Part shown: in pieces, positions 1 to 64,000 of the stretch
How the letters are laid out: each line of letters starts with the position of its first letter
Numbering within the stretch: the stretch's first letter is position 1
DNA from: Arcticibacter tournemirensis
Lineage (GTDB): Bacteria > Bacteroidota > Bacteroidia > Sphingobacteriales > Sphingobacteriaceae
Assembly: GCF_006716645.1 (NCBI RefSeq)
Contig: NZ_VFPL01000001.1
Span: 4,216,001-4,280,000 of the forward strand
DNA length: 64,000 nt
Direction: 5' to 3'
Notes under the pieces: generated by a model
What the model was told of the DNA's origin: nothing
The model's input: only the letters and a program-made list of their open reading frames with translations
Database searches by the model: none
Translations under genes and position numbers: made by a program

Positions 1-1
1 T

Positions 2-394
2 GTCATTGCTCTCGTGTTCCTGCTTTTTGATGTTGAAATGATATTTATATTTCCCTGGGCCACGGTTTTTGGCCAGAAGGCCTTGCTTGCAGCCAGTCCG
101 GTATGGGGTTGGCTAACACTTGTGGAGATGTTTATTTTCGTCGGGATTCTGCTCCTGGGGCTCGTTTATGTGTGGCGTCGTGGTGATCTCGATTGGATAA
201 AACCCGAGCCAAAGCTTCCTCAGGTTGATACTGCTATACCAAAATCAGCGTACGACCGTATTAACGACGATACTTATAAAACAAGAGCATTCACAGCAGA
301 TCTTCGCAAAGAAGAACTTGCAACAGAAAAAGCGCCGGCCACAGTAACACAAAAGCCTGCCTTTAAACCTGCATTTAAAAGGATACAAAAATGA
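2..394 (+). CDS. nuoA: NADH-quinone oxidoreductase subunit A (5'-truncated)
   Basis: This is the membrane subunit A of respiratory complex I, which couples NADH oxidation by menaquinone to proton pumping. The reading frame is open to the window edge, so the true start lies upstream. The first visible residues read [20 protein letters not shown], the conserved acidic segment of NuoA. A second hydrophobic helix follows, then a polar Lys/Ala/Pro-rich tail of about 60 residues. The stop overlaps the nuoB start (ATGA), which suggests translational coupling. The family assignment is certain; the charged tail is longer than in the enterobacterial protein. Confidence 0.95.
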
Positions 395-876
395 GTTTGG
401 AAAGATTGCCGGAAGACGGAGGATTTATAGTTACAAAACTCGACGACCTGTTAAACTGGGCCCGGTTATCTTCACTATGGCCCGTGAGCTTTGGTATCGC
501 CTGCTGTGCCATCGAAATGATGGGAGCTTATTCATCAAATTTTGATTTGGACCGTTTAGGCGTATTTCCACGCCCTACTCCGCGTCAAAGTGATGTCATT
601 ATTATCGCCGGCACTGTCACCTTTAAAATGGCCGACCGGATCAGGCGTCTTTATGAGCAAATGCCCGAACCCAGGTATGTAATATCGATGGGTTCCTGCT
701 CTAACTGCGGAGGACCATACTGGCAACATGGTTACCATGTTGTTAAAGGTGTCGATAGGATCATTCCTGTTGATATTTACGTTCAGGGCTGTCCGCCCCG
801 TCCCGAAGCCTTGATAGGAGGCATCCTTGAATTACAAAACAAGATTCGTGAAGAAAGTTTGCTGAGTAGTAAATAG
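391..876 (+). CDS. nuoB: NADH-quinone oxidoreductase subunit B
   Basis: NuoB carries the terminal 4Fe-4S cluster N2, which passes electrons to quinone in complex I. All four cluster ligands are present: the tandem pair Cys38-Cys39 ([10 protein letters not shown]), Cys103 (GSCSNCGG) and Cys134 (GCPPRPEA). At 161 residues it has the usual length for the family. It starts inside the nuoA stop codon. Unusually, nuoC does not follow directly: purK, purE, an AlgH-like gene and pdxH lie between nuoB and nuoC. Confidence 0.97.
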
Positions 877-957
877 TGTTGAGAAATCTCAATATCATCT
901 CTCGCAACCCGCAACTCAAATTCGCTTTTCTCACAGATTTCAATTAAACTTGCATCA

Positions 958-2097
958 ATGAAAGCATTTTATGGCGACTTGAGGGTAGGAGTTCTCGGCG
1001 GAGGCCAGCTCGGGCGGATGCTCATACAAGAAGCAATTAACTACAATGTTAGCATCAGTGTATTAGATCCGGATCCTGAGGCTCCATGTAAAAACCTATG
1101 CGACAAGTTCGTTACTGATTCTCTTACCGACTATGAAGCGGTTTATAATTTTGGCAAAAAAACCGATTTACTGACCATTGAAATAGAGAAGGTAAATGTA
1201 GAAGCACTTCAGAAGCTTGAAGAAGAAGGCGTGCTGGTGTATCCGCAACCGCGTATCATCCGCCTGATCCAGGACAAGGGCCTGCAAAAAGAGTTTTTCA
1301 AACAGCACGGTATACCAACGGCTCCGTTTCAACTTATTGGGTCAAAAGAGATCTTAAAAGGGGCTTCTTTAAGCTATCCGTTTGTACAGAAACTACGACG
1401 GGATGGCTACGACGGCCGTGGCGTATACAAAGTACGTTCGGCAGCGGATATTGCACAAGCGTTTGATGCGCCGAGCATTATAGAAGAATGGGTAGATTTC
1501 GAGAAGGAGATAGCGGTGATTGTAGCACGTAACGAAAACGGTGATATAAAAGCCTTTCCCTGTGTTGAAATGGAATTTAATCCTGATGCCAATCTTGTCG
1601 AATTCCTGATCTCTCCCTCCACTCTTCCCCTGGAGACACAAAAAAGGGCTGAGTTTTTAGCGATCGAGATAGCAAATTCCTTAAAGATTACGGGATTGCT
1701 TGCCGTTGAGATGTTCCTTACAAAAGATAACCGCGTGCTGGTAAATGAACTGGCACCGCGACCTCATAACAGTGGACATCATACCATCGAAGGCAATTAT
1801 GTTTCACAGTTTGAACAACATCTGCGGGCGATATTTAATCTCCCCTTAGGAGATATCCGGCCGATAACTAATGCTGTAATGATCAATCTCCTCGGAGAAA
1901 AAGGATATGATGGCCCGGCATTATATGAAGGCCTTGAAGAAGCAATGAAGCTTGATGGGGTATATGTGCATCTCTACGGCAAAAAGTTCACGAAACCTTT
2001 TCGTAAAATGGGACATGTAACTATTATTGATGATGTGCGGGAAAAGGCCATTGAAAAAGCCCGCCTCGTGCAGGAAATAGTAAAGGTGAAAGCCTAG
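958..2097 (+). CDS. purK: 5-(carboxyamino)imidazole ribonucleotide synthase
   Basis: PurK is an ATP-grasp enzyme that carboxylates aminoimidazole ribonucleotide with bicarbonate and ATP to give N5-CAIR in purine synthesis. The 379-residue protein opens with the dinucleotide-like motif GVLGGGQLGRML (residues 11-22). The ATP-grasp core follows, with KLRRDGYDGRGVYKV around residue 145 and the metal-binding NELAPRPHNSGH around residue 265. The ATG lies 81 bp after nuoB. purE follows, so the two halves of the N5-CAIR route sit together. No terminator separates it from nuoB, so read-through from the nuo promoter is possible. Confidence 0.96.
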   Translation: MKAFYGDLRVGVLGGGQLGRMLIQEAINYNVSISVLDPDPEAPCKNLCDKFVTDSLTDYEAVYNFGKKTDLLTIEIEKVNVEALQKLEEEGVLVYPQPRIIRLIQDKGLQKEFFKQHGIPTAPFQLIGSKEILKGASLSYPFVQKLRRDGYDGRGVYKVRSAADIAQAFDAPSIIEEWVDFEKEIAVIVARNENGDIKAFPCVEMEFNPDANLVEFLISPSTLPLETQKRAEFLAIEIANSLKITGLLAVEMFLTKDNRVLVNELAPRPHNSGHHTIEGNYVSQFEQHLRAIFNLPLGDIRPITNAVMINLLGEKGYDGPALYEGLEEAMKLDGVYVHLYGKKFTKPFRKMGHVTIIDDVREKAIEKARLVQEIVKVKA

Positions 2098-2216
2098 AGA
2101 GCTGAAAGGCAAAAGCTGAAAGGTGAAAGGTGAAGTCAAAAAGTATTATAAAACAATAAACATCAATATTCTAGTATCCTGATACTTGATACTAGCATCT
2201 TGATACAAATAATAAA
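2098..2216. repeat. Intergenic low-complexity and palindromic repeat between purK and purE
   Basis: The gap first holds direct repeats of AGCTGAAAGG and GGTGAAAGGTGAA (about 2099-2133). It then holds CTAGTATC at 2171-2178, facing GATACTAG at 2188-2195, a perfect 8-bp inverted repeat. A further TTGATAC unit follows at about 2200. Related units reappear after purE, so this looks like an intergenic repeat family rather than a coding remnant. Confidence 0.5.
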
Positions 2217-2708
2217 ATGAAAGTAGGCATTATAATGGGCAGCAAGTCTGATCTGCCGGTCATGCAGGATGCAGCGGATATTCTAAACGAATTGGGTGTA
2301 GCATACGAAATCACAGTTGTATCAGCGCATCGTACTCCCGAGCGAATGTTTAACTATGCAAAGACAGCAGAAGACAGGGGACTTAAAGTCATTATCGCCG
2401 GCGCAGGCGGGGCAGCTCACTTACCCGGCATGATAGCGTCGTTAACCCATCTTCCGGTAATAGGTGTTCCTGTAAAGTCGTCTAACTCCATTGACGGCTG
2501 GGATTCTATACTTTCAATCCTTCAGATGCCCAATGGCATTCCTGTTGCTACAGTAGCCCTAAATGCATCAAAAAATGCCGGTTTGCTTGCAGCACAGATC
2601 CTCGGAACCTCCGATGAGGCTTTAAGCAGCCGCCTCAAAGCATTTAAAGAAGATCTCAAAAAGAAAATCGAAGATACTGCCAGAGAAATGGAAAGCGGGA
2701 CAATCTAG
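2217..2708 (+). CDS. purE: N5-carboxyaminoimidazole ribonucleotide mutase
   Basis: PurE moves the carboxyl group of N5-CAIR to carbon 4 of the ring, the step after PurK in purine synthesis. The 163-residue protein begins with the class I signature [10 protein letters not shown] (residues 7-16) and carries [11 protein letters not shown] (about 34-44), where the histidine is catalytic in the family. The phosphate-binding [11 protein letters not shown] segment follows. Length is typical of bacterial class I PurE, with a short charged C-terminal extension. It forms a functional pair with purK although 119 bp of repeat-rich DNA separates them. Confidence 0.97.
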
Positions 2709-2843
2709 TACCAAGACCTAAGTATCTAGTATCAAGATAAGCGCTTTAAATTATAAGCGGCTGGCTGACGATCCAATCTTTGTGCCTCCGCTGTTATACC
2801 ACTTGTGTCTTGATACTTGATACTAGATACTTGATACTGAAAC
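2709..2843. repeat. GATACTTGATACTAG-type repeats between purE and the AlgH-like gene
   Basis: The gap holds TATCTAGTATCAAGATA near 2727-2743. Near 2812-2838 it holds a run made of CTTGATACTTGATACTAG and GATACTTGATACTGA. These are inverted relatives of the unit upstream of purE, so the same repeat flanks purE on both sides. It lies at the 3' ends of two convergent genes and could fold in RNA, but it has no T-run that would mark an intrinsic terminator. Confidence 0.5.
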
Positions 2844-3407
2844 TCAATTCCACATCGGGTTTTCAGGAAAATTGACTATATGGGCGTATTTAGGACCTAA
2901 GCCTATTACAATATCCTTCCACAAATTCTCTTCCTCTTCTGTAAATATAAAATCAGGATTATACTGGTTGGTAACGAGCCATGAGTTTTGCACCAGCTCT
3001 CCGGCGAGCTGCCCGATATCCCAGCCCGAATAGCCTACAAAAAACCTGATCTCATTTTCCTCAACCTGCTTATTGTTTATCAGTAATTTTAAGGTTTCGA
3101 AATCCCCTCCCCAGTAAATTCCTTTTCCAATCTCAGTTCCGCTGTTCATCCTGTCGTAGCAACGATGAAGAAAATGTAATGAGTCGTTCCCTACCGGGCC
3201 TCCTATATAGATGGGAAAAGATGCATCAGCGCATTCCGGAATCACATCGCTCAGCACAAAATCGCTCTTCTGGTTCAACACGTAGCCAATCGTCCCCTCT
3301 TCATTGTGCTCCGCAAGTAAAACTACCGACCTTTTAAAGTTAGGGTCGAGCATAAATGGTTCTGATATCAGCACACTTGCCGTCTTTGGCTGAACTTCAT
3401 TTAACAT
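2844..3407 (-). CDS. YqgE/AlgH family protein (UPF0301)
   Basis: This 187-residue protein belongs to the widespread YqgE/AlgH family, whose biochemical role is not settled; in Pseudomonas a member affects alginate production. Family features are the N-terminal SVLISEPFMLDPNFKRSVVL (about 11-30), then GTIGYVLNQKS, and later GYSGWDIGQLAGEL near residue 125. No signal peptide or membrane helix is seen, so it is probably cytoplasmic. It is the only minus-strand gene inside the nuo/pur block and diverges from pdxH. The family call is firm, the function unknown. Confidence 0.9.
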   Translation of the reverse strand: MLNEVQPKTASVLISEPFMLDPNFKRSVVLLAEHNEEGTIGYVLNQKSDFVLSDVIPECADASFPIYIGGPVGNDSLHFLHRCYDRMNSGTEIGKGIYWGGDFETLKLLINNKQVEENEIRFFVGYSGWDIGQLAGELVQNSWLVTNQYNPDFIFTEEEENLWKDIVIGLGPKYAHIVNFPENPMWN

Positions 3408-3487
3408 ATAACTATAACAATGACGGTCATATATATGTTTTTACATTAGTTTGAGAAGTATTATATCTTTAAATTTTTAACAATTAG

Positions 3488-3495
3488 TAAGTTTG
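3488..3495 (+). promoter_or_regulatory. Bacteroidota -7 element for pdxH
   Basis: TAAGTTTG matches the Bacteroidota -7 consensus TAnnTTTG and ends 7 bases before the pdxH ATG. If it is used, the transcript would begin at or within a few bases of the start codon and be nearly leaderless. I see no good TTTG at the expected distance upstream, so the call is tentative. Confidence 0.35.
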
Positions 3496-3502
3496 CAGCA
3501 AT

Positions 3503-4156
3503 ATGACCTTAAGCAACGAAACAATTCAAAACCTCAGACAGGAATATCGTTCTGCGACCCTGTCAGAAAAAGAGGTTGCCCCCGACCCGATCAGTCAGTT
3601 TTCCAAGTGGTTTTCCGAAGCACTGGCTTCAAGCCTGACAGAACCAAATGCGATGACTCTTGCTACGGCAACAGCAGATGGTAAACCCTCTGCAAGGATC
3701 ATGCTACTTAAAGGATTCGAGGACAAGGGATTTGTGTTTTACACGAATTACCTAAGCCGCAAGGGACAGGAAATCACTAAAAACCCGGTTGCAGCCCTTG
3801 TATTTTTTTGGCAGGAACTAGAGCGACAAGTGCGCATTGAAGGTATCCTGGAAAAAATAGATGAAAAAGAATCGGAGAAATATTTCCATTCCAGGCCGCG
3901 TGGCAGTCAGATCGGCGCCCATGCCTCCCCTCAAAGCCGCGAGATATCGGGACGTGACGTTTTACAAAAAAACCTGCAGCAACTGGAAGAGAAATATAAA
4001 GAGGGGATAGAAATCCCTAAGCCTCCGCATTGGGGCGGTTATATTGTCAAACCAACATTCGTTGAGTTCTGGCAGGGCGGCCAGGGCAGGTTACACGACC
4101 GTATTGCCTATCGCCTTGAAAACAACAATTGGAACATTATTCGTTTAGCTCCATAA
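3503..4156 (+). CDS. pdxH: Pyridoxamine 5'-phosphate oxidase
   Basis: PdxH is an FMN enzyme that oxidises pyridoxamine or pyridoxine 5'-phosphate to the cofactor pyridoxal 5'-phosphate. Hallmarks in the 217-residue sequence are the FMN-binding SARIMLLKGF (about 63-72), then FYTNYLSRKGQEI and FFWQELERQVRIEG in the middle. The C-terminus is the conserved WNIIRLAP, with GGQGRLHDR just before it. nuoC begins one base after the stop codon, so the second half of the nuo cluster is probably co-transcribed with pdxH. Confidence 0.96.
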   Translation: MTLSNETIQNLRQEYRSATLSEKEVAPDPISQFSKWFSEALASSLTEPNAMTLATATADGKPSARIMLLKGFEDKGFVFYTNYLSRKGQEITKNPVAALVFFWQELERQVRIEGILEKIDEKESEKYFHSRPRGSQIGAHASPQSREISGRDVLQKNLQQLEEKYKEGIEIPKPPHWGGYIVKPTFVEFWQGGQGRLHDRIAYRLENNNWNIIRLAP

Positions 4157-4157
4157 T

Positions 4158-4655
4158 ATGGGTTTTGAAGATATTAAAGCGCTGCTTATAAACAAGTTTG
4201 GTGAAGGTATTATCGTGGGAGAAGACATTACCGGACTTCAGCCTGCTTTGATTATCAGCCCTGAAAGAATAGCTGAAGTATGTTTAGAACTAAGAGACAA
4301 TGAGAAAACATGGTTCGACCAGCTCTCCTGTTTATCGGGAGTAGACTACGGGATTGAAGAAAACATGTTTGGCGTTGTTTACCACCTTGCTTCCATACCC
4401 TATAAAACACAGCTTACGCTGAAAGTAAGAAAATATCACGACAGAAGCCGCGACGAGCTTCCCTCCTTTCCTACGGTGAGTTCGGTATGGAAAACAGCCG
4501 ACTGGCATGAACGGGAGGCATACGATTTGCTCGGCATCGGCTTCGAAGGTCATCCCGACTTACGAAGGATCCTTCTGCCGGACGACTGGGAAGGCTATCC
4601 TTTAAGGAAAGACTATAAAGTTCAGGAATATTATCACGGTATTAAAGTAGATTAG
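4158..4655 (+). CDS. nuoC: NADH-quinone oxidoreductase subunit C
   Basis: NuoC is the 30-kDa peripheral-arm subunit of complex I. The 165-residue protein carries the family signature near its C-terminus: WHEREAYDLLGIGFEGHPD followed by RRILLPDDWEGYPLRKDY. It is a stand-alone NuoC, not a NuoCD fusion. It starts one base after the pdxH stop, and nuoD starts 23 bp after its own stop. The nuo genes are thus split as AB and CD by a 3.3-kb insert of unrelated genes. Confidence 0.96.
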   Translation: MGFEDIKALLINKFGEGIIVGEDITGLQPALIISPERIAEVCLELRDNEKTWFDQLSCLSGVDYGIEENMFGVVYHLASIPYKTQLTLKVRKYHDRSRDELPSFPTVSSVWKTADWHEREAYDLLGIGFEGHPDLRRILLPDDWEGYPLRKDYKVQEYYHGIKVD

Positions 4656-4678
4656 TCCTCCCCTGAGGCGAAGCGATT

Positions 4679-5863
4679 ATGAATAGCATAAAACCCACAC
4701 GATATGAGCAGTTGATTGCCGGGGCGACATCTACGGAGATGATCCTAAATATCGGTCCGCAGCACCCCTCAACTCATGGAGTATTGCGACTTGAGGTTAT
4801 AACCGACGGCGAAATTGTAAGAGAAGTAATACCTCACGTGGGCTATCTTCACAGATGCTTTGAGAAGCATGCTGAAAACCTCACTTACCAGCAAACGATT
4901 CCTTTCGTTGATAGAATGGACTATCTGGCATCAATGAACAACAGTCATGCCTGGGTAATGGGTGTTGAACGGATGCTCGGTATAGATAAGGATATCCCTA
5001 AACGGATTGAATACATCAGGGTATTGGTATGCGAGCTAAACCGGATCGGATCGCACCTGATTGCACTGGGCACTTACGGAATCGACATTGGCGCTTTTAC
5101 ACCCTTCCTCTGGTGCTTCAGGGATAGAGAGCATATCATGAATATGCTAGAATGGGCTTCCGGTTCGCGGATGCTTTATAACTATATATGGGTGGGGGGA
5201 CTGTTCTACGACCTGCCTGTAGGATTTGAAGAACGTTGCAGTGAGTTTGTAAACTACTTCAAACCTAAGATGGTTGAGTTGAATGAATTACTAACCGGCA
5301 ACCAAATCTTCGTTTCAAGAACTGCAAATGTTGGCATCCTGCCATTAGACGTCGCAATTAACTACGGTTGCTCGGGACCGATGCTGCGCGCTTCAGGTTT
5401 AAAGTGGGACCTGCGCCGCGTTGATGAATATTCTGTATATCCTGAAATTGAATTTGATATCCCCACCGGAAAAGGCGAAATGGGAACAATAGGAGACTGC
5501 TGGGACCGGTTCAAAGTTCGGATAGACGAAATCGGGCAATCGGTTCGTATAATAGAGCAGTGTCTGGAACGCCTTCAGAAAGATCTTAAAAGAACGCCGG
5601 ATTTTGATCCTCGTGCAAAACTGCCTAAAAAGATCATTCCCAAATCCCAGGACTTCTATATTCGGGCAGAGAGCCCAAGAGGTGAACTCGGCTACTATTT
5701 TATTACCGATGGAAAAACCGAAATCCCCAAACGGGTTAAGGCGAGGGCACCCAGTTTTCACAATCTTTCGGTATTATCAGAAATATCAAGAGGAATCCTG
5801 ATAGCAGATTTAATTGCCATCATCGGCTCTGTTGACATTGTTTTGGGAGAACTGGATCGCTAA
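4679..5863 (+). CDS. nuoD: NADH-quinone oxidoreductase subunit D
   Basis: NuoD is the 49-kDa subunit of complex I and helps form the quinone site next to cluster N2 of NuoB. The 394-residue protein contains [15 protein letters not shown] (about 25-39), the classic quinone-site loop, then [12 protein letters not shown]. It ends with the conserved [13 protein letters not shown], so the protein is complete. A strong intrinsic terminator follows within 30 bases, so nuoE and the remaining subunits must lie elsewhere. Confidence 0.97.
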
Positions 5864-5893
5864 AAAAAAGACCCGCGGGGAGCGGGCCTTTTT
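5862..5893 (+). terminator. Rho-independent terminator after nuoD
   Basis: The left arm AAAAAGACCCGC (5865-5876) pairs with GCGGGCCTTTTT (5882-5893) across the 5-base loop GGGGA, with one mismatch. A-runs on one side and T-runs on the other let it act in both directions. It sits between nuoD and the convergent protease gene and ends the nuoCD unit. Confidence 0.85.
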
Positions 5894-5913
5894 AACACTC
5901 AAACTAACTAATA

Positions 5914-7011
5914 TCAATATACCTTAACCATATATATATAGTCTTCGATCTTTTTTATCTGATCTTTTCTGCTTAAGTTGGATAATGTATTCTTTCTATT
6001 CAATACCAACTTTTCACCTAATGAATCCTTTGGGATAGAAGCAATCGCTTCCAGCAGATACCCAGACTTAATGGCAAATGAAGCGCCTTCGGTTCTCGAT
6101 GATTTTCCTTTTATCACTCCAATAATGTTACCTTTTCCGTCAAGAAGAGGACCACCGCTGTTTCCAGGATTAACAGAGATATCCACCTGGTATTCCGTGG
6201 TATCTCCCGAGTGCCCGGTTCTGGAACTCAGGTACCCTTTGCTGAATACTAACTCATCTTTAGGAAAGCCATAGGTAAACACATCCTCACCTAAATCAGA
6301 TGTTGTCTTTTTAAAAGTGTATGGCAATGGTTTTAAAGTCTTAAATGCGGGATCAGTGATCTTCAGTACGGCTATATCGTATGCAGGATAACTGTATATA
6401 GTCGCTGCTCTATACGACTCGCCATCCGTATTCTGAATGTAAACAGAATCGGCATCTTTAACCACATGATAGTTAGTAACCACGTAGCCATCAGCCGTCA
6501 GAGCGAATCCGGTACCTCCGAATATGGCAGGATCTACCGGCGCTTTTGTATTCGCTTTAATGTTTTTGAGGATCTCATTCTGAGAACGCTGAACTTTGGT
6601 GTTTATCTCACGGCTCATCTCCCTTCTCAGTGCGATGTTATCAGACGCAATCGCACTTGTTTTGGCAAAAAAGCCGGTAGAGAACAAAGTCGCAAACACG
6701 GCTAAGACAGCGACAGACGCAGCAACTGCAGCATTGATACGGTATTTATTCCATAAAATCCTGACCATCGTTGAAACGGGCAGCACTTCAGCCTTTAAAG
6801 CATTAACATCAAGCTGTTCATGAATAGCATTCATCTCAGACACAAGCTTCCGGCGCTCTCCGTATGTCTTTATCTGCCGGATAAAACTCTCATGAGCCAC
6901 TACCCTTTGATCGAGCACTGGGTCAGAAGCACGCATCCTTTCAAAGGCAGCTGATTCCTCCGCTGTCATCTCTCCCCTTAAATACGCTTCTATTTGTTCT
7001 GTCAATTCCAT
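5914..7011 (-). CDS. Membrane-anchored anti-sigma-like/trypsin-like serine protease fusion
   Basis: This 365-residue protein has two parts. Residues 1-75 resemble the cytoplasmic N-terminus of Bacteroidota anti-sigma factors (IEAYLRGEMTAEESAAFE, then a SDPVLDQRV segment). A transmembrane helix spans about 92-114. The outer part is a trypsin-like domain with His182 (TNYHVV), Asp212 (YDIAVL) and Ser285 (NPGNSGGP), a full triad as in DegP/HtrA proteases. No PDZ domain is seen. It starts 10 bp after the upstream ECF sigma gene. The sequence shows both domains and the pairing; that the N-terminus binds the sigma factor is inference. Confidence 0.85.
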   Translation of the reverse strand: MELTEQIEAYLRGEMTAEESAAFERMRASDPVLDQRVVAHESFIRQIKTYGERRKLVSEMNAIHEQLDVNALKAEVLPVSTMVRILWNKYRINAAVAASVAVLAVFATLFSTGFFAKTSAIASDNIALRREMSREINTKVQRSQNEILKNIKANTKAPVDPAIFGGTGFALTADGYVVTNYHVVKDADSVYIQNTDGESYRAATIYSYPAYDIAVLKITDPAFKTLKPLPYTFKKTTSDLGEDVFTYGFPKDELVFSKGYLSSRTGHSGDTTEYQVDISVNPGNSGGPLLDGKGNIIGVIKGKSSRTEGASFAIKSGYLLEAIASIPKDSLGEKLVLNRKNTLSNLSRKDQIKKIEDYIYMVKVY

Positions 7012-7021
7012 TTCTAAACCC

Positions 7022-7594
7022 TTATTTTGAATCTGAAAAAAATATCTTCTTCAGACGTTGCAGACATTTGTACTTCTGGTTCTTAGCATTATCTGCATTC
7101 GTATAACCAAACTTTACGCATATCTCCTGCATCGATTTATTATTTATGTAGTAGTCCTCTATGATCGTCCGGCAGGGCTCCCCCAAATGAACCAACGCCG
7201 TTTCCATCTGCTTAAAAAGCCTGTCCTTCTCCTCATGCTGTTCAATATCCTCTTCAACAGGCAACGTTTCTTCATAATCCTGGATGCTTCCACTATTACG
7301 ACTTTTATAAGTCAGACGCTTCAGCCATAACCTCCGGCATACTGAATAAATAAACGTTTTAAGCTTACTGCTTAGTTCAAAGTTTCCGCTTTGAACCTTA
7401 TCATAAAGAACGATCACTGATTCCTGAAAAACATCTTTGGCCTCATCTTCCGTTCCGTTATTCATTACAACAAGTTGCAATATCATCGGGAAATACGCCT
7501 TATATAACCTCTCAAGAACATCTTTTGAGCCATTAAGGATTCCCAGTATAACTTCACTATCGGTTGGTTCTGACCTTTTTATCTCTCTGCTCAC
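7022..7594 (-). CDS. ECF-type RNA polymerase sigma factor (sigma-70 family)
   Basis: This 190-residue protein has the two-domain layout of an extracytoplasmic-function sigma factor. A region 2 segment (DEAKDVFQESVIVLYDKV, then KTFIYSVCRRLWL) spans about 50-100. A region 4 helix-turn-helix near the C-terminus reads MQEICVKFGYTNADNAKN. No in-frame ATG lies near the family N-terminus; the best start is a GTG (MSREIKRSEP). It is followed 10 bp later by the anti-sigma/protease fusion, so sigma and likely regulator form one operon. A glutamate-rich linker (EEDIEQHEEKD) joins the domains. Confidence 0.88.
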   Translation of the reverse strand: MSREIKRSEPTDSEVILGILNGSKDVLERLYKAYFPMILQLVVMNNGTEDEAKDVFQESVIVLYDKVQSGNFELSSKLKTFIYSVCRRLWLKRLTYKSRNSGSIQDYEETLPVEEDIEQHEEKDRLFKQMETALVHLGEPCRTIIEDYYINNKSMQEICVKFGYTNADNAKNQKYKCLQRLKKIFFSDSK

Positions 7595-7742
7595 TATTTA
7601 TACGGTATTATATATTTTGTAACCCAATGATAGGAAAAAAATAAATTAAAAAAATTATTCAATTATCGGGTTACTTTTTCAAATGCCCGGTATTAACCTT
7701 AAAATTTGTAATTGTTTAATCATTAAACTTTAACCCAAAAAA

Positions 7743-7937
7743 ATGAAAAATCTGTTTAAATTCGGTTTCGTAGCATTAGCTATCTCTTTATCAGTTGCTG
7801 CATGTAGCTCTAACAAATCAGAAAGTGCTTCTGATTCTACTTCAGTTGATTCTGCTGCTACAACTGACACTACTATGATGACTGACACTACTGCTACTGA
7901 TACTACTGCTGCTGCTGATACAGCTGCTGCATTGTAA
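7743..7937 (+). CDS. Small Thr/Asp/Ala-rich lipoprotein
   Basis: The 64-residue product has a signal sequence ending in the lipobox SVAAC (Cys21), so the mature protein is a lipoprotein of only about 44 residues. The mature part is almost wholly Ser, Thr, Asp and Ala, with repeated TDTT units, and contains no aromatic residue. Such a chain should be disordered and acidic. An ATG preceded by an A-rich stretch starts it and a strong terminator follows, so it is a stand-alone unit. The function is unknown. The next gene encodes a similar lipoprotein. Confidence 0.75.
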   Translation: MKNLFKFGFVALAISLSVAACSSNKSESASDSTSVDSAATTDTTMMTDTTATDTTAAADTAAAL

Positions 7938-7950
7938 TATTTAGTAATGT

Positions 7951-7990
7951 AAAAAAAGCAGCCCTGATTATATTAGGGCTGCTTTTTTTT
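7951..7990 (+). terminator. Rho-independent terminator after the small lipoprotein gene
   Basis: AGCAGCCCT (7957-7965) pairs perfectly with AGGGCTGCT (7975-7983) around a 9-base loop, followed by eight T residues. A run of A residues precedes the stem, so it could also work on the other strand. The sharp stop fits an abundant monocistronic message. Confidence 0.9.
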
Positions 7991-8039
7991 GTCCTTACTT
8001 TTTATATTGCACTTAACAACAAACTCAATCTATACACCA

Positions 8040-8261
8040 ATGAAAACTCAATCTAAATTTACGACCAGTATCCTCGCTTTATCATTTATTTTCTTCTTTT
8101 CTATTTCAGCTTGCAACTCCAATAAAAGCACTGATACCACCACAGATTCCATTGATTCTGCATCGGAAGCCCAGGTAGACTCCATAGATTCGACTTTTAG
8201 CACAAAGGCCGACACGATCGATTCTACTTCCGAAGCGCTGACAGATTCGCTTCATCACTAA
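8040..8261 (+). CDS. Small Ser/Thr/Asp-rich lipoprotein, relative of the preceding one
   Basis: The 73-residue product starts at MKTQSKFTT, has a hydrophobic signal and the lipobox SISAC. The mature part is rich in Ser, Asp and Thr and built on repeats of DSIDS or STSEA type. I chose this ATG because an upstream TTG in the same frame would put a non-signal stretch ahead of the signal peptide. Composition, size and the CNSNKS/CSSNKS start of the mature chain link it to the neighbouring lipoprotein (CSSNKSES), so the two probably arose by duplication. Function unknown. Confidence 0.7.
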   Translation: MKTQSKFTTSILALSFIFFFSISACNSNKSTDTTTDSIDSASEAQVDSIDSTFSTKADTIDSTSEALTDSLHH

Positions 8262-8291
8262 TTCTACATAATAATATATTGGAGGATGACC

Positions 8292-8693
8292 ATGACAGCA
8301 AGCTCAGATATACAAGCATATAACGATTCTCAGCAAAACGAAGAGAGGTCAATCTGCAGTGTTCTATATCAGGAGATCAATAAAAGCCTTCCAGAGGCCG
8401 AAAGCAAGATCTGGCATGGACATCCGGTTTGGTTTCTGGACGGAAACCCAATTGTGGGATACAGCAAACTAAAAGGCGGCATCCGGTTATTATTCTGGAG
8501 CGGTCAATCATTTGAAGAGCCAAATTTGTCCGCAGAAGGAAGTTTCAAAGCCGCTGAAGCCCGGTATACAGCTATCAGACAAATTCACACTGATGATCTT
8601 GAACGATGGTTGAAAAAGGGGCGCAACATCCAGTGGGATTATAAAAACATAGTAAAACGCAAAGGCTCATTAGAGCCACTAAAAGGCCTTTAA
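8292..8693 (+). CDS. DUF1801 domain protein
   Basis: This 133-residue protein matches the YdhG/DUF1801 fold. Key parts are SKIWHGHPVWFLDGNPIVGY near residues 38-57 and GIRLLFWSGQSF after it. The C-terminal LKKGRNIQWDYKNIVKRKG is typical. Members have no firm biochemical role. Two in-frame ATGs lie close together; GGAGG (8281-8285) abuts the first at 8286 and stands 6 bases before the second at 8292, so I take the second. The clear Shine-Dalgarno is unusual for this phylum. It may be co-transcribed with the lipoprotein gene 24 bp upstream. Confidence 0.75.
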   Translation: MTASSDIQAYNDSQQNEERSICSVLYQEINKSLPEAESKIWHGHPVWFLDGNPIVGYSKLKGGIRLLFWSGQSFEEPNLSAEGSFKAAEARYTAIRQIHTDDLERWLKKGRNIQWDYKNIVKRKGSLEPLKGL

Positions 8694-8791
8694 TTAGCCA
8701 TTCGAAGAATTATTCAGACAATATAATCTGTTTGTCGTACATCCGGCGGTCGGACATTCTGCTCCCCGCGTTTTAAACTTCTACATTAGTA

Positions 8792-8822
8792 TTTTAGCTC
8801 TGCGTCCTAAAATGTAACTTTG
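8792..8822 (+). promoter_or_regulatory. Probable promoter of purB
   Basis: TAACTTTG at 8815-8822 fits the -7 consensus TAnnTTTG exactly. A TTTT at 8792-8795 stands at the preferred 19-base spacing in place of TTTG. The purB ATG lies 14 bases after the -7 element, giving a very short leader. Confidence 0.5.
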
Positions 8823-8836
8823 GCAAAATATTTCAC

Positions 8837-10180
8837 ATGAGTTTTTCTCCATTATTTGCCATTTCGCCAATCGACGGCCGTTACAGTAAAACCACGCAGG
8901 CCCTGTCCGCTTACTTTTCTGAAGCAGCTTTAATCAAATTCAGGGTATATATAGAAATTGAGTATTTTATTGCTCTCTGCAATTTACCTCTGCCGCAGCT
9001 GGAAGATTTTCCGAAAGAAAAACTGGAGAGCCTTAGAGATATTTATACGCAATTTAACGAAGAAGATGCCCTCCGGGTTAAGGAAATAGAAAGCGTTACG
9101 AATCACGATGTTAAAGCTGTAGAATACTTCATCAAAGAAAAATTCGATGGCTTAGGATTACAGCCTTATAAAGAATTTATTCATTTTGGATTAACGTCAC
9201 AGGACATAAACAATACTGCCATCCCCCACTCTTTTAAACTTGCAGTGGATGAGGTTTGGCTGCCGGCCCTGCTCGAATTAACAAACAGGCTTAGAGCTCT
9301 CGCTGGCGACTGGGAAGCTATTCCTATGCTCGCACACACGCATGGGCAACCGGCCTCTCCTACGCGCCTTGGCAAGGAACTGATGGTGTTCGTCGAGCGG
9401 CTTGAGGTCCAGATTAACCTGTTTACTCAAATCCCCTATTCGGCTAAGTTTGGCGGCGCTACAGGGAATTTCAATGCCCACCAGGTGGCTTACCCATCGA
9501 TTGACTGGAGACGGTTTGCCAACGACTTTGTGAACGGCCAGCTGAAGCTGAACCGCTCTCAATACACCACACAGATTGAACACTACGATAATTTTGCTGC
9601 ACAATGCGATGCGCTAAAAAGGATTAATAATATACTGCTGGATCTCGATAGGGATATGTGGACCTATATCTCCATGAATTACTTCCGTCAGAAAATAAAG
9701 GCAGGCGAAGTGGGCTCCTCGGCAATGCCGCATAAAGTTAATCCTATCGATTTTGAAAATTCGGAAGGAAACATCGGAATAGCCAACGCTTTGTTTGAAC
9801 ATCTCGCGGCAAAACTGCCGGTTTCACGACTTCAGCGCGATTTAACCGATTCTACCGTTTTACGTAACATCGGCGTACCCCTGGCGCACTCTCTTATTGC
9901 AATTAAGTCGACGCTCAGGGGACTTAATAAGCTTCTTTTGAATGAGGAAATAATCCGGCAGGACCTCGAGAACAACTGGGCAGTAGTAGCGGAGGCCATT
10001 CAGACAATTTTGCGGAGAGAGGGATATCCCAACCCTTATGAAGCATTAAAAGAGCTTACACGAACCAATCAAAAGGTAAATGCAGGCACAATTGCTGCTT
10101 TTGTCGAAACGCTTGATATAGCGGCTTCGGTAAAAGAGGAAATCAAGGCAATAAGTCCCGGTAATTATACTGGAATTTAA
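8837..10180 (+). CDS. purB: Adenylosuccinate lyase
   Basis: PurB cleaves SAICAR and adenylosuccinate, releasing fumarate, in purine and AMP synthesis. The 447-residue protein has the N-terminal SPIDGRYSKTT (about 9-19). The family signature GSSAMPHKVNPIDFENSEGN lies at about residues 295-314 and carries the mobile loop with the catalytic serine. HTHGQPASPTRLGKEL near residue 160 holds the catalytic histidine. Length and motifs match the longer E. coli-type PurB. It is a single gene with its own promoter. Confidence 0.97.
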   Translation: MSFSPLFAISPIDGRYSKTTQALSAYFSEAALIKFRVYIEIEYFIALCNLPLPQLEDFPKEKLESLRDIYTQFNEEDALRVKEIESVTNHDVKAVEYFIKEKFDGLGLQPYKEFIHFGLTSQDINNTAIPHSFKLAVDEVWLPALLELTNRLRALAGDWEAIPMLAHTHGQPASPTRLGKELMVFVERLEVQINLFTQIPYSAKFGGATGNFNAHQVAYPSIDWRRFANDFVNGQLKLNRSQYTTQIEHYDNFAAQCDALKRINNILLDLDRDMWTYISMNYFRQKIKAGEVGSSAMPHKVNPIDFENSEGNIGIANALFEHLAAKLPVSRLQRDLTDSTVLRNIGVPLAHSLIAIKSTLRGLNKLLLNEEIIRQDLENNWAVVAEAIQTILRREGYPNPYEALKELTRTNQKVNAGTIAAFVETLDIAASVKEEIKAISPGNYTGI

Positions 10181-10342
10181 TAGCAGCGAAAGTCCGGCTC
10201 CTGATTCTTACCCAGCCACTGCGAATTCATTAAATGAAATAAATACTTGTTGTCACTTTAATTATCCATTTAATGTCAATTCTTATCGGCCTCACCCTGT
10301 ATTCAGGGTCTTTTGGTAATTTTGTATAAAAATACATCAAAC

Positions 10343-10900
10343 ATGGCTTTTAACATCAACGTATATACCGAATCCACCCCCAATCCTGCAAGCATGAAGT
10401 TTCTTGTAAACAAGCTTCTTTTAAACGGCAGTGTGGATTTCCCGACAAAAGAAAGTGCGGAATCATCTCCTTTCGCGAAAGAACTGTTTAAATTCAACTT
10501 CGTTGCCGGAGTGTTCTTTGCAAGCAATTTTGTTACTATATCAAAGACAGAAGATGCTGAATGGCCCGATATTGAGCCAATTTTAAAAGAATTTGTAAAG
10601 GGTGCTGTTGAAGCGGAGCTGCAGGTCAGAGAGATCGTTCAGGAAGGAACACCTGACTTTGAAGGCACCGAAGCAGAAATAAAAATACAGCAGATCCTCC
10701 ACGATTATGTCCGCCCCGCAGTTGAGCAGGATGGAGGTGCGATCCATTTTAAGTCCTTTGATAGCGGAGTTGTGACAGTAGAACTTAGAGGATCATGCAG
10801 CGGATGTCCGTCATCAACCTATACATTGAAGGCAGGAATCGAAAATCTGCTGAAAAGAATGGTTCCTGAAGTTACAGAAGTGGTTTCAGAAGCACTGTAA
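10343..10900 (+). CDS. NifU-like (Nfu) Fe-S cluster scaffold protein
   Basis: This 185-residue protein joins an N-terminal Nfu_N domain (VYTESTPNPASMKFLVNK, about 5-22) to a C-terminal NifU domain. The latter carries the cluster-binding CxxC in GSCSGCPSS near residue 152, preceded by RPAVEQDGGAIHF. Such proteins pass 4Fe-4S clusters to target enzymes. I start at MAFNINVYTE, since an earlier GTG adds ten residues outside the family. The -7-like TAATTTTG at 10317-10324 lies just upstream. A candidate client in the window is the radical-SAM protein MtaB. Confidence 0.92.
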   Translation: MAFNINVYTESTPNPASMKFLVNKLLLNGSVDFPTKESAESSPFAKELFKFNFVAGVFFASNFVTISKTEDAEWPDIEPILKEFVKGAVEAELQVREIVQEGTPDFEGTEAEIKIQQILHDYVRPAVEQDGGAIHFKSFDSGVVTVELRGSCSGCPSSTYTLKAGIENLLKRMVPEVTEVVSEAL

Positions 10901-10903
10901 CAC

Positions 10904-10943
10904 TTGGGATTACACCGGTAAAACAATATCGGTATAATCCCAA
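10904..10943 (+). terminator. Hairpin after the nfu gene
   Basis: TTGGGATTACACCG (10904-10917) faces CGGTATAATCCCAA (10930-10943), a 14-bp stem with one mismatch and a 12-base loop. It begins 4 bases after the nfu stop. The following bases are not a T-run, so it may stabilise the 3' end or act as a weak terminator. Confidence 0.5.
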
Positions 10944-11005
10944 ATTACATAAAGTAAAATGATTTATTGTCTTTCGCAGGGTTAAGGTTATCCCGCCCAG
11001 TTATA

Positions 11006-11064
11006 CTTAATACGTATTACCAACAACTTACTACCTACAACCTACTACTTACAACCTACTACTA
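11006..11064. repeat. Intergenic ACTACTTACAACCT repeats
   Basis: The gap before the inositol monophosphatase gene contains near-tandem copies of a short unit: CAACTTACTACCTA, CAACCTACTACTTA and CAACCTACTACTAG. A similar low-complexity string, AACTTACAACTTATTACG, appears at about 35240. Both lie at gene 3' ends. Confidence 0.45.
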
Positions 11065-11853
11065 GTTAAAATACTTTCCGATCACTTCCCGCATTTTTTC
11101 ATTAAGCTTCTTGTTACCGGCAAGAATTTCCCGGGTATTAAAGGTGTCCGGTCCGCCTGCAAAGTTTGTGGCTTCGCCTCCTGCTTCCCTCACAAGTACC
11201 ATCCCGGCAGCAATATCATACGAATTTAAGTTGTACTCAAAGTACGCATCAAAACGGCCACAGGCTACGTAAGCGAGGTCAACTGCTGCCGATCCTACTC
11301 TACGGAGGCCATGACTCACCTTAGTCAGTTCCCTGAAAACATTGATGTATTTCTCAAGCTTTTCAAAATCATAATATGGAAAGCCCGTCGCAATTAATGA
11401 CTGTGGAAATTCTTCATTTGATGAAACGGAGATAGGATTCCCGTTCAAATAAGCGCCCCCATCCTTCCATGCGTAGAAACATTCGTCGCGGTTAACTTCA
11501 TATACTACCCCCAAAACAAGTTCGTCGTTCTGCTGTAAAGCAATGCTAACTGAAAAAGTAGGGAGCCCATGTATAAAATTGGTCGTCCCGTCAAGCGGAT
11601 CTACAATCCAGTTAAACACATCGCCGGTCTTGTTAATTGTTTCTTCCTCGGTCACAAAGCCTGCTTCAGGAAGAAGACTGGTGAGCCCGGCGACAATTCT
11701 TTCTTCTGCCGTTTTATCAACATACGAAACCAGGTTATTCAGCCCTTTGTATTCAATTTTCGAAGCGTCGAATATTGCACCCTCTGCACGAATGAACGCA
11801 CCTGTTTCCTTTGCAAGTTTTACCACGTTTGCGGTAAGTTGTTCTAAATCCAT
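11062..11853 (-). CDS. Inositol monophosphatase family protein (SuhB-like)
   Basis: This 263-residue protein belongs to the Mg2+/Li+-dependent inositol monophosphatase family. Metal-binding motifs are present: EEET near residue 68, and the signature WIVDPLDGTTNFIHGLP at about 82-98. A C-terminal NSYDIAAGMVLVREAGG follows. Members dephosphorylate inositol phosphates, and SuhB of E. coli also acts in rRNA antitermination. The ATG at 11853 is preferred to a TTG two codons earlier. It starts two bases after the lgt stop, so the two genes form an operon. Confidence 0.9.
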   Translation of the reverse strand: MDLEQLTANVVKLAKETGAFIRAEGAIFDASKIEYKGLNNLVSYVDKTAEERIVAGLTSLLPEAGFVTEEETINKTGDVFNWIVDPLDGTTNFIHGLPTFSVSIALQQNDELVLGVVYEVNRDECFYAWKDGGAYLNGNPISVSSNEEFPQSLIATGFPYYDFEKLEKYINVFRELTKVSHGLRRVGSAAVDLAYVACGRFDAYFEYNLNSYDIAAGMVLVREAGGEATNFAGGPDTFNTREILAGNKKLNEKMREVIGKYFN

Positions 11854-11855
11854 TG

Positions 11856-13013
11856 TCAAACCAACTGTTTTTTTGATTTATTTACAGACCAGATAATTCC
11901 TGCGGTTCCCGAGACCACCATAACAAGAGAAATAAACTCTGCCTGAGTGAAACTAAGGCCACCAACATGGTAATGAGAATTCACCCTGATAAGCTCTATG
12001 AAAAACCGCTCTACGCCGGCCAAAATAAGATACAGTGAAAACAATACACCTGCGGGCTTCAGCTTCGTCCTCAAAGACCAAAGGACAAAAAAGAGGATTA
12101 AACAGATAACGACCTCATAAAAAGCAGTAGGGTAAACGCCCACAGGAAGTTCATTGCAATATTTTCCAACACATCCGGGAATAGGCACCCCCTCATGAAT
12201 CACATTATGCGGATACTTGAACGACCACATCCAGTCCGGCGCCCAGCTCAGCCAATCCGGCTTCGGAGCAGTATTCGGAATTCCCCAGTCGCCATCGCCC
12301 GACATGTGACAGCCTATCCTACCAACGGCATAAGCCAGCATCATCCCCGGACCGCCTACATCAAGCATATGCAGGGGTTTGATACCATTTTTATTCGCTA
12401 TATAGAGTACAGCCGCACCACCGCAGATGAGTCCGCCATAAAAGGTTAAACCACTAAAAGAAAGCAAACCGTCGATAGGGTCCTTCATAAAATCTTCTAA
12501 ATATTCCAGGTTATGGAATATTTTGGCTCCCAGAAATCCCCATACTGCGGCCCAAACTACGGCCGAGCTCATTACCTGATATGGATGTACAGTTTCTTCT
12601 ACAACTTTAGGCTTGGGCAGCTGCTGCTTCTTCTTCTCCGAATAAGCCCACCAGGCAAAGAGCCCTCCCAGAATGAGGCCTCCGATAAAGTTCCCCCGAG
12701 ACGACAAAATAAAGGATTGCGGATTGTTTACAAACTCAGCATAATTCAGAACACCGTCCAGCAGCTTATACCCGATAACAAATCCAAAGAGTCCGTTAAG
12801 AATCAGTTCTGAAGACGACACCGGCTCGCCAATAGTTACTTTCCGTTTAAAAGGATGTACAAGGCCTCCGGCCTCCTTCCTTTTTAATTCCTGAGTAAAA
12901 GCCCAGTACCCTGCAATGAATGCCAGGGCTACAAAAAAGCCAAAGGTTTGAATCGGAAGCGGAATATTGATCCCGGTGAAGTATTCAATGAGGTGAGAAA
13001 GGGTTGGAAACAT
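11856..13013 (-). CDS. lgt: Prolipoprotein diacylglyceryl transferase
   Basis: Lgt moves a diacylglyceryl group from phosphatidylglycerol to the lipobox cysteine of prolipoproteins in the inner membrane. The sequence shows several membrane helices and the signature [16 protein letters not shown] near residues 229-244. At 385 residues it is about 100 longer than the E. coli enzyme, with an extra hydrophilic/hydrophobic block at roughly 45-145 containing a KRK segment and a Lys/Gln-rich linker. Related Bacteroidota proteins are often long. Its substrates include the lipoproteins and SusD proteins elsewhere in this window. Confidence 0.93.
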
Positions 13014-13047
13014 GTGCTAAATATACGGCTTGATAATTAAAATAAAA

Positions 13048-14370
13048 TTAATGAGAAAAAACTTCTGCCGCCGCCTCCTCAATATCAACATTCCCATCCT
13101 CAGATATAGCAACAAGTTTCACCACACGCGATTCATTAACAAGTACAGGATCGTATTTCACCCTTACTTTCACATAGTTTCGCGTAACCCCATGCATATA
13201 ACCGTCTTTCTGATCGCTCTCAAACAGCACAGCTTCCGTTTTCCCAAGCTGCGACTCATAAAATACCCTTCGTTTCTTATCCGAAAGAATATGCAGCATC
13301 TTGCTTCTGTCCGCCCGCTGGGCGCCGGGAACATTCCCTTCCATAGCAGCTGCTAACGTATTCTCGCGCTCCGAATAGGTAAACACGTGAAGATAAGAGA
13401 TGTCGAGGTTGTTCAAAAAGTTATAAGTATCTAAAAAGTCCTCACGGGTTTCGCCAGGGAAGCCGGTTATCACATCCACACCGATACAACAGTCGGGCAT
13501 CAGCTCTCTGATCTTAGCAACGCGGTCGGCATATAACTCTCTTTTGTATCGCCTTCTCATCAGAGAAAGTATCTTATTACTGCCAGACTGCAGTGGAATA
13601 TGAAAATGAGGAACAAAGCGTTTCGACCTGGCCACAAACTCTATGATCTCATTGCTCAGAAGATTGGGTTCAATGGATGAAATTCTGATCCTGTCAATAC
13701 CTTCCACCTCATCAAGAGCCTTCACCAGGTCGAAGAATTTATCTTCTCTCCCTCCGTTCCGGATACCAAAATCGCCGATATTAACTCCGGTAAGTACAAT
13801 TTCTCTGACTCCCGAAGCGGCTATTGCCCGCGCCTGCTCCGTAATCTTCTCAATGGTATCACTCCGGCTTCCACCTCTGGCCAGCGGAATTGTACAAAAA
13901 GTACATGAATAGTCACATCCGTCCTGAACCTTTAAAAAAGTCCGCGTGCGGTCCCCATATGAATACGACGCCACAAATTCATTTACCTCCGAAATTGGTT
14001 TATTATAGACAGTAGCTTTAGGCTGTTTTGTAAGATCGGTTAAAAACTCTACAATCCTGAACTTCTCAGCTGCCCCCAGCACCATATCCACACCCGGGAT
14101 CTCCGATATTTCTTTTGGCTTCAGCTGCGCATAACAGCCTACTATGATTATATACGCCTGAGGCGAATGCTTTAATGCCTCCTTAACTACCTTACGGCAT
14201 TTCTTGTCGGCATGATCCGTTACAGAACATGTATTGATCAGGTACACGTCTGGCTTATCTGTGAAATTTACAACCTCAAAACCCGCCTGGCTGAACTGAC
14301 GGCCAATTGTAGATGTTTCAGAATAATTAAGTTTACAGCCTAATGTATAAAATGCAACCTTCCTGCTCAT
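13048..14370 (-). CDS. mtaB: tRNA threonylcarbamoyladenosine methylthiotransferase MtaB
   Basis: MtaB is a radical-SAM methylthiotransferase that adds a methylthio group to t6A37 of tRNA. The N-terminal domain shows cluster cysteines in TLGCKLNYSE (Cys12), INTCSVTDHADKKC and IIVGCYAQL. The radical-SAM motif reads CDYSCTFCTIP near residue 150. A C-terminal TRAM-like domain ends the 440-residue protein. MtaB, rather than MiaB or RimO, is suggested by GCKLNYSET at the start. It lies upstream of lgt on the same strand with a 34-bp gap, so partial read-through is likely. Confidence 0.92.
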   Translation of the reverse strand: MSRKVAFYTLGCKLNYSETSTIGRQFSQAGFEVVNFTDKPDVYLINTCSVTDHADKKCRKVVKEALKHSPQAYIIIVGCYAQLKPKEISEIPGVDMVLGAAEKFRIVEFLTDLTKQPKATVYNKPISEVNEFVASYSYGDRTRTFLKVQDGCDYSCTFCTIPLARGGSRSDTIEKITEQARAIAASGVREIVLTGVNIGDFGIRNGGREDKFFDLVKALDEVEGIDRIRISSIEPNLLSNEIIEFVARSKRFVPHFHIPLQSGSNKILSLMRRRYKRELYADRVAKIRELMPDCCIGVDVITGFPGETREDFLDTYNFLNNLDISYLHVFTYSERENTLAAAMEGNVPGAQRADRSKMLHILSDKKRRVFYESQLGKTEAVLFESDQKDGYMHGVTRNYVKVRVKYDPVLVNESRVVKLVAISEDGNVDIEEAAAEVFSH

Positions 14371-14380
14371 AATCAGGGGG

Positions 14381-14388
14381 CAAAGATA
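14381..14388 (-). promoter_or_regulatory. -7 element for mtaB
   Basis: On the minus strand the bases read TATCTTTG, an exact TAnnTTTG match, 10 bases before the mtaB ATG. The -33 position falls within the end of ubiX and shows no clear TTTG. Confidence 0.4.
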
Positions 14389-14403
14389 GGAAAATTCTCA
14401 GTC

Positions 14404-14973
14404 TTAACTCCCTTCTCCCCACCTGTATGACGAATTCTTAAGACCGATAAGATCGATAACCCGGTCTATTACCGTAGCTGCCACCTCCTCTACGGAAGCG
14501 GGGCGACTGTAAAACGAAGGACTTGCAGGACAGATGATACCACCAGCTTCCGTCACAGTCTTCATATTATTGATATGAATAAGACTTAAGGGCGTGTCGC
14601 GCACAACCAGCACAAGCTTCCGGCGCTCCTTCAGGATCACATCGGCAGCCCGGGTTGTCAGATCATTCGAAATTCCCGAAGCGATGCGGCCAAGTGTTCC
14701 CATAGAACAGGGACAGATCACCATTGAATCGTATTGGGCAGAGCCAGAAGCAAAAGGAGCATAGAAATCTCCCTTACTATATATCTTAAAGGGATAGCTC
14801 CTGTAAAGATCATTTCCCAGCTCATGCTGCCACACCTCCAGCGCGTTGTCTGACATAATAAGGCCGACTTCCAGAAGCTGATCCTGTAAAAGCTGTAGTT
14901 TATCAAGTAACACTTTTGCATACACAGCACCGCTTGCACCTGTTACAGCTATCACTATTTTTCTTCTATCCAT
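14404..14973 (-). CDS. ubiX: Flavin prenyltransferase UbiX
   Basis: UbiX joins dimethylallyl phosphate to FMN to make prenylated FMN, the cofactor of UbiD-type decarboxylases. The 189-residue protein opens with the FMN-binding VIAVTGASGAVYAK (about 7-20). It contains the conserved RRKLVLVVRDTPLSLIHINN near residue 125, with the phosphate-binding arginine. No ubiD homologue is in the window; in Bacteroidota the pair may serve menaquinone synthesis. A candidate attenuator or small RNA lies directly upstream. Confidence 0.93.
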   Translation of the reverse strand: MDRRKIVIAVTGASGAVYAKVLLDKLQLLQDQLLEVGLIMSDNALEVWQHELGNDLYRSYPFKIYSKGDFYAPFASGSAQYDSMVICPCSMGTLGRIASGISNDLTTRAADVILKERRKLVLVVRDTPLSLIHINNMKTVTEAGGIICPASPSFYSRPASVEEVAATVIDRVIDLIGLKNSSYRWGEGS

Positions 14974-14983
14974 CTGCTATCAA

Positions 14984-14991
14984 CAAAAATA
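14984..14991 (-). promoter_or_regulatory. Possible proximal -7 element for ubiX
   Basis: The minus strand reads TATTTTTG, matching TAnnTTTG, 10 bases before the ubiX ATG. If it works, ubiX can be transcribed independently of the leader RNA that ends just upstream. No TTTG stands at the right spacing. Confidence 0.35.
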
Positions 14992-15004
14992 ATACTAATT
15001 GGTT

Positions 15005-15037
15005 AAAAAAAAGGGTCGAATACAAGTATTCGACCCT
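15005..15037 (-). terminator. Rho-independent terminator upstream of ubiX
   Basis: On the minus strand a perfect 12-bp stem with a 2-base loop is followed by TTTTTTTT. It can end the candidate small RNA and also any read-through from the esterase/dioxygenase operon upstream. Confidence 0.88.
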
Positions 15038-15077
15038 ACATCTACCTATGAAAAACATGCCCTTTGGGAGGGCACTA
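15005..15077 (-). ncRNA. Candidate small RNA or transcription attenuator upstream of ubiX
   Basis: A full promoter (see 15078-15108) would start a minus-strand RNA of about 70 nt near 15073. The RNA would begin with a small hairpin (GCCCT facing AGGGC, 15073-15059) and have a linker of about 20 nt. It would end in a perfect 12-bp stem (AGGGTCGAATAC, loop, GTATTCGACCCT; 15037-15012) followed by eight U residues. It contains no convincing protein gene. It may be a free sRNA or the leader of ubiX, whose ATG lies 32 bases beyond the U-run. Confidence 0.6.
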
Positions 15078-15108
15078 CAAATATAGTTATAAGTGCAATA
15101 TCTGCAAA
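15078..15108 (-). promoter_or_regulatory. Complete Bacteroidota-type promoter, TTTG-N19-TATATTTG
   Basis: The minus strand carries TTTG at 15108-15105, exactly 19 bases, then TATATTTG at 15085-15078. This is an ideal match to the primary-sigma promoter of Bacteroidota (-33 TTTG, -7 TAnnTTTG) and the best one in the window. No open reading frame of note starts just downstream, which points to an RNA product or a regulatory leader. Confidence 0.75.
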
Positions 15109-15231
15109 GATTTTTTCTTTTAAATAAATGTTGCAACTTACAATACGCACAGAATGCTGATTTTCAGAAAGAAATTTTTTTCATCAATCTAAAACACTAT
15201 CGCTTTTCGATTGTAAACAGCCCTCTTTTCT

Positions 15232-15870
15232 TTATTTAACACCATCATTACTTAAAATAACATCATTCGCCAGAGTAATTTCGTCATTTATTATCGTATG
15301 ACGCCGGCCTTCAAACACTTTTAAAGTAATGTCAGCATTCATATTTTCCAGTATTTTCACTGTTTCCTGAACCCGGCTGAAAGGCACATGCTCGTCGGGC
15401 ACACCCGTAGTAATAAGTACAGGAGTTTTCATCAGATCGCCGGCATATTTTCCGGGGCTCAGGGTTTTACCGATCAGCCCACCTGTAAAAGCGATAACAC
15501 CGGCATACCTGGATGGGTGCCGTGCAATATATTCGAGAGTTAAACATGCTCCCTGAGAAAAACCCAAAAAATAGATCCGGTCAGAGCTTATTCCCTCTTT
15601 GTTAACATCGCTTACAAGCTCATTCAAAACCTCCAGAGCGCTTGCCAGCGCCGGCTGGTTCTGCTCATCGCCGGCCATGAAACTATATGGATACCAACTC
15701 CTGTTAGTTGCCTGGGGGGCATATATAGCCAGCGAATCAACGTTCAGCGCTGACGACAGGCGTACAATATCCCCGGCAGCAGCGCCTCTTCCGTGAAGCA
15801 TGATCAGGGCGGCGCGGGCATCAGCACTTGCCGCTCCTGTGGTGATATATTGTTTTTTATGAGTGTACAT
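15232..15870 (-). CDS. Phospholipase/carboxylesterase family hydrolase (MhqD-like)
   Basis: This 212-residue alpha/beta hydrolase has the family's oxyanion region LIMLHGRGAAAGD near residue 20, the nucleophile elbow GFSQGACLTL near residue 105, an aspartate in GVPDEHVPF and a histidine in EGRRHTI. It belongs to the LysoPL-type carboxylesterase family that includes B. subtilis MhqD. I start at MYTHKKQYI, one base after the upstream dioxygenase stop; an earlier in-frame ATG would lie deep inside that gene. The pairing mirrors the quinone-detoxification genes mhqO and mhqD of Bacillus. Confidence 0.85.
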   Translation of the reverse strand: MYTHKKQYITTGAASADARAALIMLHGRGAAAGDIVRLSSALNVDSLAIYAPQATNRSWYPYSFMAGDEQNQPALASALEVLNELVSDVNKEGISSDRIYFLGFSQGACLTLEYIARHPSRYAGVIAFTGGLIGKTLSPGKYAGDLMKTPVLITTGVPDEHVPFSRVQETVKILENMNADITLKVFEGRRHTIINDEITLANDVILSNDGVK

Positions 15871-15871
15871 A

Positions 15872-16807
15872 TTAATATAATTCAGGTAAAGTTTCCTCCA
15901 GCCTGCTTCTGTACTGTTCATATTGTGCAGGAAGCTTGAGATGAGAGCCAAGCTCTTCCACAGATTCGTCGGCGGCAAAACCGGGGTTATCGGTAGCCAG
16001 CTCAAATAACACACCACCCGGCTCCCTGAAGTACAATGAATAGAAGTAATTGCGGTCAATCTTATCGGTGATATGCAAACCAAGCTTTTCAATCTTTTCC
16101 CTATACTGCATTAGCACATTTTCATCCTTAACACGGAAGGCAACATGATGAACAGATCCTCCCGCTACATGACCAACCTGCTCACCGGGAACTTCAACTA
16201 AATCAACAATGGCGGCATTCTCTACCGCATCGGTAATAAACCTGAAGCGGTTTACATGCTGCTCAAGCAAGCGGTAGCCGAACACCTCCGTTAGAATATC
16301 CGCAGTTGGCTGTATCTTGTTACTCGTGATCGTTACGTTGTGAAAGCCTCGGGTCGCATTTTCACCTTTCACTTCATCCGTTTCCCAGGGCAGTCTCAAG
16401 TCAGCATTCCTGGAAACAATAAGCTCCAGCTTCAGTCCGTCAGGATCAAGGAACGTTAAGTACGGCTCACCAAACTTCTCTGCAACCTTGTTATAGGTAA
16501 CATTATGCTGATCGAATCTTTTCAACCAGAAATCCAAACTGCCTTCGGGAACTGAATAACCGATCTCGGTTGCCTGCCGGCTTCCGCGCCGACCCGTCAT
16601 GATATTATCCCAGGGGAAAAAAGTAAGTATTGTACCGGGCGTACCATTCTTGTCACCATAATACAAATGATATGTTTCAGGGTCGTCGAAGTTTACGGTC
16701 TTCTTCACCAGACGAAGTCCGAGTACTTTTGTGTAAAATTCAAAGTTTCTTTTAGCGTTGCCTGCTATTGCAGTGATATGGTGTATGCCGTTTATCGTGC
16801 TTTCCAT
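15872..16807 (-). CDS. Ring-cleaving dioxygenase of the VOC superfamily (MhqO/MhqA-like)
   Basis: The 311-residue protein contains two glyoxalase-fold halves. The first begins with INGIHHITAIAGNAKRNFEF, the metal-ligand region, and the second has GGSVHHVAFRVKDE near residue 215. FREPGGVLFELATDNPGF near residue 255 supplies the conserved glutamate. Related proteins (MhqO, MhqA, LinE-like) cleave hydroquinones and help resist quinones. It is the first gene of a two-gene operon with the esterase. A strong Shine-Dalgarno and a -7 element precede it. Confidence 0.88.
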   Translation of the reverse strand: MESTINGIHHITAIAGNAKRNFEFYTKVLGLRLVKKTVNFDDPETYHLYYGDKNGTPGTILTFFPWDNIMTGRRGSRQATEIGYSVPEGSLDFWLKRFDQHNVTYNKVAEKFGEPYLTFLDPDGLKLELIVSRNADLRLPWETDEVKGENATRGFHNVTITSNKIQPTADILTEVFGYRLLEQHVNRFRFITDAVENAAIVDLVEVPGEQVGHVAGGSVHHVAFRVKDENVLMQYREKIEKLGLHITDKIDRNYFYSLYFREPGGVLFELATDNPGFAADESVEELGSHLKLPAQYEQYRSRLEETLPELY

Positions 16808-16811
16808 AATT

Positions 16812-16837
16812 ACCTCCTTTTTGTTGATACAAATTTA
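16812..16837 (-). promoter_or_regulatory. -7 element and strong ribosome binding site for the dioxygenase
   Basis: On the minus strand TAAATTTG (16837-16830) fits TAnnTTTG, and AAAGGAGGTA (16820-16811) is a near-perfect Shine-Dalgarno ending 3 bases before the ATG. Such a strong binding site is rare among neighbouring genes and may mean high translation on induction. Confidence 0.55.
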
Positions 16838-16957
16838 CGGCGGGTTATTCCAGCTCATCTTAATGTAGAATAAGAATATTCATAGGGTATTCACAGTCAT
16901 CAATTACGACGACAACAAAATGTGATCAAAGTTACATAACCCCACCTCCTTTGTTGT

Positions 16958-16965
16958 TACTTTTG
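16958..16965 (+). promoter_or_regulatory. -7 element upstream of the MBL/rhodanese gene
   Basis: TACTTTTG matches TAnnTTTG. The start codon is 86 bases downstream, giving a leader of about 80 nt that holds a five-codon reading frame (ATG at 16984, stop at 16999). No TTTG lies at 19 bases spacing. Confidence 0.35.
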
Positions 16966-17050
16966 CAGTATACATTATTACAAAATGAATCGCCGCGAAT
17001 AATTCAATCAGTAGAGAAAGCAAACATTCGGGCAAGACAGAAATATACCA

Positions 17051-18391
17051 ATGAAAATAAAACAGTTTGAAGACAGGTACCTGTCGCACTACAGTTACGC
17101 CATATTAAGTGAATGCGAAAAGAAGATTGTACTGATTGACCCCTCGCGCAATCCTGAGCAATACTACGAGTTTGCCAGGGAAGAGCAGGCTCAGATTACA
17201 GGAGTTATTGAAACACATTCTCATGCCGACTTTGTAAGCAGCCACCTTGAGATCCATCAGGCTACAGGCGCACAGATATACGCAAGCAAGCATATGCAGC
17301 CCGTTTTTCCTTTTACGCCTTTCGACGACGGTGATATCATTGAAATCGGTCATATAAAGCTCAAGTCATTAAACACTCCCGGCCACTCCAACGATAGCAT
17401 CTCCATCGTTCTGGAACATAATGGCACAGATAAAGCAGTCTTTACCGGCGACACGCTGTTTATTGGAGATATCGGCCGCCCCGACCTTAGGGAAACCCAG
17501 CAAAACGCTGCTGCCCTGAGAGAAGAGCTGGCAGAAAAAATGTACTACTCCCTACGAGATAAATTAATGACGCTCCACGAAGAGGTCACCGTATATCCGG
17601 CCCATGGAGCAGGAACCCTATGCGGAAAATCCCTTAGCAGCAGCAAAAGCAGCACCATCGGAAACGAAAAGATCGGTAACTGGGCGCTTCAGCCGATGAC
17701 ACCCGGGCAGTTCATTTCAGAGCTGACATCAAATCAGCCCTTCATTCCGGCGTACTTTCCCTTTGATGTGCAGACTAATATAAAGGGGGCACCTTCTTTT
17801 GAAGAAAGTGTTTCCCATGTACGGATCAGCGAAACACAACCGGATGAGATCACCCGGGAAACCTGGATCGTAGACACCCGTGCAGAAGATACATTTAAGC
17901 AGGGTCATCTCCCCCACTCCGTCAATATCATGGAAGGGGAAAAATTTGAGACATGGCTGGGCACTATCATCAGGCCTGACGAATCGTTTTATCTCGCTGC
18001 CGGCAGTTCCGATCAGCTCGTCCGGATGATCCGGCGGAGTGCATCAATTGGATACGAAAGCCTGATAAAAGGCGCCTTCGTAATAAACGAAGCCGATGAG
18101 CAGAATCCGGTGCTTGACCTTGATCATTTTAAGGCGCACAAAGACGACTACACCATAATAGATGTAAGAAACCGCTCGGAGGTGGAAGAAAAGAAACTCT
18201 TCGAAAACAGCATCTCTATTCCCCTGCCCGACTTGCGGAACCGGATAAACGAAATACCCACCTCCAAACCCATTGTTATTCATTGTGCAGGAGGATACAG
18301 AAGTGCAGCCGCCAGCTCTCTCATTGCGTCAGAAACAGGCAGCCCGGCTCCAGTGTACGATCTCGGTGAGGCTGTCAAACAATTCACTTAA
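17051..18391 (+). CDS. Metallo-beta-lactamase/rhodanese fusion, persulfide dioxygenase-like
   Basis: The 446-residue protein has an N-terminal metallo-beta-lactamase domain with ETHSHADFVSSH (His56, His58, Asp60, His65), TPGHSNDS and YPAHGAGTLCG. Two rhodanese-like domains follow. The first (about 270-345) lacks the catalytic cysteine, reading YLAAGSSDQL. The second (about 365-446) retains it in IVIHCAGGYRS. This layout occurs in persulfide dioxygenases and related sulfur-handling enzymes, which oxidise glutathione or other low-molecular-weight persulfides. The exact substrate is not shown. A TlpA-like thioredoxin gene follows after 13 bp. Confidence 0.85.
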   Translation: MKIKQFEDRYLSHYSYAILSECEKKIVLIDPSRNPEQYYEFAREEQAQITGVIETHSHADFVSSHLEIHQATGAQIYASKHMQPVFPFTPFDDGDIIEIGHIKLKSLNTPGHSNDSISIVLEHNGTDKAVFTGDTLFIGDIGRPDLRETQQNAAALREELAEKMYYSLRDKLMTLHEEVTVYPAHGAGTLCGKSLSSSKSSTIGNEKIGNWALQPMTPGQFISELTSNQPFIPAYFPFDVQTNIKGAPSFEESVSHVRISETQPDEITRETWIVDTRAEDTFKQGHLPHSVNIMEGEKFETWLGTIIRPDESFYLAAGSSDQLVRMIRRSASIGYESLIKGAFVINEADEQNPVLDLDHFKAHKDDYTIIDVRNRSEVEEKKLFENSISIPLPDLRNRINEIPTSKPIVIHCAGGYRSAAASSLIASETGSPAPVYDLGEAVKQFT

Positions 18392-18404
18392 GAAAGTTTA
18401 TTCT

Positions 18405-19004
18405 ATGTCTATCATTAAATATATCAAATCAAACGTTCTGTTCATTCTTTCGGTGATTCTGCTGATCATCGTCGTCGTCAATCCGGATGCTAAAGCATTT
18501 CTGATAAAAGGCCTGATGAAAACAGGCCTCTATTCACCCGATATGAAAGAGAAGCAACCTGAGGTAGCAAGGGGCGTTGAAGGCCCCGGCGTCGTGGCAG
18601 CATCCGTATTATTCAAATCACCAGCCGGCGAAACAGTTGATCTGTCTAAGTTGCGGGGAAAAGTGGTGTTCCTTAATTTCTGGGCTACCTGGTGCCCACC
18701 CTGCATTGCCGAAATGCCATCCGTGAACAAGTTATACGAAAAATTAAAGGGCAATAAGGATTTCGTTTTTTTAATGGTCGACGTTGATGCAAATTATCAG
18801 CGTTCAAAGAAATTCATGGACAAGCATAAGTATTCTCTGCCAGTCTATACTCCTTTATCCGACATTCCCAAAGATCTCCTTACCGGAGCCATTCCAACAA
18901 CGGTAATATTCGATAAGAACGGGAAGACTGTTTTCAGGCATGAAGGAGCAGCAGATTATTCGACCCCCGAGGTAATAAAATTCATGCAGGAATTAAGCCG
19001 CTAA
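18405..19004 (+). CDS. TlpA-like membrane-anchored thiol-disulfide oxidoreductase
   Basis: The 199-residue protein has an N-terminal membrane anchor (about 10-25) and a periplasmic thioredoxin fold. The active site is FWATWCPPC (Cys97, Cys100). The cis-proline loop AIPTTVIFDKNG supports the AhpC/TSA-TlpA subfamily. I start at MSIIKYIKSN; an upstream in-frame ATG would lie inside the preceding gene. It probably forms an operon with the MBL/rhodanese gene, so a joint role in thiol or persulfide handling in the envelope is a reasonable inference. Confidence 0.88.
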   Translation: MSIIKYIKSNVLFILSVILLIIVVVNPDAKAFLIKGLMKTGLYSPDMKEKQPEVARGVEGPGVVAASVLFKSPAGETVDLSKLRGKVVFLNFWATWCPPCIAEMPSVNKLYEKLKGNKDFVFLMVDVDANYQRSKKFMDKHKYSLPVYTPLSDIPKDLLTGAIPTTVIFDKNGKTVFRHEGAADYSTPEVIKFMQELSR

Positions 19005-19031
19005 CATACGTGGAAAAAGGACGGGCGCTGC

Positions 19032-19553
19032 TTAATCATTGTTCCAGTGATGGCCTCTGCCCCTGTGCCTGAACTGCTGGCCGCCGTCGAAGCTAAATAC
19101 CGGTGCGAACGCCCTGTTTAGCTTCGCCTGCTGTTCCTCATTACAAATTTTCTTCACCTCAAGATAAAACCTGTACGTTTTTATCTTCAAGGCCTTATGC
19201 AAACGTCCTATATCAGAAGAGATAAGATTGCACTTTATAGTGTCGGGCTTAGCCTTCTGAAGTTCAGCAAACAGGTTATTTCTGCTCTCATTCAAAGACC
19301 TGTTAATATCGCTTATAGCCTCCATAAAATCGCGGTTGTGCGAATGAAATGATTCCCGCTGCTGCGCTGTAAAATCAAGATGCTCCATAAGCTCCCTCCC
19401 TTTCAGGGGACCGGGATACCTTTCTGAACGAAGTCCCATTTGTTTTTTCTCAGTTTGAATATGGTAGATTATGGTGGCAATCGTCGACACATTTAACAGC
19501 ACCAGCACCACCACCCCCCAGGTTAAAAATTTAACTTTTTGTTCTGCTCTCAT
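19032..19553 (-). CDS. Spy/CpxP-like periplasmic protein
   Basis: The 173-residue protein has an N-terminal membrane helix (about 10-30). The rest is largely helical, with FTAQQRESFHSHNRDF in the place of the LTxxQ motif of Spy, CpxP and CnrX-type proteins. A second NEEQQAKLNRAFAPVF occurs near residue 145. The C-terminus is rich in histidine (RHRGRGHHW), which could bind metal. It is the third gene of a sigma/anti-sigma/Spy-like set, the arrangement expected of a metal- or envelope-stress sensor. Confidence 0.75.
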   Translation of the reverse strand: MRAEQKVKFLTWGVVVLVLLNVSTIATIIYHIQTEKKQMGLRSERYPGPLKGRELMEHLDFTAQQRESFHSHNRDFMEAISDINRSLNESRNNLFAELQKAKPDTIKCNLISSDIGRLHKALKIKTYRFYLEVKKICNEEQQAKLNRAFAPVFSFDGGQQFRHRGRGHHWNND

Positions 19554-19564
19554 TTCAGGTTACA

Positions 19565-19879
19565 TTATTGGACCACAAACATATTCAGTTTCTCCAATTC
19601 AGCGTCGTTCGCAGAAACCGACTCCTGTTGCGCATGAACTGTGTAACTGCTATAAACATTCCCCAGATAGATTCCAAGAAAGACAGCAATCAACACACAG
19701 GCGGCAATGGCCATGTTCTGTACAACCTTTTGATATAAACTATATACAGGAACTTCACGTGCGCCTATCCCACCCATAACTTTCAACGAAAGCTGAGTAT
19801 CGAAAGGCACTTCTCTTTCCGCCTTAATTACCCGGTCAATCATTTTTTCCAACTCACCCATGTTGCTATAATCATCCAT
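19565..19879 (-). CDS. Small membrane protein, likely anti-sigma factor
   Basis: The 104-residue product has a soluble N-terminus of about 50 residues, one transmembrane helix (about 54-73) and a short outer tail. Its size, topology and place directly after an ECF sigma gene suggest an anti-sigma factor, but there is no zinc-finger HxxxCxxC motif, so the assignment rests on context. It lies 34 bp after the sigma gene and 11 bp before the Spy-like gene. Confidence 0.55.
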   Translation of the reverse strand: MDDYSNMGELEKMIDRVIKAEREVPFDTQLSLKVMGGIGAREVPVYSLYQKVVQNMAIAACVLIAVFLGIYLGNVYSSYTVHAQQESVSANDAELEKLNMFVVQ

Positions 19880-19913
19880 ATCTGCTTAATTAGAAACCAT
19901 TAACATTCTATTC

Positions 19914-20498
19914 CTATGCTTTAAGATAATTTGTTTGGTAATAAAGGAGCAGCTGCTTCTGCAGGTGCTTTTTAGCACGTTGCAGAAGCTGCTCCACGGC
20001 ACCAACAGAAATCCCCATAACCTCCGCAATCTGCTTTTGGGATAGATCTTCGTACTTGCTCAATATGAAAGCCACACGCTGTTTATCGGGAAGATTCTTC
20101 ATAGCCCTGTGAACCTGATCGGCACATTCCTTATCCATCAGCAGTTTATCGGCAGCGGATTCGCTATTACAAAAGGCCGAACCGATCTGCTCTTCCATAT
20201 CCTCCATGGTACCCGACCTCAGTAAAACCTGATCCTTTACATATTTCCTTTTAAAGTTCAGACAGGCGTTGACAGCAATCCTGTATAACCAGGTCGACAG
20301 TTCAGCCTGACCCTTAAACCTGCTTAGTCCCAAAAAAGCGTTGGTGAAAATCTCCTGGCTCAGATCATCAGCATCCTCTTTCTGATGCACAAAACCCATA
20401 CATATCCTGAATACCCCCGGTTGATATTTTTCTATAATCTCCTTATAGCAACTGATATTGCCTCTAAGAATTTCGTTTATCAGCTCCGTGTCGCTCAT
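19914..20498 (-). CDS. ECF-type RNA polymerase sigma factor (RpoE-like)
   Basis: The 194-residue protein has region 2 hallmarks in DADDLSQEIFTNAFLGLSRF (about 42-61) and STWLYRIAVNACLNFKR. Region 4 reads LPDKQRVAFILSKYEDLSQK, then IAEVMGISVGAVEQLLQRAK, a clean helix-turn-helix. It is a standard ECF sigma factor and distinct from the more divergent one at 7022-7594. It heads a three-gene unit with a small membrane protein and a Spy-like protein. Confidence 0.93.
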   Translation of the reverse strand: MSDTELINEILRGNISCYKEIIEKYQPGVFRICMGFVHQKEDADDLSQEIFTNAFLGLSRFKGQAELSTWLYRIAVNACLNFKRKYVKDQVLLRSGTMEDMEEQIGSAFCNSESAADKLLMDKECADQVHRAMKNLPDKQRVAFILSKYEDLSQKQIAEVMGISVGAVEQLLQRAKKHLQKQLLLYYQTNYLKA

Positions 20499-20546
20499 GA
20501 TCTTAATGGATCCGAATCATTACCCGAAATTATCGAAATAAATACG

Positions 20547-21842
20547 CTATGAAAAATCAAAATTTTCATAATGAATGAGTTGCGGTGGTATGTTCATTTC
20601 CTGGAATATCTCATTTAAAGAAACGCTCATAGCCTTAGGTCCGCAGAGGAAAATCTCCCTCTTTTGTATTTCCTGAATATCCCTCACTTTAAGGAATCCC
20701 TCCTTGTCTGCGCAGATCAAATGCAGCTTAAATCCCGGAAAGCTTTGCTCAAACGACCTGAATTCATCAAGATACACCGCCTCACTCTCATGGTTCACAC
20801 AATAATAAAGCTCAACGCGAAGCTTATCTGCAGGCTGTTGCTGCAAATCGTTCATCCAGCTCACAAAAGGCGCAATTCCAACTCCTCCTGCAATCCACAC
20901 CTGGTCATCTATCCCATCTCTGAAGTGAAAGCAGCCGTAGGGACCGTTAATCCTCACTTTCGCACCAGGTTTGAGTGTATCATATAAGCGGGAGGTGTAA
21001 TCGCCAAGAGCCTTCACTAATATCTGAACCGTGCTGCCTTCACCACTGCAAAGGGTGTATGGATGAGATTCGCGCGACATCCCGGGGTAACGGAAACTAA
21101 AGAAGCAAAACTGACCCGGAATAAATTTCAGTTCGCGGTCGCGGGGACTAAGTTTTACACTGAGTACTTTACCGTTGATTTTTTCAACGGTGTTTACCAC
21201 GTACACGAATCCTCTATTAAAAAGTCCGTACAGCAAAGTCTGATAGATAAACGCGGCGATCCCCAGGCCCGAAACCATTACCAGGTACAGCCACAGCAAT
21301 GGGTTCCGGTCGAAAGACACCGTCAGATGAAAAGTGTGGATAACAATCATTATAAAGAAAACACCCATAAACTTGTGACTTATCTTCCAGCTGCGGTATG
21401 GGAGTTTAATAAGCAGTGTAAATATCATCAGCAAAATAATTCCCCATAGTGCATAGCTGCCCAGGTTCACCTCATCCCGGCGATGCAGAGGAAAAACCGT
21501 TAAGAAAAACCGTGCAGCATTGTCGGGTATCCAGCGTAACGCCAGGAGAAATGGATGAGCTATCATAAACATAAAAGCAAGCACTGCCATTTTATGATGG
21601 GTCTGATACATCTTATCAAGGCCCCCGAACTGACGTTCAAGCCACTTAATCCGCGCCGACAAGACAAAGGACAAAGCCAGCATTGAGTAACCTGTCAGAG
21701 CTACGATCTCGTTAAAATGTTTTAATAATGGCGGCATCTTATGATGCTCTGAAGCCTCGGGCGCCGATAAAAAACTTAGCGGAATAACAAGAAGAGCCAA
21801 CCCCCAGAAGAAGTAGTTCGTGGCTTTAATATTGATTTTCAT
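20547..21842 (-). CDS. Ferric-reductase-like membrane flavoprotein
   Basis: The 431-residue protein joins a six-helix ferric-reductase-like membrane domain to an FAD/NAD(P) reductase domain. Two pairs of histidines 13 residues apart (His83/His96 and His156/His169) fit bis-heme ligation. SHPYTLCS near residue 265 binds FAD in related enzymes; GGVGIAPFVSWM and IFLCGPKAMSV form the NAD(P) site. Such proteins pass electrons across the membrane, for example to ferric iron or copper. A TonB-dependent receptor lies beyond the insertion sequence, so a metal-uptake role is possible but unproved. Confidence 0.85.
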   Translation of the reverse strand: MKINIKATNYFFWGLALLVIPLSFLSAPEASEHHKMPPLLKHFNEIVALTGYSMLALSFVLSARIKWLERQFGGLDKMYQTHHKMAVLAFMFMIAHPFLLALRWIPDNAARFFLTVFPLHRRDEVNLGSYALWGIILLMIFTLLIKLPYRSWKISHKFMGVFFIMIVIHTFHLTVSFDRNPLLWLYLVMVSGLGIAAFIYQTLLYGLFNRGFVYVVNTVEKINGKVLSVKLSPRDRELKFIPGQFCFFSFRYPGMSRESHPYTLCSGEGSTVQILVKALGDYTSRLYDTLKPGAKVRINGPYGCFHFRDGIDDQVWIAGGVGIAPFVSWMNDLQQQPADKLRVELYYCVNHESEAVYLDEFRSFEQSFPGFKLHLICADKEGFLKVRDIQEIQKREIFLCGPKAMSVSLNEIFQEMNIPPQLIHYENFDFS

Positions 21843-22129
21843 CTTTAATAATTATGATGGAATAAAGCATACCAACGCTTTATTCTTATTATTTAGAACC
21901 CAAAGCATTTAAAAACCTACGAATATTTTACATGAATGCTTCGGACCCGGTTCAGAACCGCTTCAGAGTGGAAAGCACTCACTTAGGGACCATGCTTTGT
22001 CTTCCTCCCGTGCTTCTTCGAGAAAAACCGAAGAAGCACGGGAGCGAGCGGCAGTCTGCACCGAAGATAGAGAAACTCCTTTTAGAAGAAGTTCCGAAGC
22101 GCTTAGACACTCCGTATTATAAATTGTCT
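21843..22129. other. Non-coding stretch with strong hairpins before the insertion sequence
   Basis: No credible gene is seen in this 287-bp gap. It contains the compact palindrome CGGTTCAGAACCG near 21948-21960 and, at 22005-22044, a perfect 16-bp inverted repeat with an 8-base loop. An open frame crosses it on the plus strand but has no family resemblance and runs into the insertion-sequence end. The content could be the remains of an older mobile element or an intergenic repeat. Confidence 0.45.
22005..22044. repeat. Perfect 16-bp inverted repeat
   Basis: CTCCCGTGCTTCTTCG (22005-22020) is followed by the loop AGAAAAAC and its exact complement CGAAGAAGCACGGGAG (22029-22044). No T-run follows on either strand, so this is not a standard intrinsic terminator. 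It lies about 85 bp outside the insertion sequence. Confidence 0.8.
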
Positions 22130-22257
22130 TGTCCTGAAATAGCTATACAGGTTAATGAGTAAATCCTGAATTAATTATACACTATGGTTTGTTATTCCTG
22201 ATTGGATTATACACTGCAATTTGGTAATCCTGATTGAACTATACAAGGGCAAGTTCC
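22130..22257. repeat. Four tandem 32-bp repeats at the insertion-sequence left end
   Basis: Units start at 22130, 22162, 22194 and 22226. Each carries a TCCTGA core followed by CTATACA or TTATACA at fixed spacing. The outermost unit best matches the single inverted repeat at the far end. The innermost contains the transposase stop codon (22239-22241). They look like multiple transposase binding sites. Confidence 0.75.
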
Positions 22258-23138
22258 TCCTTTTTTGATTTTTTATTCTTCCAGCGTTTCATCAAGACTC
22301 CTGCCCGCAAATGAGCCTGATCTGGAGTGAGGTAATCACAACTGGCATGAGGTCTTAACTCATTATATGCCCGGATGCTTTCGGCGATCTTTCTTTTAGT
22401 GTCATCAAAGCCCAGTCCTGAGTGGTGCAGGTTGAATTCTTCTTTGAGAATCCCGTTCACCCGCTCGGCCAACGCATTCTCATAAGGATCGCCATTTTCA
22501 GTCATACTGATGGCAATCCTGCTGCCCAGTAATACAGATACATACTCTTTGCTGCAATACTGCGATCCCCGATCTGAATGATGGATCAGTTCATCCTGAT
22601 AGATCCGATTGTCCAGGGCCATTCTCAGAGCCTGTGCACATCCCTGAGCAGCCAGATCTTTATGAAAGCAGTACCCCATGATCTTCCTGGAATAAGCATC
22701 CGTCACCAGGCTGAGATATCCCCATCCGCTGTTCATGCGGATATAGGTAATGTCACTCACCCATACCTGCTCGGGACGGTTAATCCTCAATTCTTTCACC
22801 AAATTGGCATATTTATGCATCCAGTGCCGCGAATCGGTCGTCACTACCCGCCTCTTACGGCGCCGGATATCCAGTCCGTGCTCCCGCATCAGATCAAATA
22901 AATAGTCCCGCCCTATTCGGATGTCATGCTCAGCCAGCATGGGAGTGAGCATGTAATGTAATTTAAGGGTGCCTGTCCGCGGCAGGGACTCACGGACCTG
23001 ATGGACATGCTGCAGGATGATCTCCTCTTTTAATCCAATATCCTGATAGCGCCACTGGTGGTCATACCAGGCATGGCGGCTCTTGCCAAACAGTCTGCAC
23101 AGTTTCTTTATTCCCATTGCGGGTTCCTGCTGTTTCAT
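22239..23138 (-). CDS. IS3-family transposase OrfB (DDE integrase core)
   Basis: The 299-residue protein has an N-terminal HTH_21-type region (MGIKKLCRLFGKSRHAWYD) and an rve integrase core. Catalytic acids are visible: Asp in WVSDITYIRM (about 125), Asp in LIHHSDRGSQY (about 190) and Glu in NALAERVNGILKEEF (about 225). The ATG overlaps the orfA stop by four bases (ATGA), so translation is likely coupled rather than by the usual frameshift. All three catalytic residues are intact, so the element may still be active. Confidence 0.92.
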   Translation of the reverse strand: MKQQEPAMGIKKLCRLFGKSRHAWYDHQWRYQDIGLKEEIILQHVHQVRESLPRTGTLKLHYMLTPMLAEHDIRIGRDYLFDLMREHGLDIRRRKRRVVTTDSRHWMHKYANLVKELRINRPEQVWVSDITYIRMNSGWGYLSLVTDAYSRKIMGYCFHKDLAAQGCAQALRMALDNRIYQDELIHHSDRGSQYCSKEYVSVLLGSRIAISMTENGDPYENALAERVNGILKEEFNLHHSGLGFDDTKRKIAESIRAYNELRPHASCDYLTPDQAHLRAGVLMKRWKNKKSKKEELALV

Positions 23139-23686
23139 TTTGGTGACTGTTTGGCTCCAGACTTTTTTCGGATATCGATTTTGAGCTGTTCTTCGGCAAT
23201 ATCGATCATCGTCTCCAGGGCCCGGATCTTTAGCTGTGCCTCTGCCAGTTGTTCCTCCAGCTCCTTGACTTGACCTGACGAATCTCCTTTTGGTTCCTTC
23301 TCTTCTGATTTCACGGGTGCTATTTGACGCCTAAGTTCGGCATTTTCTGCTTTCTGTTGTCTCACCCAACGGTCTACTACCGTCCTGCATTTGATGCCAA
23401 AGGTCACACAGGCTTCCCGAACCGACATCCCTGACTCCACGGCCCGCAGCACGGACCGCTTCTCTGAGGGGCTATACCGCCGGCTGCGTTCTGCATAATA
23501 GTCCTTCGATCCATAACGGGTCATCCAATTGGTCAAGGTCGATTCATGCATCCCGTACTGACTCCGTATCTCCCGACGGGGTACGCCTGATTCGATCATT
23601 TCGACTATTGTCTCAATTTCTCGCTTGGTAAAGGGAACATTCTTATTCTCCCTTGTTGACTTTTTTCCTGCTCTTTTTGTTTCCAT
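23135..23686 (-). CDS. IS3-family transposase OrfA (DNA-binding subunit)
   Basis: The 183-residue protein has two helix-turn-helix segments, VPRREIRSQYGMHESTLTNW (about 35-54) and MSVREACVTFGIKCRTVVDR (about 85-104). A long C-terminal coiled coil follows (VKELEEQLAEAQLKIRALE). This is the layout of IS3-type OrfA proteins, though it is longer than the usual 100 residues because of the second helix-turn-helix. A Lys/Arg-rich N-terminus may aid DNA binding. Confidence 0.88.
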   Translation of the reverse strand: METKRAGKKSTRENKNVPFTKREIETIVEMIESGVPRREIRSQYGMHESTLTNWMTRYGSKDYYAERSRRYSPSEKRSVLRAVESGMSVREACVTFGIKCRTVVDRWVRQQKAENAELRRQIAPVKSEEKEPKGDSSGQVKELEEQLAEAQLKIRALETMIDIAEEQLKIDIRKKSGAKQSPK

Positions 23687-23785
23687 ACACTACTTGTTTG
23701 GTGTATAGCTTTTTTAGGAATCGACAAATTCAATTAACAAAATAAAAAAAGATAGACATATCTAACTTTTTTTATTAAATATATT

Positions 23786-23793
23786 TAACTTTG
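23786..23793 (+). promoter_or_regulatory. -7 element for the TonB-dependent receptor
   Basis: TAACTTTG matches TAnnTTTG and lies 25 bases before the ATG. The -33 position, about 23763, has no TTTG. The element lies outside the insertion sequence, 65 bases from its end, so the native promoter may survive. Confidence 0.45.
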
Positions 23794-23818
23794 AAAACAT
23801 CATCATCCATAACTTAAA

Positions 23819-26095
23819 ATGAAAAAGTACCTTTACAGCATTTCCCTCCTATTTAGCACCCTCGGTTCTTTTGCGCAAACGGGAACGATCGAAGGAAAGA
23901 TCAGCCACAAAGATTCGGGAGTCGGCCATGCTTCTCTCAAAGTTGAAAATACTGGCAAAGGGACGCTTGCCGACGGGCAGGGACGATTTGTAATAAAGGA
24001 AATCGCTCCCGGCCAACATACCCTGGTTATTTCCTCCATAGGGTTTGAAACATTAAAACTTCCGGTGACAGTTCGTCCCGGCGAGGTAACGGTGGCTAAT
24101 GCTTCCCTGAAAGAGGTATCTTCCTCTCTTAATGATGTCGTGATCACAGGCACCAGGACCAACAGAAGGCGACTGGAGAGTCCGGTGGCTGTGAATATTC
24201 TGGACAGCCGCACTTTTAACATTACACAATCGAACACAGTTTCCGAAGGACTGTGTTTTCAGCCGGGCCTCCGGATGGAAACCGACTGCCAAACCTGCAA
24301 TTACACTCAGTTACGGATGAACGGATTAGGAGGATCGTATTCGCAGGTACTGATTAACAGCAGACCAGTCTTTAGCTCCCTGATGAGTATGTATGGATTA
24401 GATCAGATTCCCTCCAATATGGTCGACCGGATAGAGGTAGTGCGCGGTGGCGGATCCGTATTATACGGCACGTCGGCCATCGCCGGAACAGTCAATATTC
24501 TGACTAAAGAACCGGAGACCAGCTCATTCACCGTTTCATCTAATACAGCATCGATCAAAGGCAAGGCAACCGACAATTTTTTAAACCTGAATGCCAGCGT
24601 CATTAATGACGAAAAAAACGCAGGAGCTTCATTCTTTGCTTCCCACCGTAACCGCGACGCCTATGATGCCAATGGAGATGACTATTCTGAAATAGCTAAG
24701 CTCACCAACAACTCATTCGGATTTAACTCCTTTCTTAAATTCGATCCGCAGAATAAACTGGAGGTCAACGGATGGAGCATTTACGAAGAGCGCCGGGGTG
24801 GCAACAAAATTGAGGAACGGGCCGACAAGGCCGACCAGTCTGAATACCGCCTGCACAACATTCTTCTGGGAGGGTTTAATTTCGACCATTACTCTAAGAA
24901 CAACAAAAACTCGTACAGCATTTATGCTTCAGCACAACATACCCGCCGGACACACTATACGGGCATAGACCAGGCCGACGCCTGGGGGCGTACAAAAAAT
25001 CATTCATTCCAGGGAGGGTTCCAGTACAATCAAGTTTTCGACGATTTTCTGAACGGAAAAAACACACTCACTACAGGAATGGAAATACAAAGCGAATACA
25101 CCTTCGACGAAATAGCCCTCTATAATTATTTGATAGATCAGAGGGTAAACCTTTTAGGCGCCTTTGTCCAGAGCGACTGGGAAATCAACCGTAGCATCAC
25201 GGTTCTGTCAGGTCTCCGGGTAAACAAGTCGAATAAAGTAGACCGCCTCATCTTAACCCCCAGGATCAGCGCCTTATACAAGCCCGGCCAGAATACACAG
25301 ATAAGGGCATCCTACGCCCGCGGATTTAAAGCGCCGCAAGCTTTTGAAACCGATATGCATATCGCCTTTGCCGGAGGAGGTGTTTCTTTAATCAGTATCG
25401 ATCCCGCCCTAAAGGAAGAAACCTCTGATAGTTACAATGTTTCTGTCGACTTTAATAAGGCAAATGAAAAGCTGATCTATGGATTCACAGGCGACGTCTT
25501 TTACACGAACTTGCACGATTCGTTCATCCTCGAAGAAAGAGGCACCGATGAAAACGGAAATCAACGGCTGTTCAGAAAAAATGGAAGTAACTCGACTGTT
25601 AAGGGTATCACGCTCGAAGGACGGATTAACTACAGCCAGAAATTTCAGCTTGAAACCGGTTTAACCGTTCAGAGGGCAGAATACGACCGCCCGGTAGCCT
25701 GGTCTTCAGAACTCCCAGGAAGTCGCGAATACCTGCGCAGTCCTGAAACGTACGGTTTCTATACCCTCAGCATCCTTCCTCAAAGCCGGTTCAATGTTAA
25801 TATTTCAGGGGTTATTACAGGACCGATGAAAGTACCACACTTTGCCGGTGCCCCCGGAGTAAACCAGGACGCATTAATAACTTCACGCACCTTTACGGAA
25901 ACGAATATCCGTCTCTCCTACCGGTTTACCTTGAAAAGCATAAGGCAGGATCTGCAATTCAACGCAGGGATCCAGAACCTTTTCGATCAGTATCAAAAGG
26001 ACTTTGATACCGGGAAGAACCGCGATAGCAACTACATCTATGGTCCTCAAAGGCCCTTTACGGTGTTTGCCGGCATTAAGTTTGGCCTGATGTAA
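23819..26095 (+). CDS. TonB-dependent outer-membrane receptor
   Basis: The 758-residue protein has a signal peptide ending near GSFAQ (residue 20) and a carboxypeptidase-regulatory-like domain (about 23-100). A plug domain follows (DVVITGTRTNRRRLESPVAV, then VDRIEVVRGGGSVLYGTSA), and then a 22-strand barrel. A Cys pair in METDCQTCNYTQLRMNGLGG near residue 157 is typical of one Bacteroidota receptor group. It has no SusD partner, which fits uptake of a metal complex, siderophore or vitamin rather than a glycan. The substrate cannot be read from sequence. Confidence 0.88.
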   Translation: MKKYLYSISLLFSTLGSFAQTGTIEGKISHKDSGVGHASLKVENTGKGTLADGQGRFVIKEIAPGQHTLVISSIGFETLKLPVTVRPGEVTVANASLKEVSSSLNDVVITGTRTNRRRLESPVAVNILDSRTFNITQSNTVSEGLCFQPGLRMETDCQTCNYTQLRMNGLGGSYSQVLINSRPVFSSLMSMYGLDQIPSNMVDRIEVVRGGGSVLYGTSAIAGTVNILTKEPETSSFTVSSNTASIKGKATDNFLNLNASVINDEKNAGASFFASHRNRDAYDANGDDYSEIAKLTNNSFGFNSFLKFDPQNKLEVNGWSIYEERRGGNKIEERADKADQSEYRLHNILLGGFNFDHYSKNNKNSYSIYASAQHTRRTHYTGIDQADAWGRTKNHSFQGGFQYNQVFDDFLNGKNTLTTGMEIQSEYTFDEIALYNYLIDQRVNLLGAFVQSDWEINRSITVLSGLRVNKSNKVDRLILTPRISALYKPGQNTQIRASYARGFKAPQAFETDMHIAFAGGGVSLISIDPALKEETSDSYNVSVDFNKANEKLIYGFTGDVFYTNLHDSFILEERGTDENGNQRLFRKNGSNSTVKGITLEGRINYSQKFQLETGLTVQRAEYDRPVAWSSELPGSREYLRSPETYGFYTLSILPQSRFNVNISGVITGPMKVPHFAGAPGVNQDALITSRTFTETNIRLSYRFTLKSIRQDLQFNAGIQNLFDQYQKDFDTGKNRDSNYIYGPQRPFTVFAGIKFGLM

Positions 26096-26124
26096 TGCAA
26101 GCAGTTTCGGAATATCTTTTAAGA

Positions 26125-26169
26125 CCAAAGGCCCGAAAACGATGCAGAACATCATTTTTGGGCCTTTGG
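26125..26169. terminator. Bidirectional hairpin terminator between receptor and SusD genes
   Basis: CCAAAGGCCC (26125-26134) pairs with GGGCCTTTGG (26160-26169). The stem continues inward through AAAACGATG/CATCATTTT to 18 of 20 paired positions around the loop CAGAA. It lies between two convergent genes and can end transcription from either side. Confidence 0.75.
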
Positions 26170-26191
26170 ATATTTAAATATGCTGCGGGAA

Positions 26192-27649
26192 TTAATAGCC
26201 TTGGTTTTGCTGTGCTTTTAATCCCGGATTTGCATTGATCTCTGTCTGCGAAATGGGCAGTCTCGTTTTGTAAAAGCTCCTGTTGATGGATGTCTCCCGA
26301 CCTGCAACACTTAAGCCGCCGAGTTCATCATTGAACGTAATTGTTTTATTTAAGCGGATCATGTCAAAAAACCTATGACCTTCACCTAACAACTCCTTGC
26401 TTCTCTCGTCGAGGATCATATCAAGGCTGATAGTTGCCTCTGTCGCAGGCGCAAGGTTCGGAGCGCGCTTGCGAATGGCATTCAGGTAGGTCACAGCCTT
26501 CGCCTTATCGGTTGGAAGCGCAGCTTCGGCGGCAATCAGGTAAATTTCAGAGAGCCGTATCACCTTAATATTCACGGCAGTATTCGTGGCCTTACCATCC
26601 CCTTCCAAAGTAGTGCTACCGCTATATTTATACAAGGAGCCCATACGTGTCGCCGAGGTTTCGTCGCGGGCTAAAATGCCCCAGCGAACATCATTGGGAT
26701 CCTGACGCAGACGGTCCAGATAGTAATCACTTACTAAAAACTGTCCCAGCGCATTGTTGGATCCATGTCCGCTGCGACGAAGATAGACGCCCAAAGCAGA
26801 AGTACCCAAATCATTCTCCGTTGCAAAAACACCCAGTTCGAAGATCGACTCGGAGCCAAATGGTGTTTTCCACGAAGCCACCCACGCGGCATTGCTATAC
26901 AAGCTGTAAAGCGCGGTTTTGCTGATTACTTCTTCTGCAGCAATCAGCGCATTCGCGTAATCCTTCATGTAAAGATATACCCGGGCCTGCATCGCCAGGT
27001 TAGTATAGTAATTTATGTAGCCCTTAGTGATTGTTTTAGGCAATAAAGGAGCCGCTTTAGTAAGATCTGCCAGTATTTGTGTATAATTCTGTTCAACTGT
27101 TGCACGAAGTGGCTGAGCCTCCGAACCTAGTCTTGTCGTTACATTGGGAACACCAAATGAACTTTTATCATCATCATACGACTTGCCATACAGACGCACC
27201 AGATCAAAATGCATGATCGCCCGGGCAGTCAAAGCCTGTGCCTTGTAAGTATCAAAACTCGCATTAGGAGCAGTAGCTTCGATTGTCGCAATACCTTCGA
27301 GAATGTTGTTGGCCTGATGAATACCATTGTAAATCTGAAGCCATGTCCCCGAAAAGCTGTTCGTGGTTGCTGTGTGGTTAAATGTGTATAGCGCATCTAA
27401 GCCCCGCCCCTGGGAATATACCGTCAGATCACCCCCTTTGGCATCACCATACATAATAAAATTTCTCCCGTAATAGTTCACATCGGTCATGCTGTTCATC
27501 ATTCCATTCACCATTATCTGCGCGTCGGCAGGTGTCTGAATAGAAGTCTCCACCTTACCCATATTGGTTGGCTCTACATCGAGGAAGTCCTTACATGACG
27601 ACAGGCTTAAAGCCACAAGACCTGCTAAAAATATTTTTGTTGCTTTCAT
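26192..27649 (-). CDS. SusD/RagB-like nutrient-binding lipoprotein
   Basis: The 485-residue protein has a signal ending at the lipobox SLSSC (Cys19) followed by KDFLDVEP, the standard start of a mature SusD. TPR-like helices and the C-terminal RRFD-like EGHRFFDMIRLNK segment support the family. SusD proteins sit on the outer surface and close over the SusC channel to capture a glycan or peptide. Its SusC partner directly upstream is disrupted by a frameshift, so this SusD may lack a working channel. No glycosidase gene accompanies the pair. Confidence 0.9.
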   Translation of the reverse strand: MKATKIFLAGLVALSLSSCKDFLDVEPTNMGKVETSIQTPADAQIMVNGMMNSMTDVNYYGRNFIMYGDAKGGDLTVYSQGRGLDALYTFNHTATTNSFSGTWLQIYNGIHQANNILEGIATIEATAPNASFDTYKAQALTARAIMHFDLVRLYGKSYDDDKSSFGVPNVTTRLGSEAQPLRATVEQNYTQILADLTKAAPLLPKTITKGYINYYTNLAMQARVYLYMKDYANALIAAEEVISKTALYSLYSNAAWVASWKTPFGSESIFELGVFATENDLGTSALGVYLRRSGHGSNNALGQFLVSDYYLDRLRQDPNDVRWGILARDETSATRMGSLYKYSGSTTLEGDGKATNTAVNIKVIRLSEIYLIAAEAALPTDKAKAVTYLNAIRKRAPNLAPATEATISLDMILDERSKELLGEGHRFFDMIRLNKTITFNDELGGLSVAGRETSINRSFYKTRLPISQTEINANPGLKAQQNQGY

Positions 27650-27668
27650 CTTATCAAATCAAAACTCA

Positions 27669-30600
27669 TTAGAAACTAAATTCAACGCCCATTGTATAGG
27701 TCTTTCCGAAAGGTGTCTCCCAGCCCCTGGTGCCATACTCATTTACTTCAGGATCGGCTATTTTATACTTTGAAAATGTCAGAAGATTGCTGCCGTTGAG
27801 ATATACCCTGGCATTCGAAACACCGATCCTTTTGATCAGATCCTTCGGCAAATTATAAGCAAGCGTTACGTTTTTAAGCCTTAGGAAGCTGGCATCGTGC
27901 ATCTGACGGTTGCTGAATTGCTGCGGGTCGGTCAGGTCTAAACCAGACAAGGCAGGTAAAGTTCCTTCCGGGTTTTCAGCGGTCCACATCTCCTCATAGT
28001 AGATCTGCGATCTAATCCTCTCCCAATAGTATCCATCATCTGCCACGTCTTTAAAAGCAGCATCATACAGATAACCACCTATCTTATAGTTAAAATTCAG
28101 ACCGAGGGTGAATCCCTTGTATTCCAGATCGGTATTAATCCCGCCGTATACATCCGGGATTGCAGAGCCTAAAACTGTATAATTAGCCTTTGAATAATCA
28201 AAGGTTGCACCCCTGCCGTTATGTATGAAGTCGCCTTCACTCTCACCCTCCGGCGAGTTTACATACCAAACGTTTCGGCCGCTTGCAGGATGAACACCGG
28301 CCCACTCATATCCCCAGAACGCACGTGTCGACTCGCCTTCCCTGAAGATATATTGCGCCCTCCTGTCTTCAACTGACAAAGTAGGATCAATCCATACAAT
28401 ATCATTCGCTGCAGCAGCGCCTTCTGCCTTATACAGTTTTGTAACCTTCGATTTTAAAAATGCGGCATTTACACTTGCGCTCCATCTCAGGTCATTCCTG
28501 CGGATAATATCGCCGCCCAGTTCCACTTCAATGCCCCGGTTATTAATTTCGCCTACGTTCTTAAGAGTATTCGGTATACCGACCACCAATGACAAGGGAA
28601 CATTCTGAAGCAGATTTTTTGAGTTTCTGTTAAAATATTCAACAGATCCGCTGATCCTTTGGTTAAATAATCCAAACTCGACGGCCAGGTTCGAAGAGTA
28701 GCTGGTTTCCCAGGTGAGGTTGGGATCAGCGATGGTAACGATAGCACCGGCCGGCTGATTCATGTATTTTGATTTATAGCTGGTCAGATTCCTCCAGCCA
28801 TAATCGTCGGTAGGAAGCGTTCCATTTGTACCATACGAAGCCCTCAGCCGAAGGTTGCTCACGTAGTCAACCTCTTTCATAAAATCTTCGTTGCCAATAG
28901 TCCAGGCTCCGGCTACCGACCAGAAATTCCCCCAGCGTGTATCCGGGCCGAGTCTTGAAGATCCATCACGGCGGAACGAGGCCGATGCATAATATTTCTG
29001 CCCATAGTTATACTCGGCACGGGTAAATCCCGATAGCAGGTTATTCCCCCACTCATAGGCATTTGCCGTGAGCACACCTGCAGTTTCTACAGTACGTAAC
29101 GAACTCGACGCAAGATTTGTACCGGTGGAACGCTGAAAATCGGTTTCATTCTTTTCTGCTTCAAATCCGGCCAGCATGCCGATGTTATGTAGTCCGAATT
29201 GCTTCGCATAATTCAGCGTAGTGGAAGATACGAGCTTATTGATATTGGTGGTCATCTCGTTCACTGAGCCATTGGTACCGGATCCATTAAAGTGAAGAGC
29301 ACTGTAGTAAATATGATCTTTAACCTGCACATTATCGTACGAGAACACTGATTTGAGGTTCAGTTCAGGAAGAAATTTGATATTGAGGGTCTCATTTGCC
29401 GTTATCCTTCGTGTGATCGAACTATTCTCCCACTCATTGTCGTAGTATACAGCATTTTGAGCGAGACTGCCATACCTTGCGGTAAAAGGCTGACCGGTTT
29501 TATAATCCGTAGGCCAGTAAAATGGCCATAGCAGATTCCTGGTTTGCATAAAGTAGTTCGAGTTGGTGTTTCTCGAATCGTTATATCCCTCCTGGCCGGT
29601 CCTCCCGATGTTCACGTTCGATATAAACTCTACATACTTCCCTACTTTCTGAGCTAAATTCACGCGGCCGGCCACGCGGTCGAAACTATTGATTTTAACG
29701 CGGCTCTGATCTTTCGTATAAGACAAAGAAGAATAGTACGTAGTGTTTGCATCACCACCGCTTACAGAAAAGTCATTTGTCTGATACACGCCCGTTCTGA
29801 AGAGTGCGTCCTCCCAGTCAAAGTAAGTACCTTCACGGTTCACTATTCCATCGGTCATACCTTTGATGATGACATTTTCAGATAAGCCCGTCCCTGCCGT
29901 CTCAAAATAATAGCCATGCCTGTTAAACTTGCCATTAAGCCTTCTTAAAGCATCTGCATTTGCAGCCGCTTCTGTTTTTTTGCCGGCAATATTATAGTCG
30001 TAAAAAACCCGGTATAACATGTTCGTTTGTTCCTGGATCCCCGCCGGCTCATAGTTATCGGTTGCCCATGAAGGAGTAAAGCCAACAGAGGATTTAAAGT
30101 TGACCACAGGCCTGCCGCTTTTCCCTCGCTTTGTAGTCACGATAATCACTCCGTTTGCTGCTCTTGAACCGTACAGGGAAGATGCCGCAGCATCTTTCAG
30201 TATGGTGATCGATTCAATATCAGAAGGATTTATCGAACTCATCACATTGTTGGTGGCAGTAGTATAGTCCTTCATCTGCCCCGCATTTCCGGATACCGCC
30301 GGAACTCCGTCAATGACATACAGAGGCTCATTTGTGGCGCTCATGGAGCCAACTCCCCTGATCCGTATCATTGGAGCAGATCCGGCCTGCCCCGACGCAG
30401 AGGTGATCTGCACACCAGGTGTCCGCCCGATCATGGCAGTCTCAAAGGAAGCGGCAGGAACGTCTTTAATTGCGCTCTGCTTAATAACAGAGGCTGAGCC
30501 TGTATACGTTCCCTTTGTCGCTGTCCCATAGGCTACCACCATTACTTCCTGGAGGGCCTGATTATCCAACTGAAGGGCCGCGTCCTTTCACCTGTATTTC

Positions 30601-30840
30601 CAGCTTTTTATACCCTAAAGCTGAAAAAATAAGAGTACCATTCTGGGGTACGTTATCGAGCGAATAAGCTCCGTTTAAATCAGTGGATGCCCCTTTCGAC
30701 GTACCCTTTAAGAGCACAGTAGAAAAAACACCTTTTCCATCTTCTGCAGATGTGACTTTTCCCGTCACCCTGATTTGTCCCTGTGCAAATGTTGCCAGGT
30801 AAAGCAGGACACTAAATAAAATCAGTAGAGATTTTCTCAT
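27669..30840 (-). pseudogene. SusC/RagA-like TonB-linked channel, split by a frameshift
   Basis: The 5' part (30840 to 30562) encodes a signal peptide from MRKSLLILFS and a regulatory-like domain ending GYKKLEIQVKGRG, then runs into a stop. The following frame resumes in the same place with DAALQLDNQALQEVMVVAYG, the SusC hinge and plug start, and continues for about 966 residues to a normal barrel end (TYTMGVEFSF). The two halves together make one full SusC. The break lies at about 30565-30590, between GGACGC and GACGC-like repeats. It is either a real mutation or a sequence error. Confidence 0.85.
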
Positions 30841-31070
30841 AATAACACAAATAGGTTCTAAAATGAAAGAAATTGTTCCAATAAGCGTATATACATTCAG
30901 GGGCACGATAGTTTTCGGTATATACAATTACAATATTATTATTTATTATGAAGAATGATATTATATTTTTGAAAAAAACTTCTTTTTCTTTAATCATTTA
31001 TCAATAATATCCTGTTACTCACCATGAAGTCCGTTAATTAAACCATGTACCTTTACAAAAAGACTAAACG

Positions 31071-31793
31071 ATGAAAGCAAATTACTCGCAGAAGGCGTCT
31101 AATGCCGAGATCAGAACAAGGTTCGATAATGATGTAGAACGGTTTTCAAACCTCGAAACTGGCCAGCAAACCACTATCGATGCGGCACTTACAATGGAAC
31201 TATGCACAGAGGCTGCGAAATACACAACCCCCCAAGGCAAAGAACTGCTTGATATTGGCTGCGGGGCAGGAAACTATTCCTTAAAGATGCTGAGTAAGCT
31301 ACCCGATCTGAATTGCACATTAAATGATCTGAGTATGCCTATGCTTGAAAGGGCTAAAGCACGGGTATCCTCACAAACCAATGGAGAAACAACCATTATA
31401 CAGGATGATATGCGTAACTTAAATTTGCCCGACAATCATTTCGATATCGTGCTGGCAGCGGCAACCTTGCATCATTTGCGTGACGACGCCGACTGGGAAC
31501 TGGTTTTCGGGAAGATTTACAGGTGTATAAAGCCGGGGGGCAGCTTCTGGATCTCCGACCTGATCGGCCATGATTCTCCCCCAATTGACAAGCTTTTCCA
31601 GGGGAAGTACAGTGAATACCTGGAAACCCTCGGAGGCCCCGGATACCGGCAAAAAGTATTGGACTATATTGATCACGAGGACACCCCCCGTTCCCTGAAC
31701 TACCAGCTGGCTTTATTGAGCCGGGTTGGCCTTAAACATACCGAAGTGCTACATAAAAATTCCTGCTTTGCCGCATTCGGGGGAATAAAATAA
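31071..31793 (+). CDS. Class I SAM-dependent methyltransferase
   Basis: The 240-residue protein shows the SAM-binding motif ELLDIGCGAGNYSLKML near residues 58-74, then NDLSMPMLERAKAR and a QDDMRNLNLPDNHFDIV segment, matching motifs II to IV of Methyltransf_11/25 proteins. AAATLHHLRDD follows. The substrate cannot be predicted. A TACCTTTA element (31048-31055) close to the -7 consensus lies 15 bases upstream, and a strong terminator follows, so it is a single-gene unit. Confidence 0.82.
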   Translation: MKANYSQKASNAEIRTRFDNDVERFSNLETGQQTTIDAALTMELCTEAAKYTTPQGKELLDIGCGAGNYSLKMLSKLPDLNCTLNDLSMPMLERAKARVSSQTNGETTIIQDDMRNLNLPDNHFDIVLAAATLHHLRDDADWELVFGKIYRCIKPGGSFWISDLIGHDSPPIDKLFQGKYSEYLETLGGPGYRQKVLDYIDHEDTPRSLNYQLALLSRVGLKHTEVLHKNSCFAAFGGIK

Positions 31794-31815
31794 ACACAGG
31801 TTCTATAGTATTACT

Positions 31816-31849
31816 AAGGCCGCCCCAAAGGTTCGGGGCGGCCTTTTCT
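31816..31849 (+). terminator. Rho-independent terminator after the methyltransferase gene
   Basis: AAGGCCGCCCC (31816-31826) and GGGGCGGCCTT (31835-31845) form a perfect 11-bp stem with an 8-base loop, followed by a short T-run. Confidence 0.85.
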
Positions 31850-31894
31850 ATCAATTAATTAATCAGAAATGTCGATATAAAAAGAGTCGCTCTC

Positions 31895-32371
31895 TTACAG
31901 AGCGTATTTGAAGGACAGTCCGAAACGTCCTGCTTCAAAATCAGTATCTTCGGTCAGATCCCACATCGGGCGCCAGTCAAATCCAACAGCTATCGGAGCT
32001 TTGGGAACTTTAAACTCCATCCCAGCCTGAGGACGGATTAAAAAACCTGTAAGATCATCACCAAAATAAACCTGGGGACCTATACCGGCATTCCAGCTCA
32101 GGCCGCTCGCATTAGGAATTGGCTTATTATACGAATATTCAACTCCCAGTACAGTAAGGTCGTTGCCAAACATGATCATCGCCTGTCCGGCATCATGCTC
32201 TGTGAAGAAATGTTTCACATGAGGGCCAACAAAAGTTCCGCCGTTTCCAAGATCCAGGAACAAACCGAAGCTTGTATTGTAAGGCGCTGCGGTTTTCTGG
32301 GCGTGCAAAACGGCGCCAAACATCAGAGGTAATACTGTAGCGAGTACTGTGGTTAAAAGAGCTTTTTTCAT
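31895..32371 (-). CDS. Outer-membrane beta-barrel-like secreted protein
   Basis: The 158-residue protein starts at MKKALLTTVL with a clear signal peptide ending at VLHAQ. The mature part alternates hydrophobic and polar residues with many Gly and aromatic residues and ends FGLSFKYAL, with a C-terminal hydrophobic residue as in barrel proteins. An upstream in-frame ATG would place 31 charged residues before the signal and is rejected. I do not recognise a specific family. It diverges from the histidine kinase gene. Confidence 0.65.
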   Translation of the reverse strand: MKKALLTTVLATVLPLMFGAVLHAQKTAAPYNTSFGLFLDLGNGGTFVGPHVKHFFTEHDAGQAMIMFGNDLTVLGVEYSYNKPIPNASGLSWNAGIGPQVYFGDDLTGFLIRPQAGMEFKVPKAPIAVGFDWRPMWDLTEDTDFEAGRFGLSFKYAL

Positions 32372-32553
32372 AATTAGTTTTTTAGATGAAACCATACATA
32401 TTTGCTTTTCAAAGTTGCGGAATACAAACGCTTTTTGAAATCCGCTGATTCTGGTATATTTCATCTCATGGTTTTCAGGTATTTTGCTAAAAACTTATGC
32501 GGCCTTCAGCAGCTTTGGTTATATTGCTTACATACTCTCCTCGCCTGCTACTT

Positions 32554-34542
32554 ATGAAGAAGTATTTTTTCTTTTTGACGTTTATTTGTCTATACGGTTC
32601 AGTAATGGCCCAGCAGCTGATTACTGCTCAGCCCGATAGTCTTGAACTGGCTCTAAAGAAAAGCAGAAACTATAAGGAGCGGGCAAAAGCGCTTGCAGAC
32701 CTTTCTGATTTCTGGATTTATACCGACTCGGCAAAGTCAATGAACTACGCCCTTCAGGTGATGACCCTGTACAGGCAGCATAACGACAAGCAGGGGATTG
32801 GAATAGGCCATTACTATATAGCAGGTGTTTACATGGAAAACGACAACGGCAAAATGGCTGAAGCCGAATTTCGGAAAGCAGTGAACATATTGCAGAAAGA
32901 CAGTTCTTATCTGTCGCAGCATTACCTGGCCCGGGTATGGCATAATCTTGGTGTATTGCTTCAACGCGAAGGAGACGCTTACGGATACTTAAATATACTC
33001 CTTAATAAAGCTGTGCCGATCCTCGAATCTATTAAGGATACAATTACACTCGCACGGAACTATAACGACATTGGAAGCGCATTTCAGAATACCCAGCAGT
33101 TCGAAAAATCACTCTCCTGGTACAAAAAGGCGATAAAAACCCTGCAGCACTTCCCTAATTACGAAGACCTCGCCCTCGCCTACCTTGGAGCAGCCAGAGC
33201 ATTGTTGTTTAAAGAGGATTTCTCTGATCGCCCCTCACGTCAGATCAAAGCTTATCTTAATTTAACTGCAGACGTTTTAAAACCGAACCCCAAAGCATAT
33301 CCCTGGATAGACTACTATACAAACGAAGGGCTGTACTATCTTCATATCGTTAAACGACCAGATCTTGCCATCAGAAGTTATGATCAGGGACTACTTCTGG
33401 CCCAGGAAACACACCAGGAGTATCCTCAGCTTGAATTGCTTAACCGCAAGTATTATCTCTATTACAAACAGGGTGACTATAAAAAAGCGAGGACTACTGC
33501 TTATCAACTATATAAGCTGGCAAGCAAGTACCCCATTTCAAAGAACCTCCTTGTTATTTTAAAGAACTTAGTGGATGCAGAAGAAAAGAACGGTAACGAA
33601 GCCAGGGCCTTTCAGCTGCTAAAGCAGTATACTGCCCTGTCCGACAGTCTCAAGGTGGAAGAAACCAATATCCGGTTAAATGAACTGGAGAAAAAGTATG
33701 AGCAGCAAACAAAGGAAAAGAAGATCCTTCAGCTCCAGGCAGATAACTCACTGAAAAGTGCCGAGCTCGACTACAACAGAACACTTCTGTTAAGTATTTC
33801 AGGATTACTGATAAGTGTGATTATCCTTTCGGTGCTAGTGTATCTTCTACACCGCAACAAGCAAAAGCTGCGGGAAAAACAGAAAGAAATGCAGCAGGAA
33901 CAACTGTTCTTCGATGCACTTAATCAGGGACAGGAGCAGGAACGCAAACGTCTGGCTGGCGACCTTCACGATGGACTCGGGGGACTGCTGTCTAACATCA
34001 AACTCCTAATTTCGAAGGAAACAGACTGTGATGAAAGCAATTCTTCATGGGATAAACAAAACAAGCTAATCCTCCAAAAACTGGATAATGCGATGAATGA
34101 ACTGCGGCGGATAGCACGAAACCTGATGCCCGAAACACTCCTTCGGTTTGGTTTAACCACAGCCCTGAGGGACTATTGTGAGGATCTCGAAAAATCGGGG
34201 GTGAAGATTTCACTTCAGACCTACGGAATAGGCACACACCACGACAAAAACGAGCTGATTATGATCTACCGCATCATACAGGAGCTTATCAGTAATGCTA
34301 TAAAGCATGCCGAAGCCGAAACTATCCTGGTTCAATGTATTCAGAATGATGAAAAGATCTTTATTACTATAGAGGATGACGGCAAGGGTTTTGATAAAGA
34401 AATTATGAGTACCAATCCCGGCCTGGGATTGTCGACGGTAAGGAACAGAGTTGCTTACCTGAAAGGCACACTGGATATTCAGTCAAAAAAAGATGTAGGA
34501 ACTACCATTAATATAGAATTTAATGCTCAGCAAACCACTTAA
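32554..34542 (+). CDS. TPR-containing sensor histidine kinase (NarX/HisKA_3 type)
   Basis: The 662-residue protein begins with a signal peptide (MKKYFFFLTF to VMAQ). The periplasmic part is helical with TPR-like repeats (for example NYNDIGSAFQNTQQFEKSLS). A coiled coil precedes a transmembrane helix (about 410-432). The cytoplasmic part has a HisKA_3 domain with the phosphoacceptor histidine in RLAGDLHDGLGGLLSNIK (about residue 471) and a HATPase domain (ELISNAIKHAEA, then GLGLSTVRNRV). I start at the ATG that begins the signal peptide. Its 3' end overlaps the regulator gene by 20 bases, a clear operon. Confidence 0.9.
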   Translation: MKKYFFFLTFICLYGSVMAQQLITAQPDSLELALKKSRNYKERAKALADLSDFWIYTDSAKSMNYALQVMTLYRQHNDKQGIGIGHYYIAGVYMENDNGKMAEAEFRKAVNILQKDSSYLSQHYLARVWHNLGVLLQREGDAYGYLNILLNKAVPILESIKDTITLARNYNDIGSAFQNTQQFEKSLSWYKKAIKTLQHFPNYEDLALAYLGAARALLFKEDFSDRPSRQIKAYLNLTADVLKPNPKAYPWIDYYTNEGLYYLHIVKRPDLAIRSYDQGLLLAQETHQEYPQLELLNRKYYLYYKQGDYKKARTTAYQLYKLASKYPISKNLLVILKNLVDAEEKNGNEARAFQLLKQYTALSDSLKVEETNIRLNELEKKYEQQTKEKKILQLQADNSLKSAELDYNRTLLLSISGLLISVIILSVLVYLLHRNKQKLREKQKEMQQEQLFFDALNQGQEQERKRLAGDLHDGLGGLLSNIKLLISKETDCDESNSSWDKQNKLILQKLDNAMNELRRIARNLMPETLLRFGLTTALRDYCEDLEKSGVKISLQTYGIGTHHDKNELIMIYRIIQELISNAIKHAEAETILVQCIQNDEKIFITIEDDGKGFDKEIMSTNPGLGLSTVRNRVAYLKGTLDIQSKKDVGTTINIEFNAQQTT

Positions 34543-35167
34543 AACGAGAGTCTATATTGTAGACGACCATCCGATCGTTCTGGAAGGAATAAAGAACTTC
34601 CTCCAGTCGAAAAGCGACGACATTGAGCTAAAGGGAGGATGTGGAACAGGAAAAGAAGCGATGGAGGCCTTACTTACCGAAGAGGTAGATGTGTTGCTGC
34701 TGGATATCAACCTGCCCGACATGAACGGGATTGATCTTTGCAAACTCATCAAACAGCAGCATCCCGACATTAATATTATCGCTATCAGCATTTATAACGA
34801 GCGAAGCATGATCACCAAGATGCTGCAAAACGGCGCTACCGGCTATATCCTGAAAAATGCATCAGCCGAAGAACTGTATACAGCAATCAAGACAGTGGTT
34901 AACAAATCCCTCTATTTTAGTACCGACGTTCAGCGCTCTCTTTTTGAAGCAGCCCTCGACGATCCGCTCGATTTGCCCCGCCTTACCAGAAGAGAAGAAG
35001 AAGTACTTCGTTGTATCGGCGAAGGAAAAACCACCAGCGAAATGGCCAGTCAGCTGTTTGTGAGCACTCATACCATCGAAACGCACCGGCGAAACCTGAT
35101 GCAGAAGTTCAATGTATCCAACTCAGCAGCATTGATCAGAATGGCAACGCAGTATAACCTACTTTAA
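34523..35167 (+). CDS. NarL/LuxR-family response regulator
   Basis: The 214-residue protein has a receiver domain with the acidic pair in IVDDHPIV and the phosphoacceptor aspartate in LLLDINLPDMNG (about residue 58). A LuxR-type helix-turn-helix closes it (LTRREEEVLRCIGEGKTTSE, then VSTHTIETHRRNLMQKF). It is the partner of the histidine kinase encoded just upstream. Targets are unknown; the divergent barrel-protein gene at 31895-32371 is one possibility by position. Confidence 0.93.
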   Translation: MLSKPLKTRVYIVDDHPIVLEGIKNFLQSKSDDIELKGGCGTGKEAMEALLTEEVDVLLLDINLPDMNGIDLCKLIKQQHPDINIIAISIYNERSMITKMLQNGATGYILKNASAEELYTAIKTVVNKSLYFSTDVQRSLFEAALDDPLDLPRLTRREEEVLRCIGEGKTTSEMASQLFVSTHTIETHRRNLMQKFNVSNSAALIRMATQYNLL

Positions 35168-35229
35168 AATGAGTGATGTTAAAGGTAAAATGACTTATGG
35201 TATTCTCGTAAAACAAGAATATCAGTTGT

Positions 35230-35276
35230 TTTATACTTAAAACTTACAACTTATTACGTATAACTTAACACTAGCT
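35230..35276. repeat. Low-complexity AACTTACAACTT-type string
   Basis: The gap between the response regulator and the MarR-GNAT gene contains TACTTAAAACTTACAACTTA and then TTACGTATAACTTAACACTAG. It resembles the repeats at 11006-11064 and ends in the same ACTAG. Confidence 0.35.
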
Positions 35277-36210
35277 CCATTTGAATATTACAGCGTTCGT
35301 ATGGGGTGGCACGGCCTGTAACTTTCTCAAATCCCAGCTTACGATACAAACTGATAGCCGGCTTCAGGATTGTATTACTTTCAAGATACAGTGCCCCCGC
35401 GCCTTTAGCTCTCGCACGCTCAATGGCTGCTCTGCCTAAAAGCCAGCCTATGTTTTTACCCTGTGCTTTCGGAGATACCGCCATTTTAGCCAGTTCATAA
35501 TCATATTGCAGGTCGTCCATTTTTAAAAGCGCACAGGTACCCAAAGGTTCGTCTTTGTATAGCGCAATAAATATCTCGCCTCCTTTATCCAATATATATT
35601 CTTTGGGATGATCCAGCGACCGGTAGTCGGCTTCTTCCATTTTAAAATAGGTGGAGATCCACTCCTCGTTAAGCTTCTTAAAAACTTCCGCATACTGGTC
35701 TTTGTAACCTACTATTTTCACGTTTGAACTTTCCCGCGATTTCTTCTGTTCCTGCACCCGCCGCAGCAAACTCTTCTGATCCAGTAAATACTCCCATTCT
35801 TCAATCGCCTTCCACAGATTATGCTGTGTATTGTTCAGAATATCTTCAATGGCATTGTTAACGTCCACGTACTGATCCTGTACCTTTTCAACTATTTCTT
35901 TCCCCTTTTTTGAAAGAGTTACCATATTTCTTCGTCCATCCTGCTTATCCTTCTTTTCTAGTACCACCCCCTTCTCAGACATTTCAGAAACTATTTTACT
36001 GACAGAAGCATGAGAGTGACCAATCTCTTTTGCGATTTCTGTAATAGTATTTTCGCCTCCCGACAATGTATGGAATACGGGGAACCATTTAGGATGCAGA
36101 TCGGCACCATACAGTTTATAAACTTCAGCGGCATCTTCTGTGATCTTGTCAGTTAACAACCGTAGCCTGCTTCCGATAGCCATTTTCCCTGTTTTCTTGT
36201 AGATTTCCAT
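35254..36210 (-). CDS. MarR-GNAT fusion: winged-helix regulator with acetyltransferase domain
   Basis: The 318-residue protein has an N-terminal MarR-type winged helix (about 30-150) with NTITEIAKEIGHSHASVSKI as recognition region and KKDKQDGRRNMVTLSKKG as wing. A C-terminal GNAT domain (about 165-318) contains KMAVSPKAQGKNIGWLLGRA, the acetyl-CoA-binding motif, and LYRKLGFEKV. Fused proteins of this kind occur in several phyla but their substrates are rarely known. Two TTACGTAA palindromes lie directly upstream and probably form its own operator. Confidence 0.88.
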   Translation of the reverse strand: MEIYKKTGKMAIGSRLRLLTDKITEDAAEVYKLYGADLHPKWFPVFHTLSGGENTITEIAKEIGHSHASVSKIVSEMSEKGVVLEKKDKQDGRRNMVTLSKKGKEIVEKVQDQYVDVNNAIEDILNNTQHNLWKAIEEWEYLLDQKSLLRRVQEQKKSRESSNVKIVGYKDQYAEVFKKLNEEWISTYFKMEEADYRSLDHPKEYILDKGGEIFIALYKDEPLGTCALLKMDDLQYDYELAKMAVSPKAQGKNIGWLLGRAAIERARAKGAGALYLESNTILKPAISLYRKLGFEKVTGRATPYERCNIQMELVLSYT

Positions 36211-36221
36211 GATGAAACTAA

Positions 36222-36241
36222 TTACGTAACTGATTACGTAA
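36222..36241. promoter_or_regulatory. Tandem TTACGTAA operator upstream of the MarR-GNAT gene
   Basis: Perfect 8-bp palindromes TTACGTAA occur at 36222-36229 and 36234-36241, centred 12 bp apart, about one helical turn. They begin 12 bp before the start codon. MarR-type dimers often bind such palindromes in their own promoters, so autoregulation is likely. Confidence 0.55.
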
Positions 36242-36335
36242 ATTTATAAAAACAGTCTTAATAAAAGAAACATAATCTGTCGGAAGAACGTCATAAACCT
36301 AAGTCCAACTTATCACTGCGTCTCTTAAACACCCA

Positions 36336-39032
36336 TTACGGTAGCTTAACTACCCGTAAATAATCTATATATGCATCGTTTTTATACGTCCCTGTAAAAG
36401 ACATATTGTTATCAAATCCTTTATTTTCAGGATTAAGAAGTAATTTAACTGAATGCTTGCCTTTAGGCAGTTCTTTTAATATTAATTGGTTAGACATAGT
36501 CCATTTATTCCAGCTACCAGAAGATTCCAGTATAAAAGTCCCTGCATCCTTGCCATCTATAAATACGGATCGAACAAAACAATAAACGTCATGCGGCCCC
36601 CTCCCGTTAGATCCAATCAATGAAAAGGAATAATTCCCGTTTTCTGCTAAATCAACAGTAAATTCAAGATTGGCAGGTTTGGCGGCAAAGTCGACAACGT
36701 ATCCTTTTCCAGAATATCCTCTTGCGGTATCAGCTGTGTTAGTAAGATACTTCCCTTCTTCAGATTCAATTCTTATTACTGTTGAGGAATAAAGTATGGG
36801 ATTGGATAAATCTGACTCTAATCCGTTATCATTTACCGCACTAACAGAATAATATCCTTCAGGCTTATTTGCTAAACTATAAGGCGAAGTTGCATCCTCT
36901 TTACTATTATTTCCATATATTTTATACCGGAGTCCAGGCTTGGAGTGCCATATCAGCCGACCCTTTTCCAAATTTAATACAGGCTCATCCGGTGCCCAGC
37001 ATTTGCCTGGGCCGGCCTGCACTAAATTAATCTTTCTATTATCATTATTATCAGGCGATACTTCTATTTCAATAGTAAACTTCCCCTTAGCACTTGCAGG
37101 AAATTCAAATGGCAAAGATTGAACTTTTCCATTCACTCTGATGTTCTTCACCAAACTTCCCGTTCCTGTCAGTTTAATATCAAGCACACTATTTCTGTAT
37201 TTGAAATTTTTCAGATTTAGTTCTCCCTTTACTAGATCAGAGGGGACAACAGGTGAAAACAATAAGCCCGTTTCTGTCATTTCCATACCAAATAGTACCC
37301 GGTAGACCATACTTATATAGGAAGCTACAGACCACAGCTGACGATCGGAATTTAACGCAGTATTGCGATCATAGCCAGTATCATAGGTCATATTTTCTTT
37401 ATGTGTCAGAAACATCGCTCCCTGGCGAATCTGTGATTTCATGATATGACTTACCGCCGCTAAATTCTTAACACGTTTGGCAGCATATAAATAGGGAGTT
37501 TCCCAAACAGTCCACACGCTCTTGTTGTGATAAGCGAAGTCATCGGCAATGGTCGGATAAATAACAGCTCCGCCATAAGGATAAAGCGGATAATTTTCTA
37601 CAATACCCGATACCTGTTTTAAAGATGCTGCTCCAAGACAAGCAGCAAGCCCGTTCGACATAATATCAACCCGGGAGGATGGTTGATAATTCATAAACTG
37701 GGGATACAAATACGAATAATATAGTCCCTTTTTCTCGTCCCAAAAATGATCATTGATACCTTTCTTAACCTTCTTATAATACCATTCCCAAACATCTATC
37801 TCTTCATTCTTCTTGTTCAACAACTTTCCCGAGCGGGCAAGAAAATCATACAGGAACAAATGCAGCGCGTTTGTTCCTGACGAGAAAGACTCACCTATAT
37901 TTTCATTAGAGAACCAGTTGGGGTAAGTATGGGTTCTCCAGTCCATGGAACAGGTTTCACCTCTGAACAAATTAACGGTTTTATCAAAAGTTACATGAAT
38001 ATCCTTTATTGCCGTATAACTCAAGCCTTCGTAAGCTTCTGCGAGCCAAGCCTTATCGCCGGTTACTAAATAGTATTCCCACGCTGCCATTGCCCAAACA
38101 ACGCGATCAGTTGAAATAGGCCATGATCCTCCTGTTCCTGTATCCTGTAATGCCTCTTTAGGTTTCTTTAAAGTTTGCTTTCTAAGCGTCCTTCTTGATA
38201 TATCCTTCTGAATCCATGAAAATGCAAAATAAATACTATATACAGCATCACGTGTCCAGGTATCCGGCCATAAAGCGCCGGCCATAAAGGTAGAATCAGA
38301 GCGAATATCTAATTGCATTTCTTCCAGTGCCATGTTATAAAGGGCCACCATCATAGTATTATTTTCAGCTGTAAACTGTGGAAATAAGCCGATATTTTCT
38401 TTTAACTTCCATTGACCACCTTTCTCATGATAGTCCGATTGAATGCTGGTTATTGAAACAGCCTTCGACTCCCTTAAACCGAGAAAAGAGGCTTCAACTA
38501 CGCTGTCTGGGAAAATGGCAAATGGCAGCAGAGATCCTTTCTCTCTTACGAGCGTCCAATGCGAACGGTAGTTGGTATTTCTGTCAGTTTTATTCAATCC
38601 GGCTCCTGATCCAATCTGTGTTAATAATTCACCCTCTTTTTCCGAAAAGTTTGATAAGGTATACCAACTGCAATTTGCCATTTGTCTGATACCAAAACCT
38701 TTAAACAACCAAATAGCTCTTTCAGGCTTAACATTACTGGACAAGTTTGCACAAACTACCCGGCCACCGGCACCCGAAAGAAGGTAGTGGCCCGTCCTTT
38801 TATTACGAATTTTAACATTCTCAGATTCCGTGGATTCAGAAATCCAGAGATACCTGTCATCAGAAGGAGCTTTTCCAAATCTAAGAACTCCCTTATCCTC
38901 ATAAATGTATTCCCCGGTCTGCCTGCATTGCAAACTCCATTCGGAATAGACCTTTGATATTTGCGCATTTACTGACTTCTCGTGGCTTATTAAAAACAAT
39001 ACTATGCTGAGACAAACTAATTTTTTTTTCAC
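36336..39032 (-). CDS. Secreted (alpha/alpha)6-barrel glycosidase-like protein with lectin and CBM-like ends
   Basis: The 898-residue protein starts at a GTG with a signal peptide ending VNAQ (residue 24). Residues 25-165 resemble a beta-trefoil lectin with internal repeats. From about 215 to 650 lies a six-hairpin glycosidase-like domain, with LWPDTWTRDAVYSIYFAF near residue 255, CSMDWRTHTYPNWF and SVWTVWETPYLYAAK. The last 130 residues look like a CBM35-type module (IRIESEEGKYL, ending YIDYLRVVKLP). The exact GH family is unclear; related barrels include glycogen-debranching-like and GH63-type enzymes. It is the last gene of the locus operon. Confidence 0.7.
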   Translation of the reverse strand: MKKKLVCLSIVLFLISHEKSVNAQISKVYSEWSLQCRQTGEYIYEDKGVLRFGKAPSDDRYLWISESTESENVKIRNKRTGHYLLSGAGGRVVCANLSSNVKPERAIWLFKGFGIRQMANCSWYTLSNFSEKEGELLTQIGSGAGLNKTDRNTNYRSHWTLVREKGSLLPFAIFPDSVVEASFLGLRESKAVSITSIQSDYHEKGGQWKLKENIGLFPQFTAENNTMMVALYNMALEEMQLDIRSDSTFMAGALWPDTWTRDAVYSIYFAFSWIQKDISRRTLRKQTLKKPKEALQDTGTGGSWPISTDRVVWAMAAWEYYLVTGDKAWLAEAYEGLSYTAIKDIHVTFDKTVNLFRGETCSMDWRTHTYPNWFSNENIGESFSSGTNALHLFLYDFLARSGKLLNKKNEEIDVWEWYYKKVKKGINDHFWDEKKGLYYSYLYPQFMNYQPSSRVDIMSNGLAACLGAASLKQVSGIVENYPLYPYGGAVIYPTIADDFAYHNKSVWTVWETPYLYAAKRVKNLAAVSHIMKSQIRQGAMFLTHKENMTYDTGYDRNTALNSDRQLWSVASYISMVYRVLFGMEMTETGLLFSPVVPSDLVKGELNLKNFKYRNSVLDIKLTGTGSLVKNIRVNGKVQSLPFEFPASAKGKFTIEIEVSPDNNDNRKINLVQAGPGKCWAPDEPVLNLEKGRLIWHSKPGLRYKIYGNNSKEDATSPYSLANKPEGYYSVSAVNDNGLESDLSNPILYSSTVIRIESEEGKYLTNTADTARGYSGKGYVVDFAAKPANLEFTVDLAENGNYSFSLIGSNGRGPHDVYCFVRSVFIDGKDAGTFILESSGSWNKWTMSNQLILKELPKGKHSVKLLLNPENKGFDNNMSFTGTYKNDAYIDYLRVVKLP

Positions 39033-39061
39033 GTCAGATTATAACTAATGGTTACAGTTAT

Positions 39062-40411
39062 TTAAACACCGCTACTTATAAATTCACTCTCTATTTGTTC
39101 CAATGATTTACCTTTTGTTTCGGGGATCCATTTTATAACAAACAAAAACGTTAGCACGCAAAAGCCGGTAAAAACGGCAAACATCCAGGTCGTTCCCAGT
39201 TCTGCTCTTATAACGGGGGCAAACTGAATCGTCAGGAAACAGCATAACCAGCAAATCGCTGTAGAAAACGACATTGCCACTCCCCTTATCCTGGATGGAT
39301 ATATTTCAGAAATAACCACCCACATAACTGGAGCTAATGATGCTGCAAAAAACGACACATATGTCAGAAGCGCGATTAGTACGCTGAATGCGTTTTGAGA
39401 TGGCTTTGAAAACTCGTAAGTGAGATACCCCAGCGAGACTGCCATACCGGCAGCGCCCCATAATAACAACGTTTTACGGCCTTGTGAATCTATTAACCAT
39501 AAAGCAACAATAGTCATCAGGAAATTAATCAGGCCGAGAATTACCGACTGGAACATAGCTCCCTCTTTCATAGAACCTGCAGCCTGAAATATATCTGGCG
39601 CGTAAATCAGAACAGCATTCACTCCGGTGATTTGTTGCGCAGCAGCCAGAACTGTCGCTATCAAAACAACCCTCCCCGTTTTTCCTTTAAATAATTCTGT
39701 TAAGGAAACTCTTTCCTTGTCCTTCTCCTGATTAAGAGAAAATTCAATTGCCGGCAAATCTTCTTTTACTGACGTTTCTCCGCCAACTTTGAGAAGGACC
39801 AGGAGCGCATTGTCTTTTTTACCCTTGGCCAACAGCCACCTTGGGCTTTCGGGAAAAGACATGAACAATAAGATTAGAAATATAAGTCCGAAAACAGCCG
39901 GGATGCCAAGCATATACCGCCAACTATCATTACCAAGGCCTATCAGAAAATAATCAAAGACGTAAGCAAGAAGTATTCCTATTGTTATGGCAAATTGATT
40001 GAGAGAAACCATTGTTCCTCTGCTTTTAGCCGGTGATATTTCTGAAATATACATAGGAGCAATAACAGACGTAATTCCAACTGCTATTCCTGATAAAACC
40101 CGACCGGCATCGAGGAAAAAAATATTTGTCGTAAATGCACATACCAATGCCGACAATGTGTAAAGGACAGCTGAAGCTACCATTACTTTTTTTCTTCCAT
40201 ACAAATCTGCAAATCTGCCTGAAAACAACGCTCCAACTAAAGCTCCTATTGTAAGCAATGCAGCCACCGTGCCTAATGCAGAGTCGGTAAGACCGAACTC
40301 ACTTTTTATCATAGCGTTTGCTCCTGAAATGCCGGCAATATTAAGTCCAAACAAGAACCCTCCATTAATCGCGACAAACGTAATCCAGTATAAGTATTTT
40401 TTACTTGTCAT
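39062..40411 (-). CDS. MFS sugar porter (XylE/GalP-like)
   Basis: The 449-residue protein has twelve predicted membrane helices and the sugar-porter signatures: GRFADLYGRKKVM near residue 65, FPESPRWLLAKGK near residue 190, QQITGVNAVLIYAPDIF in helix 7 and a closing WIPETKGKSLEQIE. It should carry a hexose or pentose into the cytoplasm with protons. It lies in the operon between the sugar isomerase genes and a glycosidase, 29 bp from each neighbour, so it probably imports the sugar released in the periplasm. Confidence 0.93.
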   Translation of the reverse strand: MTSKKYLYWITFVAINGGFLFGLNIAGISGANAMIKSEFGLTDSALGTVAALLTIGALVGALFSGRFADLYGRKKVMVASAVLYTLSALVCAFTTNIFFLDAGRVLSGIAVGITSVIAPMYISEISPAKSRGTMVSLNQFAITIGILLAYVFDYFLIGLGNDSWRYMLGIPAVFGLIFLILLFMSFPESPRWLLAKGKKDNALLVLLKVGGETSVKEDLPAIEFSLNQEKDKERVSLTELFKGKTGRVVLIATVLAAAQQITGVNAVLIYAPDIFQAAGSMKEGAMFQSVILGLINFLMTIVALWLIDSQGRKTLLLWGAAGMAVSLGYLTYEFSKPSQNAFSVLIALLTYVSFFAASLAPVMWVVISEIYPSRIRGVAMSFSTAICWLCCFLTIQFAPVIRAELGTTWMFAVFTGFCVLTFLFVIKWIPETKGKSLEQIESEFISSGV

Positions 40412-40440
40412 TGGTTATTGATTTTTAAATGTACAATAAT

Positions 40441-41232
40441 TCAGGGTTCAAAATTATCCCATAGTCCTGCCTTTAATTGTGGTTTTGGAACATAAAGAAA
40501 GGTTTCCGGCTCCTCTTCAAAGATAGTGTATATCGGTTTGCCAGGCTGAATACCTAATCCTTCATACCTGTTCGGCGATTTACAGATGAGTTCAGACCTT
40601 TTATACGTTTGATTCGCCCTCCATTGAATTTCATTCTGTTCACTAAATGCCGGAAACCAGGCTATTCCTTTATGCCTTTTGATTCCATCATATACAAACC
40701 CGTAATCTCTGTCGCACCAGGCTCCGAAGGTAAGCGGACTTTCCGGATTTGCACTAATGGTAGCATGAGCCCAATCCGGCGGGACTATTACAACATCTCC
40801 AGGTTTAGCAAATACGGCAAAGCATCTCCCGGGATTGTCCTCGTCGTACTCCTGCATATAAATTACTGCTTCTCCCTCCCATATTTCGTAGATTTCAGGA
40901 GTAGACCAACCGCTATAGGAAGATATCTTATGTACGTGGCCCTGACTTCTAACCGGCTCCTCCCCTAACTTTCCTGCAGCATAGGTTACCACACCAAAAA
41001 GAAGATGCAAGTCCTTTAATAATTGTCGATGGACGGTTTTACCTACGTCCATTGCAATTGCATAAACTATTTCCGGCCCTTCACACCGGGGGTTTAGTAA
41101 ACTTTTACGAATGTCATCCAATCTTCTGTATTCTACTTCCGGACCGAAGACACCTTCTCCATACAAAAACCCCATCGGATTACTTATCGAATGGATAGCG
41201 AAACCTGGATTAAAACTATCTGATTTATGCAT
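40441..41232 (-). CDS. Cupin-type phosphoglucose isomerase-like protein (first copy)
   Basis: The 263-residue protein matches the cupin PGI family (GPI, PF06560), metal enzymes that interconvert glucose- and fructose-6-phosphate. The metal-binding cupin motif is QGHVHKISS with GWSTPEIYEIWEGEAVIYMQ, and a second histidine occurs in VPPDWAHATI. I start at MHKSDSFNPGF, which gives an 8-base overlap with the upstream isomerase gene; an earlier ATG at 41286 would overlap by 62 bases. A second, smaller member lies at 43953-44507. Its substrate may not be glucose-6-phosphate. Confidence 0.8.
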   Translation of the reverse strand: MHKSDSFNPGFAIHSISNPMGFLYGEGVFGPEVEYRRLDDIRKSLLNPRCEGPEIVYAIAMDVGKTVHRQLLKDLHLLFGVVTYAAGKLGEEPVRSQGHVHKISSYSGWSTPEIYEIWEGEAVIYMQEYDEDNPGRCFAVFAKPGDVVIVPPDWAHATISANPESPLTFGAWCDRDYGFVYDGIKRHKGIAWFPAFSEQNEIQWRANQTYKRSELICKSPNRYEGLGIQPGKPIYTIFEEEPETFLYVPKPQLKAGLWDNFEP

Positions 41233-42988
41233 TGGTTCGTACAAAAGCTTTAAGTGTTGCACATTGTTGTCCTTCCGATTCTCCATAAGGCCTTATGGTA
41301 TATTCGCCTACCCTCGCAGGGACAATAAAGGTTTCAGCATAATGTATTACAAAAGGATCAAACGAATGAGAAGGGCTTTCTACTATCACTTCCCTTCCTT
41401 CCACCAGATTCAGCACGTTTACACATCCGTTAGTGTTATGCAATACAGCATTAGTGAACCAGTGTCGCCGAGTTTCAATAAATTCCTGCTCATGAAGGCC
41501 TGTACGTTCTTCTATCCACCCGTCACCTTCTGACATTTTTGTTACACGGGAAATAAGTTCCTTTTTCACCCATTGCTCCGTTCTGTCCCATTGTATCACT
41601 TTACTGCCATGATCTATATTTATAGGACGGGGTTTTCCGTCGAGACCCGGCCTGCCCCAATCCCAAAGTTTAAATGTAAAAATATAAGGCGTAGCACTGA
41701 TTTCCAGCACCATTGACTCTGCGCCCGAACAATGAACTGTGCCTGCAGGAATAAGTACATGGTCATGCTTTTTTACAGAATATTTACCCACATATTTTTC
41801 AGTCGGAAACATGCCTGTCTTTTGAGATTCTTTAAGATCATTAATCATTTCAACCGGATTAATGTCTTCTTTAAACCCAAGATATACAACAGCTTCCTCT
41901 TTCGCATCCAGTAAATAGTAACTTTCGTCCTGCGTGTAATTCATCCCAAATTTATCCTGGATATACTCGGTTAAAGGATGAACCTGTAAACTCAGGTTAC
42001 CACCCGCCATGGTATCCAGAAAATCAAAGCGGATGGGAAACTCATCTCCAAAGCGGCCATATACCGGGATGCCCAGCAATTCTTTCGGATGGGCAAAAAC
42101 AAGATTTATAGAAGGTATTTCAAATTTTACATCTCCCAGTCCTAACAGAAGACTGTTTTCTTCGGGAACACAGTCGAAGCACCAGGCATAGTTCAATGCT
42201 CCTTTGTCCAGATCACAAATCTCTTTCATCCATTGGCCTCCCCATGGACCGGGATCAAAAAAAGGGACTACCCTAAACGGGCGCCTCGTAGCCTCGCGCA
42301 GCCCTGCCGTTATAGCTTCAGCAGAAGCCATCTTAGGTTCATCCGGCACATTTGTGTCAAGAACATAATCCCATTTCTTCATGAGTCGTTTCTTAAACCT
42401 GTCGCAAATACGCCAATCAACAAAGAAACCACGTTTATATTGAAGGGAAGCCTTTTCTTGGCAATTATTAACTCCTATATTGCTTACCTCGTTCCGACGG
42501 AACCGCATTTGTATTTCCCATCGGGCCATATCGGCATAAATCAGCACATCATACTCCGGCTGTAGATAGGCTGCCCCAACGCCATAAATAACTATAGTGC
42601 CTCCCGTTATTTCCGATATTGCTTTTCTTAATTCATAAACCTTCGCAGCATCAAAATAACTGTCTATATCATACCTGGTTATATACCCAAATATTTCGTC
42701 ATCTGTTATGTCTTCCCGAAGCTTCCTGTTCAATTCTGATTCATTTAACATAGCATCTGCCGATCGTATAAAGGTCACCGGGCCCATACCCTGTATAATT
42801 CCAGTCTCAATTTCGTTATCTAAAACCCCCTGATAACATTCTATAACCACTATTTTTCGTGTCGATCGTACACTGTCGATCTTCTTTCTGATCTCATTAC
42901 TTATATTTTGCCACCCGGTCCAGCATCGTGCTTTTTCGGAGGGAACAGGAATTACCGGATATTTGTCGTAATTTGAAGTTCTTGCCAT
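41225..42988 (-). CDS. Class I phosphomannose isomerase with a kinase-like N-terminal domain
   Basis: The 587-residue protein has two parts. Residues 1-210 resemble a nucleoside/uridine-kinase-like domain (KIVVIECYQGVLDNEIETGI), but the P-loop GxxxxGKS is missing, so ATP use is doubtful. Residues 225-587 are a class I mannose-6-phosphate isomerase: PFFDPGPWGGQWMKEI, the zinc ligands in LQVHPLTEYIQ and PAGTVHCSG, and ISATPYIFTFKLWDWGRPG. Class I enzymes interconvert mannose- and fructose-6-phosphate. It begins on the ROK gene stop (TAATG) and overlaps the next gene by 8 bases, so translation is coupled. Confidence 0.85.
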   Translation of the reverse strand: MARTSNYDKYPVIPVPSEKARCWTGWQNISNEIRKKIDSVRSTRKIVVIECYQGVLDNEIETGIIQGMGPVTFIRSADAMLNESELNRKLREDITDDEIFGYITRYDIDSYFDAAKVYELRKAISEITGGTIVIYGVGAAYLQPEYDVLIYADMARWEIQMRFRRNEVSNIGVNNCQEKASLQYKRGFFVDWRICDRFKKRLMKKWDYVLDTNVPDEPKMASAEAITAGLREATRRPFRVVPFFDPGPWGGQWMKEICDLDKGALNYAWCFDCVPEENSLLLGLGDVKFEIPSINLVFAHPKELLGIPVYGRFGDEFPIRFDFLDTMAGGNLSLQVHPLTEYIQDKFGMNYTQDESYYLLDAKEEAVVYLGFKEDINPVEMINDLKESQKTGMFPTEKYVGKYSVKKHDHVLIPAGTVHCSGAESMVLEISATPYIFTFKLWDWGRPGLDGKPRPINIDHGSKVIQWDRTEQWVKKELISRVTKMSEGDGWIEERTGLHEQEFIETRRHWFTNAVLHNTNGCVNVLNLVEGREVIVESPSHSFDPFVIHYAETFIVPARVGEYTIRPYGESEGQQCATLKAFVRTNA

Positions 42989-43947
42989 TAGTTAATTTCC
43001 CCCATTTTTAAGCGTTTTAATAAACTATACTGAATACCCAAAAGGGCGGCGCTGTCCTCCAGTCGAGAAGCTACAATATCAACTTTCCCAGATGGACACC
43101 AGGCTAATCTGTCTACCCGATCCTTAATATAGGGGATGATCAGATCCTTGCTCTTCATAATCCCTCCGCCAAGAACAATTATGTTCGGGTCGTACGCGTG
43201 TATATAGGTAACGATCGCGGCGGCCCAGATATCCATGCAATTGTTCCGAACAGTTATCGCATCAGTCTCGCCCTCACTTGCCAGAGAAAAGATTTTCTTG
43301 AAGTCGTACTGTACCGCTCTTTCTCTAAATTCTGGTGACAGTGCATCATTTTCAGAAATGATCTGCGGAAGGAACGATGAAGACGCCAACGCTTCCACGC
43401 ATCCTATATTTCCACAAGAACATCTTCTCGCTTTATAATCCACAACAAAATGGCCACCTAAAGAACCTGCCTGGAAATGCTCGCCATACAATAACGAATC
43501 ATCCATGATCACGCCAGTACCTATACCGGTTCCGATCGTAACCATCACTACATTTTTATGTCCGCAGGCTGCACCGTACTTCCACTCCCCAACAACGGCC
43601 AGCCGGGCATCGTTGTCCATAAAGAACGGCACTCTCCAGTTATTCTCAACCCACTCATTGAAATCCAGATCTCGTGCATCATCGTATTTCTTATTGGTTG
43701 AAATGATGGTATTATTTATCGGATTTACCAGCCCGGGAAAGGCCAATCCAACACCAGACAGTTCGTTCTGAGCGACATTTTCTTTAAACAACAGATCGTT
43801 TATCGCACTTTTAATAAGGGGCAGATTAGGTCTGACTCCACGCTCTGAAAAAGCCTCAAGCAGGGTAAAACCCGCAATCTTTCCATCACGTATCAAGCCC
43901 ACTTTCACTACTGTACCTCCTAAGTCTATGGCTATACTATACATCAT
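42988..43947 (-). CDS. ROK-family sugar kinase
   Basis: The 319-residue protein has the ATP-binding IAIDLGGTVVKVGLI at its N-terminus and MVTIGTGIGTGVIMDD (about 135-150). The zinc-binding ROK motif reads CSCGNIGCVEALAS near residue 172, preceded by the histidine of GGHFVVDYKARR. Catalytic aspartate lies in FMDNDARLAVVGEW. Members phosphorylate glucose, mannose, fructose, allose or amino sugars. There is no N-terminal DNA-binding domain, so it is an enzyme and not a ROK repressor. It sits between two isomerase genes with minimal spacing. Confidence 0.9.
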   Translation of the reverse strand: MMYSIAIDLGGTVVKVGLIRDGKIAGFTLLEAFSERGVRPNLPLIKSAINDLLFKENVAQNELSGVGLAFPGLVNPINNTIISTNKKYDDARDLDFNEWVENNWRVPFFMDNDARLAVVGEWKYGAACGHKNVVMVTIGTGIGTGVIMDDSLLYGEHFQAGSLGGHFVVDYKARRCSCGNIGCVEALASSSFLPQIISENDALSPEFRERAVQYDFKKIFSLASEGETDAITVRNNCMDIWAAAIVTYIHAYDPNIIVLGGGIMKSKDLIIPYIKDRVDRLAWCPSGKVDIVASRLEDSAALLGIQYSLLKRLKMGEIN

Positions 43948-43952
43948 TCTGC

Positions 43953-44507
43953 TTATATTAAACTGGCAACTCCATTTATATCAATCAGCCGTTTCGCAAA
44001 GCCATTCCTTGCAATCTCCTCATAATTATGACCGGCGTCAGAGGGCCAGCTGGCTGCAAAAGACAATAACTCCTTACCTGTGTTGGCCACCCTGTGCGCC
44101 ACTCTTCCGGGGATATAATGAAAGCTCCCCGGGAACATCTTTTCAGCCCACACCCTTCGCTGTTCATCCATCAATATCAGCACTCCCTCCCCCTTTATCC
44201 CCCAATAGAACTCAGTTCTATCTATCATAGCATGAAAATGACCTTTCGTCATAAAATATTCACCCCCAACACTACCCGGAAAAATAGATGTTACTCCGAA
44301 ATAAACCCCTCCCTGTGTTCCTTCTTTAACTGGCAAATAGCTGATTACTTCATACACCAGCGTTTCGGGGTCCATATTTTCAAAGGCGCGCTCATCCTTG
44401 AAAATGCCCCTCAGATCTTTCAGCTTACGGATGCTCTTGTCAACGCCTTCGCCTCCCAGATGATCATCTCTGAAAACGCGTTTAGGTTCATTTATAATTG
44501 TGTCCAT
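43953..44507 (-). CDS. Cupin-type phosphoglucose isomerase-like protein (second copy)
   Basis: This 184-residue protein is a compact cupin PGI. The metal site reads YFMTKGHFHAMIDRTEFYWG (about 83-102), followed by GEGVLILMDE and the second histidine in YIPGRVAHRVANTG. Size and motifs fit the archaeal/bacterial cPGI family (PF06560). It is only distantly similar to the first copy in the same operon, so the two probably handle different steps or substrates. It stops 5 bp before the ROK kinase gene. Confidence 0.85.
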   Translation of the reverse strand: MDTIINEPKRVFRDDHLGGEGVDKSIRKLKDLRGIFKDERAFENMDPETLVYEVISYLPVKEGTQGGVYFGVTSIFPGSVGGEYFMTKGHFHAMIDRTEFYWGIKGEGVLILMDEQRRVWAEKMFPGSFHYIPGRVAHRVANTGKELLSFAASWPSDAGHNYEEIARNGFAKRLIDINGVASLI

Positions 44508-44539
44508 TATCTTGATTTTAATTATTCTACCCTACTGCT

Positions 44540-46711
44540 TTATTGCAGATCAATGATCAGATGATTGTCCTTATCAGGACTTAACCTTACAAGGCTGTTC
44601 TGTCCTTTTTTACCCCATTTACCCAGGTGTACATACATCGCTCTACAAGCCTTATCACTTAATTTAGATACATTCAATACTGCACTTTTACCTTCCGCGT
44701 CTACCTGGATCGTAAAAGAGAGCAAGCCAAAGGGAGTAGCAATCTCCTTTAGGCTGGTTTTCATTCCAGGACGTATCCACTCTTTGGGGAGCCCTTCCAA
44801 TAAATGGATCTCGTCACCCCTGTCGAGGGCAAGTAAGTGCACGGCAAGACGAATAAACTCTGCACTCGCCCAGTTATGAGGCATGTCGCCCACATATTTT
44901 GCCTGCAGATCCCGTGGATTATGTTCTTCCCGCCATGCATACAACGGAGAGGCATGATTTGCAAAGGCATATAATGCCCCGATCGCCTTCCCGCCGTCGC
45001 CTCTCCAGAGACAGGCATGCCCATAAAAACTTGCAAAATAGTTCCATATCCCCTCTATGATCCAACCTGTACCCATCACCATCCCTTCCTGAAGAGTCGA
45101 TTCGAGCATATTCATAGTGCCGGAAGCAATCTTATCATCCTTTTCAAAGAGCTGGCCTGGATAAACAGCCTGGCAGAAAGCCCATTGTGCCCTTTGGGGA
45201 AGAGATCTTTGTTTTGGATCCATAACCACCGGAAGATATTTGTTACCAAATGAGTCGGAAGCGAGATCCCTTAATGCCGCTTTCCTGAACTTTGAATAAA
45301 AATCATGATATTCCCTTGTCCAGTCTTTGCCGTCCTGCTTCATACCCAACCATTCAGCTGCCTGGATCATTGTTTTTAGTCCCGCAAGGCACCAGTATAT
45401 ATTAGTATATTCCGCCATATCCTTTTTACCCCATAACCCACCATCAATTTCTCCCGGAGGAATCAATCCGTCATCAAGGGATATGCTATTATCAAGAGTC
45501 TGCCCTCTTAGCTTCCTGATAAAGCCTACTGTCCTTCTTAGTTTTGGCCATACCGACCGTAGCCACTGTTTGTCTTGCGACAGCATAGCATGTCTTACAC
45601 ATGTCCACAACACAATGCCATTCTCCTTCCAGTAATTGGAACTCATTTTGCCGAATCCACCGGTGGTATCCTGAAAAGACAGGAGATAGTTAATGCCGTC
45701 CCGGGCATCCTCCCCTCTACCCATCAGTGCAGCAGTTTCGAGCAGAAACGCACCGTCTACTATCCAAAGCCCCCTGTAACACGTTGGCCCAACCTGAAAG
45801 GCTATACTGTTTTTCTTGATTTCCCGGGCCTGCCAGATACCTCTGAGTGAAGCATCTATGAGGTTTTGAATCTCCTCATCAGGAATCTCTATATGACCGT
45901 AAGGAATATTAGTGCGGTTAGTCCAGTAATCTATTACTTCTTTTCTGAGATCCCCTGTTTTTTTTAAAAATCGAGGAGGATCTGATTCCATTTCCTTTGA
46001 TAAGAGGGATGCTTTAGCATTATCATATAATGCCGCAATCTTTACAATACTGCCGTTCACCACCTTCACAGGCTCCAGTTCTATAACAGTTTTATAATCT
46101 GCTCCTGCGAGGTTTTGTCTTAATATCTTAACTTTTTCACTCAGATAAACATGGGCGGTTTTTCCCAAAGAATCTGTTATCGTCACTATTCTATCCTGTG
46201 CCGACACTTTATGATCTGAATTGACAATAAGCACCGGACGAATAGTCTGATCCTTTCCGGAGTTATTCCTGACCTCGGTTAGTATAAGATCTTCCCTGTT
46301 TCCTGCTTTTGTTGATATGCCTTTCCGCATATAATCCAATCCTAAAGCAAAGGTTTCCTGAGTGACACTCATTCCCCCGACAGAAGACATCGTTTGTACT
46401 ATCGGAACCCGTGCATTAAGTAGCTTCTGATCACTAATCTTAATACCTTCATCGGCGAGGAAATGAACTACAGTCGCAAATCCACGGTCATTTGCAAAAG
46501 GGAAGAAGCTCCTGCTTCCAAAATCGTAGAATACCTGACCAAGGGGTCCTACGAGTGTTTTACAGGTATCATCAGGAAATGAAATGCATGACACATGCCA
46601 CTGAGGGGCATATCTGTAATCAACTGTATGCGATTGTGCAAACAGGCCTTTTAAACTAAAGCAAAAGATTACTGAAATTATAATAATACTTTCAAAAGTG
46701 TTTCTAATCAT
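44540..46711 (-). CDS. Secreted six-hairpin glycosidase-like protein
   Basis: The 723-residue protein has a signal peptide ending GLFAQ and an N-terminal beta-sandwich (about 30-270). An (alpha/alpha)6 barrel follows (about 280-650), with RGLWIVDGAFLLETAALMGR, YLLSFQDTTGGFG and NIYWCLAGLKTMIQAAEWLG. A small C-terminal beta domain ends it. The layout resembles GH78/GH95-like and GH63-like enzymes, but I cannot name a family. Three bases separate it from the upstream gene stop. I use the ATG and not the GTG one codon earlier. Confidence 0.7.
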   Translation of the reverse strand: MIRNTFESIIIISVIFCFSLKGLFAQSHTVDYRYAPQWHVSCISFPDDTCKTLVGPLGQVFYDFGSRSFFPFANDRGFATVVHFLADEGIKISDQKLLNARVPIVQTMSSVGGMSVTQETFALGLDYMRKGISTKAGNREDLILTEVRNNSGKDQTIRPVLIVNSDHKVSAQDRIVTITDSLGKTAHVYLSEKVKILRQNLAGADYKTVIELEPVKVVNGSIVKIAALYDNAKASLLSKEMESDPPRFLKKTGDLRKEVIDYWTNRTNIPYGHIEIPDEEIQNLIDASLRGIWQAREIKKNSIAFQVGPTCYRGLWIVDGAFLLETAALMGRGEDARDGINYLLSFQDTTGGFGKMSSNYWKENGIVLWTCVRHAMLSQDKQWLRSVWPKLRRTVGFIRKLRGQTLDNSISLDDGLIPPGEIDGGLWGKKDMAEYTNIYWCLAGLKTMIQAAEWLGMKQDGKDWTREYHDFYSKFRKAALRDLASDSFGNKYLPVVMDPKQRSLPQRAQWAFCQAVYPGQLFEKDDKIASGTMNMLESTLQEGMVMGTGWIIEGIWNYFASFYGHACLWRGDGGKAIGALYAFANHASPLYAWREEHNPRDLQAKYVGDMPHNWASAEFIRLAVHLLALDRGDEIHLLEGLPKEWIRPGMKTSLKEIATPFGLLSFTIQVDAEGKSAVLNVSKLSDKACRAMYVHLGKWGKKGQNSLVRLSPDKDNHLIIDLQ

Positions 46712-46714
46712 CAC

Positions 46715-49700
46715 TCAATTGTTAAAGTTTACACCAAGCTTTTTAAGGATATTCTTCCCCGTAACACTGCCGGCAACAGCTGGAGTTATAAGCACGTACC
46801 CCCCTTTTGTGTCAGCATTTGCAATTCGTACAATGCACGGATATCTTTCAGTGACCTGCGGATAAAGGAGATGCTGCCTGGTTGTAGTATAAGCAAGTGT
46901 TTCAAAAGTCCAGGGCTTGAATATGGCAAAATCAGTATAGGCAGTTCTAACAGGCATGTGTTCTTTAGGCAAACCTCTTAATATGGTATTGTCACAAAAC
47001 TCTATCCCATCTCCATCAATCTCAAAACCGAACATTCCATTTTTTGTACTCCAGGAGTTAAAGAACTGTTCATTTCCCCAGTAATTGACCCCCTTTCTTT
47101 TAGGTGAGCTTAACCCTACGTCAGGAAGCGCCTCATCTATCGGTTGCCAGCTTTTTCCCGTTTCTGTAACCCCGATGCTAGCTCCGTTACTATCCGGCAT
47201 TCCTCTATCCATTCCATCATTGAATATTCTGACGGCAAGGGTATTTTGACCGCTAAATCTTATTGCTCTATATGCTTCTGCCTCCGGCTTAACTACATAA
47301 AAACGGCTTAACATCTTATACCTGTGGGCGTCCGGATAATTAGTACGGGTGGGATACTCCTGCTTAATACAGGCTTCCATGTCCCTGAAACTTGCTGCAA
47401 AAGAACCGTTAATAAAAACGCTGTCGAGGCCTGAAAGCGGCCCAAGCTCTATAAGGATATTCTTTCCCCTGAATGACTGCGGGAGCGTAAAGACCGTAGT
47501 ATAATTACCGTTTTTTTGTAAAAGAGAGGTATTAGCAGTATCCGGAGAGAAAACCCACTTTCCGAGATCAATTTTCGTCCTGGCCGGAAGATACTGGTAC
47601 CAGTCAATGATACCGCATTGCTCGCCCAGTATTCCGGCTCCGTCTTCATCACTTTTGGCATTCGTAGTAGCACCAAAGAAAATTACCGTACCTCCATGCT
47701 TTACAAACGCTTCTAAAGATCTTTTAACGCTTTTTCCTGAACTTGAATAAAGAGGCAAACGATTCCCCCGTACAAGGATTTTCTTGTATTGTGTATTTCC
47801 CAGATCAGCTAATGCATCTATATTTAGTAATTCAGCGCCAGGGTAAGGTTTATCAGAATGAAAGGACGGATCATAAAAGAGTGCAGCTTTGCCTTCCTGA
47901 AGAGGCGGAAGCCCGGTCTTCTTTACCAGCTTATACCCGGGTTCCTTCCTGTTACTTAAAGCTAACGTTGCTTTATATAACTTCTTGCCCGTTCCTGTTA
48001 CGAAAGTATTCTCAGGATCAGAGACATGGACAAACCTGATATTAGGATCGTTCACATTTACCGACAATCTTCGGTTTTTACTTTTTATCAGGAGATATCC
48101 ATGAGGCGTTGGAACCCTGCATTCAAAGTTGTCCCAGCTATCAGGAATAGATGGTATAATTTTTATCTCTGACCATCCAGGAATAAGAGGTTCAACCCCC
48201 ATCACATCCTTTACTACCACATCCAGAAGATTTCCCGCTGCAGTGACAAAAACATTCCCTCCAGTCGACACACCGTTTGTATCGAGGGTTTCCTCTATAA
48301 ACCCCGGATACTTTTCATCGCATATTGTCGAAGCAGCAAGATTGAGCAGTTTATACCCATTGTCCTTTTCTCCGTATTTAAAACAGGCTTCTGCTTCCCA
48401 CAGGTTCCACCAGGGCCACACTTTTACATTCTGATCGTTTTCAAGCCCAACGTGGTTCATCCTGGGAACTATCGTTAATGAGCCGTAATCACACCAATTG
48501 TTTTTACGCAGATAATCGAGTGTTTCGGCAGACCTTACTGCATCTGTAGCTCCAATCTTCAATAACATCGCCTGGGAAGCTTGTGAACTTCTCTGACACA
48601 CCATATCCCATAAAACCATGTTGTTAAAGTATTTTCTTTCATTATTCCAGAACACCGTGTTGATTGCATTAACCGTCCTGTTGTAAAGACCGAAAAGTTT
48701 CTGCGCTTCCCCCTTGTTCCCAAGTTCCTTTTCGATCTTAGAGTAATAATTCAACAACGAAGCGTACATTGAATTAGCAGCGAGAGTGCTCACACCATTC
48801 GTTGTAAGCATCATGATCATATGATCCATAAACTCAGTAACATCAACAATTAATCCATCATCATCGTAATCCCTTCTGATCCAATGCGCTACCCATGGCC
48901 GAATAATCTCTGCATCCTCTCTTAATTGCCTGATATCGCCCGAATATTGGTAGTAATTCCAAACAGAGCGGGCAGTCCAGCCTATTCCTTCTGCAGTTCC
49001 GCCCTGTGAAGGATCATTTGAGTTTTTGCAATCCTCAGGCGACATCAGCGCATATCTTTTAAGATCATATTCCAGAGATTGTCTTGCCGCTTTAACCCGC
49101 CCGGATGCCATTCCGCCCGGCAATAGACCCGAACCGAGATCACGCGCCCAGATATCCTGCCATCTGAACAGCTCGCAAAACATTAGGTCTCCGTTATACC
49201 CTAAATCAAGAAGCGACTGCGAAAAGGCGACCGCCTGGTTAAGTGTCTTGTCAGGTGATTTTAACACCAGCTTTTGACCTGACGCTGTTAATAGCTGTTT
49301 CTGAAAGTCGCTGTAGCTTAATATAGCTGGCGGCAGTTCTCCCTGATTGAAAAAGACATATTTTATGCTCTTATCTCTTTTCTCTTTTCTTTGAAGACCG
49401 ATTGAATTATTTAACATGAGACGAACCTCAATCCATGCTGAAGTTTTAACACATATTGAAAAACCAGAGGCCGGTAGAACTCCGTAAATAACAGATATCG
49501 AATCCCTTCCTACCCTGATATCATAGGCTACCCCGCCTGGGAAGAAAGTACTATTCCATAAAGTGCTTGCCGGCAGGAGCTCGTAACCATTGCTAAAGAA
49601 GCGAAACATACCGTCAAGCTTAATTCCCTTAGCCGCCACAAAACGGTCGGGAGTAGTCCTGATGATAAATTTTCCATCGCCCACCAATGCCGTCGGACTC

Positions 49701-49795
49701 CGACCCTGATACTTAAGAAATAAATCGTCCTGTGCCCTGAGATGCGCAGGAAACAATACATTGAGAAAAAACAGCCCTAATAATAAGTTCTTCAT
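46715..49795 (-). CDS. Large secreted multi-domain glycosidase-like protein
   Basis: The 1026-residue protein has a signal peptide ending HLRAQ. Residues 30-180 form a beta domain. An (alpha/alpha)6 barrel follows (about 190-560), with CELFRWQDIWARDLGSGLLP and GTAEGIGWTARSVWNYYQYSG, a TWTRD-like acid region. Residues 640-710 look like a class I glutamine-amidotransferase-like fold (HGGTVIFFGATTNA). The end contains a jelly-roll sugar-binding-like domain (ILIELGPLSGLDSVFINGSF). Such a combination is unusual. It follows SusD by 68 bp and is the first glycosidase-like gene of the operon. Confidence 0.68.
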   Translation of the reverse strand: MKNLLLGLFFLNVLFPAHLRAQDDLFLKYQGRSPTALVGDGKFIIRTTPDRFVAAKGIKLDGMFRFFSNGYELLPASTLWNSTFFPGGVAYDIRVGRDSISVIYGVLPASGFSICVKTSAWIEVRLMLNNSIGLQRKEKRDKSIKYVFFNQGELPPAILSYSDFQKQLLTASGQKLVLKSPDKTLNQAVAFSQSLLDLGYNGDLMFCELFRWQDIWARDLGSGLLPGGMASGRVKAARQSLEYDLKRYALMSPEDCKNSNDPSQGGTAEGIGWTARSVWNYYQYSGDIRQLREDAEIIRPWVAHWIRRDYDDDGLIVDVTEFMDHMIMMLTTNGVSTLAANSMYASLLNYYSKIEKELGNKGEAQKLFGLYNRTVNAINTVFWNNERKYFNNMVLWDMVCQRSSQASQAMLLKIGATDAVRSAETLDYLRKNNWCDYGSLTIVPRMNHVGLENDQNVKVWPWWNLWEAEACFKYGEKDNGYKLLNLAASTICDEKYPGFIEETLDTNGVSTGGNVFVTAAGNLLDVVVKDVMGVEPLIPGWSEIKIIPSIPDSWDNFECRVPTPHGYLLIKSKNRRLSVNVNDPNIRFVHVSDPENTFVTGTGKKLYKATLALSNRKEPGYKLVKKTGLPPLQEGKAALFYDPSFHSDKPYPGAELLNIDALADLGNTQYKKILVRGNRLPLYSSSGKSVKRSLEAFVKHGGTVIFFGATTNAKSDEDGAGILGEQCGIIDWYQYLPARTKIDLGKWVFSPDTANTSLLQKNGNYTTVFTLPQSFRGKNILIELGPLSGLDSVFINGSFAASFRDMEACIKQEYPTRTNYPDAHRYKMLSRFYVVKPEAEAYRAIRFSGQNTLAVRIFNDGMDRGMPDSNGASIGVTETGKSWQPIDEALPDVGLSSPKRKGVNYWGNEQFFNSWSTKNGMFGFEIDGDGIEFCDNTILRGLPKEHMPVRTAYTDFAIFKPWTFETLAYTTTRQHLLYPQVTERYPCIVRIANADTKGGYVLITPAVAGSVTGKNILKKLGVNFNN

Positions 49796-49863
49796 ATCAA
49801 AAACAAGGAGAATAAGAGGATATGGTCCAACATATCCTCTAATGACTATTATTGCTTATCGGC

Positions 49864-51348
49864 TCAGTAACCGGGGTTCTGTGTAAGATTTGGATTCCTG
49901 TCCATGATAGTCAATGGTATAGGAAATATATACGTATGCCTGTCAGCAGGATCAGAGTTAGGTTTAAAATCCCAGGTATTTTTAAAGACGTCAAAGCGGA
50001 TAAGATCATTTCTTCTCCAGCCTTCAAAAACAAACTCGAAGCCCCGTTCCTTGAGCAGAAGATCCAGAGTTAATGTTGACAATGGCTTGGCAGGATTAAA
50101 ATTCCGCTCCCGCACCTCGTTAACGAGAGCTCTCGCACCTTGTTCATCTCCCGTACGTAACATGCATTCGGCTTTCATCAGTAAAATATCCGAATAACGG
50201 AATATGGCGAAATCGTTATTTAAGTGCGTACGACCGCCCTTCTCAACTTCCCATTTAAACAGTCGGGCTCCTTCATTCTCGGTAGCACTCGCAAAATCTC
50301 TTACATCGATAGTAAAATTCAATGGTGTTATACCGTCGCGTGTATAGATAACTTCTCCTGTTGATGAACGCTGTGGGCCTATCAAAAATGAATTTCTTCT
50401 GGCATCAGCCAAATCAAAACTCTTTACGAAGCCCGGGACAGCACATGGCCCATTCCAGGAGCTGAACTGAACATCAAAAGTGAGGTAACTTGAATAATGC
50501 CATGACATCTGATATGGAATAAAATAGCCTCTGAAATAATCGGCGTCGTAAGGTATTGACCAGATATTTTCCTTGGACCCTTCATTTTTCACCTTAAAGT
50601 TGTTGAAGAAATTAGGCTCCAGCTCATAAAGGCCAGACTGAACTACTTTATTACAGTATTCCAGACACTTATTCCACTGCGGGGCGCCAGTGTATACTCC
50701 GGCGTTAAGGTACAATTTTGCTAAAATGGTATAGGCGACCCATTTTGTTGCTTTAGTATAGGTGTTCGTACTTTTTTCTTCGGTCAGTTTGTCAACTACA
50801 GCTAAAAGCTCCGACTCAACAAAATCATAAACTTCTTTACGTGTATTGTTCTTCGGCAGTTCTCCTTCAAATTCTGTCACTATCGGAACATTTCCGATAT
50901 TATCCAGCATCAGGAAATACCAAAATGCCCTGATCGTACGCAGCTCAGCATAAATCCTGTCTTTATTTTCAATCTCAACAGTGGTATTATCGAGCAGGTC
51001 TATAATTTTATTGACCGTTGTAACCTGCTCAAATCGCCAGAAATTGGGAGTTTCCCTGGCTGACCATTCGTGAGTATGATAACGTAAATGAATTCCGCCA
51101 GAATACCAATCGAGCCCTCTTGCCGGAATCATATATTCGTCGGTAGTGATCTCCTGCATCCAGAAGTCGTTGTTCACGTAATTTACGAGGGTGCCGTATG
51201 CCGGCCCAATCAATGAATTTATTTCTTCGGAAGTTCCGCCAAACTGACTTTGCGGAATTGAACTATATAATTCCTCATCAAGATCCGTACAAGCTGTTAT
51301 ACTAAGAACAGCTGATAGTATTATAGCTAACAAATAATTTTTTCTCAT
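49864..51348 (-). CDS. SusD/RagB-like nutrient-binding lipoprotein
   Basis: The 494-residue protein starts at MRKNYLLAII and has the lipobox SITAC (Cys19) followed by TDLDEELYSSIP. Helical TPR-type repeats and the C-terminal EFVFEGWRRNDLIRFDVFKN segment are typical of SusD. The C-terminus TIMDRNPNLTQNPGY is also standard. I prefer this start to an ATG 21 bases earlier that overlaps the susC stop and would add seven residues before the signal. It is the surface-lid partner of the intact SusC immediately upstream. Confidence 0.92.
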   Translation of the reverse strand: MRKNYLLAIILSAVLSITACTDLDEELYSSIPQSQFGGTSEEINSLIGPAYGTLVNYVNNDFWMQEITTDEYMIPARGLDWYSGGIHLRYHTHEWSARETPNFWRFEQVTTVNKIIDLLDNTTVEIENKDRIYAELRTIRAFWYFLMLDNIGNVPIVTEFEGELPKNNTRKEVYDFVESELLAVVDKLTEEKSTNTYTKATKWVAYTILAKLYLNAGVYTGAPQWNKCLEYCNKVVQSGLYELEPNFFNNFKVKNEGSKENIWSIPYDADYFRGYFIPYQMSWHYSSYLTFDVQFSSWNGPCAVPGFVKSFDLADARRNSFLIGPQRSSTGEVIYTRDGITPLNFTIDVRDFASATENEGARLFKWEVEKGGRTHLNNDFAIFRYSDILLMKAECMLRTGDEQGARALVNEVRERNFNPAKPLSTLTLDLLLKERGFEFVFEGWRRNDLIRFDVFKNTWDFKPNSDPADRHTYIFPIPLTIMDRNPNLTQNPGY

Positions 51349-51368
51349 GACCTTCAGTGTTAAATGCA

Positions 51369-54332
51369 TTAAAAAGAAAAATTAACTCCCAGAGAAAACG
51401 ACCTGGTCTTGGGATAGTAATTCCTGGCGTCTATTCCGAATACAAGCCCGTTCACATTTACTTCAGGGTCAATTCCCGTATAATTTGTTATAATGAACAG
51501 ATTGTTGGCAGTAGCAGAAAGCCTTAAGTTCTTTATTTTGGAAGAAGGAGGGAGCTTCACATCGTATCCTAAAGTCAGGTACTCAAGGCGAACAAAGCTT
51601 CCGTCCTCAATGTAGTAAGAGGAATACACTAATGGCTGTGCTGCAATATCTAGGGCTGTTTTGAGAACATTGTTTCCAGGCATGCGGTTAATGTCGTTGA
51701 GGTACAAAGCAGTTGAATTTGCAATATCATTACCGAACACTCCCCTAAGTAAAAGATCAAGTGAGAAGTTCTTATATTTCAGAGAATTAGACATATTCAG
51801 TGTAAAATCCGGCTGTGCGTTCCCTATTACTGTTCTGTCGTCTGCGTAAACAAACTTACCGTCGCCGCTCACATCTTCATACTGGAATATGCCGTTTGCA
51901 TCGCGGCCGATATATTTGGCGCCGTAAAACGTTCCGATAGCGTATCCTGGCTTAAGAATTTGCGGAGTTTCCTGTAATCCTCCTAAGGCCCATTCCCCCG
52001 TATACACTACATCCAGCTTAAATTCGTCGTTCGAAAGTGACTTCAGCTTATTCTTATTCCTGGCGAAATTGAGTCCCAGGTTCCATTTAAATTCACTGGA
52101 GTTTATTACCGTTGATTCAAGGGAAAGCTCAATACCCTTATTTTCAACCTCCCCAACATTTGCCATCATGGTATTGTACTGGTAAGGAGGGGTTGGCACG
52201 GGATAGTTATAGAGAAGATTGGAGGTTTGCTTATTGTAATAATCAATACTGCCTCTGAACCTGCCGCCTAAAAACGAATAGTCGATTCCGGCATCAAACT
52301 GGGCGGTTTCCTCCCATTTCAGGTTCGGGTTCGGATTTTGATTAGGTGCATATTGTGTAAAAAACTCTCCTCCCTGATAGTAGTACCCTGCAGCACCATA
52401 AAGGGCGAGTGCAGTGTAATTCGGAATCTCCTGATTACCGGTTATTCCATAGCTCGTACGCAGCTTTAACTCATCTATAAATCTCACATCCCGCAGGAAA
52501 GGCTCTTTATTGATAGCCCATGCGACTGATCCTGAGGGAAAAATCCCCCATTTGTTATCCTTACCAAAGCGGGTTGATCCATCCCTCCTAATAGTCCCGG
52601 TAAATATATATCTCCCGTCAAAAGAATAGTTAGCTCTTGCGTAGAATGAAATAAGCTTGTTCTTTTCTTTAAAACTTGATATATCCGTTGGGGTTAAATT
52701 ATTGCCGGCTCCCAGATTATTATACAAAAAAAGGTCAGTTATAAAGTCACGGTTCTGCGCTGCAAAATTCTCAGGCGTAAACTCCTGATAGGAGTATCCA
52801 AGAATTGCGTTTATCTTATGCTTTTCGTTAAATGTCCGGTCATAGGTGAGCGTCGACTCGATTAACTTTGAATTATCCTCGCTTGTAGTTCTTCTGGCAA
52901 AGCCATTGGTCTGTTCGGCAGCTCTCGATACCCTCGACTCATAATAACCGGTCATCAGATTACGCCTGGAAATAGACCCATTGATAGCAGCGGAAAACCC
53001 TTTAAAAAATGTATATTCCAACTGCATCCTCCCCAGGAACTGATTTCTCTTACTATCAGATGTCATTTGATTAAGCATCGCTACCGGATTATAGTATTCA
53101 TATCCAGAGACTTCCTTAAATTTGCCATTTTCATCATAAACCGGAATAGTAGGATTTAAATTGAGGGCATAAGCAAAAACGTTCGCTGTAGGAACACTTC
53201 CCCAATCTTCAATCGTCGTGTTGGCGTTAATTAAAAGTTTCAGTTTACCATCCAATCCCGTTTGGTCAAAAGCGATATTGGCATTAACCCTTTGCAGGTC
53301 ATTTGATAAAACGATACCTTTCTGGTCAAGATAATTTACAGATGCACGATATGTAGAACTTTCGGTACCACCCGTTAAACTGATATTATGGTTCTGCGAA
53401 TGGCCCCTTCTATAAACCTCTTGCTGCCACTTTGTATCCGCTCCATAATCCATCGCATTCGTAATATTGTGTGATTGAACGTAATTGCGCCAGTCCTCGG
53501 CTGTAAGCATGTCCAGGTTATTCGCAAGGTTTTCTGTAGCAAAATAGCCGTCATAAGAAATAGCAGTTTTGCCGGCCTTCCCTTTTTTTGTCGTGATAAG
53601 AATAACCCCATTCGCGCTTCTTGCGCCATAAATAGCAGCGGCAGAAGCATCCTTTAGTACGCTTATGGATGCAATATCCTGAGGGGCAACACTATTGATT
53701 GAAGCTCCCGGAACCCCGTCAATCACCACAAGGGGGCCATTACCTCCCATAAGAGAGGTCGATCCTCTTAGCCTCATGGTTACTTCCTGCGTCGGGTCTC
53801 CGCCCGGCCTGGTAACAACGAGACCTGAAACTTTACCCTGCATCAGTTGCTCCGGCGATGTAACTACTCCCTTGTTAAAGTCCTTTTCAGATACATTTGT
53901 TACGGAGCCTGAAAGATCCTTCTTCTGAATAGTCCCATATCCGATAGCTACAACTTCCTGAAGCATTACAGATTCTTCTGCCAATGTAATTCTAAGCTCT
54001 GTACTAGTACCTATTACTACTGTCTGGGTCTTCATCCCAATAAAAGACACCACAAGTTCAGCTGCGCCTGTTGGAACCTTTATTGAGAACTTCCCCTCGG
54101 TATCTGTAGTTGTACTGACCCGTGTACCTTTTACAGTAATGGTTACCCCGGGCAATGTTTCGCCGCTGGCCGCTACAACTACTCCGCCAATAGTACGGTC
54201 CTGCCCCGTTTTATCTTTTGCTAATAATACATTAGCATTCAAAAGATTGAAGCAACAGAATAGCAGCAACAATCTCCGACAAGAAAGCATTAACCTCTTG
54301 TCCCTCTTTTTTGCAAGTAACTTTCTTTCCAT
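51369..54332 (-). CDS. SusC/RagA-like TonB-linked outer-membrane channel
   Basis: The 987-residue protein has an N-terminal signal region, a carboxypeptidase-regulatory-like domain (TIGGVVVAASGETLPGVTIT, about 47-66), the TonB-box-like ESVMLQEVVAIGYGT and the SusC plug with SISVLKDASAAAIYGARSAN. A long barrel ends RSFSLGVNFSF. It is intact, in contrast to the broken SusC at 27669-30840. With the SusD gene after it, it forms the entry channel of the locus. The AraC gene upstream probably controls it. Confidence 0.93.
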   Translation of the reverse strand: MERKLLAKKRDKRLMLSCRRLLLLFCCFNLLNANVLLAKDKTGQDRTIGGVVVAASGETLPGVTITVKGTRVSTTTDTEGKFSIKVPTGAAELVVSFIGMKTQTVVIGTSTELRITLAEESVMLQEVVAIGYGTIQKKDLSGSVTNVSEKDFNKGVVTSPEQLMQGKVSGLVVTRPGGDPTQEVTMRLRGSTSLMGGNGPLVVIDGVPGASINSVAPQDIASISVLKDASAAAIYGARSANGVILITTKKGKAGKTAISYDGYFATENLANNLDMLTAEDWRNYVQSHNITNAMDYGADTKWQQEVYRRGHSQNHNISLTGGTESSTYRASVNYLDQKGIVLSNDLQRVNANIAFDQTGLDGKLKLLINANTTIEDWGSVPTANVFAYALNLNPTIPVYDENGKFKEVSGYEYYNPVAMLNQMTSDSKRNQFLGRMQLEYTFFKGFSAAINGSISRRNLMTGYYESRVSRAAEQTNGFARRTTSEDNSKLIESTLTYDRTFNEKHKINAILGYSYQEFTPENFAAQNRDFITDLFLYNNLGAGNNLTPTDISSFKEKNKLISFYARANYSFDGRYIFTGTIRRDGSTRFGKDNKWGIFPSGSVAWAINKEPFLRDVRFIDELKLRTSYGITGNQEIPNYTALALYGAAGYYYQGGEFFTQYAPNQNPNPNLKWEETAQFDAGIDYSFLGGRFRGSIDYYNKQTSNLLYNYPVPTPPYQYNTMMANVGEVENKGIELSLESTVINSSEFKWNLGLNFARNKNKLKSLSNDEFKLDVVYTGEWALGGLQETPQILKPGYAIGTFYGAKYIGRDANGIFQYEDVSGDGKFVYADDRTVIGNAQPDFTLNMSNSLKYKNFSLDLLLRGVFGNDIANSTALYLNDINRMPGNNVLKTALDIAAQPLVYSSYYIEDGSFVRLEYLTLGYDVKLPPSSKIKNLRLSATANNLFIITNYTGIDPEVNVNGLVFGIDARNYYPKTRSFSLGVNFSF

Positions 54333-54397
54333 TTTGGTTAATTGATTAGATTGAAATTCTTTTTGTATTTACTATACACATACTCATTTGTATACTA

Positions 54398-54405
54398 CAA
54401 AAATA
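54398..54405 (-). promoter_or_regulatory. -7 element upstream of the locus SusC gene
   Basis: The minus strand reads TATTTTTG, matching TAnnTTTG, 65 bases before the SusC start. The 296-bp gap between SusC and the AraC gene is AT-rich and otherwise without a gene, so it should hold the regulated promoter of the 18-kb operon. An AraC binding site cannot be pinned down by eye. Confidence 0.4.
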
Positions 54406-54628
54406 GAGGCTCTCACAACCGCCTTTTTATGCCATTTTCACCAATGATTCTGGTATTTTATTAAAATGAACCTTTAATAATTGATCTGTGCAGCGCGTTT
54501 AAATAAATAGGATAATTGCATCTACGAATGCTAAAAGACAGAGGTTTCCCTCCCCGAATTATCGATCCCGGGATATTCTTTATGAAAAAAAGTGGCTAAC
54601 ACCACTATGGTATCATTAGTATTTTATA

Positions 54629-55513
54629 CTAATATCTGTTTTGTTTGCCGCCGTATTTCTTCTGGTATTCAGAGGGTGACATTTTGGTTGAGCGTTTAAA
54701 TTGATCAATAAAGTTAGACAAGTTATTAAAGCCGGATTCGATGCTAAGCGTAGCAATAGTTGACTTTCCCTCTATCAACAGTTTCTTTGCATGCCCGATC
54801 CTCACATCGTTCAGATACTGAACAAAGGTTTTCTTAGTCCTCTCCCGGAAATAACGGCAGAACGCATTTGGTGTAAGGCTTGCCAGCGAAGCTACCTCTT
54901 CCAGACGGATGGGACGGGAGAAGTTTCTCATTATAAACTGATAAACTTTGTTAAAACGCTCAAAGTCGCCTGAGTCGATGGTATTCCTCACAAAGCCAAC
55001 ACTGGCGAGCGTCTCATATTCGTCGGTAGTAGCCATGCATTCCAGTAAAGATATCAGTTTGGCAATCCTGAATGCTCCGGTTTCATTAATATACTCAAGG
55101 ATTCTTTCTGTTATCACCTCTTTAGATTTCCCTACAAACTTCACTCCCCTGTTAGACCTGGATAAAAGATTACGGATATTGCTCATTTCCGGAAGGTTAA
55201 GCATATTGACTCCGAAGATGTCTTTGAGGAAAAACAGGCACCAGCATGAAGCTTTTAATTTAGATTCTTTATGAAAAAACACATCATGGTTTCTCCATTC
55301 GTGAGGCAGATTGGATCCTATTAAGCACAAATCGCCTTCCTCATACTCTTCTACATGATCACCGACAAAACGAGTACCTGTACCTTCGAGGATATACATA
55401 ATTTCTACTTCGGGGTGGTAGTGCCAGGGAACAATAAAATGGGGAAGTTCTTCTTTGTAGACGTTTATATAACTTGCGCGGTGAAACGGTAATTCCTGGT
55501 ATAGCGGTCTCAT
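54629..55513 (-). CDS. AraC-family transcriptional regulator with cupin sensor domain
   Basis: The 294-residue protein has an N-terminal cupin domain with PHFIVPWHYHPEVEIMYILE (about 25-44), which may bind a sugar or related ligand. A C-terminal pair of helix-turn-helix motifs follows (RLEEVASLASLTPNAFCRYF and IATLSIESGFNNLSNFIDQF, ending STKMSPSEYQKKYG). AraC regulators of this shape commonly control carbohydrate loci. It lies between the two peptidase-like genes and the SusC operon on the same strand, so it is the likely activator of the whole locus. Confidence 0.9.
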   Translation of the reverse strand: MRPLYQELPFHRASYINVYKEELPHFIVPWHYHPEVEIMYILEGTGTRFVGDHVEEYEEGDLCLIGSNLPHEWRNHDVFFHKESKLKASCWCLFFLKDIFGVNMLNLPEMSNIRNLLSRSNRGVKFVGKSKEVITERILEYINETGAFRIAKLISLLECMATTDEYETLASVGFVRNTIDSGDFERFNKVYQFIMRNFSRPIRLEEVASLASLTPNAFCRYFRERTKKTFVQYLNDVRIGHAKKLLIEGKSTIATLSIESGFNNLSNFIDQFKRSTKMSPSEYQKKYGGKQNRY

Positions 55514-55540
55514 AATTGGTGTGTTTACGGGTTTGTTTTA

Positions 55541-57049
55541 TTAGGGGCTCCACTTCATATTCATATCCAGCGGATAACTGGGTCTACCGACATTTTTATA
55601 TTTTATGTTCTTTATATCGAGATTACAGAATCCGGACGTTAAAGCCATTAGCTGGGCAGGAGCTATGTCCCGAAGTTCGGGATAAAGATACCCTAACTTA
55701 ACCACTACTACTTTAAATTGCAGTGGATCTAATCCCAATTCTTTAAAATCCCGAATTTCAACGAACGACCTCCTGGCTTTCAAAACCACAACATATACAC
55801 CATTAACATCAAGTAAAGCAGCGGCTCTGTGAGTACCAACTTCCGAATCCAATGTTAAATATAAAACTTTCCCTTCTACTTTTAATGGCTTGCTGTACAC
55901 ATGATCAATTTTTCCGCCGAGTTGTAAACTTATCTGTTTATTAGCTCCCACTTCTGCACACTTTTTAAAAGCATCCTCATCAACAATACCCGCAACCAGT
56001 GCATTTTTTGTGCCCCTTCGTAGAACGGCGGCCAGGACGTTCATATTATCACCCGGCGCCCCGGCAGTTGTATTGTCTCCCGAATCGGAGATAAACACCG
56101 TCTTTCCCGCACTTTCTCCTGCCGCTGTCAGCATCTGGTCGATCGTACCGGAAGGTACGTCAAGCGTCATTTTTGTTCTGCAGTCCCAAATCTGTTGAGC
56201 GAGGTTGACCGCCTCCCTGCGTGCGGCGCTCTTGTACAAATCACTTTTAGCTACAACAAACACCCTCATTGCAGAACGCGGCAGGTCTGCCCAACAATAT
56301 CCGGCAAATATAGAGGCGTCCATAATCCCTTCTTTTGAAGCTACCGCGGGAAGTTGTGAGTATATTGATTTTAAAGGATCTCTTTCGGTAACACTCTTTT
56401 CGCCCGGCACAAGTATTGGTATTGTTACCGATTCAATATGCGGTTTCAAATGTTGCCTTATTGCATCAACCAGCATCTTTACAGCCCGTGTCCTCGTTTC
56501 CTCTTCATCGCGATGAGGGGCAGTGCGATAAGCCGTCAGCATATTAATATGTTTCACAAATTCGGTGGAAGGGTTGCCGTGCAGATCAAAACTTCCGCAG
56601 ATCAAAACATCTTCACCTGCTATCTCCCTGATTTCCTTTATTAAAGTTGCCTGCGCATCAGCATAGCCCTCCACATGAAGCGCACCGTGAAGGTCCATGT
56701 AAATACCGTCGAGACGGCCTGCCGATCTCACTCCCTCCAGCATGTCCTCCTTAAAGCTCTCAAATGCCGAGCGTTCAACTACTCCCCCTGGCCAGGCATA
56801 AGCGTGAAGAGTAGGAATAACTTCAACCTTTTCGGCTTTCAGAAAATCGGCCCACATTTTTCCTTTCAATGCATTTTCGCCCTTTAATACCGAAAAGTCG
56901 GACGCCTTCGTCGGAGAGGTCGAAAACGTGTTTGATTCATTTCTGATGCCAAGAGTGAGCACTCTGATTACCTTATCGAAAGCAAAGCCCTCAACTTTAA
57001 TGGGAAGCAACAGCCAGCCCAAAAACATACCGGTTAAAAACGTCTTCAT
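55541..57049 (-). CDS. M81-family metallopeptidase (MlrC-like)
   Basis: The 502-residue protein matches the MlrC/DUF1485 family, zinc enzymes that include the microcystin-degrading MlrC. A signal peptide (to about KVEG) suggests periplasmic location. The metal site is visible in GSFDLHGNPST (about 155-165) and AYRTAPHRDEEETRTRA. DSGDNTTAGAPGDN near residue 320 is a conserved C-terminal block. Outside microcystin breakdown, members probably cleave small peptide or amide substrates. It starts 4 bp after the M24-like gene and precedes the AraC gene by 27 bp. Confidence 0.85.
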   Translation of the reverse strand: MKTFLTGMFLGWLLLPIKVEGFAFDKVIRVLTLGIRNESNTFSTSPTKASDFSVLKGENALKGKMWADFLKAEKVEVIPTLHAYAWPGGVVERSAFESFKEDMLEGVRSAGRLDGIYMDLHGALHVEGYADAQATLIKEIREIAGEDVLICGSFDLHGNPSTEFVKHINMLTAYRTAPHRDEEETRTRAVKMLVDAIRQHLKPHIESVTIPILVPGEKSVTERDPLKSIYSQLPAVASKEGIMDASIFAGYCWADLPRSAMRVFVVAKSDLYKSAARREAVNLAQQIWDCRTKMTLDVPSGTIDQMLTAAGESAGKTVFISDSGDNTTAGAPGDNMNVLAAVLRRGTKNALVAGIVDEDAFKKCAEVGANKQISLQLGGKIDHVYSKPLKVEGKVLYLTLDSEVGTHRAAALLDVNGVYVVVLKARRSFVEIRDFKELGLDPLQFKVVVVKLGYLYPELRDIAPAQLMALTSGFCNLDIKNIKYKNVGRPSYPLDMNMKWSP

Positions 57050-57053
57050 TATA

Positions 57054-58466
57054 TTAACTTTTCAGACTGAAAACCTTTTTATAGTTGAGAAAAAACGGGG
57101 GTACCAAAGCGGGCATATTCGACAGCGGCAATACTTCTTCCGGCAGCGCGATTCCAAGCTCTTCTTTCATGAATTCTCTCCTGCGCATGCAGCGATCATA
57201 GGTTTCGGGATATTGCTGCTTCACTTGCATCCGTAACTCTTCATCCGCAATAATGATCCCATCTTCCATCCTCGACGAATAGTATTTTTCTGAATGAGGA
57301 ATAATGTCTACCTGAAAATACATTCCCGACCGGATCTCATCCTCCGAATTCTTATATACGGGCGAGCTCACCCACTCTTCATAATGAATCAAATGTCCCG
57401 GATTAAGAAAAATCTGAAAATCTTCAAATGGAAGACGACCGCTGATAATGTCATACAGAACCTTCCCTTTTGTGCCGATCCTTATATTCTCCAGCCACTT
57501 CACACATGCAGAAAAATAAGGCGCCGCGAATTTTTCGATATAGTCTTTAGCCTCTACGGGAAGATCATCTTCACTTTCCACAACCCAGCCGGCACGACAA
57601 ATATTGCTTCCCCAATAGGACAGATTAACAGAACAGGAATCTCCTTTTTTTACCAATGCCCCAACCGGACTCGAAAGTCCGATACGCTTATTTCCAGAAC
57701 TCTTTAAACCTACGTGACATCCTAAGGGATAACCGGTAAACTGATATTCCCTTACCAGTTCAAAATCGGTAACATCGTACCTGAAATTCTTCAATAGATT
57801 TATCACTCCTTCCGATGCCATTACATTTGAAAACTCAAAATGAGCAATCTCAAACGCCGAACAAGCAGCTTTAAGGCCGTAAACAGGCGACATCAGAATA
57901 TCAGATGCGTTCACCACATTACCCTTACCACATAACAGCTGAAGGGTATTAACGATAAAATGAGGCAGTTCTATGGCCGCTTCATACTCCAGAAACTCGA
58001 TTTCCGTAAAATACTTCCATCCTATACACCCGACCTTCGATGCCTCATTGATTACCTCGTCGCTCAAGATCTCCCTAAGAGACCTGCTTTCGTCCCTCGG
58101 CTGACTAATAAGCGAAAATGGCTGATAACGTTCGAATCTGAGCTTACTATCGTTAAATATGGGAGATACTGTTAAATGACTTACACATTCATTTCCCACC
58201 AGCAGCAAGGGAACGCCCTGTTCCTTTATGATTAGCAGCGCTTCTTCGAAGCGAGGGTCAAAGTGCGCCAGATACATTAAATTACCACAATGCTCCCTGT
58301 CCGCATACACTACCAAATGAGTCAGGCTTCGCGCCCTCATCATCTCCCTGCATTTTTCTATCCTCGATTCAATCTCCCCTGACGAAGGATAAATTACCGG
58401 CGTAGCCGATCCGAAATCAGGCCACTCAATTTCCTTTAGATATACTTTTTCTGCTTGCACGGTCAA
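57054..58466 (-). CDS. M24-family (creatinase/aminopeptidase P-like) protein with altered metal ligands
   Basis: The 470-residue protein has a Creatinase_N domain (about 30-200) and an M24 pita-bread domain (about 205-430). At the normal first metal ligands it reads KGDSCSVNLSYWGSNICRAG, with Asn where metallo-aminopeptidases have Asp. A histidine remains in FLNPGHLIHYEEW, the next ligand is Asp in YFQVDIIP, and the final glutamate persists in SSRMEDGIII. Creatinase, a metal-independent M24 enzyme, is a possible model. No signal peptide is seen. The start is TTG or the GTG two codons later; no ATG is near. Confidence 0.75.
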   Translation of the reverse strand: MTVQAEKVYLKEIEWPDFGSATPVIYPSSGEIESRIEKCREMMRARSLTHLVVYADREHCGNLMYLAHFDPRFEEALLIIKEQGVPLLLVGNECVSHLTVSPIFNDSKLRFERYQPFSLISQPRDESRSLREILSDEVINEASKVGCIGWKYFTEIEFLEYEAAIELPHFIVNTLQLLCGKGNVVNASDILMSPVYGLKAACSAFEIAHFEFSNVMASEGVINLLKNFRYDVTDFELVREYQFTGYPLGCHVGLKSSGNKRIGLSSPVGALVKKGDSCSVNLSYWGSNICRAGWVVESEDDLPVEAKDYIEKFAAPYFSACVKWLENIRIGTKGKVLYDIISGRLPFEDFQIFLNPGHLIHYEEWVSSPVYKNSEDEIRSGMYFQVDIIPHSEKYYSSRMEDGIIIADEELRMQVKQQYPETYDRCMRRREFMKEELGIALPEEVLPLSNMPALVPPFFLNYKKVFSLKS

Positions 58467-58492
58467 TTATAATTTTAAAAAGATCCTGTAAA

Positions 58493-58500
58493 CAAATATA
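58493..58500 (-). promoter_or_regulatory. -7 element for the M24/M81/AraC unit
   Basis: The minus strand reads TATATTTG, an exact TAnnTTTG match, 27 bases before the M24-like start. No TTTG lies at the expected spacing. The 285-bp gap to the NAGLU gene end shows no other gene. Confidence 0.45.
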
Positions 58501-58751
58501 AGCGCCACTAACGGTCTCTATTTTTGCTATCTTAGCGAATGTGTATGGTATTTTATCTTCGGCAGCACAGAATTCGAACTATATGGGGTAGGCATTCCTC
58601 TGACATTAATTTTTGCCAGGAAAGAGCGTTCAGGCTGTCACTCCTCAAATGACCTTTGATGTTCTTCTATTCCGCATTAAGGTAATGCAGAATATTTATC
58701 GAGGGCGTTTAATTATTATAGTCACCTGAGGCGCTCAAAAAACCAAAGCGA

Positions 58752-60971
58752 TCATGGCTTTTTAGTGTCGTATACTTCTCTGAATTGCCCAATATACTTC
58801 GTATGCAGACCTTGCACCGTTTTAATCTCATTCCCTGAAGGCTGTTCAGGGAACACGTCGTTCATATTCACCCACTTCCATTCCCAGTCTTTCATCCGCT
58901 CTTCAAATGCTTTCTGATCTAGTTTCGCACCCGATTTGAGTTGCTGGTTCGCAAAACTAAAGAACTGTTCCCATCGCGGTTTGTAAAACGAGGAGATCAA
59001 TCCCGACCATTGACGGCAGGAATACTCATTTAATGAGCTGTTCCTGTCGCCCCACAGCGTGATCAGGTTCCTGGCGTTCCTTTCATAAAGCGCCTTTTCC
59101 CCGGGTGTGTTTCCTGTTCTTTTAGCATCGTTAAGCCATTTGCCGAGCAGGAAATCCTTACGTGTCATCAAAAGGCGGTCAACATCATCCATTACCATTA
59201 AAAAGGCCTTCGTATGGCGGTTGAACTCTTTGCTGTCCTTTCTCTCGTACGCCTTAGCAAACTTTCGTTGTAAGGTATCTGCATAGTTAACAAGCACCTG
59301 CCGGGTAACGTCGACAATATCATATTTAAACCCTTCGGTGTTAAGCTCCTGCGAAGCCTTTATAAGGGCCTCCCAGGCAGGGATCAGGTCTTCCGGCTTG
59401 TAGTTCTTTTTGGGGCGGGTGCCGCGTGTATTTGCCGCGAGTGTTGGCCTTCCGGTAATGATAGACTCAGGCCCTCCCGGCAGAATGCCACCTGTATAAA
59501 CCGTGCGGTATAAAATCTCCCAGGCCTCATCCGCATGGGAATTCTGTGCTCCATAGCGTTGCTTCACATAGTCCCTGAGCCAGGCCGATACGTTGATCGG
59601 ACCGCTTGCCCAGATATTATCCAACATCAACTGATAAATAGCAGGATTCTGCTCAATAGCCTCGGGTGTCAGGCCAATACCAACCATTTTACCCGCAGCC
59701 GCCGACTGCTTTGCCTTAAAGGCGCCGGAAGCAACTTCATCCATGCGGCCATATAAGCTGATATTGCCGCCAAAATTATGCAGCATATTCCAGATCCAGG
59801 GCTTGCCGTAATAAGCATCTGTACGCTGCCACACAGGGTAGTTTTCGCTCCAGAGATCAAGAACGATCATCTTGTCGTTGGGTATCGCATTTAACAAGGC
59901 TTTGATCTGGGCAGGTTTCCAGAACTTCGCGCCGTGATAGAACAGCCAGCCCTGCATAATCCACGTTGCTTTGGGGTCGGCCAGGGCCATCGACTGGTAT
60001 ACTTTCTTGCTGACATTGCTTAGATAGAGCGAATCGGAGGTTGGCGGCGTATTCTCGTTAAAAGTATCTGCAGTATATAGGTGATCCGTACCAAAGGTTT
60101 TAACCTCTTCTTCGATGAACTTTTTGCCAATAACAGTAAACAAGTCATCATCCGGGTCGAGGATGTAAACCGAAGGAAAGGTGGTCCAGTTAGTTTTCTT
60201 AAGCTTTGCCTTCGGAAACCTGTCCTTAAAAGCGGGAGGAACATGGCCGGTGAAGGCCGGCAGGATCGGCGTCATTCCAAACGAACGTTCACGCTCCAGT
60301 ATCTTTTTCTGAAGCACTTCGTGAGCCTGCATCTGGCTTTGCGGAAGAGGCCCGCCCCACCCGTCGATATTCCCCATGTAAAACCAGTTGAAATATGCCG
60401 GACCGGTGAAGAAACTTTCCAGGTCTTTATCGGTAAAGCCGAGGCTTTTGTACACCCTGCTCCAAACTGCGTTCTGCCCCGTAATGGCAAGCGGCATATT
60501 GATGCCATTAAGTGCCATGAAATCTATTTCCCATTGCCAACGTTCCCAGTCCCACCAGCTCATAGAATAATTAAACGTGCAGTAGTTCAGATAATACCTG
60601 TATTTATATGGTGTCGTTTTGCTTACCTTCTCATTCACAGGAGGCAATTTGGATGGTAAATCAAGATTTGTTCCATTCCATGATATCAGGCAGCCTGCGT
60701 AATTACGCAGATAGTAGTTCAATGCACTTGCTATAGATATGTTATTATTCCCCGACAATACGATCTTATCATTCTTACTTTCCAGCTCAAAGATGTCCTT
60801 ACCATCAGCGGCCGCGGGAATGTAATTAATCTCAAAATGCGCTGCATGCTCTTTAACAATGCGGCGAAGGAATGCATTGGCTGCGTCGCGGTCGGGTACA
60901 GCCGTGGCATGGGCTGAAAATGTAAAAAGCGCCAGCAGGCTAAAGGTGATGTTTCTGAGAGACTTACGCAT
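58752..60971 (-). CDS. Alpha-N-acetylglucosaminidase (GH89, NAGLU-like)
   Basis: The 739-residue protein is a full-length homologue of NAGLU, which removes terminal alpha-linked N-acetylglucosamine. A signal peptide ends at SAHA. The central (beta/alpha)8 domain shows YYLNYCTFNYSMSWWDWERW near residue 125, LNGINMPLAITGQNAVW, and YTADTFNENTPPTSDSLYLS with a catalytic glutamate. A helical C-terminal domain follows. It is probably periplasmic. It starts 4 bp after the endonuclease/exonuclease/phosphatase gene, so it ends a nutrient operon with SusD-like and DUF5689 genes upstream. Confidence 0.93.
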   Translation of the reverse strand: MRKSLRNITFSLLALFTFSAHATAVPDRDAANAFLRRIVKEHAAHFEINYIPAAADGKDIFELESKNDKIVLSGNNNISIASALNYYLRNYAGCLISWNGTNLDLPSKLPPVNEKVSKTTPYKYRYYLNYCTFNYSMSWWDWERWQWEIDFMALNGINMPLAITGQNAVWSRVYKSLGFTDKDLESFFTGPAYFNWFYMGNIDGWGGPLPQSQMQAHEVLQKKILERERSFGMTPILPAFTGHVPPAFKDRFPKAKLKKTNWTTFPSVYILDPDDDLFTVIGKKFIEEEVKTFGTDHLYTADTFNENTPPTSDSLYLSNVSKKVYQSMALADPKATWIMQGWLFYHGAKFWKPAQIKALLNAIPNDKMIVLDLWSENYPVWQRTDAYYGKPWIWNMLHNFGGNISLYGRMDEVASGAFKAKQSAAAGKMVGIGLTPEAIEQNPAIYQLMLDNIWASGPINVSAWLRDYVKQRYGAQNSHADEAWEILYRTVYTGGILPGGPESIITGRPTLAANTRGTRPKKNYKPEDLIPAWEALIKASQELNTEGFKYDIVDVTRQVLVNYADTLQRKFAKAYERKDSKEFNRHTKAFLMVMDDVDRLLMTRKDFLLGKWLNDAKRTGNTPGEKALYERNARNLITLWGDRNSSLNEYSCRQWSGLISSFYKPRWEQFFSFANQQLKSGAKLDQKAFEERMKDWEWKWVNMNDVFPEQPSGNEIKTVQGLHTKYIGQFREVYDTKKP

Positions 60972-60975
60972 GAAT

Positions 60976-61791
60976 CTATTCTTGTTGTTTACTAAAAGCA
61001 GCTGTTATAGGACGATGGTCGGATGCGTAGGTTTCCTCGACTACGACATACTCCAGTAATGGCCACTTTATATTTCTCGTCGCAATATAATCGATGGTGC
61101 GGCGCGGATTAACCTGAGGAGAAGTACCCGGACAATTATCCACACAAGTACGTTTGAACTGCGCATCAAGCAGATCAATAACACCCGAACCTGCAACACT
61201 GTTTAAGTCGCCGCACAGGATCACCGGCAAAGATACATTTTCAAACTCTTTTAAAATACGCTGCATCTGAACGATCCGGTTTCCGTGATCCCTTGTAGCA
61301 TCGAGATGGGTATTTGCAAAAATAATCTTTTGCTTGTCCACCTTTACTGTTACATATGCCAGTATGCGGTCTTCAGCTTCAACTTTCTGTGGAAGCGGAA
61401 TCAGGCGGACATTACGCAGCTTAAACCGGCTCAATATGGCAATGCCGTATTCTCCTCCATCGTAGTCAATCGCTCTGAAGAACTTATAATGAAGTCCCGT
61501 CTTTTCGGCAAGCAGTTTCGCTTCATCAACACCTCCGGAGCGTTTAGTACCTGTCTCCACCTCCTGTAGAGCTACCAGATCCGCCTTCGATTCCCTGATT
61601 ACACGGGCAATGGCATCCAGGTCAATAAGACCTGGTTTTGAGGGCGGATTGGCGTGATGAATATTGTACGACATGACACGCAGAACATCGGGTGAACCTC
61701 CATTGGCGACTTTACTTTGCGCCGATGTATCGTTCATAAAAGCCATTTGTGCTGTAATGCACAGAAAAAAAAGTATTTTGCTGATCTTCAT
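60976..61791 (-). CDS. Secreted endonuclease/exonuclease/phosphatase-family protein
   Basis: The 271-residue protein has a signal peptide (to about DTSAQ) and the metal-dependent EEP fold: VMSYNIHHANPP near residue 40, LVALQEVETGT with the catalytic glutamate, VILCGDLNSVAGSG and the closing SDHRPITAAF. Members hydrolyse phosphodiesters in nucleic acids, sphingomyelin or phosphoinositides. Its start overlaps the DUF5689 gene stop by one base (TAATG), so the genes are co-translated. Among SusC/D loci it could release phosphate or free a nucleotide-like or phospho-glycan substrate. Confidence 0.87.
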   Translation of the reverse strand: MKISKILFFLCITAQMAFMNDTSAQSKVANGGSPDVLRVMSYNIHHANPPSKPGLIDLDAIARVIRESKADLVALQEVETGTKRSGGVDEAKLLAEKTGLHYKFFRAIDYDGGEYGIAILSRFKLRNVRLIPLPQKVEAEDRILAYVTVKVDKQKIIFANTHLDATRDHGNRIVQMQRILKEFENVSLPVILCGDLNSVAGSGVIDLLDAQFKRTCVDNCPGTSPQVNPRRTIDYIATRNIKWPLLEYVVVEETYASDHRPITAAFSKQQE

Positions 61792-63368
61792 TATTGAACA
61801 ACTTTAGTTGGGAACAGTCCTTCTGTAGTACCATCTCCTGCAGGGAATTCTTTTTCAAGCTCATCCAGAGTGGAAGTTTTGGAAAGATCAACTACCCGTT
61901 GTGCTCTGGCTTTTACCCAACGATCGAGACGGACATTATATTCACCTCCTAATTTATAAAACCAGCCGGAATCGGACGGCGTACCATAAGCAAGACAAAT
62001 AGTGTTCGAACCCTGCTTGTAGAACGGCTGCTCAACTAAAGAAACCGGATTAACGATATCATACCAGTCGGTGTTTGTAATACGATAGCCAACAGGGGGA
62101 TTAGTACTGCTTAGTACACTTCCGTTATAGCCTATGAAAATCACATCAATAGGCACAGAAGTCCGGGTTACTGTAGTTCCTTCAAATACAGCTATGCCGC
62201 AGGCGAAAGTCCCGCTGTTAATAAACAGGTTTGTATTGGGGGAGCCAAACCCATCACCGGTAGTGCCCGTAGCACCGTAGTTTCTTGAAACGATCCAGTT
62301 TGCTTGCGCCATGCTTGTTGAGTTTTGCCCGTTAATGAGCTTCTTCGAATTGCCTACATAGAAATAAGTCCCTTTTGCCGCTGTACCGGTTTTAAGATCA
62401 AACTTGTAAGTTCTCAAACCTCCCGTCGCCCAACCGTTGGCTGGGAATCCTGTAGGTGTATAGCCCGAGGTTTGATTACAGGTGACCAGCGAAAACGGCG
62501 TAACCGAAAAATCTATATCCCTGGTAGCCAGCAACTGAATGTACTCTCCATCCAAATCCGTACCTTCCACATCGGTAACAAAACCAGAAACTACCACTGC
62601 CGCCTGGGTTACAGTAGAACTGAGTACCGTAATGTCTTCAGGCCGGCGGATGCGCAGATGGGGCGTATACTTCCCTCCAGCGTTCTTGCTGTACGTCACA
62701 ACGCCGAAAAAATTCGCCATGCCGGGTAAGGGGTTATTGGCAAAAGTTGCCGATGCCTCCGTGTGAAGTGTGAAATTATCAAAGCCATCGTTAACCAGTT
62801 TATCGCCACTGTATGTATCGGTCGGCGCCGGTATAGGGTCAAATCCACCTTTTACGATAACAACTTCGGTACTTTCATATTTATCCGGATCGGCAAGAAT
62901 ATAACTGCTCGGCACCCGGTTTATAGCAATGGGCTGATCTGAAGCTACCTTAGTAACCGCAGAACCTGTCAGTCCGGTTACCTGTAATAAACCATCAACA
63001 CGTTTCATTGTTCCACCCACAAGATTTACAATTACCGAATCTCCCGGCACATATTGTTCTGCCTCAGTGCCTATATTAATAGCAATACCCCTCAATTCGT
63101 TCAGGCGCAGCTTATCCTGAACCATCAGCAGTCCCGATGGCAGATTTTTACCGCTATGATCAGAAACCACAACTCCTGTAATTCCCGTGGAGCCAAGCAT
63201 CGATTTCTGGCTTAACGCAAAATCAGCATCTTTATAAAAGCTTCTCAGGTCGAAGATGGCGATATACGGACTTACCTCCGCCCCGGGGAAGTTACCTGTC
63301 TTCTCGCATCCTCCAAAGATCATCATTGAAGAGAACAACCAGGTTATATTTAGTATTATCTTTCTCAT
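61791..63368 (-). CDS. DUF5689 domain lipoprotein
   Basis: The 525-residue protein starts at MRKIILNITW and has a signal with the lipobox FGGC (Cys near residue 20). The mature part begins KTGNFPGAEVSPYIAIFDLR, the DUF5689 opening, and has repeated OB-like and beta-rich segments (GVVVSDHSGKNLPSGLLMVQ). The domain is common in surface lipoproteins next to SusC/D pairs in Bacteroidota; its ligand is unknown. A start three codons upstream is less likely because it adds charge before the signal. It follows the SusD-like gene by 21 bp. Confidence 0.8.
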   Translation of the reverse strand: MRKIILNITWLFSSMMIFGGCEKTGNFPGAEVSPYIAIFDLRSFYKDADFALSQKSMLGSTGITGVVVSDHSGKNLPSGLLMVQDKLRLNELRGIAINIGTEAEQYVPGDSVIVNLVGGTMKRVDGLLQVTGLTGSAVTKVASDQPIAINRVPSSYILADPDKYESTEVVIVKGGFDPIPAPTDTYSGDKLVNDGFDNFTLHTEASATFANNPLPGMANFFGVVTYSKNAGGKYTPHLRIRRPEDITVLSSTVTQAAVVVSGFVTDVEGTDLDGEYIQLLATRDIDFSVTPFSLVTCNQTSGYTPTGFPANGWATGGLRTYKFDLKTGTAAKGTYFYVGNSKKLINGQNSTSMAQANWIVSRNYGATGTTGDGFGSPNTNLFINSGTFACGIAVFEGTTVTRTSVPIDVIFIGYNGSVLSSTNPPVGYRITNTDWYDIVNPVSLVEQPFYKQGSNTICLAYGTPSDSGWFYKLGGEYNVRLDRWVKARAQRVVDLSKTSTLDELEKEFPAGDGTTEGLFPTKVVQ

Positions 63369-63389
63369 ATCTATCAATTTTATAACAGA

Positions 63390-64000
63390 TTAAGGCTTCT
63401 GCCACCAAACGAGGGTATTAATGTTGTCGCCTCCCATTCTTTGTACCGCTTTGCTGTAATTCGAAGCATTAGCAGAGCTAACATATACCGGATAGTTTAA
63501 TCTTGCCGGCATATTGCCGCCATTCCTTAGTCCCGCACCTTTAGGTAATACCGGGTGGCCTGTCCGGCGGTGTTCAAACCATTGCTGAAAATCGGTAAGG
63601 AACAGGCAATAGTATTTCTGCAAATGAATACGCTCCATTTTGCTGTCTCCGGCGGCGGCATCAAGGGGAAGAGTGTCATCCCAGCCAATATCAGCTGTCG
63701 ATATATACTCTGTGAACTCCTGGTTAGCAATATCCGTAGTAAAATCAGGTACCCAGTAGTGAATAGCGTTGGCAATGCCCTTGTAATAGTATGTGGCCGA
63801 TGAGCCGGTGATCCAGCCCTTTGCAGCTGCTTCAGCCAGAATGAACTGCACTTCAGCATAGGTCATGATAATACCGGCCAGAGGGCTTTTCTGTAAGGAA
63901 AATTCAGAATTGCCTGCAGAATAGAAAAAAGACTGCTTGGGCTCGCTGCTCCCGGGGGGATAACCGCTTTCTATCCCGGCAAAACCCGACGAGCCCTGTG
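63390..64000 (-). CDS. SusD-like lipoprotein of the SusD_2 family (5'-truncated by the window)
   Basis: The frame is open to the window end, so only the C-terminal 200 or so residues are visible. They include PLAGIIMTYAEVQFILAEAA and EHRRTGHPVLPKGAGL, then KAVQRMGGDNINTLVWWQKP at the C-terminus, hallmarks of the SusD_2 branch. The upstream part, and presumably its SusC, lie outside the window. It heads the visible part of an operon with DUF5689, EEP and GH89 genes. Confidence 0.88.
   Translation of the reverse strand, partial: QGSSGFAGIESGYPPGSSEPKQSFFYSAGNSEFSLQKSPLAGIIMTYAEVQFILAEAAAKGWITGSSATYYYKGIANAIHYWVPDFTTDIANQEFTEYISTADIGWDDTLPLDAAAGDSKMERIHLQKYYCLFLTDFQQWFEHRRTGHPVLPKGAGLRNGGNMPARLNYPVYVSSANASNYSKAVQRMGGDNINTLVWWQKP

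Follow-up and report, generated by a model that had tools for sequence, protein, structure and literature searches.

A SusC/SusD Locus of Arcticibacter tournemirensis Combining an M81 Hydrolase, Six-Hairpin-Type Proteins, and a Sugar-Phosphate Isomerase Cassette

Introduction

The closest described systems are the alpha-mannan utilisation loci containing GH76 and GH92, the M81 hydrolase MlrC (microcystinase), the archaeal cupin phosphoglucose isomerases (PGI), and the six-hairpin glycosidases and phosphorylases of families GH94, GH95, GH65, and GH63. In passages of PMC9982164, the zinc ligands of MlrC are given as E39, D167, H169, and H191, the last being printed as H196 in one passage and as H191 in two.

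The locus described here consists of 13 genes on the minus strand, at positions 36336-58466 of a window of 64,000 nucleotides of A. tournemirensis DNA (contig NZ_VFPL01000001.1, 4,216,001-4,280,000). With the alpha-mannan loci it has in common SusC/SusD, an MFS porter, a ROK kinase, and a relative of the two-domain phosphomannose isomerase (PMI), whereas its own 13 genes are devoid of GH76 and GH92 and include extra cupin isomerases, an M81 protein, and unclassified glycosidases. It resembles the MlrC system in the fold family of its M81 protein, as assigned by Pfam, and in the zinc ligands; however, this protein sits in a glycan locus and its relative in Flavihumibacter is fused to a glycosidase-like protein. 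It is tentatively proposed, as a possible reading, that the locus serves an amide- or peptide-linked glycoconjugate and yields a mannose- or glucose-type hexose. The locus offers a testable handle on M81 hydrolases beyond microcystin degradation, on a broad family of 724-type glycosidase-like proteins unnamed by the libraries used, and on an apparently portable isomerase cassette with apparently interchanging cupin families.

Organization of the Locus

An earlier note on this DNA had described a nutrient locus, and the adjacent SusC and SusD genes, the regulator, and the putative glycosidase-type genes on a single strand bear this out. Its names for the M81, AraC, SusC, SusD, ROK, and sugar porter proteins are all matched by Pfam or NCBIfam profiles (Table 1). 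The view of a coherent catabolic locus also holds, with glycosidases that are classed by none of the libraries used. Neighbouring genes overlap or are separated by at most 68 bp, with the exception of 296 bp before SusC. Promoter-like and terminator-like sites occur in approximately chance numbers (51 versus 42.7 and 16 versus 15.9, respectively).

Table 1. The 13 genes of the locus, with positions in the window.
Gene product	Position	Strand	Evidence
470-aa protein, no recognised family	57054..58466	-	no Pfam/NCBIfam match; TTG start
M81 / MlrC-type metallohydrolase	55541..57049	-	PF07364 289.7 bits, PF07171 152.5 bits
AraC-type regulator with cupin sensor	54629..55513	-	PF12833, PF07883
SusC	51369..54332	-	TIGR04056 803.8 bits
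SusD	49864..51369	-	PF07980 95.7 bits
1026-aa six-hairpin-type protein	46715..49795	-	PF17389 29.6 bits
724-aa six-hairpin-type protein	44540..46714	-	AF2 model, Foldseek matches
184-aa cupin phosphoglucose isomerase	43953..44507	-	PF06560 88.1 bits
ROK sugar kinase	42988..43947	-	PF00480 176.3 bits
587-aa protein, N-terminal domain and type I PMI domain	41225..42988	-	alignment to PMI structures
281-aa PGI-family cupin	40441..41286	-	PF06560 69.5 bits
MFS sugar porter	39062..40411	-	TIGR00879 338.4 bits
898-aa six-hairpin-type protein	36336..39032	-	PF17389 25.4 bits

The 470-aa protein had been called M24-like, a name for which profile methods give no support. No M24 match is found in Pfam at E<=5, and PF00557 is detected at four places of the genome at E<=10, none of them at this gene. 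Profile-profile comparison with two M24 groups of the same genome gives probabilities of 0.2% and 0.1%, against 84.9% for the two groups compared with each other as a control, all from shallow alignments. The M24 or creatinase-type assignment is accordingly rejected by profile methods. The protein is without an N-terminal hydrophobic segment, its predicted structure has a pLDDT of 31.7, and relatives with 62% identity are present in Flavihumibacter (L086) and G493.

Six-Hairpin-Type Proteins

The 898-aa and 1026-aa proteins match PF17389 barely above its cut-off of 24.5 bits, and the 724-aa protein scores 17.9 bits, under it. The AF2 model of the latter (pLDDT 91.8) resembles GH94, GH95, GH65, GH63, and GH116 structures in Foldseek, with E down to 3.6e-17 and TM by query of 0.39-0.59 over the top 50 matches. 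Fold and domain order are thus like those of the GH94, GH95, GH65, and GH63 enzymes, whereas identity to them is 9-14% and no family model is reached at cut-off. The three six-hairpin-type proteins of the earlier description are confirmed in this way, two by PF17389 and one by its model.

Relatives of the 724-aa protein are widespread: 151 were matched, and the 80 listed come from Bacteroidota, Verrucomicrobia, Planctomycetota, Lentisphaerae, and Aminicenantes records. The isomerase cassette described below is absent from the available DNA, in many cases short contigs, of 76 of these 80 loci. Their neighbours include mixed glycosidases, sialidase-like proteins, and housekeeping genes, and no common substrate emerges from the 20 proteins considered at nine 724-type loci and L219. 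Relatives of the 1026-aa protein elsewhere are weak matches only, among the part of each genome's first-look candidates that was scored. The 898-aa protein has a relative with 57% identity in Flavihumibacter (L086) and a weak C-terminal CBM6/CBM35 match (PF03422, 21.1 bits, under cut-off). By the look of their N-termini, the 1026-aa and 724-aa proteins are probably exported.

Sugar-Phosphate Isomerases and the Recurring Cassette

Both the 184-aa and the 281-aa proteins match PF06560 (GPI) above cut-off. The 184-aa protein aligns over its full length with the archaeal cupin PGI structures (PDB 4lul, 2gc0; 134 bits), metal ligands included, with H90, H92, E99, and H138 forming the HxH...E...H pattern. 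In contrast, the 281-aa protein matches these structures at about 31 bits only and the DAGH segment is missing, as in six of six aligned members, while the metal ligands H117, H119, E131, and H174 are kept; an internal ATG at 41232 better suits its relatives. No Pfam PMI profile detects the 587-aa protein, yet it aligns with PMI structures 1zx5 and 1qwr and consists of an N-terminal domain (residues 1 to about 230) followed by a type I PMI domain. QxHP and ExxY are presumably the catalytic, zinc-site motifs of type I PMI. The corresponding zinc-site residues Q335, H337, and E355 are kept in all 26 aligned relatives; R446 is replaced by Q in two and QVHP by QCHP in six. The three predicted isomerases named earlier are therefore borne out as family members. 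Since an ordinary PGI and a single-domain PMI are encoded elsewhere in this genome, they are extra to housekeeping.

A cassette made up of a cupin PGI, a PMI, and one further cupin is found in 10 other loci, 11 with the present one, accompanied by varied glycosidases such as GH127 (G140), GH2 (G054), and MGH1-like and GH127-type proteins (Maribellus), and mostly without M81. As its third cupin, each of the loci read has a 281-aa relative or a member of the MannoseP_isomer family but not the two together, and these families seem to replace one another.

According to the earlier note, three sugar-phosphate isomerases are foreign to standard glycan loci, and the set suggests an unusual hexose. 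The first claim is contradicted by close relatives of the two-domain PMI in mannan-type (GH76/GH92) loci, one of them in this same genome (C1:254901-294900). Of the second, the redundancy with housekeeping enzymes stands, but these relatives and the recurrence of the three-isomerase set beside other glycosidases mean that an unusual hexose is not implied by the set alone; as a mark of one rare hexose peculiar to this locus, it is rejected. The cassette looks like a portable hexose-phosphate module and constitutes no proof of a rare hexose.

A sugar of the allose, altrose, talose, or gulose type could nevertheless be the substrate, being phosphorylated at position 6 by the ROK kinase and led to fructose-6-phosphate by three isomerase-family steps of isomerisation or epimerisation. 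The extra isomerases, their grouping in 11 loci, and the 281-aa cupin with its metal ligands but without DAGH are consistent with this, as is the ROK protein, which exceeds the cut-off of no sugar-specific NCBIfam equivalog model (best glucokinase-type, 141.2 versus 260.35 bits). The presence of the PMI family in mannan-type loci and the full-length alignment of the 184-aa cupin with archaeal PGI point the other way, and no 3-epimerase-type gene is recognised among the 13; this explanation is regarded as unlikely.

M81 Hydrolase and Flavihumibacter

The M81 protein carries an N-terminal hydrophobic segment and is encoded by the only PF07364 gene in this genome. Its membership in the MlrC family is indicated both by the family profile and by alignment with 3iuu and MlrC 7ylq, in which E38, D155, H157, and H179 occupy the MlrC zinc-ligand positions.

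Conservation of the whole set in other Bacteroidota had been suggested as a check, and it extends to a near-complete set in a single further genome, that of Flavihumibacter petaseus; no other was found, and the full set is known from two genomes only. In Flavihumibacter, the order 470-aa, M81, 1026-aa, 724-aa is maintained, and M81 and the 1026-aa relative form one frame of 1502 aa with M81 in front (L086:5461-9969). This fusion is flanked by relatives of the 470-aa, 724-aa, ROK, and 898-aa proteins, and the divergent side carries a cupin PGI, a PMI, a MannoseP cupin, an MFS porter, and an asparaginase-family gene. No second fusion of this kind is seen among the M81 proteins listed, as their longest frame has 788 aa. 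Among the literature matches listed, titles and abstract beginnings describe neither an M81-glycosidase fusion nor such a cassette.

M81 also adjoins the isomerase cassette in G158 and G185, together with PF01112 (asparaginase/glycosylasparaginase superfamily) genes. The latter are recognised by Pfam in G158, Flavihumibacter, and G493 and by similarity in G185. The Flavihumibacter fusion and the two adjacent cassettes support the assignment of M81 to the locus. M81 linkage and the recurring asparaginase-family genes together make an amide or peptide partner of the glycan a fair guess; of the earlier argument to this effect, the M24 part fails.

M81 genes occur in 33 of 199 genomes of the family, mostly in genomes without the cassette, and 4 of these 33 are among the 7 genomes with a close PMI. 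Those of G523, G527, and one of the two of G111 (one fetched) are not near a cassette. The G111 protein is fused to an SMP-30/gluconolactonase domain, and M81 therefore need not act on amides. An ordinary neutral-glycan locus would fit this observation, with isomerases as flux-raising duplicates and with M81 and the 470-aa protein as passengers or acting on sugar lactones or esters. The varied glycosidases beside the cassette (G140, G054, Maribellus) and the rarity of M81 there agree with such a locus; however, the M81-1026 fusion, the gene order kept in Flavihumibacter, and three related loci with asparaginase-family genes speak against it, and it is regarded as unlikely.

Least favoured, as a very doubtful alternative, is an N-glycan or glycopeptide locus proper, with an asparagine or peptide partner, GlcNAc and mannose as sugars, and a GH89 gene (PF05089; 285 bp upstream, same strand) as a member, to which the PF01112 genes and the more distant GH92 and GH20 of Flavihumibacter would be suited, but the best NCBIfam match of the PF01112 proteins is beta-aspartyl-peptidase, far under cut-off, GH18, GH85, PNGase, GH92, and GH20 are absent from the 13 genes, and a search of the other 104 stretches and of further Flavihumibacter DNA gives no relative of GH89. 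Pfam likewise detects no GH76 among the 13 genes, where GH76, GH92, GH18, and GH85 had been sought as signs of an alpha-mannan or N-glycan locus, nor is any recognised mannosidase among them.

Further genes upstream, encoding EEP and DUF5689 proteins, were considered along with GH89 as parts of the locus and not adopted; across the other stretches searched, DUF5689 is without relatives, and those of EEP are confined to L100 and L102.

Proposed Pathway

For the tentatively preferred amide- or peptide-linked glycoconjugate, we infer the following route from gene content. SusC/SusD would carry pieces of the glycoconjugate into the periplasm, where the 1026-, 724-, and 898-aa six-hairpin glycosidases, if exported, would trim its sugar part, while an exported M81 would act on its amide (or similar) bond. 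The hexose so released, likeliest mannose or a mixture of mannose and glucose, would be taken in by the MFS porter and phosphorylated by ROK. Entry of the hexose-6-phosphate into glycolysis may then be the task of the two-domain PMI together with the 184-aa cupin PGI and its 281-aa companion. In favour of this reading are the M81-1026 fusion with its Flavihumibacter neighbours, the cassettes of G158 and G185 with adjoining M81 and PF01112 genes, the zinc ligands of this genome's single M81 protein, the recurrence of the cassette, and the occurrence of PMI relatives in GH76/GH92 loci. Against it are the M81 genes outside cassette-bearing genomes, the SMP-30/gluconolactonase fusion, the restriction of the full set to two genomes, the 76 of 80 724-type loci showing no cassette in the available DNA, and the lack of a recognised mannosidase among the 13 genes and of a common substrate among the 724-type neighbours.

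A bolder version, judged rather unlikely, makes M81 and the 1026-aa protein a novel enzyme pair with two activities, which would separate sugar from the amide-linked partner of an undescribed glycoconjugate nutrient. In this version, the partner would be degraded to the end by the 470-aa protein in the cytoplasm, and the 281-aa cupin would represent a novel isomerase of hexose phosphates.

Consistent with a mannose-type sugar, a GH92 gene lies about 11 kb past the Flavihumibacter set; in these outer parts, GH92 and a GH20 gene stand beside a second SusCD pair and a GH43 gene. The AraC-type regulator has a relative with 45% identity in Maribellus (L219).

Organization of the locus

SusC/SusD proteins are a marker of Bacteroidota. 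The locus consists of 13 genes in the order 470-aa protein, M81, AraC, SusC, SusD, 1026-aa protein, 724-aa protein, 184-aa cupin, ROK, 587-aa phosphomannose isomerase (PMI), 281-aa cupin, MFS, and 898-aa protein. The tight one-strand arrangement reported in the earlier note is confirmed: a gap of 296 bp precedes SusC, and all other neighbouring genes overlap or lie at most 68 bp apart. Pfam and NCBIfam also uphold the assignments of M81, AraC, SusC, SusD, ROK, the sugar porter, and both phosphoglucose isomerase- (PGI-) family cupins (PF06560). The 470-aa protein, previously called M24-like, could not be recognised as M24 in any of three tests whose control worked, although its alignment comprised only three sequences.

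By a crude look at hydropathy, made with no signal-peptide predictor, an N-terminal hydrophobic segment is present in the M81, 1026-, 724-, and 898-aa proteins and absent from the 470-aa protein and the isomerases. This division suggests periplasmic hydrolysis and cytoplasmic sugar-phosphate steps. Terminator-like sites occur at chance level overall. In the Prevotellaceae loci L100 and L102, a relative of the upstream endonuclease/exonuclease/phosphatase-family gene stands directly ahead of a 724-type gene.

Coordinates of the locus and of related features (G, other genomes; L, other DNA stretches)
Feature	Coordinates	Strand	Remark
13-gene locus	58466 to 36336	-	
PMI N-terminal domain, ~230 residues	42300-42988	-	Common to aligned two-domain relatives reaching it
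Ten-pair hairpin, T-rich tail	49815-49840		Between SusD and 1026-aa gene; top terminator-like site of scan
GH89 (NAGLU), endonuclease/exonuclease/phosphatase-family, and DUF5689 genes	58752-63377	Same as locus	Upstream of locus
Flavihumibacter petaseus NBRC 106054 fusion	L086:5461-9969		Single 1502-aa frame; M81 (residues 26-482), 1026-aa relative behind
G111 M81 fusion	L208:5961-8288		776 aa
Maribellus 521-aa protein	L219:6380-7942		Between SusD and cassette
G493 sugar-acid-like cluster	L176:7538-19992 and L177:1-1402		Contains 470-aa relative

Isomerases and glycosidase-like proteins

The 587-aa PMI was recognised only through a search of solved structures. Its Q335, H337, and E355 are conserved in 26/26 aligned rows, while QVHP becomes QCHP in six of the 26 and R446 becomes Q in two. 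No convincing Pfam family was found for its N-terminal domain, the sole match being a short and doubtful one to ParD (22.7 bits). The PMI query matches 126/201 family genomes, single-domain PMIs included; 84 rows from 82 genomes exceed 300 bits (counted from the list), and at least 57% identity is reached in seven family genomes, this one included. In addition to the window, 20 neighbourhoods were read (14 close, among them this genome's second copy, and six more distant). Counted by single-linkage protein clusters with one member apiece checked, a cluster containing Pfam-confirmed GH92 occurs in 14/21 and one containing confirmed GH76 in 8/21. The second copy lies in the order GntR-like, PMI, MFS, ROK-like, SusC, SusD, SusE, GH76, GH92, where MFS, SusE, GH76, and GH92 were Pfam-checked and the remaining genes assigned by similarity or eye. 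Judged from such neighbourhoods, relatives of the window PMI accompany mannan-type loci.

The cassette of 184-type cupin, PMI, and third cupin was found in 11 loci including the window (15 listed of 105 stretches searched), a count in which L219 supplies the Maribellus part outside L094. As third cupin, seven loci (window, G140, G437, G377, L094, L095, L096) carry the 281-aa type and six (G054, G158, G185, G111, G052, and L086 of Flavihumibacter) the MannoseP_isomer type (PF01050), and the two were not seen together in any of these 13. In the stretch read, no 184-type cupin is present in G377 and no PMI in G052; the tally omits L139 (MannoseP cupin and 724-type gene without a further cassette gene) and G072 (PMI and MFS without either small cupin). 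Under independence the split has a probability of ~1e-4. Mutual exclusion is only hinted at, because the loci are related by descent and two of them, G437 and G377, were located via the 281-aa cupin search. The premise that glycan loci do without such isomerases fails, since the isomerase set appears portable and PMI relatives are companions of mannan-type loci.

The 724-aa protein was modelled with a pLDDT of 91.8 on 42 sequences and resembles structures of GH94, GH95, GH65, GH63, and GH116 with which it shares 9-14% identity, so that the model places it at clan level, without a family. The 724-type proteins are widespread, with 151 relatives of which 80 were kept, but the cassette is visible in only four of the 80 kept loci, many of which are short contigs. 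Strong matches occur in 3/201 family genomes, all within the seven with a close PMI (p ~3e-5, uncorrected for kinship); six reach E<=0.001, the remaining three at 20-22 bits.

M81 and the putative substrate

The M81 gene is the genome's only PF07364 gene, and such a gene is present in 33/199 family genomes. By alignment and spacing, E38, D155, H157, and H179 correspond to the MlrC zinc ligands E39, D167, H169, and H191 (PMC9982164).

Within the window's own family, G158 and G185 carry M81 next to a regulator, a PMI flanked by two cupins, and MFS; behind their 724-type relative stands a PF01112-type gene. Against a tight M81-cassette link, only four of the 33 M81 genomes are among the seven with a close PMI, and no cassette gene was found within 6-10 kb either side of the M81 genes of G527, G523, and one of the two of G111.

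Outside this genome, Flavihumibacter alone was found to have a near-complete set. The rear part of its fusion is a relative of the 1026-aa protein (56%), and relatives of the 470-aa (62%), 724-aa (60%), ROK (54%), and 898-aa (57%) proteins adjoin it. Divergently lie a GntR/LacI regulator, 184-aa cupin, PMI, MannoseP_isomer cupin, MFS, and an asparaginase-family gene; neither a 281-aa cupin relative nor a close AraC relative was found in this locus. Farther out, GH92 and GH20 stand beside a second SusCD pair and GH43.

The idea of an amide- or peptide-like partner gains strength from the fusion, as it does from the asparaginase-family genes that G158, G185, and Flavihumibacter have nearby. However, the top match of these neighbours, beta-aspartyl-peptidase, stays below cut-off, and an M81 domain can also occur with one of lactonase type: the G111 M81 that has no cassette gene nearby is fused to an SMP-30/gluconolactonase-like domain, so the partners of M81 domains are of more than one kind.

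Mannose, or mannose together with glucose, is the simplest reading for the hexose. A rarer hexose, as the earlier note proposed, is possible, because the genome already encodes PGI and a single-domain PMI. The best explanation is SusC/SusD uptake of an amide- or peptide-linked glycoconjugate releasing a mannose- or glucose-type hexose, and it is held tentatively, at somewhat less than even confidence; the fusion in G111 and the GH92 and GH20 genes of Flavihumibacter point in opposite directions.

Spread of the remaining proteins

The 281-aa cupin is strong in 2/201 family genomes (six listed) and 3/326 phylum genomes (four listed), and the 470-aa protein in 2/326 phylum genomes (three listed). 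The 1026-aa protein has weak matches only, none above 36.5 bits among the 19 other genomes of 326 that show one and none above 33.1 bits among 7/195 genomes of another family. The Maribellus cassette is accompanied by a 724-type gene and by relatives of AraC, SusC, and SusD (45, 38, and 39%). The 521-aa protein of this locus bears a weak likeness, below cut-offs, to L-arabinose isomerase and sulfoquinovose isomerase. The different cluster around the G493 relative of the 470-aa protein includes an HpcH/HpaI aldolase, 3-hydroxyisobutyrate-type and 2-hydroxyacid dehydrogenases, and a dihydroxyacid dehydratase; a PF01112 gene lies ~11 kb from it.
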